Below are positions 1 through 29,181 of a stretch of 29,181 nt of DNA, in pieces (position 1 is the first letter of the stretch; the number at the start of each line of letters is the position of its first letter). The notes under the pieces are model-generated. The model was not told where the DNA came from and ran no database searches. It was given only the letters and a program-made list of their open reading frames with translations. This stretch comes from Chrysochromulina parva (Eukaryota > Haptophyta > Prymnesiales > Chrysochromulinaceae). A program made the translations under genes and the position numbers. The DNA lies in contig PJAB01000345.1 of assembly GCA_002887195.1 (NCBI GenBank), positions 1 through 29,181 of the forward strand. Reading direction: 5' to 3'.

Positions 1-26
1 AAAAGCTTTGCTTCTTGGCCACAAGT

Positions 27-120
27 GCACGCCTTCTTGGCAGACCTGGGACCAGTAACCCCAGTTGCCTGAGGTCGGCGGAGCTCATGGATACCGATCA
101 GGCTAATACGCCAGATCCCA
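27..120. repeat. Diverged direct repeat, copy A
   Basis: This segment and 647-736 are the same sequence with scattered changes. Both start with GCACG and both run through CCTGAGGTCGGCGG, then CATGGATAC, GATCAGGCT and GATCCCA. By eye the second half is clearly more than 80% identical. The two copies enclose about 525 bp. This could be a segmental duplication or short terminal repeats of an element; no coding capacity for transposition is visible between them. Confidence 0.75.
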
Positions 121-646
121 GTCAGAGATGACTGTGCGCAAGCGCCAGCGCGCCGCCAAGAACCACGCCACCAAGAACCACCGCATCAGCGGCACACGTA
201 GCAGCGCGCGCGTCGCACGCCAGCGCGCCGCCAAGAACCACGCCACCAAGAACCACCGCATCAGCGGCACACGTAGCAGCGCACACGCGCGCGCGCACTA
301 CCAGGACGGCGTCGTCGACAAGCCGCCCCTCGAGAAGATGGCGTCCAAGGACGACGGCACGCGCGTTCGCCTCGTGGCCAGCCATCGAGGGCGCGTCGTT
401 GTACGGGACCAAGAGCGGAAACGCGAGAGTGTTTTACATCGAAGAGAAGGACATCAAGAATTTCCCGCTCGCGCAGTCGCACACCAAGCGGACCAAGGAC
501 GGAGCACCGACAAAGGGCGCCATCAAACTCGGGGCTCATGGGCGCTGGGGGCAGCGTCTATCATCCACCTGGCGTCGGCTGGACTGACGAGCAGAGCGTG
601 GTTGCACGGGCCTCAGCCCTCCTGCTGCTTGACTCGAATGCCAGCC
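121..646. other. Segment between direct repeats; no supported gene
   Basis: Several overlapping frames are open because of high GC. The only stretch with protein-like composition is a plus-strand frame around 350-540 (about 60 codons, containing ARVFYIEEKDIKNF), with no proper start and no recognisable domain. It may be a decayed gene fragment or chance. Confidence 0.4.
143..292. repeat. 75-bp tandem repeat, two copies
   Basis: Units at 143-217 and 218-292 are nearly identical (CGCCAGCGCGCCGCCAAG start, AGCGGCACACGTAGCAGCGC near the end). Both lie in an open frame that begins at 128 on the plus strand, but the translation is Arg/Ala-rich and repetitive and matches no family I know. I treat it as a repeat, not a gene. 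Confidence 0.8.
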
Positions 647-736
647 GCACGTCCTTGGCCCTTGGGACTAGCAACCCAGGTCGCCTGAGGTCGGCGGGGC
701 ACATGGATACTGATCAGGCTGACACGCAAGATCCCA
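647..736. repeat. Diverged direct repeat, copy B
   Basis: Partner of 27-120 in the same orientation. After it the sequence passes into a degenerate tandem repeat (754-870). Confidence 0.75.
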
Positions 737-753
737 TAAGGGTCGGGAGACAG

Positions 754-870
754 AGGATTCAGCCGGCTAAGCCGGGGTTTGCAGGATTCAGCTGGTAAAG
801 TTGGGATATGTAGGATTTCATCTGTTCACACCGGGCTGCGTAGGATTCACCCACGAAGAAGTTACCAGCT
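754..870. repeat. Degenerate 29-30 bp tandem repeat
   Basis: AGGATT recurs at 754, 783, 812 and 842, so the spacing is 29, 29 and 30 bp. The first two units are well conserved (AGGATTCAGCYGG), and the later ones decay. A pyrimidine-rich run (about 960-1000) follows, just upstream of the EF-hand gene. Confidence 0.7.
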
Positions 871-1122
871 CCAGCATGAACGCGTAAGATCGTGCATCAG
901 AATCGCTTTTCAGCATGCTCCTTTCAGCAGCCCCGCTTTCCATACCGCACTTTTTCAAAAAATCCCCCCTCCCCCCCTTCCCCCCTTCCCCCCTCTCCCT
1001 CACATGCATGCGTCAGTTTCCCACAGCCTGTTTTCACGCCGTGACGTGCGCGCGTTCGTGAATGACTCGGGTCGAAAAGCAAAACAGTGGGAGAAAGGCC
1101 CCGGCCACCGCCACCGCCGGCT

Positions 1123-2316
1123 ATGGACGTCGAGGACATCCTCGTGCGCATGCGGCAGATGCTCAAGAAGCGTGGTGCGGTGGGCATCAGGGGACTGACG
1201 AGAAACTTTCAGATCTGCGACACCGACAAATCGGAGAAGCTCAACCTCGCCGAGTTGACTAAATGCGTCAACTTGTGCAAGCTCGACCTCTCGCAAGAGG
1301 AGGTCCGCGCACTGCACCGCCATTTCGATTCGTCCGGCGACGGACTGGTGAGCTTCGACGAGTTCGTCAAGACCGTGCGCGGTCGGATGAGCGAGCCACG
1401 CAAGAAGCTCGTGATCAAGTGCTTTGAGGCTCTCGACCAGGCGGGCGACGGCAACGGCGAGCTGTCGGTGGCCGACTTGAAGCCGTACTTCAACGTCGAG
1501 CACGATCCTCGCTTCCTCACGGGCGAGAAGACGGCGCACGAGCTCCTCCAGGAGTTTGTCGACGGGTTCGAGCGAGGCCAGGGAGGCGGAGACGGCGTCA
1601 TCGGCATCGACGAGTGGATCGGCTATTATGAGGAGCTGTCAGCGGGGATCGACGACGACGACTACTTCGGTGTGATGCTGGTGAACGCGTGGAGTGCACT
1701 CAAGACGCGCGGGCCGAATGGCGAGGAGGTGCCAGCCATCCAGTATGTGTGCGAGGGCGACATCGACGTGCTCGAGCAGATCCTACGGAAGAGCATCTTC
1801 CAAAAGTCGGTCGGTACGAATGAGGTGCGTGCGCTGAAGGAGACGTTCAAGCGCTTTGACCAGGACAATAGCGGCGAGGTCAACTTTCGCGAGTTTTGTC
1901 GAGCGATGGAGTGCTTCGGGCTCTCCGTGTCGCAGCCTGGTCAAAAGGGCTCTGGAGGCGTGCCGCCCGATGTGCTGCGCGGCCTCTTCAACCGTTACAA
2001 CACTGACGGGTCCGAGTGCATCAGCTACCTCGAGTTTACGAGCGGGCTGTTCCAGCGCGAGGCGGAGGCGCGGAGCAGCGACCCCGCGTTCACCACTGGC
2101 AACGGCGCCAATCTCACGCTGCCAAACCTCGTGCGCGACTATGATGCCGTGGCCGCCGCGGCAGCAGGGCTCGCACCACCGCCGCGCTGTATGCCTGACA
2201 CGCGGAAATCGCCCCTCCTCCGACCCGACGGTAAAGGGGGGAGCCTTGGCAATTACCCAGTGCGGCCCGATCGCGTCGTACGTCCCGAAGAGCGGGCGAA
2301 GGGCTTCTTCCGGTAA
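1123..2316 (+). CDS. Calcyphosin-like multi-EF-hand protein
   Basis: Single-exon gene, 397 residues, likely a Ca2+ sensor. The first ATG (1123, MDVEDILVRM) is used as start; the frame is open a little further upstream but without an ATG. The N-terminal arrangement (RMRQMLKKRGAVGIRGL, then an EF-hand) is typical of the calcyphosin/CAPSL family, here about twice the family's usual ~190-210 residues. EF loops are seen at residues 33-44 (DTDKSEKLNLAE), 69-80 (DSSGDGLVSFDE), 246-257 (DQDNSGEVNFRE) and 293-304 (NTDGSECISYLE). Degenerate or spaced loops lie near 105-118 and 150-165. The tail is Ala/Pro-rich and basic. Such proteins are often ciliary in protists, but nothing here proves that. It converges on the next gene. 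Confidence 0.85.
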   Translation: MDVEDILVRMRQMLKKRGAVGIRGLTRNFQICDTDKSEKLNLAELTKCVNLCKLDLSQEEVRALHRHFDSSGDGLVSFDEFVKTVRGRMSEPRKKLVIKCFEALDQAGDGNGELSVADLKPYFNVEHDPRFLTGEKTAHELLQEFVDGFERGQGGGDGVIGIDEWIGYYEELSAGIDDDDYFGVMLVNAWSALKTRGPNGEEVPAIQYVCEGDIDVLEQILRKSIFQKSVGTNEVRALKETFKRFDQDNSGEVNFREFCRAMECFGLSVSQPGQKGSGGVPPDVLRGLFNRYNTDGSECISYLEFTSGLFQREAEARSSDPAFTTGNGANLTLPNLVRDYDAVAAAAAGLAPPPRCMPDTRKSPLLRPDGKGGSLGNYPVRPDRVVRPEERAKGFFR

Positions 2317-2776
2317 CGGAAAGGAGCGGAGTCAGTCGGTAACCCTCTTAACCGGCGCGCATACCTCGACGTTCGTCGTGCTGGTTGCCAGCTTAAGCTC
2401 TTCTTAAGCTCTGAGTCTCTGTACACTCTCGGAGCTGTGCCTCGGATCGTAAGAAGTAGCGGGGACTAGTGGTTGAGCTGACAGTATTAACTCTACGTTA
2501 TAACGTAAAAGTCAAAACGGCATATCTCGTCGAGATACGCGGCTCGCGTTCGATCGCAATTGACTAGCGTATACGACCGTATTACGTTAATAGCGGGTCC
2601 GAGTGTAGACGCTGCCTCTTGTCTCCCTGCAGGAGGCGTGAGTAGGAGATGCACACATCAGGTGATGACGTGAGGCGCGGTCGAGAGCCGTGCCGCAGCT
2701 GCACACCTGTGCGTCTAGAATGATCTTGAATGATCGTGCGTAGTCTGGCGGCCGCGGCGTGGGTCATTGCCGTGGG
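2317..2776. other. Convergent intergenic region
   Basis: The 3' ends of the EF-hand gene (+) and the sulfotransferase fusion (-) face each other here. The stretch is more AT-rich than the genes and contains a 14-bp perfect palindrome at 2494-2507 (TACGTTATAACGTA). A 13-bp tandem duplication covers the stop of the minus-strand gene (2759-2784). No gene is seen. Confidence 0.6.
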
Positions 2777-5700
2777 TCATTGCCGCAGCGTGACATAGGG
2801 CGGCTCGTCGTTGGCGCAGCGGCAGAAGCCGCATGGCACGATCGCCATCAGATCGGCTGGAGGGCGGAGAGTGCCCTCCTTCCCGCGGCACTGGTAGCAC
2901 GCAGAGGGCAGGTTGCAGTTGTTTGCACGGCCCGTGTCGCTTCCTAATTTGGCACGGCCCGTGTCGAGCGCGGCCGACTGGTTGTTCCAGAGCTGCTTGA
3001 ACTCGTGCGGCAGGTGGTCGATGGTCTTGGCGCACCTGATGAGGGGGTGGGGTGTCGGAGGCCATCAGACGCAATCAGCGGCCATTAGCGGCCATCAGCG
3101 GCCATCAGCGGCCATGAGCGCACTGGTAAGAGTAGACGTTCCACTCGGCCTGCTGGCTGAACCAGCACTGTGCATACTCGGGGTGTCGCGCCATGATGTC
3201 CCGTCGGTTGCGCGCAAATTGGGCACAGTTCCATGCAGTGTAGAGGCCAGTGAAGATCGGGTCGTGGCGCGCGCGCTGGTTGCCCGGGTGCTTGACCACA
3301 GAGTCGCCCGTGACGAAGTGGAACGTGAGCCGCGGCGAGAGCAGCGCCATCCGACAGCCCGCGTGCGCATGCAACGCCTGCATCAGGTCCGTTGCGATCA
3401 TTGAGACGCCCACCTGATGAGGGAGGCAATCAGCATGCCATCAGAGAGGCAATCGGCATGCCATCAGAGACGCCCACCTGATGGGGGCTCGCCATCATTC
3501 GCCACCAATCGTCATCAACCGTCATCAATCGCCATCACCATTGTGAAACCGAGTGAGAGCTGCGGCACCCAGCGGCGCGGGAAGGTCCAACAGTCGTGGC
3601 CTGGATGGGCGAGGCCCGTCCCACGCCATCCGAGAGCCTGCTCCACGCCGAAGGTGACAGGAGCGTGCTCGTACTCCTCTCTGATGAAGCTGATTGGAAT
3701 GTCGGGCATCAGCTGTGCCAACGGGTAGAACGGGTAGAACGGGTAGAACGGGTAGGGGGAGGGGCGAGAGGGAGGGGTAGAAAAGGGGGTGATGAGGAGG
3801 GAGGTAAACTCAGGAGCACACCCAAAGCACATCGGGAGCTCATCGGGAGCTCATCGGGAGCTCATCGGGAGCTCATCGGGAGCTCATCGGGAGCTCATCG
3901 GGAGCTCACCTGCAGCTGACGCGCGAGCTTGAGGTAGAAGGGCGCCTGCACGCCAATGTCGATGTTTGAGTACGTCAGGTGCTCTCCCTCGCCCTTGAGG
4001 TAGCCGGCGTACCTGATGAGGGAGGCAATCGGATGCAATCTCCTGAGGGGCGGCGTAACTGATGAGGGAGGCTGTTTGATGCGAGCGGCCAGCCGAGGCC
4101 ATCGGTGGCAGTCAGCAAGCAAACCACGTACAGGATCATGTTGAGGAAGGGAAGCTTGGCGTGATGACGGAAGCTCGGGAGCAGCGTCGCGACCGACACG
4201 TTGAGCAGCGCGACGGCGAAGCCCTGCTGTGCGCACTGCGGCAGCCGGGCAGCGTCTTCGGGGAACATGGCGCAGACCACATCGACGCGCACGCCCTGGG
4301 TGTTTGCGAGGGCGACGGCGTGCGAGATGGAGGCGATGGTGATCTCTTGCGCGCGCGCATGCTCGGCGTCGTGCTCGGAGTAGAACGGGTTGATCACGTG
4401 CGTGATCGAGATGTTCTGCGCGCGCCGCGGCGGCGCCGCACGCGCCGCCCACTCGGAGAACCAATGCTCAGCACGGCGCGGCGGCTCGGGCTGCAGCACG
4501 CGCACGACTGGCTGGCGGACGAATTCGTGGGTCCACGCGCCGCAGCAGCGTGGCGGCTCGGCGCTCGACTTTGCCTCGCGGAGTCGTGTCTCGATGAAGG
4601 TCTTGCGCACCTGGACAGAAGGAGGCGCGCCATCAGCGGCAATCAAGGGAGATTGCACCTCGTCCGACCAGGCGGAGTTAATCAAGGGAGATTGCACCTC
4701 GTCCGACCAGGCGGAGGTCGTGCCACCGTCCATCGGCGCTGTCGCATTGCTCTTCTTCTTGGGCTTCGCCTTGAGGGAGAGGGTGAAGGCGCGCTGTACC
4801 GAGCTGATGGGTACCTCAAGGAACTCGGCCAACGGCGCCGGGTACCTGAAGCAAGGGGGGCGCCGTGGTGGGCATGGGTGCCGTCAAGGCGCCGTGGTGG
4901 GCATATGCATGCCGTGGCGGGTACTTGAAGCAAGGGGGGCGCAATCAGCGGCCATCCGCGGCAATCGGCTGTCGTCAGTGGAACTCAGAGGCACTTAGAG
5001 ACACACAGAGGCACTCAGTGGCACACAGAGGCCGTCAGAGGCACTCAAAGGCACTCAGTGGCACTCAGAGGCCGTCAGAGGCCATCAGAGGCACCCAGTG
5101 GCACTCAGAGGCGCTCAGGTGCACTTCGGCGCACCGCTCAGGGCGCAGAAGCATGTCCGTGTAGTTGACGACGCGGTATTCCTCCGCGCGGAGCATCTGC
5201 AGCTGTGAATACATCTGGTCGAGCTGTGACAAGAAGAGGCTCACCTGTGGTTGGCGTAGTGCATGGCGCCGTGGTGAGCACATGCATGCCGACGCGTGTG
5301 CGCGCGCCGTGGTGGGCATGCGCATGCCGACGCGTGCGCGCGCTGTGACATGAGGCGAGGCGAGGCGAGGCGGCTCTCACCTGCTTGATATCATCAGAGG
5401 TCATCAGGGAGGTCATCAGATGTCATCAGCGAGGCGAGGCGGCTCTCACCTGCTTGATATCATCAGAGGTCATCAGGGAGGTCATCAGATGCCATCAGCG
5501 AGGCGAGGCGGCTCTCACCTGCTGGATATCATCAGAGGTCATCAGGGAGGTCATCAGATGCCATCAGCGAGGCGAGGCGGCTCTCACCTGCTGGATATCA
5601 TCAGAGGTCATCAGGGAGGTCATCAGATGTCATCAGCGAGGCGAGGCGGCTCTCACCTGCTGGATATCATCAGAGGTCATCAGGGAGGTCATCAGATGTC

Positions 5701-6941
5701 ATCAGCGAGGCAAGGCGGCTCTCACCTGCTGGATATCATCAGAGGTCATCAGGGAGGTCATCAGATGTCATCAGCGAGGCAAGGCGGCTCTCACCTGCTG
5801 GATATCATCAGATGTCATCAGCGAGGCGAAGGGAGGTCATCAGATGTCATCAGCGAGGCGAGGCGGCTCTCACCTGCTTGTGCAGCTTGAAGGTGCGGCC
5901 AGCTCGCCGCCAGATCTTTGGGAGCCCGCGGTTGTTCATCGACATGATCGCGTCGATCGGGTCGCGGTACAGCACGATCACCTTGAGCCGCACGCCGAGC
6001 AGGTCGCACATGTACACGATGTCCGCCAGGTCGGGGTAATGGGTTCCGTCCTCAGTCTCGTTCGACGAGCGAGAAAAGGGATACGAGAACATCTGACCTA
6101 CAGGCTGGAAGGAGCCGTTGGTGGATCGGCCGTCCAGCAGCTGGCCCGCCAGCTGCTGCTGCATCCCGCTGATCCACGAGCAGTGCCGCTGACGCGAGAT
6201 GCGGAAGCACGTGCGCGCGCAGAAGGCGGGGTGCTTGTGGTGCGAGTGGGCCTGGCGGACCCATTCGGCGAAGGCCTCGAGGGCGGACCAGAACGTGGCT
6301 GGGTCGTGGTGCTTCGGGTCCCACCAGAGCGACTGGAACACCTGCTCCTGCACCAGCGACATGGGCATCAGCTCGGGCAGCCGCATCATGAGCGCGGTGA
6401 TGAAGTGGTGGCCTGTGCCCTCGGCGCCGGCGACGAAGACGAGCTGCCGTTGGCTATCGCTGAGCGGCTTGCTGTGGTCGGCGGGCTGCTGGGGCTTCAC
6501 GTACGGCCGCCAGAAGGATGTGTCGAGCGGCGTCTCGATGGACGCGCGCCGCTTCACGACCTCGAGGAAGGCCTCCTGCTGCGCCTCGGCCGAAAGCCGC
6601 TGCGGAGGCGGAGGCGGAGGCGGGCTGCTGAGATCGGGCGGCGTTGGAAACCCGGTGGGCGAGAGGGAGGAGGAAAAGGAAGATGGTGATGATGAGGAGG
6701 AGGAGCTGATGTGGTCCACGGTTGGGAGCAGAAGCTCGTGCTGCAGCAGCACGCACGACAGCGCCGCTGCCGAGAGCGACGCGGTCGCGAGCATCATGAG
6801 CTTGACGACGCCGAGTGGCGCCTCGCACTCGCGATCGGCGCGACGGTCGTGACGGGCATGCTGGGCGGGGAGGAGGCGGCTGGAGGAGGCGGTGGAGGAG
6901 GTGGTGGTGGCGGTGGCGGCTGCGTCGGAGAGCGAGGGCAT
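2777..6941 (-). CDS. Sulfotransferase fused to glycosyltransferase-like domain
   Basis: Proposed model: exons 6941-5874, 5244-5135, 4845-4698, 4610-4132, 4012-3910, 3712-3539, 3413-3124 and 3035-2777 (2631 nt, 876 residues). All junctions are GT-AG and phases match. The N-terminus has a hydrophobic anchor at about 47-67 and then a Ser/Pro-rich stem, as in type II Golgi enzymes. Residues 168-182 (VFVAGAEGTGHHFIT) look like a 5'-phosphosulfate-binding loop and 322-334 (IVLYRDPIDAIMS) like the 3'-phosphate site of PAPS-dependent sulfotransferases. From about 508 a second domain starts (THVINPF), with TYSNIDIG near 615 and HPGHDC at 672-677. These resemble an uncharacterised GT-A-like family with a TNxDI motif (family from memory, moderate confidence). 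A sugar-modifying, sugar-sulfating Golgi enzyme is inferred. One exon links both halves. Confidence 0.7.
3036..3123 (-). repeat. Intron 7 of the sulfotransferase fusion (88 bp)
   Basis: Donor CA|GTGCGC, acceptor CATCAG|GTGCGC: the intron's first six bases are repeated exactly at the start of the next exon. The body contains repeats of CTGATGGCCG with a 10-bp period. Confidence 0.75.
3414..3538 (-). repeat. Intron 6 with duplicated acceptor
   Basis: 125 bp, donor ATG|GTGATG, acceptor CATCAG|GTGGGC. The acceptor with the following exon edge (sense CATCAGGTGGGCGTCTC) occurs twice, at 3403-3419 (used, it keeps the frame) and 3467-3483 (inside the intron). The body is CTGATGG/CTGATTG units. Confidence 0.7.
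3831..3907. repeat. 11-bp tandem repeat at an intron donor
   Basis: ATCGGGAGCTC occurs seven times at 11-bp steps (3831, 3842, 3853, 3864, 3875, 3886, 3897). The last copy on the plus strand carries the donor of intron 5 (sense CTGCAG|GTGAGCTCC), so each further unit repeats a donor-like GATGAGCTC. Intron 5 is 3713-3909 and ends after a pyrimidine-rich CCGTTCTAC repeat. Confidence 0.8.
4013..4131 (-). repeat. Intron 4 with GTACG at both ends
   Basis: 119 bp; donor CCT|GTACGTGG, acceptor CATCAG|GTACGCC. A second acceptor-like copy (sense CATCAGTTACGCCG) lies about 45 bp upstream in the sense direction, near 4052-4066. Splicing joins ...NMIL to YAGYLK in frame. Confidence 0.75.
4641..4716. repeat. 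39-bp tandem duplication across an exon/intron donor
   Basis: A 37-bp segment is perfectly repeated at 4641-4677 and 4680-4716 (period 39). In sense it reads CTCCGCCTGGTCGGACGAG, then GTGCAATCTCCC. The upstream copy supplies the proposed donor GACGAG|GTGCAATC of intron 3 (4611-4697, 87 bp, acceptor TGTCCAG|GTGCGC). Because 87 is a multiple of three and no stop occurs, the stretch could also be read through as 29 codons. Confidence 0.7.
4846..5134 (-). repeat. Intron 2 with 10-bp repeats
   Basis: 289 bp, donor GAGCG|GTGCGC, acceptor CTTCAG|GTACCC; phase 2, giving ...RPER-YPAPLAEF. The body is a 10-bp-period array (plus strand GGCACTCAGA, about 4978-5120). A near copy of the acceptor block (sense GCTTCAAGTACCCG) lies near 4920-4940. 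Confidence 0.75.
5376..5876. repeat. 69-bp unit array: eight copies of a splice donor
   Basis: The plus-strand octamer CTCACCTG occurs at 5376, 5445, 5514, 5583, 5652, 5721, 5790 and 5869: six steps of 69 bp and a last one of 79. In sense each unit contains CAG|GTGAGAGCCGCCTCG followed by CTGATGAC repeats and ends in GATATCMAGCAG|GTGAG. The copy at 5869 is the donor that closes exon 1 (AAGCAG|GTGAGAG). Intron 1 spans 5245-5873 (629 bp) and ends CCACAG|GTGAGCC. Reading into the intron from exon 1 meets a stop after a few codons, so the array is not coding in sense. Confidence 0.9.
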
Positions 6942-7187
6942 AGAGGCGGAGCCAAGTCGGTGTGAAGGGGTAGAAGAGATTTGTTGTGGGTGACCCCATT
7001 ATGTACACACGAGAGCACGATTTATGACTCCTCTGCTCAAGAGTCGCTCCGCACGAAGTGTGCGGTACCTTGCGCACGAAGTGTGGTGGCGAACCTTTGA
7101 TACCGAAGATGCTCGGCACCTGTTTGGGGTTCGCAAATTATCATGCGATTATATTTTGTTGATCGCAGCCTGTGGAGGATACTTTCC
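6942..7187. other. Divergent intergenic region
   Basis: Lies between the start of the sulfotransferase fusion (-) and tRNA-Glu (+). It contains a short hairpin (CCGCAC / GTGCGG, 7048-7064) whose CGCACGAAGTGTG core is repeated about 25 bp later. No TATA box that I would trust. Confidence 0.4.
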
Positions 7188-7260
7188 TTCCCTATAGTCT
7201 AGTTGGTTAGGATAACCCGCTTTCACCGGGTCGACCTGGGTTCGAGTCCCAGTGGGGAAA
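7188..7260 (+). tRNA. tRNA-Glu (anticodon UUC)
   Basis: A complete cloverleaf of 73 nt. The acceptor stem TTCCCTA pairs with TGGGGAA (one G-U), discriminator A. The anticodon arm is ACCCG-CTTTCAC-CGGGT with TTC at positions 34-36. The T arm is CTGGG-TTCGAGT-CCCAG. The internal promoters fit pol III consensus: A box TAGTCTAGTTGG and B box GGTTCGAGTCC. No CCA is encoded and there is no intron, as expected for a eukaryotic nuclear tRNA-Glu. Confidence 0.96.
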
Positions 7261-7279
7261 AACCCCCTCAACCTCAACG

Positions 7280-7283
7280 TTTT
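7280..7283 (+). terminator. Pol III T-run terminator
   Basis: TTTT 20 nt after the tRNA 3' end, the expected pol III stop. Confidence 0.7.
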
Positions 7284-7296
7284 CTCTCTTGCACCT

Positions 7297-7342
7297 GTCC
7301 GGATCTGACGACAGACGAGTCCCAGTGGGTCCGGATCCGACG
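7297..7342 (+). repeat. Echo of the tRNA 3' half between short direct repeats
   Basis: GTCCGGATCYGACG occurs at about 7297-7310 and 7329-7342. Between them, 7317-7330 repeats the tRNA's T-arm and acceptor sequence CGAGTCCCAGTGGG (7243-7256). A 3' tRNA fragment has been copied here. The rest of 7343-7619 is very GC-rich and holds no gene I can support. Confidence 0.55.
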
Positions 7343-7619
7343 TGCGAAATGACGCGCCCCGGGCGGCCTCCCCGCCCCCGCGCCCCGGGTGCGGGCGGGT
7401 GGGCCCCGCCCCCGCGTTGGGGTCGTTGCCGCGCGCGCGCGCCGCGGGGAACCATGCGGGGATGGGGGAACTCTTACTAAACCGGGCGGCGTGGGATCTT
7501 AGCATCTTTGACCCGTTCGATTACGATTTCGTCCTATAAGTATCACCAAAACAATGCGCAGCATGCGTGTATGGGGCACGGTAGCCGCGACGCCCCTCGT
7601 GTGTCCAGAGTCCACCTTC

Positions 7620-10600
7620 TCAACTGAGAGAAGTTTTCTCGAGCGCGCCGCTCAGCTTGCTTGTTGCCCCATCGGCGCCGTCGCGGGCGGCGCGCGCCGC
7701 GCCGAGCGCACTCGAGAGGTGGATGATCCACAAGTTACGTTCCTCCTCAGTCGGGGCGGCAAGCACGACGCCGCCGTCGGGCGCGCCGTCCCGAGCGGTG
7801 AGGCGGAACGCGTAGGGCAGATTGTCCGACGGAGGCTGCGACGACCAGTCATCAGAGGTCGTCAGAGGTCATCAAAGGTCATCAGAGGTCATCAGAGGTC
7901 ATCAGGGCAGATTGTCCGACGGAGGCTCTGGGGAAATGGGTGCTACGACCAGTGGGGCAGGGGAGGGGGCGCCCAGGACGACGCACGGTTGAGGCGCGCG
8001 TCAGCACAGATCAGAACGCGGCGCCGCCACGCGCGCTCGCGGCACTGTGGGGAGATCGGGGAGATCGATGGGAGATCGATGGGAGATCGATGGGGTAAGA
8101 GGGGGTCGCGTCGTCCCGGGCAGCGCACCGTGGCTTGCTCCACCCGATCGAAGCCCGAGAGCGGTACGATGCCGCGCGCGTGCTGCGGAGGGTCGTCGGC
8201 GTTCTGGTAGTACACGATCGTGCCCTCGTCGCGCAGGCGGAAGTGGCGAGCGACCCAATCCCGTGCCTGCCCTGTCTCCGCCTCGCTCCGCTGCGCAATG
8301 TGCACCTGATGAGGGAGGCAATCAGCATCCCATCAGAGAGGCAATCAGAGGTCATCCTGATCGAGCAGTCTCCGCCTCGCTCGCACTGATGAGGGACGCA
8401 ATCAGCATCCCATCAGAGATGCACTCGGCACCTTGGAGGCTCGCTTATAGAGGAGGCCGCTCAACTCGGCGCCTCGCGATGTGGCGTCCTCGGCCGTACT
8501 GGCGGAGCTACTCGGTACTTTGATGACCTCTGATTGCCTGGCATGAGTGGAAACTCCCCCGCCGGCGGTCGCGGCGGTCGCGACGGGCAGCGGCGAAGAG
8601 GGCGGCGCCACGGCGGACGAGGAAGCCGACAGCTGCGCGCCACAGGCGCAGAGGACGCGTATCCAGTCATCGCGTTCCCGCGCGGAGTCCGACGCGAGGT
8701 GGTACCTGATGAGGGAAGCCATCAGAGGTCATCAGAGGTTATCAAGAGGCAATCAGGTGAGCGGTGCCTGATGAGGGAAGCCATCAGGGAAGCCATTCCT
8801 CGGAGGTCACATCAGAGTCACCACTCGGCAGATCATCCGAGGTCATCCGAGGTCATCCGAGGCCATCCGAGGTCATCCGAGGTCATCAGGGGCCATGCGT
8901 ACGTCCGATTGCTCGTGTGCACCGCAAACGAATAGTGGCGGGCAAGCGAATTCTCTCCCTCGCCATGAGGCTGGATGATCAGTGGCGTGGGCCGCGCGCC
9001 GGCGCCATTGCTCATCACGGCGCTATGGCTCGTCTCGCGACCACCGTTGGTGCCGCCGCCGCCGCTGGTGTGCGCCACGGCCGCGCCCGCACCGCCGTGG
9101 TGAGCACTTGCATGCGCGGGAGCGGCCGCGCCCGCACCGCCGTCGGGTGCCGTGGCGCCATAGTGGGCGCCGTAGTGGGCGCCGCTGCTCAGCTCGGCGC
9201 CGCTGTCAGACTTGCCAAACGCCCTTACACTGGCTGACGGACTCGAGCCGCCGCTGATCGAGATGACGCCGAGAGAGAGGGGGCGGGGCGTCGTGGTGAG
9301 CACTTGCATGCAACGCACGCCATCAGTGGCACTCAACGCACCTGATCGAGATGACGCCGAGAGGCTGGAATGGGTTGGACATCTCGGCCGCGTAGTAGTA
9401 GAAGAGCTCGCCGTCGCACAGGCAAAAGTAACGCCTCTTCCAGGACGGGACCCGCCGCCCCTTTTTGTAGAGATGGCCCTGCGAACCGAGGCCACGGGAT
9501 GCGATGAGATGCATTGGGATGCGATGAGATACGCTGAGTGACCACTCCGGGGTCACTCAGGGTCACTCTGCCGTCACTCAGAGGCCACTCTCAGCCGTCA
9601 CTCTGCGGCCACTCTGAGGAGCTCTCAGCGGCACCCACCTGCTTGGTGCACACTCGATGGAGTGACTGGTGCAGCGCCGTCTCGTCTTCGCCGAAGTCGG
9701 CGCCGTGTTGGGCGTCTGCCTCCACAAAGTAGCAGAAGAGCGACGAGGCCGCCAGCGCCGGGATGGCCACGCACTGCTGCAGGTAGCGCTCGAGCGCCAC
9801 GCGTCGCTCCTCGACGAAACTCGGGTGAAGGTTGCCGAAGGCGCGCTTCGCTGGGAGGGCCTGCGGCACTAGCGGGCCGAACTCCTTGCGCAGCAGCTGG
9901 TCCAGCAGGTTGAAGTGCTTGTACCTGTGGGGAGAGGCGAGGGCGCCGTGGTGAGCGCGTGCATGCACGGCAGGCCATCAGCATGCAATCAACGTACCGT
10001 CGCTCGGAGCGAGAGAGGGCGCCGGGGTGAGCGCGTGCATGCACGGCAGGCCATCAGCATGCAATCAACGTACCGTCGCTCTGAGCGAGAGAGGGCGCCG
10101 GGGTGAGCGCGTGCATGCACGGCAGGACATCAGCATGCAATCAACGTACCGTCGCTCGGAGCGGAGCGTCGTCTGCACGCCGTGCACGAGCAGCACGGAG
10201 TCGACCAGGTACGTGACGTACTCGTTGCCATGCCCACCCTCGCGCTGACGCTGGGTACCGGCGAGGCGCACCGAGTGGAGCACGACGTCCTTCGATCGCG
10301 CACGCAGCTCGGTGCCCGTCGGCGACAAGGGCGGCCCTCGCCCATCGAGCGCTGTGGTGAGCGCCTCGTCGCCCGCGTGCATGCCCACACCGATCGTGAG
10401 CGCTGTGGTGAGCAGCCCGCCGCCGTGCTCACCACGGCGCGGGACGTGGGTCGGCTTACCGGTCGGCTTATAGAGCAGCTGCGTGACGCTGCGATCGCGG
10501 AAGCGGTGCGCCATCGCAAGGATCGAGTACTCGCCGTGCTGGTGGCAGAAGACGTGGCCGAGCTGCACGCACAGCGGCATCGTCGAGGCGTCGCCGTGGT

Positions 10601-11585
10601 GGTGAGGTAGCAGCAGCCGCAGCTGCGGCGGCAGCAGCAGCGAGGCAGAATGGTGCACGAGCAGCTCGTCGCGTGCGGGGATGTCCTGATGAGGGAAGTC
10701 ATTAGAGGTGCACTCAGCATGCAATCAGTCGCAATCAGGAGCAGCTCGTCGCGTGCGGGGATGTCCTGCACCACCAGGGGTCATCAGGGGTCATCAGGGG
10801 TCATCAGGGGTCATCAGAGGTCATCAGAGGTCATCAGGGGTCATCAGGGGTTGTCCTGCTCCACCATCCGTCCGCACCCGAGTCGATCAGCCGCAATCAG
10901 CCGCAATCAGGCGCAATTCGGCGCAATTCGGCGCAATCAGGCGCGCGATCGGGCGCAATCGGGCGCAATCGGGCGCAATCAGGCGCAATCAGGCGCAATC
11001 GGGCGCAATCAGCCGCACCTGGCTATACGAGTCCGGCGTGCGCGCGCCCACGCCGCCCAGATTGTACGGGTCCGACGTCGTGCGCGCCACGCTGTGGCTG
11101 CTCCCGGGCTTGCGCGCGCTGCCGACCCCGGGATCGCCCTCGCTGCCGCCGTCCTTGGCGCCGCCGCCCTTGGTGCCCTTGCCGCTCGCGTCACCGACCT
11201 CGGCTGCGGGCACCGCGTTGGCCTGCACCTGGATGCAGTTGTTCACGTTGCCCAGGTTGTCCAGCACTGTCGGTGCCGTGTGGTCGTGCCGCCACTGCCC
11301 GTCGATGATGAACTTGTACTGATGCGTCACTGGCGTCAGGTCGACGACTTTGTACCACTCTCCCTGCACCAGGGTGGAGTTGGCACTGGAGCTCGTCTGC
11401 CGCCACTGCATCGCGAGCTTCTGCCAGTGCGTGAACGAGCCGCAGATGTACGCCGTCTTGCCGCCGTGCGGCCAACGCAGGCACGTGGGCACCGTGCCCG
11501 GCCGCGGTTGCAAGGGCTGGCTCCCTCCCCCGTTCGTGCCTGGCACCGCCTCAGGTACCGACTCCTGGCTGACCTCGTTGCCCAT
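7620..11585 (-). CDS. AMPK-beta-like protein fused to PX and two PH domains
   Basis: Proposed model: exons 11585-11019, 10685-10150, 9924-9639, 9478-9342, 9253-8903, 8705-8432, 8305-8129 and 7835-7620 (2544 nt, 847 residues); all GT-AG and in frame. The N-terminus MGNEVSQES fits the N-myristoylation pattern (G2, S6), as in AMPK-beta. A glycogen-binding CBM48 domain follows at about 33-118 (WPHGGKTAYICGSFTHW, YKFIIDGQWRHD). The beta C-terminal interaction domain starts in exon 2 (DIPARDELL, LPPQL, PLCVQLGHVF, AMAHRFRDRSVTQLLYKP). Instead of ending there, the frame continues into a PX domain (RRYKHFNLLDQLL, FGNLHPSFVEERR). A PH domain (GHLYKKGRRVPSWKRRYF ... RERDDWIRVL) is split by an Ala/Gly/His-rich insert, and a second PH domain follows (GLLYKRASK ... 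ERNLWIIHL). Inferred: an energy-sensing kinase scaffold with phosphoinositide binding. A possible in-frame mini-intron follows LLYKPT (donor near 10463). Confidence 0.72.
7836..8128 (-). repeat. Intron 7 with duplicated 24-bp acceptor/exon block
   Basis: 293 bp. The block at 7814-7837 (exon edge plus acceptor) is repeated exactly at 7904-7927 inside the intron. Between the copies lies a 10-bp array (plus strand GGTCATCAGA, 7854-7903). A short extra exon inside (around 7990-8050) cannot be excluded. The direct join gives VEQAT-PPSDNLPYAF, which suits a PH domain. Confidence 0.65.
8306..8431 (-). repeat. Intron 6 with duplicated acceptor region
   Basis: 126 bp; donor AAG|GTGCCG, acceptor CATCAG|GTGCAC. 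A second CCTCATCAG with following sequence similar to the exon (GAGCGAGGCGGAGAC) lies inside, near 8368-8400. Confidence 0.7.
8519..8545. repeat. Reverse-orientation intron-repeat fragment inside an exon
   Basis: The plus strand reads TGATGACCTCTGATTGCC, so relative to the minus-strand gene the unit is antisense; all intronic copies are sense. It sits inside exon 6 and is translated as part of ARQSEVIKV. There is no GT donor on the sense strand next to it. Confidence 0.7.
8706..8902 (-). repeat. Intron 5, 10-bp array and repeated acceptor
   Basis: 197 bp; donor GGAC|GTACGC, acceptor CATCAG|GTACCA, so GTAC stands at both ends. A 10-bp array (plus strand GGTCATCCGA) covers about 8836-8890. The acceptor block GGTRCCTGATGAGGGAAGCC (plus strand) occurs at 8701 and 8763. 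Confidence 0.75.
9254..9363. repeat. 22-bp exon end duplicated at the 3' end of its intron
   Basis: 9342-9363 (end of exon 4) and 9254-9275 (end of intron 4) are identical over 22 bp. In sense both end in CGTCATCTCGATCAG. The first is followed by the donor GTGCGT, the second by exon 5 (CGGCGG). The 88-bp intron 9254-9341 equals one repeat period. Between the copies lies the motif GCATGCAAGTGCTCACCACG. Confidence 0.85.
9479..9638 (-). repeat. Intron 3 with GAGTGAC/GAGTGGC repeats
   Basis: 160 bp; donor AAGCAG|GTGGGT, acceptor TTCGCAG|GGCC. The body is made of GAGTGRC and GCATCTCATC units rather than the TGATGACCTC type. Confidence 0.65.
9925..10149 (-). repeat. Intron 2: three tandem copies of the donor region
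   Basis: 225 bp. The sense block with GAGCGACG|GTACGTTGATTGC and a following GCATGCACGCGCTCACC motif occurs three times, at roughly 72-80 bp spacing (plus-strand CAACGTACCGTCGCTC near 9990, 10062 and 10143). The acceptor is CCACAG|GTACAAG. GTAC stands at both ends, and the join gives SERR-YKHFNLL. Confidence 0.8.
10686..11018 (-). repeat. Intron 1: 28-bp acceptor duplication and two 10-bp arrays
   Basis: 333 bp; donor AGCCAG|GTGCGG, acceptor CATCAG|GACATC. A 28-bp block spanning the acceptor and exon 2 start (10661-10688) recurs exactly at 10741-10768. Two arrays with 10-bp period follow: plus strand GGTCATCAGG (10778-10848) and GCAATCAGGC/GCAATCGGGC (about 10890-11012). Confidence 0.85.
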
Positions 11586-11919
11586 GGGTTTAGCCGCCTA
11601 CGCAAAGCCCGAGGACTCCGATCTGTGCAAGCGCACATGCGCGGTCAGAGCTCTGGGAGCGGAGCACATGGGAGCCAGGCACAGGGAGCAGGAACGATGG
11701 CAGCTACGCGGGCGCGCCGGGGCATCCGTGGGCCGCCATATTCGGCCTGACGCCCATCGCGCTGGTCCGTTCTGGCCAGGCGGAGGACGCGGCTGACACT
11801 CGACCGCTGGCTGGCTGGGAAGAGGCGCGCACAGAGAGAGAGATTGCACGCCCGGCTTCAACGCGACAGAGAAGAATGACGAACCAAAGTCCTCGGAGCG
11901 ATCAATTAGAAAATCAACT
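11586..11919. other. Intergenic region between two minus-strand genes
   Basis: Holds the 5' flank of the AMPK-beta fusion and the 3' flank of the next gene. The minus strand is open far beyond the upstream gene's stop in another frame, but without protein-like composition. No element identified. Confidence 0.4.
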
Positions 11920-12756
11920 TCACAATCTCTCGCGGTCTGGAACGTCACGAAAACTAACTTCTCGATGTAGGGTTTCGCGGCCCGCGAGCACTCCGGCGTA
12001 TGCGAGCGAGCGCGCCTGCAGCTCCTGCTCGGAGCGGCCGACCTTCTCCTGCAGCTTCGCTCGTCGCTCGTGTTCGGCCGCGAGCCTGCGGGTAATCCTG
12101 GCCTTGACGCCGAGGGTCTTGGAGTCATCAGCCTCGCCCTGTGCGTCGAGGCTCGAGCACGAGTGGTAGATCAGACCCCGCAGTAGCTCCTCGTGCCGAG
12201 CAACTTGCGTCCGCAGCGTGTGCTTCTCAATTCTGAGCTGACCACGACGATCCTCGAGGGCCTTGCCCCAGACGTCGAGATGCGCCATTTTGGAGCGCGA
12301 CTCCAGCTCCTCGGGCTCGTTGGCACCCAACGCCGGTGCCAAGTCTCGACTGGACACGCCAAGGGTGCGCGCGTCGCGCTTCAATGTGGCCGTGCGCACG
12401 TGCATGAGCCGCGTATAGAGTTCCGCTTCGTGCGATTTCCAAGCAGCCACGCGCGCCTCCTCGGCCCTGGCGGTCTTGGCGGCCTCGGCGGCCTCAGCAG
12501 CCTTGGCGGCCTCAGCTGCCTTAGCGGCCTCAGCAGCCTCCTTTGCTGCCTGCTCCTCGACGGCGGCGCGCGCTGAGCGCCGCGCACCCGACTTGATCAG
12601 GTTTGTGACGTACATCGTATCGCTCGAAACGGCAAGACGAAGCCGTGAGGCCGCCACATCGCCCCGCGCCCTGCTCTGCCGCGCCGTGAGCGCGTCATAC
12701 GTGTTCTCCTCCTCTGGCAGAGAGAGCGGCGAGAGCGCGAGACCGCCACGATTCAT
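11920..12756 (-). CDS. Alanine-rich coiled-coil protein, unknown function
   Basis: 278 residues, single exon, from ATG 12756 (MNRGGLALSPL); the frame is open upstream but without another ATG. It is predicted largely helical. Residues of roughly 64-100 form an Ala/Glu/Lys coiled-coil tract with repeated AAKAAEAAEA units, and the rest keeps heptad-like charged stretches (RRLAAEHERRAKLQEKVGRSEQELQ). No catalytic motif or membrane segment is visible. I do not recognise the family; a structural role is a guess. An upstream element shared with the oxygenase gene lies 33 bp before the start. Confidence 0.6.
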   Translation of the reverse strand: MNRGGLALSPLSLPEEENTYDALTARQSRARGDVAASRLRLAVSSDTMYVTNLIKSGARRSARAAVEEQAAKEAAEAAKAAEAAKAAEAAEAAKTARAEEARVAAWKSHEAELYTRLMHVRTATLKRDARTLGVSSRDLAPALGANEPEELESRSKMAHLDVWGKALEDRRGQLRIEKHTLRTQVARHEELLRGLIYHSCSSLDAQGEADDSKTLGVKARITRRLAAEHERRAKLQEKVGRSEQELQARSLAYAGVLAGRETLHREVSFRDVPDRERL

Positions 12757-13402
12757 TTCAACGAGGTCTGTTTCCTGGTTTGAAAAGAAGTGTGAACTGG
12801 CTGTTAATACTCGGTCGCCTCGACTCCTCCCCACTCTGGCGGGGTGTCGAGCGTACAAGAGCGTCAAGAAGAGCGTACGGAGTCAGATTCCGTGATCCCA
12901 GTCACTGAGCCACCTGCCCGCGGAAGGCCTGCCACTCGGCCTATCCATACCCACCCTCACTTTATTCGTTTATTGAGACACAGTGAGACACTCCGTAGTA
13001 CAATACGGGGTACAGGTGGAGCACGGCGAGTGATGTACTTGATCTTATGTTGAGTATAAATATGTTGATCATAGAATGATGAGCTTGTCTTCGCTTTACG
13101 CTTATCTCATATCTGGTCTGCTCCTGTGTGGTGTGCCTGGTGTCCAGGGGCGCGCTTGGGGGGCCTTAAGGGGGGCCCGCACGGGCGCATTTTCGAATGG
13201 ACAACTTGTGGTCGAGCACGTTCTATAGTTATAGAGGTGAGTGTTCAAGACAAAAGATTAAAAGTGTGAAAAAAAGCTGTTAAAAAAGCGGACCGCGCCA
13301 TATTTTACATTATTTGAAGAACTCGGGCGACATGTTGTTCAACAAGCTATACTTTCCTACATGGATACATTCGAACCGTGTATGTGTTGCTCATTCCAAC
13401 TT
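12757..13402. other. AT-richer intergenic region
   Basis: 646 bp between two minus-strand genes. Apart from the element at 12790-12812 it holds A/T-rich runs (13020-13080, 13240-13310) and no ORF with protein-like composition. It must contain the 5' flank of the downstream gene and the 3' end of the upstream one. Confidence 0.5.
12790..12812 (-). promoter_or_regulatory. Shared upstream element (TATTAACAGCCA ... GTTCACAC)
   Basis: In sense this reads GAGTATTAACAGCCA followed directly by GTTCACAC, then a TTCTTTTC stretch, 33 bp before ATG 12756. The same order occurs 12 bp before the 2OG oxygenase start (17202-17228). It may be a core promoter or 5' UTR element. Confidence 0.5.
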
Positions 13403-14968
13403 TCAAAGTGTTGTGAACCATCCGCTCGACCTTAGGCTGGGTTTCCAGTTGGGTCGCCCTGCGGCTATGGGTGTGCGCGTGCTCGCCACCATGCTGGTCA
13501 CCACGAGCTTGGGCACGCCCTCCGGCTTCGCGCGGCCGGCGGCATCGTCCGTGACATCGGCCGTGACATCGGCCGCGGCGCCCGTGCCTGCAGCCTCACC
13601 TCTGCCAAAGTGCTCGTGCAGCTCGCCGGTGATCCAACGTCCGACGGCGCTCGGTACGGCGCTCGGTACGGCGCTCGGTACGGCGCTCGGTACGGCGCTC
13701 GGTACGGCGCTCGGTACGGCGCTCTGGCCGGTGATCCAACGTCCGACGGCTGCGCTGCTGCCCTGGCTCACGTCACGGTGCGCATTCGCGAGGGCTGTAT
13801 GCGCCGCCTCCTGCACCCTCGCGGCCGCGCGCCGGTCGACGAACCTCGCCTCGTAGTGCTCGTCGTGCAGCTCGCGCTTCGACGCCTCGAGACTCAGCCG
13901 CTGCATCCTATCCCTGGCCTCGAGGTGCGCGAGGCTCGTGCGCATCGCCGCGGCACCGAGCTTACGGGTGGCGAGGAGCTGGGCGTCGGCCCGCTGGCCG
14001 TTGAGCTGCCCGTCCTCGCCTCGCTGCTCTTCGAGGCTCTCCTGACGCTTCGCACGCACCGCCGCCAAAAAGGACTCCCGACGTGCAGAGCGCTCGGATG
14101 CCCAGCCCGATTTCGCATTCCGCACCAAGTCGGCGGTGGCTTGGCGGTTGCGGCAGAGGGCCTCGGCGGTGGCGAGGGCGGCCTCCGCTTTCGTCTCCTC
14201 GCGCACGCGGTCCACGCGCTGCCGGTTGCTCTCGATGGCCATCACCGCCGCCTCGCGCTCCGCCTCGAGCCTCTGCTCCCTGGCGAGCTTTACTTCGGTA
14301 GCGGCCTCGTGTCGCTCTGCGAGCATCTCCTCCCTGATCTCGCGAAGACGGCGCTGGTGCTCGAGCCGACCCTCACGCCCCGCGTGCGCCGCACCCATCG
14401 TGCGCCACTCGGCCCGCTGCTGGTCGAGCGCCGAAAGCAGTTCGTCGCGCAAGCCCTTGACACGCATGCCGCGCATCTGGTTCTCCTCGCGGTGCTGGCG
14501 CACTCGCGCGAGGACGCACTCGCGCTGCTCTCTCGAGCGCTGCGCGCGCTCGTACCCGGCCAACTGATGCGCCCCGCACATCACAGCACGCTGCTCGCGG
14601 CGTTGCGCGCTCTCCTGGCGCATGCGCTCGCCGATCTGGCGATTGTTGTCGATGTCGTTGAACTTGTTGAACTGCGCCCTGCTCACGTTCGAGCTGCGGT
14701 AGAGCGAAGCCTGTGAGATCACGGCCTCGAGCTCGTCGATCTCGTGCTTCTCCGCCTCGAAGAGCTCCGCGTCGGGCACGCCCACGTGCCCCCAGAATAG
14801 GCTCAGCAGCGAGTCCAGCGGAGTTGGCTGGTGCGGCTTGTTTGCGTCATCGGCCTTGATCATCTTGGACGGCTCCTTGAATTTGAGACTCTTCAACGGG
14901 CTGCTCGGCGGGTCGCGGCACTTGCTTCGCGGCGATTCGGCCTTGTTTTGGAGCCACCATAGGAACAT
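13403..14968 (-). CDS. Long coiled-coil protein, unknown function
   Basis: 521 residues from ATG 14968 (MFLWWLQNK); a second start at residue 36 (MIKADDANKPHQ) is a fair alternative because the first ATG is preceded immediately by an A/T-rich stretch. Residues from about 70 to 400 are almost continuous Arg/Glu/Gln/Ala-rich helix with many heptads (REQRLEAEREAAVMAI, RREQRAVM). Near 420-455 an in-frame 12-bp repeat encodes SAVP several times, flanked on both sides by VGRWITG. The C-terminus is basic and low-complexity. The protein resembles basal-body or axonemal coiled-coil proteins in composition only; no family assigned. Confidence 0.62.
   Translation of the reverse strand: MFLWWLQNKAESPRSKCRDPPSSPLKSLKFKEPSKMIKADDANKPHQPTPLDSLLSLFWGHVGVPDAELFEAEKHEIDELEAVISQASLYRSSNVSRAQFNKFNDIDNNRQIGERMRQESAQRREQRAVMCGAHQLAGYERAQRSREQRECVLARVRQHREENQMRGMRVKGLRDELLSALDQQRAEWRTMGAAHAGREGRLEHQRRLREIREEMLAERHEAATEVKLAREQRLEAEREAAVMAIESNRQRVDRVREETKAEAALATAEALCRNRQATADLVRNAKSGWASERSARRESFLAAVRAKRQESLEEQRGEDGQLNGQRADAQLLATRKLGAAAMRTSLAHLEARDRMQRLSLEASKRELHDEHYEARFVDRRAAARVQEAAHTALANAHRDVSQGSSAAVGRWITGQSAVPSAVPSAVPSAVPSAVPSAVPSAVGRWITGELHEHFGRGEAAGTGAAADVTADVTDDAAGRAKPEGVPKLVVTSMVASTRTPIAAGRPNWKPSLRSSGWFTTL
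13624..13752. repeat. 12-bp minisatellite flanked by a 24-bp duplication
   Basis: CTCGGTACGGCG is repeated six times in tandem (about 13650-13722). On both sides lies GCCGGTGATCCAACGTCCGA plus CGGC (13625-13648 and 13728-13751). The array is a multiple of three and lies within the coiled-coil gene, so length change would not shift the frame. Confidence 0.85.
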
Positions 14969-15351
14969 ATTTTATGACCGCGGCGCCCTGACGGTGTGGG
15001 TGAGATAAGTGAGACGCACGGACGGGATTCCAATCCGATTGAGCGGCCAAAAAGGTGTTCCCCGTTTTGGAGCTTTGCATGCAGCACTTCGCTTACGGTT
15101 AAGTTATGCAGCATAACGCGAACATGTGTCTCGGGGTGCGTGAGCGGATGGTTAAGCGGAGGGCCCAGAGGAGAGTGAGAGCCGAGACTGTGTGCAGGCT
15201 ACTTGTAGTTGCTTCGAATAGGACCGACCGTGAATATTCGACAACAAACACGCCCCACACGTTGTGGTAGCCAGGAAGCTCTCACTAGCTCAAGCGGCCC
15301 TTACTGTGAACACCTCCGCCGATCTCCGACGCAGAGGGATCGATTGGAGGG
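14969..15351. other. Divergent intergenic region (likely two promoters)
   Basis: Between the coiled-coil gene (-) and the EF-hand membrane protein (+). No TATA box or repeat stands out. The stretch before the + gene is ordinary, ending GATTGGAGGG before the ATG. Confidence 0.45.
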
Positions 15352-16794
15352 ATGACAGCACGCGCCACCGCGTCACTCCTGTTCCTGCTGATTGCCCGTG
15401 TGGCCTCGGCCGATGATGAGTGTGCTGGTGGATCGTGCCCCGTTCCCTCGCACTTTGCGAGTGCTGCTCCGCCTGAAGCGCCCGAGTTTGACGTGCACGA
15501 GTTGTCGGACGACGGCGCTTGGAGCAAAGTGGCGACGGAGCACAGCGTGAACGCCGGCGCTGACGCAGAGGAGGAGGAGGAGGAGGGCGAGCTCGACCTC
15601 GGGACGGAGACGGAGACCATGTCCATGGAAGACTTCAAGAAGATGACAACAAAGTCTGCCGCCGCCGCCGAGAAGGAGCCTTCAGCGGACGCGGGCAAGA
15701 GTGCAAGCGACGCAGCGGCACCTGCACCGGCTGCCGCCGCGGATGCGGGTGAGTCCTATGGCGGCTCCGCGACGACTGCAGCAGCGCCTGAGCCGGGGGC
15801 GGAAGAGGGCGCTGCCAAGAGCAAGCTGGCGCAGAGCAAGCTGGCGCAGAGCAACGTGGGACGGAGCACTGAGGAGCCGGCTGGCGCACTAGCGGCGGTG
15901 GACGAGGCTCCATTCGATTTGCTGACGGAGATCTCGCTGATGCGCGTGATGGCCCAGATGGGCGCGACCACGCAGATGATGGAGATCCTCGTGAACGCCA
16001 CGTTCGCCCTCGGCGACACCGACAAGGATGGCCAACTCTCACCGGCGGAAGGCGGCGCCTTTGCGAAGGCTCACCTGCAGGAGACGAGCCCGTTGGCGGT
16101 GGTGCTCGGGCTGAGTGGCGGTCACCTGCCGCTCGCCGACGAGGCCGCGACCGCGCGCGCCATTGAGAGCATCCGCGCCAAATGCGACACCGACGCGAAC
16201 GGTCTCGTCGACCGGACGGAAGCAGTTGCATGCGCCGAATGGGTCTACGGCCTCCTCGTCGACGCCAACGAGAAGCGCCTCCAGCATGCACTCCAGCAGC
16301 AGCAGGCGCAGCAGCAGGCGGGCGGCGGTGCCAAGGCAGCGGGCGCCGGCGCCGGCGCCGCCAAAGCGGCGGCGGGTGGAGGCGCAGGCGGGGCGGCTCC
16401 GGCCGCTAAGCAGCAGCAGCAGCAGCAGCAGCAGGCATCGAGTCTGAACGACTGGTTCCAGAGCATGGCCGCGGGCGGCGCGGGCGGCGCGGGCGGCGGT
16501 GCCGGCGCGGCGGCGCGGCGTAAGCCCAGCCCCATCCAGGCCGCCATCGATCGGCGCCTACAGATGGCCCAGCGGGTGCTGCTTGAGCACTGGCGCAACC
16601 CAAACATGAACACGCTCATGGGTGGTCTGGGTCTCGCTGCGCTGGTGCTCCGTGAGCTCCTCGCGATCGACCTCTTCGAGCTCCGGCGCAAGCTACGCGG
16701 TCTCGTGGGCTCCAATGTTGACGAATTCAATACGCGGCTCATGCACGTGGGCCTCCTCTCCATCATCGTCGCAGCCGTGGCGAAGATCGACTGA
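15352..16794 (+). CDS. Secretory-pathway EF-hand protein with C-terminal membrane segments
   Basis: 480 residues, single exon. A clear signal peptide covers 1-20 (ATASLLFLLIARVASA). An acidic, Ala-rich region follows. Two canonical EF loops stand at 222-233 (DTDKDGQLSPAE) and 279-290 (DTDANGLVDRTE). Low-complexity linkers follow: poly-Gln (16411-16434) and Gly/Ala runs. Two hydrophobic stretches near the end (about 422-442 and 463-478) could anchor the protein in the ER or Golgi. Likely a luminal Ca2+-binding protein; in a calcifying or mucilage-producing alga that would fit, but the sequence does not show it. There is no close family I can name. Confidence 0.78.
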   Translation: MTARATASLLFLLIARVASADDECAGGSCPVPSHFASAAPPEAPEFDVHELSDDGAWSKVATEHSVNAGADAEEEEEEGELDLGTETETMSMEDFKKMTTKSAAAAEKEPSADAGKSASDAAAPAPAAAADAGESYGGSATTAAAPEPGAEEGAAKSKLAQSKLAQSNVGRSTEEPAGALAAVDEAPFDLLTEISLMRVMAQMGATTQMMEILVNATFALGDTDKDGQLSPAEGGAFAKAHLQETSPLAVVLGLSGGHLPLADEAATARAIESIRAKCDTDANGLVDRTEAVACAEWVYGLLVDANEKRLQHALQQQQAQQQAGGGAKAAGAGAGAAKAAAGGGAGGAAPAAKQQQQQQQQASSLNDWFQSMAAGGAGGAGGGAGAAARRKPSPIQAAIDRRLQMAQRVLLEHWRNPNMNTLMGGLGLAALVLRELLAIDLFELRRKLRGLVGSNVDEFNTRLMHVGLLSIIVAAVAKID

Positions 16795-17240
16795 GTCTGA
16801 GAGGAGGCGCGGGAGACATCAGTCGACTGTTGTTGGACCGCGCGAGTCGAGCGGTGCGCGCACACGCACGTCACTGTAGCCGTCTAGGAGCCGTCGCACC
16901 CCATGTCGATATACCCCGATCGGGTCGCAAGATTTATGCGATTTGCGGCGCCTGCGCGCCGGTGGCGTGTGCAATATCCAAAACGATCAGCGATCCATCA
17001 CCGCCCGCCGCTGCCAAACACCAAACTAGAAACTTCTTCAGGACGGGAGCGACAAGAACGCCGCTTCGTTCAGCTCTTCACACCTCTCACCTGTCTCACG
17101 CGCCGGAACGATTTCGAGTAGTGGTCGAGTATTAACAGTCCAAGTCAGGCAAGTCTATTCGACCGCCTACTCGACCATGCTCGACTTGGCTTGACTTAAC
17201 TCGACTATTAACAGCCACGAGTTCACACCGATTTCTCTTC
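16795..17240. other. Intergenic region with repeated TATTAACAG element
   Basis: 446 bp. TCGAGTATTAACAG occurs at 17125-17138, and CTCGACTATTAACAGCC again at 17200-17216. Between them run many TCGAC/TCGAG motifs. No gene in the first 300 bp. Confidence 0.5.
17202..17228 (+). promoter_or_regulatory. Shared upstream element before the oxygenase gene
   Basis: CGACTATTAACAGCCACGAG then TTCACAC, 12 bp before ATG 17241. It matches the order at 12790-12812 (minus strand) with a 3-4 bp insertion, and TTTCTCTTC follows it as a TTCTTTTC run does there. Confidence 0.5.
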
Positions 17241-18170
17241 ATGGCTGGCGTCAGAGTCGATTTGATCCCGCCCAGCCATGCCAAGCGGGACGCGCATGGG
17301 GACACGACTCTGACGAGGCGAGAGCAGCATGAGCTCCTTCTTGTGTGGCTATCTCGGGCGCCGCCCGAGTCGCGCTGGGACGCCCTCGAACGCCTCGCCG
17401 CGGCACCTAAAGCGTGCGTCCACAGGTTCGCCAACAAGTTGGCGCGCATTGTTGACACTGAACCCAACGCCGAACATGCAGACCGATTGAAACGCAGTCG
17501 CGCGAGGCGCAGACGGCGCGCGGCGATTGCGCTGCTACGCCTGAGCCAACGAACTCTGGAAACAGGCGATGCGCTCCAGACGGCGCTGGGCAAGAGCCTG
17601 GCACTTGCCCTGCCTCGTAGGCTCGGGAGGCCAACGATCGTCGGCGGCGTCCTCAGCATCTGCGACTGCGAACTGCTGATGCGAGAAGCAGTGGCCGAGG
17701 GCAGGAGCCGGGGCTGGGGCTCGCTCCACCGGAACTACTCGACACAAGATATGCCCATCGAGCGGCTCCCATCGGGCGCGCGGGTTCGAGCAGCCCTGTA
17801 CGCGGAGCTCGTGCCAGAATACCCGAGGCGCTTCGGCCCGCGCTTCGAGCCGGCGGAGGCGCTCAGCTTCATCAACCTGTTCATTGTGCGCTACACCGCT
17901 GATGCGGCCGAGCATGGAGGGCAGGCGGGCCTTGCAGGGCATCTCGACACATCCCTCCTCTCGTTTGTGCTTCAGCTCTCGCCCGAGGACGCCTTCGGTG
18001 GAGGCGGCACCTCGTTCCTCGTTGGCGGCTGCAGCGAGCCTGTGGTCATCCACCCGGGTCAGGGCAGTGCAGTGCTCTTCTTGGGACGCGTGTGGCACGA
18101 GGCGCTGCCGATCTGCCGCGGCGAGCGCATCGTGCTCGTCGGCCTGCTTGAGCGGCGCACACGTACGTGA
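17241..18170 (+). CDS. 2OG-Fe(II) oxygenase (prolyl 4-hydroxylase-like)
   Basis: 309 residues, single exon. The C-terminal part carries the double-stranded beta-helix signature of 2-oxoglutarate dioxygenases: H234 and D236 (GHLDTS), distal H286 (GRVWHEALP) and R296 (GERIVLVGL) for 2-oxoglutarate. The spacing and the motifs LSFINLFIVRY and GGGGTSFL match P4H-type enzymes. The N-terminal ~130 residues are basic and helical, with no known domain. There is no signal peptide, so it probably acts in cytosol or nucleus. The substrate cannot be inferred. It is followed after 105 bp by the next gene on the same strand. Confidence 0.8.
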   Translation: MAGVRVDLIPPSHAKRDAHGDTTLTRREQHELLLVWLSRAPPESRWDALERLAAAPKACVHRFANKLARIVDTEPNAEHADRLKRSRARRRRRAAIALLRLSQRTLETGDALQTALGKSLALALPRRLGRPTIVGGVLSICDCELLMREAVAEGRSRGWGSLHRNYSTQDMPIERLPSGARVRAALYAELVPEYPRRFGPRFEPAEALSFINLFIVRYTADAAEHGGQAGLAGHLDTSLLSFVLQLSPEDAFGGGGTSFLVGGCSEPVVIHPGQGSAVLFLGRVWHEALPICRGERIVLVGLLERRTRT

Positions 18171-18275
18171 GGGGCCCCGTGCCAGGAGCAGCGAGCGGGC
18201 GATGAGTCTCTAAGCTCTAGTCTGAGACTAATTACTTTCGCAATCGAGAGTTCGATCAAAAGACACGTCAGAGAA

Positions 18276-19214
18276 ATGGGAGCCCTTCTCTCCTCACCAG
18301 TGTCCTTCCCGACATCGACATCGTCGTTGTGCGTCCTGCCGTTGCGTACCAACGGCCACCCACGTTTCTCGATCGCGCCCGGACCGATGCCGCGGCAGCT
18401 CGACTCGCGCCTCGCGGAGGCAGAGTTTCAAGGGGTGGTCGCGGGGATCAACACGACCCTGCAGCCGCTGTCGGGCTTCAGCGTGCTATCGCTGCTCTTC
18501 CCCTTCCTGGTCGTCGACGTGCTCACAATGACGCTCCTGTCAGTCATCGATCCGTGGCTGCTCATCTCGCCGTGGGATTACCCGCTCACCGACCTGCTTC
18601 TGCCGATGGGTCTCGAGTTCGGCATCATCTTCTGCAGCTTCCCGCTCATGGCGTTCGCCGTCAACCGGCGCATGGGCGAGGTCCGCCGGCGCGTGTGCGA
18701 GCTGCTCGACGAGTCGTCGCGTCGGTACGGCGCGCGGGGGCTGAGCTTCCAGCTCAAGCAGGGAGTGCTACACAACGGTGCAAGCACCAATATGTGGGTG
18801 GAGGTGCAGATCATCCCAGTGGTCCACGTGCATTCGCCCGTGCCGGTACCCGTGCCGTCGCTCGTCCCTCTGCTCCTGCCGCCAGATGCAACGATCGCTC
18901 CGCAACCCTCCTCGGCCCCAGCGTCGACGTCTGCAGCTGCGCCGCCGCCCACCGAGGGTACCGGTGCGTCGGCGCTGAGCTCATCGCACGTCGAGTACCT
19001 GCGAGTGTTGCAGGAGAATCAGATGTTGCGACAGTACCTCGCGCAGTGCCAGGCGCTCGTGCTGCAGCTGCTCGCGAGGGAGCAGCAGGCGCTCATGCAG
19101 CAGCAGCAGATGGCGATGCAGCAGCAGATGCAGCAAACGCAGCCGCAGACGCCACAGCCAAATCCCACTGCGTCTGCCACGCCGCCGATCGACAGGGCAA
19201 GGCAGGACCCCTGA
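18276..19214 (+). CDS. Erf4/GOLGA7/CHIC-like palmitoyltransferase partner
   Basis: 312 residues. Residues about 38-181 match the Erf4/Golgin A7 domain pattern as I remember it: PRQLDSRLAEAEFQGVVAGIN, a hydrophobic centre, then RRVCELLDESSRRYGARGL and a final VEVQIIP strand. GOLGA7/Erf4 proteins are subunits of DHHC palmitoyltransferases, and CHIC proteins are relatives. Unlike the human proteins the centre holds two long membrane segments (68-91 and 107-129). The tail adds a Pro-rich linker and a Gln/Met-rich helix (about 250-290). The start may be the ATG at 18276 or M38 (MPRQLDS), where homology begins. The next gene starts only 31 bp downstream of its stop. Confidence 0.65.
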   Translation: MGALLSSPVSFPTSTSSLCVLPLRTNGHPRFSIAPGPMPRQLDSRLAEAEFQGVVAGINTTLQPLSGFSVLSLLFPFLVVDVLTMTLLSVIDPWLLISPWDYPLTDLLLPMGLEFGIIFCSFPLMAFAVNRRMGEVRRRVCELLDESSRRYGARGLSFQLKQGVLHNGASTNMWVEVQIIPVVHVHSPVPVPVPSLVPLLLPPDATIAPQPSSAPASTSAAAPPPTEGTGASALSSSHVEYLRVLQENQMLRQYLAQCQALVLQLLAREQQALMQQQQMAMQQQMQQTQPQTPQPNPTASATPPIDRARQDP

Positions 19215-19245
19215 ACGGCGCGGTGGCGGGCCATGAAAATTTATC

Positions 19246-20340
19246 ATGAAAAAGGCTGTAATCACACCGACACCCCGCGCGTTCACACACGCGCTCGGGC
19301 GTGGAGATACGATCACCGATTCCTCTGCCTCTCGGCTCTACACTCCCTTCCTTCCTGGTGTGCCTCCAATGCTTGCTGGAGTACTCATCGCATCGGCGTA
19401 CTCACCGTCGGCAGGCACCATGCGACTACCTTGGCAGGCGCCACGTGACTTCGTCGGCTCGCGCCATGCGACTATCTCAGTCCGCATGCTTGCCCCCGTG
19501 GACTACAAGATGGTGGCTGTGGAGGAGGACGCTGACGCTGTTGCCGCAATCGTGCGCTACCAGGTAGAAGCAGCGGCGGAAGCATCGATTGCCAAGCGCG
19601 GACATTTCGCTCTTGCAATCCCTGGCGGCTCAGTTATGAAGATGCTGGCCGAAAGCGGGGCGCCAGCTTGGGCATCCAAGTGCACGATTGCGTATGTGAA
19701 TCATAAGGCGGTGCCCATGGATGACGCCAAGTTGGCCACGCATGCCAAGGCCACAGCGCTCTTTCTCGACAAGTGGGCGGGTGTGGACGTCATTGTGATG
19801 GACGGCAGCAGCGATGCGAAAGCGGAGGCTCAGGGGTACGAGAGCAAGTTGAGGGCATTGCCCGAATCGGTGCTGCCACGCAATGCAAAGGGGCTTCCGA
19901 TCTTTGACATGATGCTGATCGGTGTGGGCGACGACGGCCACGTGGGGAGCCTCTACCCGGGGCGCGAGGAAGTGAGCGATGCTTCGGGCAGGTGGGTGTT
20001 GCCCGTGGAGATGAAGGTGCCTGGGAGCATCACCCTCTCTCTTCCAGTGATGGCCTCTGCGGAGCGCGTCGTGGTTGCGGCATGTGGCGTGTCGGACAAG
20101 TCCCCGAAGGGCAAGTCGGAAGCGATGCGAAAGGCCATCGAGGACCAGAGCCAGACAGCCTCGAGCTTCCCAGCAGTCGGGCTGCGCACGCGCGCCTTTT
20201 GGGTGCTCGACGCCGCGGCAGGCTCGAGCCTGGGCTTTGATTATGTCGATTGCTTCGCCTTCGGAGGAAGTTCTCAGTACGCGAATGTCTTCTGGGATGA
20301 CAGCGGTAAGAATGAAAAGGGGGTCACACTGGTGAAGTAG
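19246..20340 (+). CDS. 6-phosphogluconolactonase
   Basis: Hydrolyses 6-phosphogluconolactone in the oxidative pentose phosphate pathway. 364 residues if the ATG at 19246 is used; M42 (19369, MLAGVLIASAYSPSAGTM) is an attractive alternative because it begins a signal-like segment and the mature domain starts near 83. Family motifs: FALAIPGGSVMKML at 121-134, FDMMLIGVGDDGHVGSLYPG at 220-239 and SITLSLPVMASAERVVV later. The usual DER-VP block reads YVNHKAVPMDD (150-160), so the acidic and Arg residues of that block are replaced; plastid or cytosolic location is undecided. Only 31 bp separate it from the previous stop. Confidence 0.85.
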   Translation: MKKAVITPTPRAFTHALGRGDTITDSSASRLYTPFLPGVPPMLAGVLIASAYSPSAGTMRLPWQAPRDFVGSRHATISVRMLAPVDYKMVAVEEDADAVAAIVRYQVEAAAEASIAKRGHFALAIPGGSVMKMLAESGAPAWASKCTIAYVNHKAVPMDDAKLATHAKATALFLDKWAGVDVIVMDGSSDAKAEAQGYESKLRALPESVLPRNAKGLPIFDMMLIGVGDDGHVGSLYPGREEVSDASGRWVLPVEMKVPGSITLSLPVMASAERVVVAACGVSDKSPKGKSEAMRKAIEDQSQTASSFPAVGLRTRAFWVLDAAAGSSLGFDYVDCFAFGGSSQYANVFWDDSGKNEKGVTLVK

Positions 20341-21054
20341 AGGCAGCTGGAGGACCCGTCGGCAGCTCCTCTGGATCAGACGCGCTGGATGGCAACGGTT
20401 GCTCATGCTGTTCAGTGTTGCGATCTAGAGAAACGCTCAGATGTCGATCTGAGAAGCTTCTATGATCGTGCAAGCGAATTCTCGAGCGCGCTTGCTTGCT
20501 GGCGTGGATGCGAGACGCGGACGGTCGAGCGAGGCGGGCTCACGACCTCTCGCCTCATAGCACCTGGCAGTGTCGCGCTTGGGGCGAGCGTGGAGCGAAG
20601 GTTCCACCTAGCTATTCACACCTGGCAGTGTCGCGCTTGGCGAGAGTGTTCACACCTGGCACGCGCTTGGCGAGGGCAAAAGGCAAGCCAAGCAGAACGA
20701 TGGTCGATACGAGACAACGTCTCGCGTCCGAGGTCATCTCCGGATCTCCGCAGATGTTCCGTCCGCGGCCCGGCCTAGTACGGGCCCGGCCGCCTCTCCG
20801 GACGCGGGTTGCTAGGCGGGTTGCAGTACGAGCAGCGGGTACGACCCATCGTTCGTTCGTGGCCGTGAACAACGTGAGCTTTTGCATAGTTCCAACTTTT
20901 CGCCGATCCGGTCGTCCGTAAGCGTAACCCTAACTCTCCGACATATATTGTACACGGCATGGCTACAGGTCTATTCTCTATTGGTCTTTATGCTCAGAGC
21001 AGAATCACAGCGACTCCAGCCTGCGCGCTCAGCGGCCGGACGGGCGACGGGGCC
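20341..21054. other. Intergenic region with a 30-bp-class repeat
   Basis: Between two convergent genes. CACCTGGCAGTGTCGCGCTTGG occurs at about 20560 and 20620, and a shorter CACCTGGCACGCGCTTGG at about 20655. GACATATATTGTACACGG at about 20940 is TATA-like, but no gene follows it convincingly. Confidence 0.45.
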
Positions 21055-21959
21055 TCATGCGACATAGCGCGACTCGCCCCTCGCGGCCCCACACGCCATC
21101 GCCAAGGTCACGAGCGCGAGCCCGAGCGCCTTTTTGTCGGTGAATCGCCCGCCCCCCTGATCTCCTTCCACCAGCCATTCGATCCGGGGATGTGCGCACC
21201 TTCGTTGAGCAAGCCCTGGACTCGGGACCGAGGCGTGGGCGGCCGAGCTCGCGATGGCGGCCGGGGCGCGCTCGGAGATCGACGTGCTGGATGCGCGCAT
21301 GGCATAAAGGGGAGAGGGTACCGGGACGCCGAGGGATCTGCGCACTGTGTGAGGTGCTCAGATACCGGCGTGCGGAGCGACCCCTTGCTGCTGTGGAGAC
21401 GGATGATCCTGCACTCCTCTCGCAGCCGTTGAGTCCGAAAGAGTCTCTCGCGTGTCTCCTCGCTTGCCGTATCCCAGAGCATCGTTGCAGATCTGCTCTC
21501 ATGCGAGTCCGGCATGCGGCGAGCGGCCGAGGCGTCGCCGAGCCGATACACCGCGCCGAACAACGCGAGAGACATGGGTGCGCGGGTCGCGAGGAGCTCA
21601 GCGGTCTCCTCGTCGACGTAAAATGCTGAGGCAGGGATAACCGCCCCCGCGACTTCGGCTCGCCGCCGCTCGATGAGCTCCAGACCTCGCGAGAGCGTTG
21701 CTCGTGTGACATCGGCTTTTCGGCACGCGAGGACGCTTGAGAGCATCGACGCTGAACCACTCCGCACGCCATTAGATGAGGATGCAGACAGCGAAGTCCA
21801 CGATGCGCTCGTTGTATATGAGCGGCGGACGGGCTTCTTGGCCTTCGGCTCTTCGGCGCCATCCTCATCGTTGTCGAGGGGTAAGAGGAACCCTCGCTCC
21901 CGCTCGAAGGCGAGCTCCTCGGGCTGCATGGCTTCGATGGGCCGCATTGTCGGTCGCAT
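21055..21959 (-). CDS. Hypothetical protein with possible C-terminal membrane anchor
   Basis: Not recognised. From ATG 21959 an open frame runs to 21108 (283 residues), but its last ~90 residues are Arg/Pro/Ser-rich and look out of frame. A two-exon model joining 21959-21415 to 21286-21055 (donor GAGGA|GTGCAG, acceptor CATCCAG|CACG, 128-bp intron) gives 258 residues. It ends with a hydrophobic stretch (KKALGLALVTLAMACGA) and the tail GESRYVA, which would suit a tail-anchored protein. Visible content of the first exon: an acidic, Lys-rich N-terminus (DNDEDGAEEPKAKK), a Ser-rich linker and a helical part (FYVDEETAELLATRAPMSLALFGAVYRL, written here in two halves: FYVDEETAELLA and TRAPMSLALFGAVYRL). 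The splice is my inference. Confidence 0.35.
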
Positions 21960-22721
21960 TCGGTCTGAACGTGCGCACGTTGCTTGCCACCATGGCGTGG
22001 TCGCCAGAAGGCGGCTCTATCATCGCATGATTTTTTTGCCGCCACCGCAGATTCGCAACTTGCAGGACGACGAAACCAACATGCGACGAAACCCCTTCGT
22101 CGCATGCTCGCCTTATGTCTGTGGTGGTTTCGCCGAGACTGCAAAGTTTTATGGAACGACGTCAATGCTATATGGTACGCGACTATATCCGACATATCCA
22201 TATCGTCCCGGTAAAAAGTCATAATACCCTAGAGAAGTACCGGGTAGACCGCAAACCGAGCCACCAGTTACTTACGGATCTGAAATCGAATGGACCGTCA
22301 CTCCGCGCGGACACCGCAAAAGCAGTGGTGCATCGCACCACTCTCCGAAGCCAAGGAGCAAGGTCAGCACGGACCCTTGACCCTACTCGTGCATGGAAAG
22401 AAGCCCGAGCGGCCGCACGAGAGCCCACTTGGCACGTCGTCGCATCGCGCCTCTCCACAGCTGCGCGCGAGGGCATCGAGCATGTCTCCGACGTGCAGCC
22501 GTCGCGCAAGAAGCCATTGGTGAGTGTACCAACGAGGGTGCGGACGATGCGAGCGAGCAACTCCTTTCACAGGGACTCCTTCACAGAGGCGAGCGAGCGA
22601 CTCCCTGGCCCGTCTCTGTGAAGGAATCGCTGTGAAGGAGTCCCTGTGAAAGGAGGTCCCTAGTCGCCGTCTGCCGCCGCACACCAGTGCGCCGCACGCG
22701 CGCACCTCTCACTCCTTCACG
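21960..22721. other. Intergenic region with a hairpin-forming inverted repeat
   Basis: 792 bp separate two minus-strand genes. The only structure is the inverted repeat at 22561-22655. No ORF has convincing composition. Confidence 0.5.
22561..22655. repeat. Perfect 26-bp inverted repeat
   Basis: The left arm 22561-22586 (CTCCTTTCACAGGGACTC + CTTCACAG) is the exact reverse complement of 22630-22655, with a 43-nt loop. The loop holds a third partial copy (CTGTGAAGGAATCG). It could be a hairpin in the 3' flank or a small inverted-repeat element; no target-site duplication is seen. Confidence 0.9.
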
Positions 22722-22777
22722 AATCACATGCAAATGGTGATGACGCCGCAATCACATGCAAATGGCGATGACGCCGC
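22722..22777. repeat. 28-bp tandem duplication across a stop codon
   Basis: Units 22722-22749 and 22750-22777 differ by one base. The second carries the last codons and the stop of the transporter gene, and the first repeats them (GVI.ICM-stop) in the 3' flank. Confidence 0.9.
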
Positions 22778-24242
22778 AGACGCCCACCCCAATCCCAAAC
22801 ACGAGCGTGATGGACGGGGCGACCAGTCGGCTCCGACCCTCGCCAGCGCGCAGCCGTAGCGCAAGCGCGCTGGGCATGACGAACATAATCAAAGTGCCTG
22901 TCGTCGCGCCAATGAGGGCAAACAGAGCACCAAGGTCGTTGACGGCACTCGCGACGCCAAAGCACAGGGCCGTGAGGAGCGCCGCGCTGACCCACCGATG
23001 CATAGCCGTCTCCGGCTGTCCAGGGCACACGCGGCCATGCAAGCCGACTCGCAGGCCGAAGAGATTCACTGGGAAGACGCACACCATCACGAGCGCCATC
23101 GCGCCCTGCACCGCCGCCACGAGCGAGGGCGGCAGCAGCGTCAGCCCCCGCTGGCTTGAAAGCGACACGAGGAGGTTCTTTTGGACTTCGCTTCCGAAGG
23201 CCACGGCACTTGCGAGCGCGACGGCTGTATAGAGCCCAAAGCAAGCACCGAGCGTCGCGCGTATCGCAACGAGCATCTTGGATGCCTTGGATGGCCACTT
23301 GCTCGGGCCAAGCGATGCATGCCGAAGCTCCCTGAACAGGAACGGCACGTTTTGGTGGAATTGGTACGCGAACGCGACGACCGGCGTGCTGCGCATCCAT
23401 GCGAGAGGCTCGAGTAGGAGCCATGGCAACGGCACCGGCAGCGTCTCAGCCGGCGGGCCAGTCGCGGCAGCGGCGCTGCCAGGCAGGGGCTCCGGCGGCT
23501 GTGACAGCTCTTTGGGATCCGGTGGCATCTCGTCTGCCCACAGACTGTTGCCGGCCACGGTACCAGCGCCGAGACCGATGGCTCTGCCGGAACTCCAAGC
23601 GGCTCGCAAGCCGGCGAAGACGATGGTGGTGACGATGACGCCCTGCAGGAGCACGGAGACGATCGAGGTGAGCTTGAGCCGCTCCATCGAGGGCAGCGAC
23701 GACAGCGGCACCAGCACCAGGACGCACAGCACAGCGAGGAGCGCTAGCGTAGGTGGCTCGTGCCAGCCGAGGAAGAGTAGGATGGGCGGCGTGAGCTGCT
23801 TGAGGACGACGAACGAGCCGATGAGCGCGCCAAGGCTGTACAGTGCAAGGACGAGCTCTGTGACCTGCCCAGCGGCGCTGCCGAAGGTAGAGGCCATGAT
23901 CTCGTAGAGCAGCGCCACGCCTGTCGATTCAGCACTCTCGGTCATAAACGCGGCCGTGCGCTCCGCGATGGCCGGCACAACGAGGAGGAGGAGCATTCCA
24001 CCCAAGATGCCGACCGAGGCAAACACGGACGGGATCGCGAGCACGCCGGTCCCAAGAGCCGTGCATAGAAGATTGAAGGTCACCACGCGTAGCTGTGCTG
24101 TTCCTTTCACCGGCAGAGGCGTTTGCTGATTGGCGGATGCTTCCTCAAAATGGGCCGACTTGTCCGGCTCGGTCGACGCGCGGAGCCGCTCGGTGACGCT
24201 GAGGAGCGCCTCTCGATTTTCTGCCAGACGCTGACGGTCCAT
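22752..24242 (-). CDS. Amino acid/auxin permease family (SLC38-like) transporter
   Basis: 496 residues, single exon, from ATG 24242 (MDRQRLAENREALL); the frame is open further upstream but the family domain starts near 53. The first helix region (TFNLLCTALGTGVLAIPSVF) is the typical AAAP/SLC38 signature, followed by about ten more hydrophobic segments, including WLLLEPLAWMRSTPVVAFAY and LVAAVQGAMALVMVCVFPVN. Residues FAYQFHQNVPFLFREL match the helix 6-7 region of SLC38 members. A Pro-rich loop (about 250-285) is inserted. Likely an H+ or Na+ coupled amino-acid transporter in the plasma membrane or vacuole; the substrate is unknown. Confidence 0.85.
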   Translation of the reverse strand: MDRQRLAENREALLSVTERLRASTEPDKSAHFEEASANQQTPLPVKGTAQLRVVTFNLLCTALGTGVLAIPSVFASVGILGGMLLLLVVPAIAERTAAFMTESAESTGVALLYEIMASTFGSAAGQVTELVLALYSLGALIGSFVVLKQLTPPILLFLGWHEPPTLALLAVLCVLVLVPLSSLPSMERLKLTSIVSVLLQGVIVTTIVFAGLRAAWSSGRAIGLGAGTVAGNSLWADEMPPDPKELSQPPEPLPGSAAAATGPPAETLPVPLPWLLLEPLAWMRSTPVVAFAYQFHQNVPFLFRELRHASLGPSKWPSKASKMLVAIRATLGACFGLYTAVALASAVAFGSEVQKNLLVSLSSQRGLTLLPPSLVAAVQGAMALVMVCVFPVNLFGLRVGLHGRVCPGQPETAMHRWVSAALLTALCFGVASAVNDLGALFALIGATTGTLIMFVMPSALALRLRAGEGRSRLVAPSITLVFGIGVGVCGVIAICM

Positions 24243-24839
24243 CTGAATGCTCACCGCGGTCAAGAGCGCGCCGAGACCACACTCCCGCGACGGACTAACA
24301 GCGTTTGGTCTCCTGCGGAATCGAAGCGTCGCAGCGTGAATGTGAATGTGGCAGAATGTGTGAAACATATCCCTCCCGCCGGTGTCTTTCAACCAGGGGG
24401 TACATGAAACCGGACGCATACCAGGGCATGCCGTGGGCCGGTCACATGACGTGGGCGGGACTAGGCTGACATGGCCTCACATGCCCGATCATGTCACATG
24501 GGATGGAATCGAGTCAATGAGAAGTCACCTTGCGCACTGCTCGCGCACGCTCGCGCACATCAGAATATCCGCGCATCTCACGCGAATGCTCACAGGAATG
24601 TGGACAATGCTGCTCTTGAGCGTTCGCATGGCCTTGCCGCATTACCGTCGGGGCGGTGCTGATGTTAATGGCCGCATTCCCGTCGGGGCGGTGCTGTGAA
24701 TGACGTGGCACTCACACTCACACTCTCGAGGGGGGAGGCGACACAGAGGCAAGCGCCGGCGAGCTCTGGCACCCGTGGCACCCGTGGCTGCTATCGCAGA
24801 GCTATCGCATAGCTATCGCATAGCTATCGCACCCGTGGC
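24243..24839. other. Intergenic region with small repeats
   Basis: GCCGCATTMCCGTCGGGGCG occurs at about 24636 and 24671. AGCTATCGCAT recurs at about 24800-24830, followed by ACCCGTGGCT copies. No gene is seen. Confidence 0.5.
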
Positions 24840-27385
24840 TCAGCCGAAGAACCCGCCGCCCTTTTTCTTGGACTTCTTCTCATTATCTAGAAGGGTGCGC
24901 GTCGACTGCCATGAGCCGGGTTCGCTGGCCGCACGCCCGACCGTGTACGAGCCGATCAGGACACCAGGTACCTGATGAGGGACGCAATCAGACGCGATCG
25001 GGGGCAATCAGACGCAATCAGAGGCGGCCAGAGACGATCAGAGAGGCAATCAGGACGGCGGGTACCTCGGACGGATCGGCGGGCCACTCGGGTGGCATTC
25101 ACAGAGGCATTCACAGAGGCATTCACAGAGGCATTCACGGCATTCACAGTACCTCGGACGGATCGGCGGGCCACTCGGGTGGCTGCTTGTGGAAGTCCTC
25201 GTGACGTAAGCCCTGGTAGGGGGCGCGTGCGTGCGACGCAAGAGGTCATCAGAGATGTCATCAGAGGTAATCAGAGGTCATCGGAGGTCATCGGAGGTCA
25301 TCCGAGGTCATCCGAGGTCATCGGAGGTCATCGGAGGTCATCCGAGGTCATCGGAGGTCATCGGAGGAAATTACCTGGAAGTAAGCACGTGCGAGGGGGT
25401 GCTCGGGCAGGTGCTCGGCACGGCGCGCCTCGAGGATCAATGTGATTCCAACCTCGATCGAAGGGAGGGAGGACCAAGCATAACTGCACAACAAAGGCAA
25501 CCCGTCATCATCAGTGCCCATCAGTGCTCATCAGTGCTCATCAGTGCTTATCAGTGCTCATCAGTGCTTATCAGTGGTCATCAGAGGCCATCACGGGCCA
25601 TCACAGAGGCAATCAGAGGCAATCAGAGGCAATCAGGCCCACCGGAACATCTGGTTACACAGAGGCGAGGCGAGGCGAGGCGAGGCAATCAGAGGCAATC
25701 AGATGCAATCAGATGCAATCAGAGGCAATCAGATGCAATCAGGCCTACCGGAACATCTGGTTACACAGAGGCGAGGCGGCGATGTCGAAGGCGATCTCCA
25801 CGTGATCGAACGTCTCCGGGAGCCCCGCGCCCGGTACAGCGCCCGGTGGCGCGGCGCGGTGCGGCAGTGTGGCCCGATTCACGCTGGCATGCACCTGCCG
25901 GCAGATGAGCATCGGGCGGCTGTCGTCGAGCCCCAGCCACGCGAGCGTTGCCCGTACCTAATGAGGGACGCAATCAGAGGTCATCAGAGGCAATCATGTC
26001 GTCGAGCCCCAGCCACGCGAGCGTTGCCCGTACCTAATGAGGGTGGTCATCACAGGCAATCAGAGGCCATCAGAGGCAATCACAGATGATCAGAGGCAAT
26101 CAGAGGCAATCAGAGGCGACGCACCAACTGGGGTCCGCTCCGAAGCGCGGCAAGGACCTTCAGCCGACTCACGGCAGTGGTGGCATCGCCATCCCACAGC
26201 TCACGCAGCAGCGCTGCCGATGGGCCCTCGGCCTCCGCAGGCGCCGTGTCGGACGCCGAGTGGATCATCAACACATTGTACGGCGCGTTGCTCGAGTGCC
26301 TCGGGTTCATAAAGTGGAGGGAGAGTACGAAGCGCGCCGAGCGCGGCGGCACTATGACCCCTGCTTGCAGCAGCGTGGCCGAAGCGCCGGCGAGATGCTC
26401 GCCGTTGAGTTCGAACGTCTGTGCGCCGAAGAAGTCGCACAGCGGAGTGCCGGCTGCCGCGATCTTCTTGCCATCTTCGAAGTAGGCAGGGCCCCGCACC
26501 TGCATGCAATGAGCACAGAGACGATCAATGTCAATCCAAGGTCATCAATCGTCATCAATCGTCATCAATCGTCATCAATCGTCATCAGTGTCAATCCAAG
26601 GTCATCAATCGTCATCCATCGTCATCAACCGGCATCAACCGTCGTCAACCGTTATCTGCCATCATCAATCGTCAGCAACCGTCATCAGTGCCAATCAACG
26701 GGCCTACTCACGGGTGGCGCGTCCGTCGGTTGATGAACCACGCTCGGAGCCAGTAGGTAGGCTGAGGTCGAACGTGCGCTGTCGTGGGCACCGGGCTCGT
26801 CCATTGTGTGTGACGCCGCGGTCGCCCCGTCCACAGCCCCGTCCGCTGCTTCGGTCGCCTCCTCGCCCGCCGTCTCCTCGGCATCGTGATAACACTCCTG
26901 TCGGGCACCCCACCGGTGCAGGTCAGTCAGTCTCAGTCGGTGCCCATGGGAGTCCGTCAAAGTCAATCAGGGCTCTTCACAGCCAGTCTCAGTTCACAGC
27001 CAGTCTCAGTTCACAGCCAGTCTCAGTCAGTGCCCATTAGAGTCCATCAGGGCTCATCAGAGGCAATCATCTCACCTTGCTCTCCATCGACTCCTCATCA
27101 GAGGCAATCAGGGCTCATCAGAGGCCATCATCTCACCTTGCTCTCCATCGACTCCTCGTCTTCGCTTTCGGCAGGCGAAACTAACGCGGAGCTCCGGTGC
27201 GAGTGCGCCGTCGTGGGCGATTGGGGAGGCGCCGTCGTGGGCGATTGGGGAGGCGCCGTCGTGGGCGATTGGGGAGGCGCCGTCGTGGGCGATGGGGGAG
27301 GCGCCGTCGTGGGCGATTGGGGAGGCGGAGTACTCCATGGCACAGGCCCGGGCATAGCTTCGCCTGCCTTATATGGCAGTGCCGC

Positions 27386-27416
<31 letters not shown>

Positions 27417-28900
27417 TCCGCCGCCGCCGCCGCCGTCTTGTCGTCCGAGCCGCCAGCCTCTTCCGCGCTGGTCGTCGCGGCGGGTACACGGACCTCCTCC
27501 GCGGCGGCGCTGCTGCTGCTGCTGCTGCCCGATACGGCGCTGCCAGCGGAGCCGATGGCCCATTCATACCAGCTCCGGCGTGAATCGAGGGGCGCCGTGC
27601 CGGGCGGCGCCGTATCGGGCAGCGCCGTATCGGGCAGCGCCGCATCGGGCAGCGCCGTGCCGGGCGGCGCCGTATCGGGCGGTATCGTGTCGGCGACCGT
27701 GGCGACGACCTCGACCACCGCCTTGGCCACCGGCGCGCGAGCACTGGCCGCCGGCGCGCGGGTCCCGACCACACGCGCCTCGACCGGAGATGTGCCTGCC
27801 CACATCGGGCGCCGACTGCCACGACGGATGACAACAGGGGAGGTGACGGGGATGGGCAAGGGCGCCGTGTTGAGCGCCGCCGCGCCCGCCGCCGCGCCCG
27901 CCGCATCGCCGGCCTGCACGGCTGCGGCCGTCGCGTGAAGCCCAACACGGCGCGCGGTGTGGGGCTTGTCGGTCAGGGCCGCCCCCCCCGGGGGGGAAGA
28001 GGACTCGGTGCTCTCGGTGCTCAGCACGGCGCCCTTGCCATTTCGGGCGACCTCGGAGGTTTCGGAGCTCTGGGGTCGCGGCAGTTTGAAGGCGGGTCGT
28101 ACAAAGCTGCGCCGTGACAGCATGCTCCCGTCCGCCCGTGCAACGTCGCTCCCCTCGCGCCGCGCCTCGTGGCGCTGCCGCCAGCGCACGAGGTTCTTGG
28201 AGAGAACTTTGCGAGCGACCTCGCGCTTCTCCGCCATTACGTCGCGCGCCGCGACGGCCTTGTCTAGTGCCGCTTCGGCTGTGCCCGCCACGATGTCGAC
28301 CCCATGGCGGAGAGCCGCCTTGGAAGAGCCTCCAGCGTGGCGCAGCGCCGCCTTCGTCGAGCGCCCGGCGCCGGCGGCGCGCATTGCCAACGCATGCTTC
28401 TTCTCGCGCGCGGCGCGCTGGATGACGCGCAGCGCCACCTCGCGACGCTCGTCGACGCTGTGGAGGCCGCTCCACAACCGCTGCTTGCGCCGATCCACGA
28501 ATGCCGAGGCCTTGGCACGCTTGTCGCGCGCCGTCGCCTTGACGCGGACCACGGCGCTGCGCATCGACTCCTTGGCGCGGTCGATGGCGACGCGCGGGCG
28601 GGCGAACGTGAAGCCACTCACGCGGCGGAGCTCGTACTCGCGCAGATCGATGTCGGATTGATTATCGCCCCACCACACCAAATTCGACCACTCCGAGCCG
28701 GAACGCGACATCGTCTCGTCGAGCTCCGCGGCGAGCTGGGCTGCCTCATCGTCCTTGTCGTTGTACTCCTCGTCGCTGCCGACCAGCCGTCGCGGATCGT
28801 GCTCCTCGTCGGAATCACCCGGAAGATGATCAAGCTGGTCGAGGGTGGCATGCGCAGCCGACGCCGCCGTGGCGGGCCGCCGCGCGCGGATCCGGATCAT
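24840..28900 (-). CDS. DUF1336/EDR2 C-terminal domain protein
   Basis: Proposed model: exons 28900-27137, 26897-26712, 26499-26125, 25957-25749, 25483-25375, 25212-25153 and 24971-24840 (2835 nt, 944 residues); all GT-AG and in frame. The first 588 residues (one exon) are acidic at the start, then basic and helical, then low-complexity (PTTAPPQS repeats, Ala/Glu tract). The conserved part begins near 650: VRGPAYFEDGKKI, LLRELWDGDATTAVSRLKVL, FDHVEIAFDIAAS and VGITLILEARRAEHLPEH. These follow the order of the EDR2 C-terminal domain, thought to bind lipids, but without the PH and START domains plant EDR2 has. The tail KKSKKKGGGFFG is basic. Domain call from remembered patterns. Confidence 0.7.
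24972..25152 (-). repeat. Intron 6 with a 35-bp donor duplication
   Basis: 181 bp; donor TCCGAG|GTACTG, acceptor CATCAG|GTACCT. The exon end with donor (25149-25183) recurs exactly at 25062-25096. Between them GTGAATGCCTCT repeats; near the acceptor lie CTGATTGCCTC/CTGATTGCGTC units. Confidence 0.85.
25213..25374 (-). repeat. Intron 5, pure 10-bp array
   Basis: 162 bp; donor TTCCAG|GTAATT, acceptor CTACCAG|GGCT. From about 25243 to 25367 the plus strand is GGTCATCRGA/GGTCATCCGA repeated at 10 bp. In sense that is TGACCTCYGA. Confidence 0.85.
25484..25748 (-). repeat. Intron 4 with donor duplication and two arrays
   Basis: 265 bp; donor TTCCG|GTAGGC, acceptor TTGTGCAG|TTATGC. The exon end (25747-25778) is repeated exactly over 32 bp at 25641-25672. 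Arrays: TCAGTGCTCA (10 bp, 25510-25575) and GGCAATCAGA (10 bp, 25609-25740). Confidence 0.85.
25958..26124 (-). repeat. Intron 3 with a 47-bp perfect acceptor duplication
   Basis: 167 bp; donor CAGTTG|GTGCGT, acceptor CATTAG|GTACGG. The block 25921-25967 (exon 4 start plus acceptor) is repeated without a mismatch at 25997-26043 (period 76). Either acceptor is usable by sequence; only the downstream one avoids translating the intervening repeat. Confidence 0.88.
26500..26711 (-). repeat. Intron 2, 10-bp array of a different unit
   Basis: 212 bp; donor CCACCC|GTGAGT, acceptor GCATGCAG|GTGCGG. The plus strand repeats GTCATCAATC at 10 bp (about 26538-26590 and again to 26690). In sense each unit is GATTGATGAC. 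Confidence 0.85.
26898..27136 (-). repeat. Intron 1 with duplicated donor and an 18-bp array
   Basis: 239 bp; donor AGCAAG|GTGAGA, acceptor CCGACAG|GAGT. The exon end plus donor (27122-27157) recurs at 27061-27096 with one mismatch over 36 bp. Near the acceptor CAGTCTCAGTTCACAGC is repeated at about 18 bp (26980-27020). Confidence 0.82.
27195..27330. repeat. 24-bp coding minisatellite
   Basis: CGCCGTCGTGGGCGATTGGG plus GAGG is repeated five times in exon 1 of the DUF1336 gene and encodes PTTAPPQS in sense. A second coding repeat (15 bp, Pro-Asp-Thr-Ala type) lies at about 27590-27690. Confidence 0.85.
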
Positions 28901-29181
28901 GCTCAGGACGCAACTTCCTGGGCGTGCGATAGCGCGTGCTTTTGTATGGTGGGGGGGTCCGTTAGATTTTCACATTTTCAGCGCCAAGTTTGGGTAGGGG
29001 TGTCAGCCCAAACCCAGGACACCAAAAACGGAGTTCGAAATGATTTTTCGATTTTTCTGTCCGACTCAAACGCCGCTCCCGCACCCGTCGCGACACACAA
29101 AAGACACAAAGGACCTCGACTGGGAGCCGGTCTGGGAGCCGGACGGGGAGCCAGCCGACGTCCCGGACCCGCGATTGAGGA
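28901..29181. other. 5' flank of the DUF1336 gene; possible gene edge
   Basis: Likely holds the promoter of the minus-strand gene. TTTGGG ... CCCAAA (28989-29015) is a short inverted repeat. From about 29100 the plus strand has an open frame with repeated WEP (CTGGGAGCCGG-type repeats at 29118-29145) that runs off the window; too short to call. Confidence 0.4.

What the first reader, a model, noticed from the sequence alone, without database searches (positions are those of the whole stretch)
3414..27157. Splice junctions tandemly duplicated inside about 15 of 20 introns
Segments crossing an exon/intron border recur inside the same intron. Donor side: 5376-5876 (eight copies), 4641-4716, 9925-10149 (three copies), 25641/25747, 25062/25149, 27061/27122. 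Acceptor side: 3403/3467, 4007/4052, 4841/4920, 10661/10741, 8701/8763, 8274/8368, 7814/7904, 25921/25997. One intron (9254-9363) carries a duplicated exon end at its 3' edge. Many copies are perfect over 22-47 bp. This looks like ongoing replication slippage or duplication biased to splice junctions, producing decoy splice sites and possibly new introns.
Basis: seen in the sequence. Interest (0 to 1): 0.85.

Follow-up and report, generated by a model that had tools for sequence, protein, structure and literature searches.

The report
Introns built from duplicated exon edges
In an unnamed alga, probably a haptophyte, many introns are bracketed by long copies of the neighbouring exon edge, as if a short splice-signal segment had been inserted with a large target duplication, often at an existing splice junction, which gives a testable picture of how new introns are born and grow.

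Summary
With exon borders set by related proteins (genes A, B) or an open frame (gene C), 14 of 20 window introns carry a junction-crossing repeat (11+ nt, 6+ exonic), against 13 of 380 swapped-intron controls. The genome is a 45 Mb eukaryote, probably a haptophyte. Two short modules recur there: CTGATTGCNTCCCTCATCAG (1,884 copies at one mismatch or fewer) and GTGCTCACCACGGCGCC (513 exact copies); reversed controls give 0. Without any gene model, 29 of 63 module copies are followed, right after the acceptor AG, by a stretch (10 to 45+ nt) that also occurs within 250 nt upstream (controls 7 of 2,292). Such introns read [copy of the downstream exon start] + [branch site and acceptor module]. Arp2 and pyruvate carboxylase align across two introns bracketed by such repeats. 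Some window junction copies fit the same event at an existing junction; others (8 x 69 bp, 3 x 76 bp) are tandem amplifications. I read this as introner-like intron gain with long, variable target duplications; slippage aimed at junctions is not required, though tandem copying clearly contributes. No RNA or empty-site alleles were available.

The parts
5245..5873 (-). Gene A intron 1 (629 bp) with a 69-bp unit repeated about 7.4 times (8 donor copies CAG|GTGAGAG); units start with GT and end with AG
4846..5134 (-). Gene A intron 2; acceptor junction copied (4839-4863 / 4918-4942); module-2-like core present
4611..4697 (-). Gene A intron 3 (87 bp, in frame); donor junction copied (4641-4677 / 4680-4716, 37/37); the 29 residues it would add are absent from the 8 aligned related proteins
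4013..4131 (-). Gene A intron 4; acceptor junction copied (4005-4026 / 4051-4072); module-1 end
3414..3538 (-). Gene A intron 6; 11-nt copy of the exon start with module 1 after it, next to an inner acceptor (3403-3423 / 3467-3487)
10686..11018 (-). Gene B intron 1; 27-nt exact copy of the exon start with module 1 after it, next to an unlike inner acceptor (10659-10688 / 10739-10768)
9925..10149 (-). Gene B intron 2; three copies of a 76-bp unit crossing the donor, with module-2 core; outermost sites give the PX motif SERRYKHF
9254..9341 (-). Gene B intron 4 (88 bp) bracketed by a 22-nt direct repeat with period equal to intron length (9254-9275 / 9342-9363); module-2 core inside
8306..8431 (-). 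Gene B intron 6; exon stretch copied (8274-8288 / 8368-8382); module 1 twice
7836..8128 (-). Gene B intron 7; 22-nt exact exon copy plus filler next to an unlike inner acceptor (7814-7837 / 7904-7927)
26898..27136 (-). Gene C intron 1; tandem 61-bp duplication across the donor (27035-27096 / 27096-27157)
25958..26124 (-). Gene C intron 3; 37-nt exon copy with module 1 after it, at an inner acceptor that shares 10 intron bases (25921-25967 / 25997-26043, 47/47)
25484..25748 (-). Gene C intron 4; tandem 106-bp duplication across the donor (25604-25672 / 25710-25778)
24972..25152 (-). Gene C intron 6; 35-nt copy of the exon end plus GTAC, 52 nt of mostly 12-bp repeats between the copies (25062-25096 / 25149-25183)
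9078..9141 (-). Exonic, in-frame stretch with module-2 core between 19-nt direct repeats (period 45, no acceptor AG at the border); here the 12 aligned related proteins are gapped or much shorter

Best explanation
These are introner-like introns with unusually long target duplications. A short segment that carries a branch site and acceptor (module 1: ...CTGATTGCNTCCCTCATCAG; module 2: GCATGCAAGTGCTCACCACGGCGCC...CCCCACAG) enters an exon so that 10 to 45 or more nt of exon end up on both sides. Where the exon copy begins with GT it supplies the donor, so splicing removes [exon copy + module] and restores the message. The mirror form copies the exon end as the acceptor. Because such a junction reads AG|GT, a further unit added there is also spliceable, so introns grow by accretion and by unequal exchange between the direct repeats. 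That produces the duplicated junctions seen. Shown here: the anatomy, its excess over controls, and near-contiguous protein across several such introns. Inferred: that the modules move, that a staggered break or similar makes the repeat, and the order of events.
For: Modules are dispersed: 1,884 and 513 copies, reversed controls 0. Right after the module's AG, 22 of 49 module-1 copies (up to 3 mismatches) and 7 of 14 module-2 copies (up to 5) have a downstream stretch repeated upstream at score 10 or more; controls 5 of 2,142 and 2 of 150; in the random 200 kb, 3 of 5 and 2 of 3. Of 104 introns (20 window, 84 predicted), 15 have right-hand repeats scoring 8 or more, shuffles 0.2% or less; random sample 4 of 19. 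Arp2 aligns without gap at a 29-nt repeat, pyruvate carboxylase with one extra residue beside a 35-nt repeat; Pfam domains span borders in 3 of 4 further proteins given. 29 of the 100 listed exact module-1 places (461 in all) have a same-strand neighbour within 150 bp, 0.15% expected, none on the opposite strand. An in-frame exonic stretch with the module-2 core has a 19-nt direct repeat although not spliced in my model.
Against: No empty-site allele, strain comparison or RNA was available, so gain is inferred. At two mismatches or fewer, all 45 module-1 copies scored lie in sense in introns (44) or an exon (1) of predicted genes, none between genes or antisense, which also fits a functional 3' splice consensus kept by selection. 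34 of 63 module copies show no bracket. The 29 bracketed copies come from 15 sequences, 7 of them from one locus (L008), so they are not all independent. Within the window no intron has a right-hand match above 6. The modules are only about 40-60 bp with no known mover; five RVT_1 matches just over the cut-off say little. Several window cases are plain tandem duplications. Models outside the window come from a small home-made gene finder that erred in places (GC donors, tiny exons, the 87-bp intron read as exon).
Confidence: 0.58

Rival explanations
1. General local tandem duplication (slippage or fill-in repair) plus selection. Duplications arise everywhere; those in exons survive only in multiples of three, those over AG|GT junctions survive because either copy can be spliced, as in the Rogers tandem-duplication model. 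Filler then grows by slippage of 10-bp repeats.
For: Random sample: exon duplications 21 of 22 divisible by 3, outside exons and introns 6 of 12, intron-linked 1 of 3; window intron-linked 3 of 12. Window A1, A2, A3, B2, C1, C4 are near-complete tandem copies. Related cases exist in potato (PMC4974935) and fission yeast (PMC3629103).
Against: Exon copies are often exact while the rest of the unit is unlike the exon and matches a dispersed module. Per kb, intron-linked duplications exceed those outside genes (1.40 vs 0.26 in the random sample, but only 3 events).
Confidence: 0.27
2. Introner families moved by a DNA transposase with a fixed short target duplication (about 4 bp), the longer repeats being later events.
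For: Donor and exon starts match beyond shuffles at +3 and +4 in the 20 window introns (p 0.004 and 0.013, not corrected for 26 offsets). Chrysochromulina introners with 4-bp duplications are described (PMC9860276).
Against: Terminal inverted repeats were not searched for.
Confidence: 0.08
3. Regulated decoy splice sites kept for alternative splicing.
For: Internal copies of donors and acceptors are often intact; inclusion could add a few residues (18 nt in C1 by my gene finder).
Against: Copy lengths and positions differ from intron to intron; the inner A2 copy has lost its AG and the inner A4 copy its GT; in A and B the outermost sites match related proteins, though other site choices were not aligned.
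Confidence: 0.04
4. Assembly artefact.
For: 2,199 contigs, unknown read type; long arrays such as 8 x 69 bp are assembly-prone.
Against: The same anatomy recurs at unrelated loci with different exon sequence, some copies diverged, in register with splice sites, and coding frames are restored.
Confidence: 0.03

Closest known systems
Introners / introner-like elements (survey PMC9860276; passages read, supplements not seen)
   Same: Similar intron segments dispersed in many copies; one splice site carried, the other taken from a duplicated target; splicing restores the message; introners reported in Chrysochromulina sp., a haptophyte (recalled).
   Different: The passages cite 3-9 bp repeats for earlier families and show 4 bp for Chrysochromulina, which carries the 5' site and takes the 3' site. 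Here the module carries the 3' site and the duplicated stretch is 10 to 45+ nt and variable.
Daphnia pulex neointrons from staggered breaks (PMC4202315; passages read)
   Same: [quoted passage not shown] repeated staggered events inside young introns.
   Different: Daphnia repeats are 4-12 bp; here 10 to 45+ nt, and the filler often belongs to dispersed module families.
Intron gain by tandem duplication (potato RdRp, PMC4974935; fission yeast, PMC3629103; review PMC3443670; passages read; ATP2A1 as cited there)
   Same: Duplicated segment crosses an intron/exon border or holds AGGT; new intron removed by splicing.
   Different: Single or few cases in these two reports; many loci here, and often copy + module rather than a pure tandem copy.
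Dual-specific AGGT splice sites in tandem repeats (PMC10809524; abstract and outline read)
   Same: AG|GT between repeat units can act as donor or acceptor, which fits the A1 array.
   Different: Coding ubiquitin units there; units inside introns here.
Direct repeats near intron borders (PMC11782384; abstract and outline read)
   Same: Reports repeats of 4-30 bp (mean 11.4) near borders of each of 213 introns and reads them as insertion marks.
   Different: Repeats at or near borders there; here register with both splice sites, a module, and swap or shuffle controls.
Amoebophrya introner elements (PMC7789003; passages read)
   Same: Repeated introns with direct repeats over exon/intron borders.
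   Different: 3-5 nt direct repeats, inverted repeats and non-canonical sites there; GT-AG here.

Membership tests
Introner (dispersed intron-making element) | Similar sequence shared by introns at many unrelated positions | tested here: met
   Modules 1,884 and 513 copies, controls 0; shared 12-mers in up to 23 of 104 introns. The shared part is short (20-25 nt cores and 10-bp repeats), not a full-length element, and genome-wide copies were not each checked to be introns.
Introner (dispersed intron-making element) | Recent gain: intron-less orthologous site in a close relative | not testable with these tools
   No relative's DNA was available; related proteins show only where splicing must occur.
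DNA-transposon introner | Target duplication of fixed short length | tested here: not met
   29 bracketed module copies: repeat length 10 to 45 (capped at 45), median 27. A separate +3/+4 match signal exists.
DNA-transposon introner | Terminal inverted repeats | not tested
   No search of module ends was made.
Tandem-duplication intron gain (Rogers type) | Intron equals a duplicated exon segment holding AG|GT | tested here: inconclusive
   Repeats span both sides of the junction in L035 3764-3846, L015 1171-1284 and L016 2065-2114, and A3 is a tandem copy; but bracketed introns printed also hold filler that is not exon copy.
Staggered-break (Daphnia type) intron gain | Exon-end direct repeat at the opposite intron end, plus filler | tested here: met
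   Score 8 or more: 15 of 104 right type, 9 of 104 left type, 21 in the union; longer than the 4-12 bp of PMC4202315.
Staggered-break (Daphnia type) intron gain | Break-repair origin of the insert | not testable with these tools
   Needs polymorphism or experiment.

The most novel reading that the evidence does not exclude
This alga gains introns through a process not described in the papers seen here: a short, gene-restricted 3' splice module is copied into exons with a target duplication of 10 to 45 or more nt, perhaps by reverse transcription of excised introns or by long-overhang fill-in. Existing splice junctions are favoured landing sites, so introns are built as chains of separately spliceable units.
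Probability: 0.3. Interest if true: 0.85.

Novelty: new variant of a known kind. Interest (0 to 1): 0.68.

Why it matters
Where new introns come from is a long-standing question with few cases in which insert and footprint can both be read. If this reading holds, one genome may offer hundreds of intron births with donor source, module and target duplication visible, plus a simple reason why introns grow at their edges: units added at AG|GT cost little. Strain comparison could then measure gain rates and decide between transposition, RNA copying and break repair.

Tried and rejected
GC donors proposed by the first gene finder (13 of 45) were rejected: all 20 outermost window introns are GT-AG. 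A fixed 4-bp target duplication was tested; a weak +3/+4 signal remains, but long variable repeats dominate among bracketed copies. SSU rRNA search to name the organism failed twice on the machine; the haptophyte label rests on named proteins among the hits (Haptolina, and taxid 221442 = Coccolithus braarudii; Prymnesium, Calcidiscus; Emiliania); a diatom also appears lower. A viral source for the modules: 14 viral stretches hold the GC-rich 17-mer, taken as chance without a control and not looked into, and 0 hold the module-1 21-mer. Reverse transcriptase: 5 matches just over the cut-off, not informative. Models with very short exons between junction copies were set aside for outermost splicing. 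One search listed the 84-bp period in L028 and the 39-bp period in the window as exonic; the L028 stretch holds module 2 and the window copy lies in an intron, so a few 'exon' duplications may be in-frame introns, which inflates the multiple-of-three count.
Full report
Setting. The window is a whole 29,181-bp contig (C345) of a 45.07 Mb assembly of 2,199 contigs. Named protein relatives among the hits are haptophytes (Haptolina and Coccolithus braarudii; Prymnesium parvum, Calcidiscus leptoporus; Emiliania huxleyi), with a diatom lower. The finding covers three minus-strand genes: A, a sulfotransferase-like protein (weak Pfam matches below cut-off; a relative is named so); B, an AMPK-beta-like protein with PX and PH domains; C, an EDR2_C protein.

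Fixing the introns. B was aligned with 12 of 21 related proteins and A with 8 of 14. Where the aligned proteins reach, they run without gaps over the outermost junctions, for example SERRYKHF at B intron 2. Exceptions: the right side of B intron 4 is little conserved; B intron 7 was retained in the aligned model and redrawn afterwards; two of eight proteins are uninformative at A intron 7. An 87-bp in-frame stretch of A is absent from all eight and is read as an intron. C rests on an open frame and a domain hit only. This gives 20 introns, all GT-AG.

Observation. 14 of 20 introns hold a repeat of 11+ nt that carries 6+ exon nt in one copy; giving each pair of flanks another intron yields 13 of 380. 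Exon flank alone inside its own intron: 11 of 40 junctions, other introns 3 of 760, sequence 60-100 nt away 0 of 40.

Is it junction bias? Local duplications (15+ nt, 16-300 bp apart) were listed in the window plus 200 kb. In the random part, 22 lie in exons (152.1 kb; 21 with period divisible by 3), 12 outside exons and introns or at their edge (45.8 kb; 6), 3 touch introns (2.1 kb; 1). In the window 5, 4 and 12 (5, 1 and 3 divisible by 3; 17.2, 8.2 and 3.7 kb). So exons keep mainly frame-preserving copies, and intron-linked copies are free of that filter and denser than those outside genes. The random intron count of 3 is small, and a few 'exon' cases may be in-frame introns.

Register with both splice sites. 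For 104 introns (20 window, 84 predicted in held loci, duplicates removed) I compared the sequence around the donor with that around the acceptor. The intron start matches the downstream exon start at score 8 or more in 15 (6 of 43 with module 1, 9 of 61 without); shuffled pairs reach that in 0.2% or less. The mirror match, upstream exon end against intron end, reaches 8 or more in 9, all among the 61 without module 1 (shuffles 0.8% at 6 or more), three shared, 21 in all. In the random sample the right-hand count is 4 of 19. In the window itself the right-hand match is 6 at most and the left-hand one is B4 (22 nt); a match at +3/+4 exceeds shuffles, uncorrected for 26 offsets.

The modules. 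Intron 3' ends share CTGATTGCNTCCCTCATCAG: 1,884 matches at one mismatch or fewer, 461 exact with GT after it, reversed controls 0. A second core, GTGCTCACCACGGCGCC, has 513 exact copies, control 0. Taking module copies alone, with no gene model (up to 3 and 5 mismatches; 63 copies in 18 sequences), 22 of 49 and 7 of 14 have a downstream stretch, starting at the first base after AG, that recurs within 250 nt upstream at score 10 or more; controls, the same stretch against other sequences, 5 of 2,142 and 2 of 150; random sample 3 of 5 and 2 of 3. Overlapping loci L001, L011, L013, L014, L044 and L048 were dropped before these counts. The 29 come from 15 sequences, seven from L008, so they are not all independent.

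Protein check outside the window. Of 12 loci modelled, six proteins were tested. Splicing at repeat borders gives contiguous protein in Arp2 (L040, 29-nt repeat; alignment to 6yw6 without gap at the border) and nearly so in pyruvate carboxylase (L015, 35-nt repeat; one extra residue beside the border). Pfam domains span the borders in a GH3/Fn3-like protein (L012), a poly(A)-polymerase-like protein (L023) and a cation-efflux protein (L004); the L035 piece given stops short of its intron and had no hit. Other stretches of the Arp2 and carboxylase models carry small errors beside further junction copies.

Reading of the window. In B1 and B7 the inner and outer acceptors share only 3 and 2 intron bases while the exon copy is exact over 27 and 22 nt: this fits a unit [exon copy + module or filler] added after an existing acceptor. 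A6 (6 shared) and C3 (10 shared) can be read either way. C6 has a 35-nt copy of the exon end plus GTAC with 52 nt of mostly 12-bp repeats between, an insert at an existing donor. B4 is a free-standing case (22-nt repeat, period 88 = intron length 88, module-2 core). A1, A2, A3, B2, C1 and C4 are near-complete tandem copies, as expected if direct repeats recombine or if tandem duplication is the main process. Units that begin with GT and end with AG can be removed whole or one by one, so copy number would be nearly free (inference).

Exonic case. At 9078-9141 a 19-nt direct repeat (period 45, in frame) brackets the module-2 core without an acceptor, where the 12 aligned relatives are gapped or much shorter. 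If it is an insertion, the repeat does not depend on splicing.

Clustering. Of the 100 exact module-1 places listed (461 in all), 29 have a same-strand neighbour within 150 bp (spacings 41-97), none on the opposite strand; scatter would give 0.15%.

Limits. No RNA, no second strain, one small sample (20 stretches of 10 kb, all from the 59 largest contigs), home-made gene models. Module 1 at two mismatches or fewer was seen only in sense within predicted genes (45 of 45, most from loci chosen for it), so it may in part be a preserved splice consensus. Mechanism beyond the anatomy is inference.

Literature. Papers were searched. The closest are introners (PMC9860276), Amoebophrya introners (PMC7789003), Daphnia neointrons (PMC4202315), tandem-duplication gain (PMC4974935, PMC3629103, PMC3443670), dual-specific sites (PMC10809524) and direct repeats at introns (PMC11782384); only passages or abstracts were read. 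What I saw of them does not report introner modules with variable 10-45 nt target duplications; supplementary files were not seen, so this is no proof of absence from print.

Noticed in passing
window 7620-11585 (-): Gene B joins an AMPK-beta glycogen-binding domain (and a sub-threshold AMPKBI match) to PX and PH domains; relatives in Prymnesium parvum and Calcidiscus share AMPK1_CBM, PX and PH, a fusion worth a look of its own.
   Followed up: partly
window 9078-9141 and 10347-10413: In-frame repeats with module-2-like sequence (the second by eye) inside gene B exons, in stretches gapped or shorter in aligned related proteins.
   Followed up: partly
window 143-282: Perfect 75-bp tandem duplication near the contig start, in sequence called non-coding by my gene finder.
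   Followed up: no
window 27205-27327 and 13644-13724: Coding tandem repeats of 24 bp (5.1 copies) and 12 bp (6.8 copies), periods divisible by 3.
   Followed up: no
window 7188-7260 (+): A tRNA gene between genes A and B (Rfam RF00005).
   Followed up: no
L003 1170-1305: A 136-bp predicted intron made of two identical 68-bp units, each starting with GT and ending with AG.
   Followed up: partly
genome G000: The window is intron-rich for its genome: 20 introns in 29 kb against 19 predicted in 200 kb of other stretches; why some genes are so rich is open.
   Followed up: no
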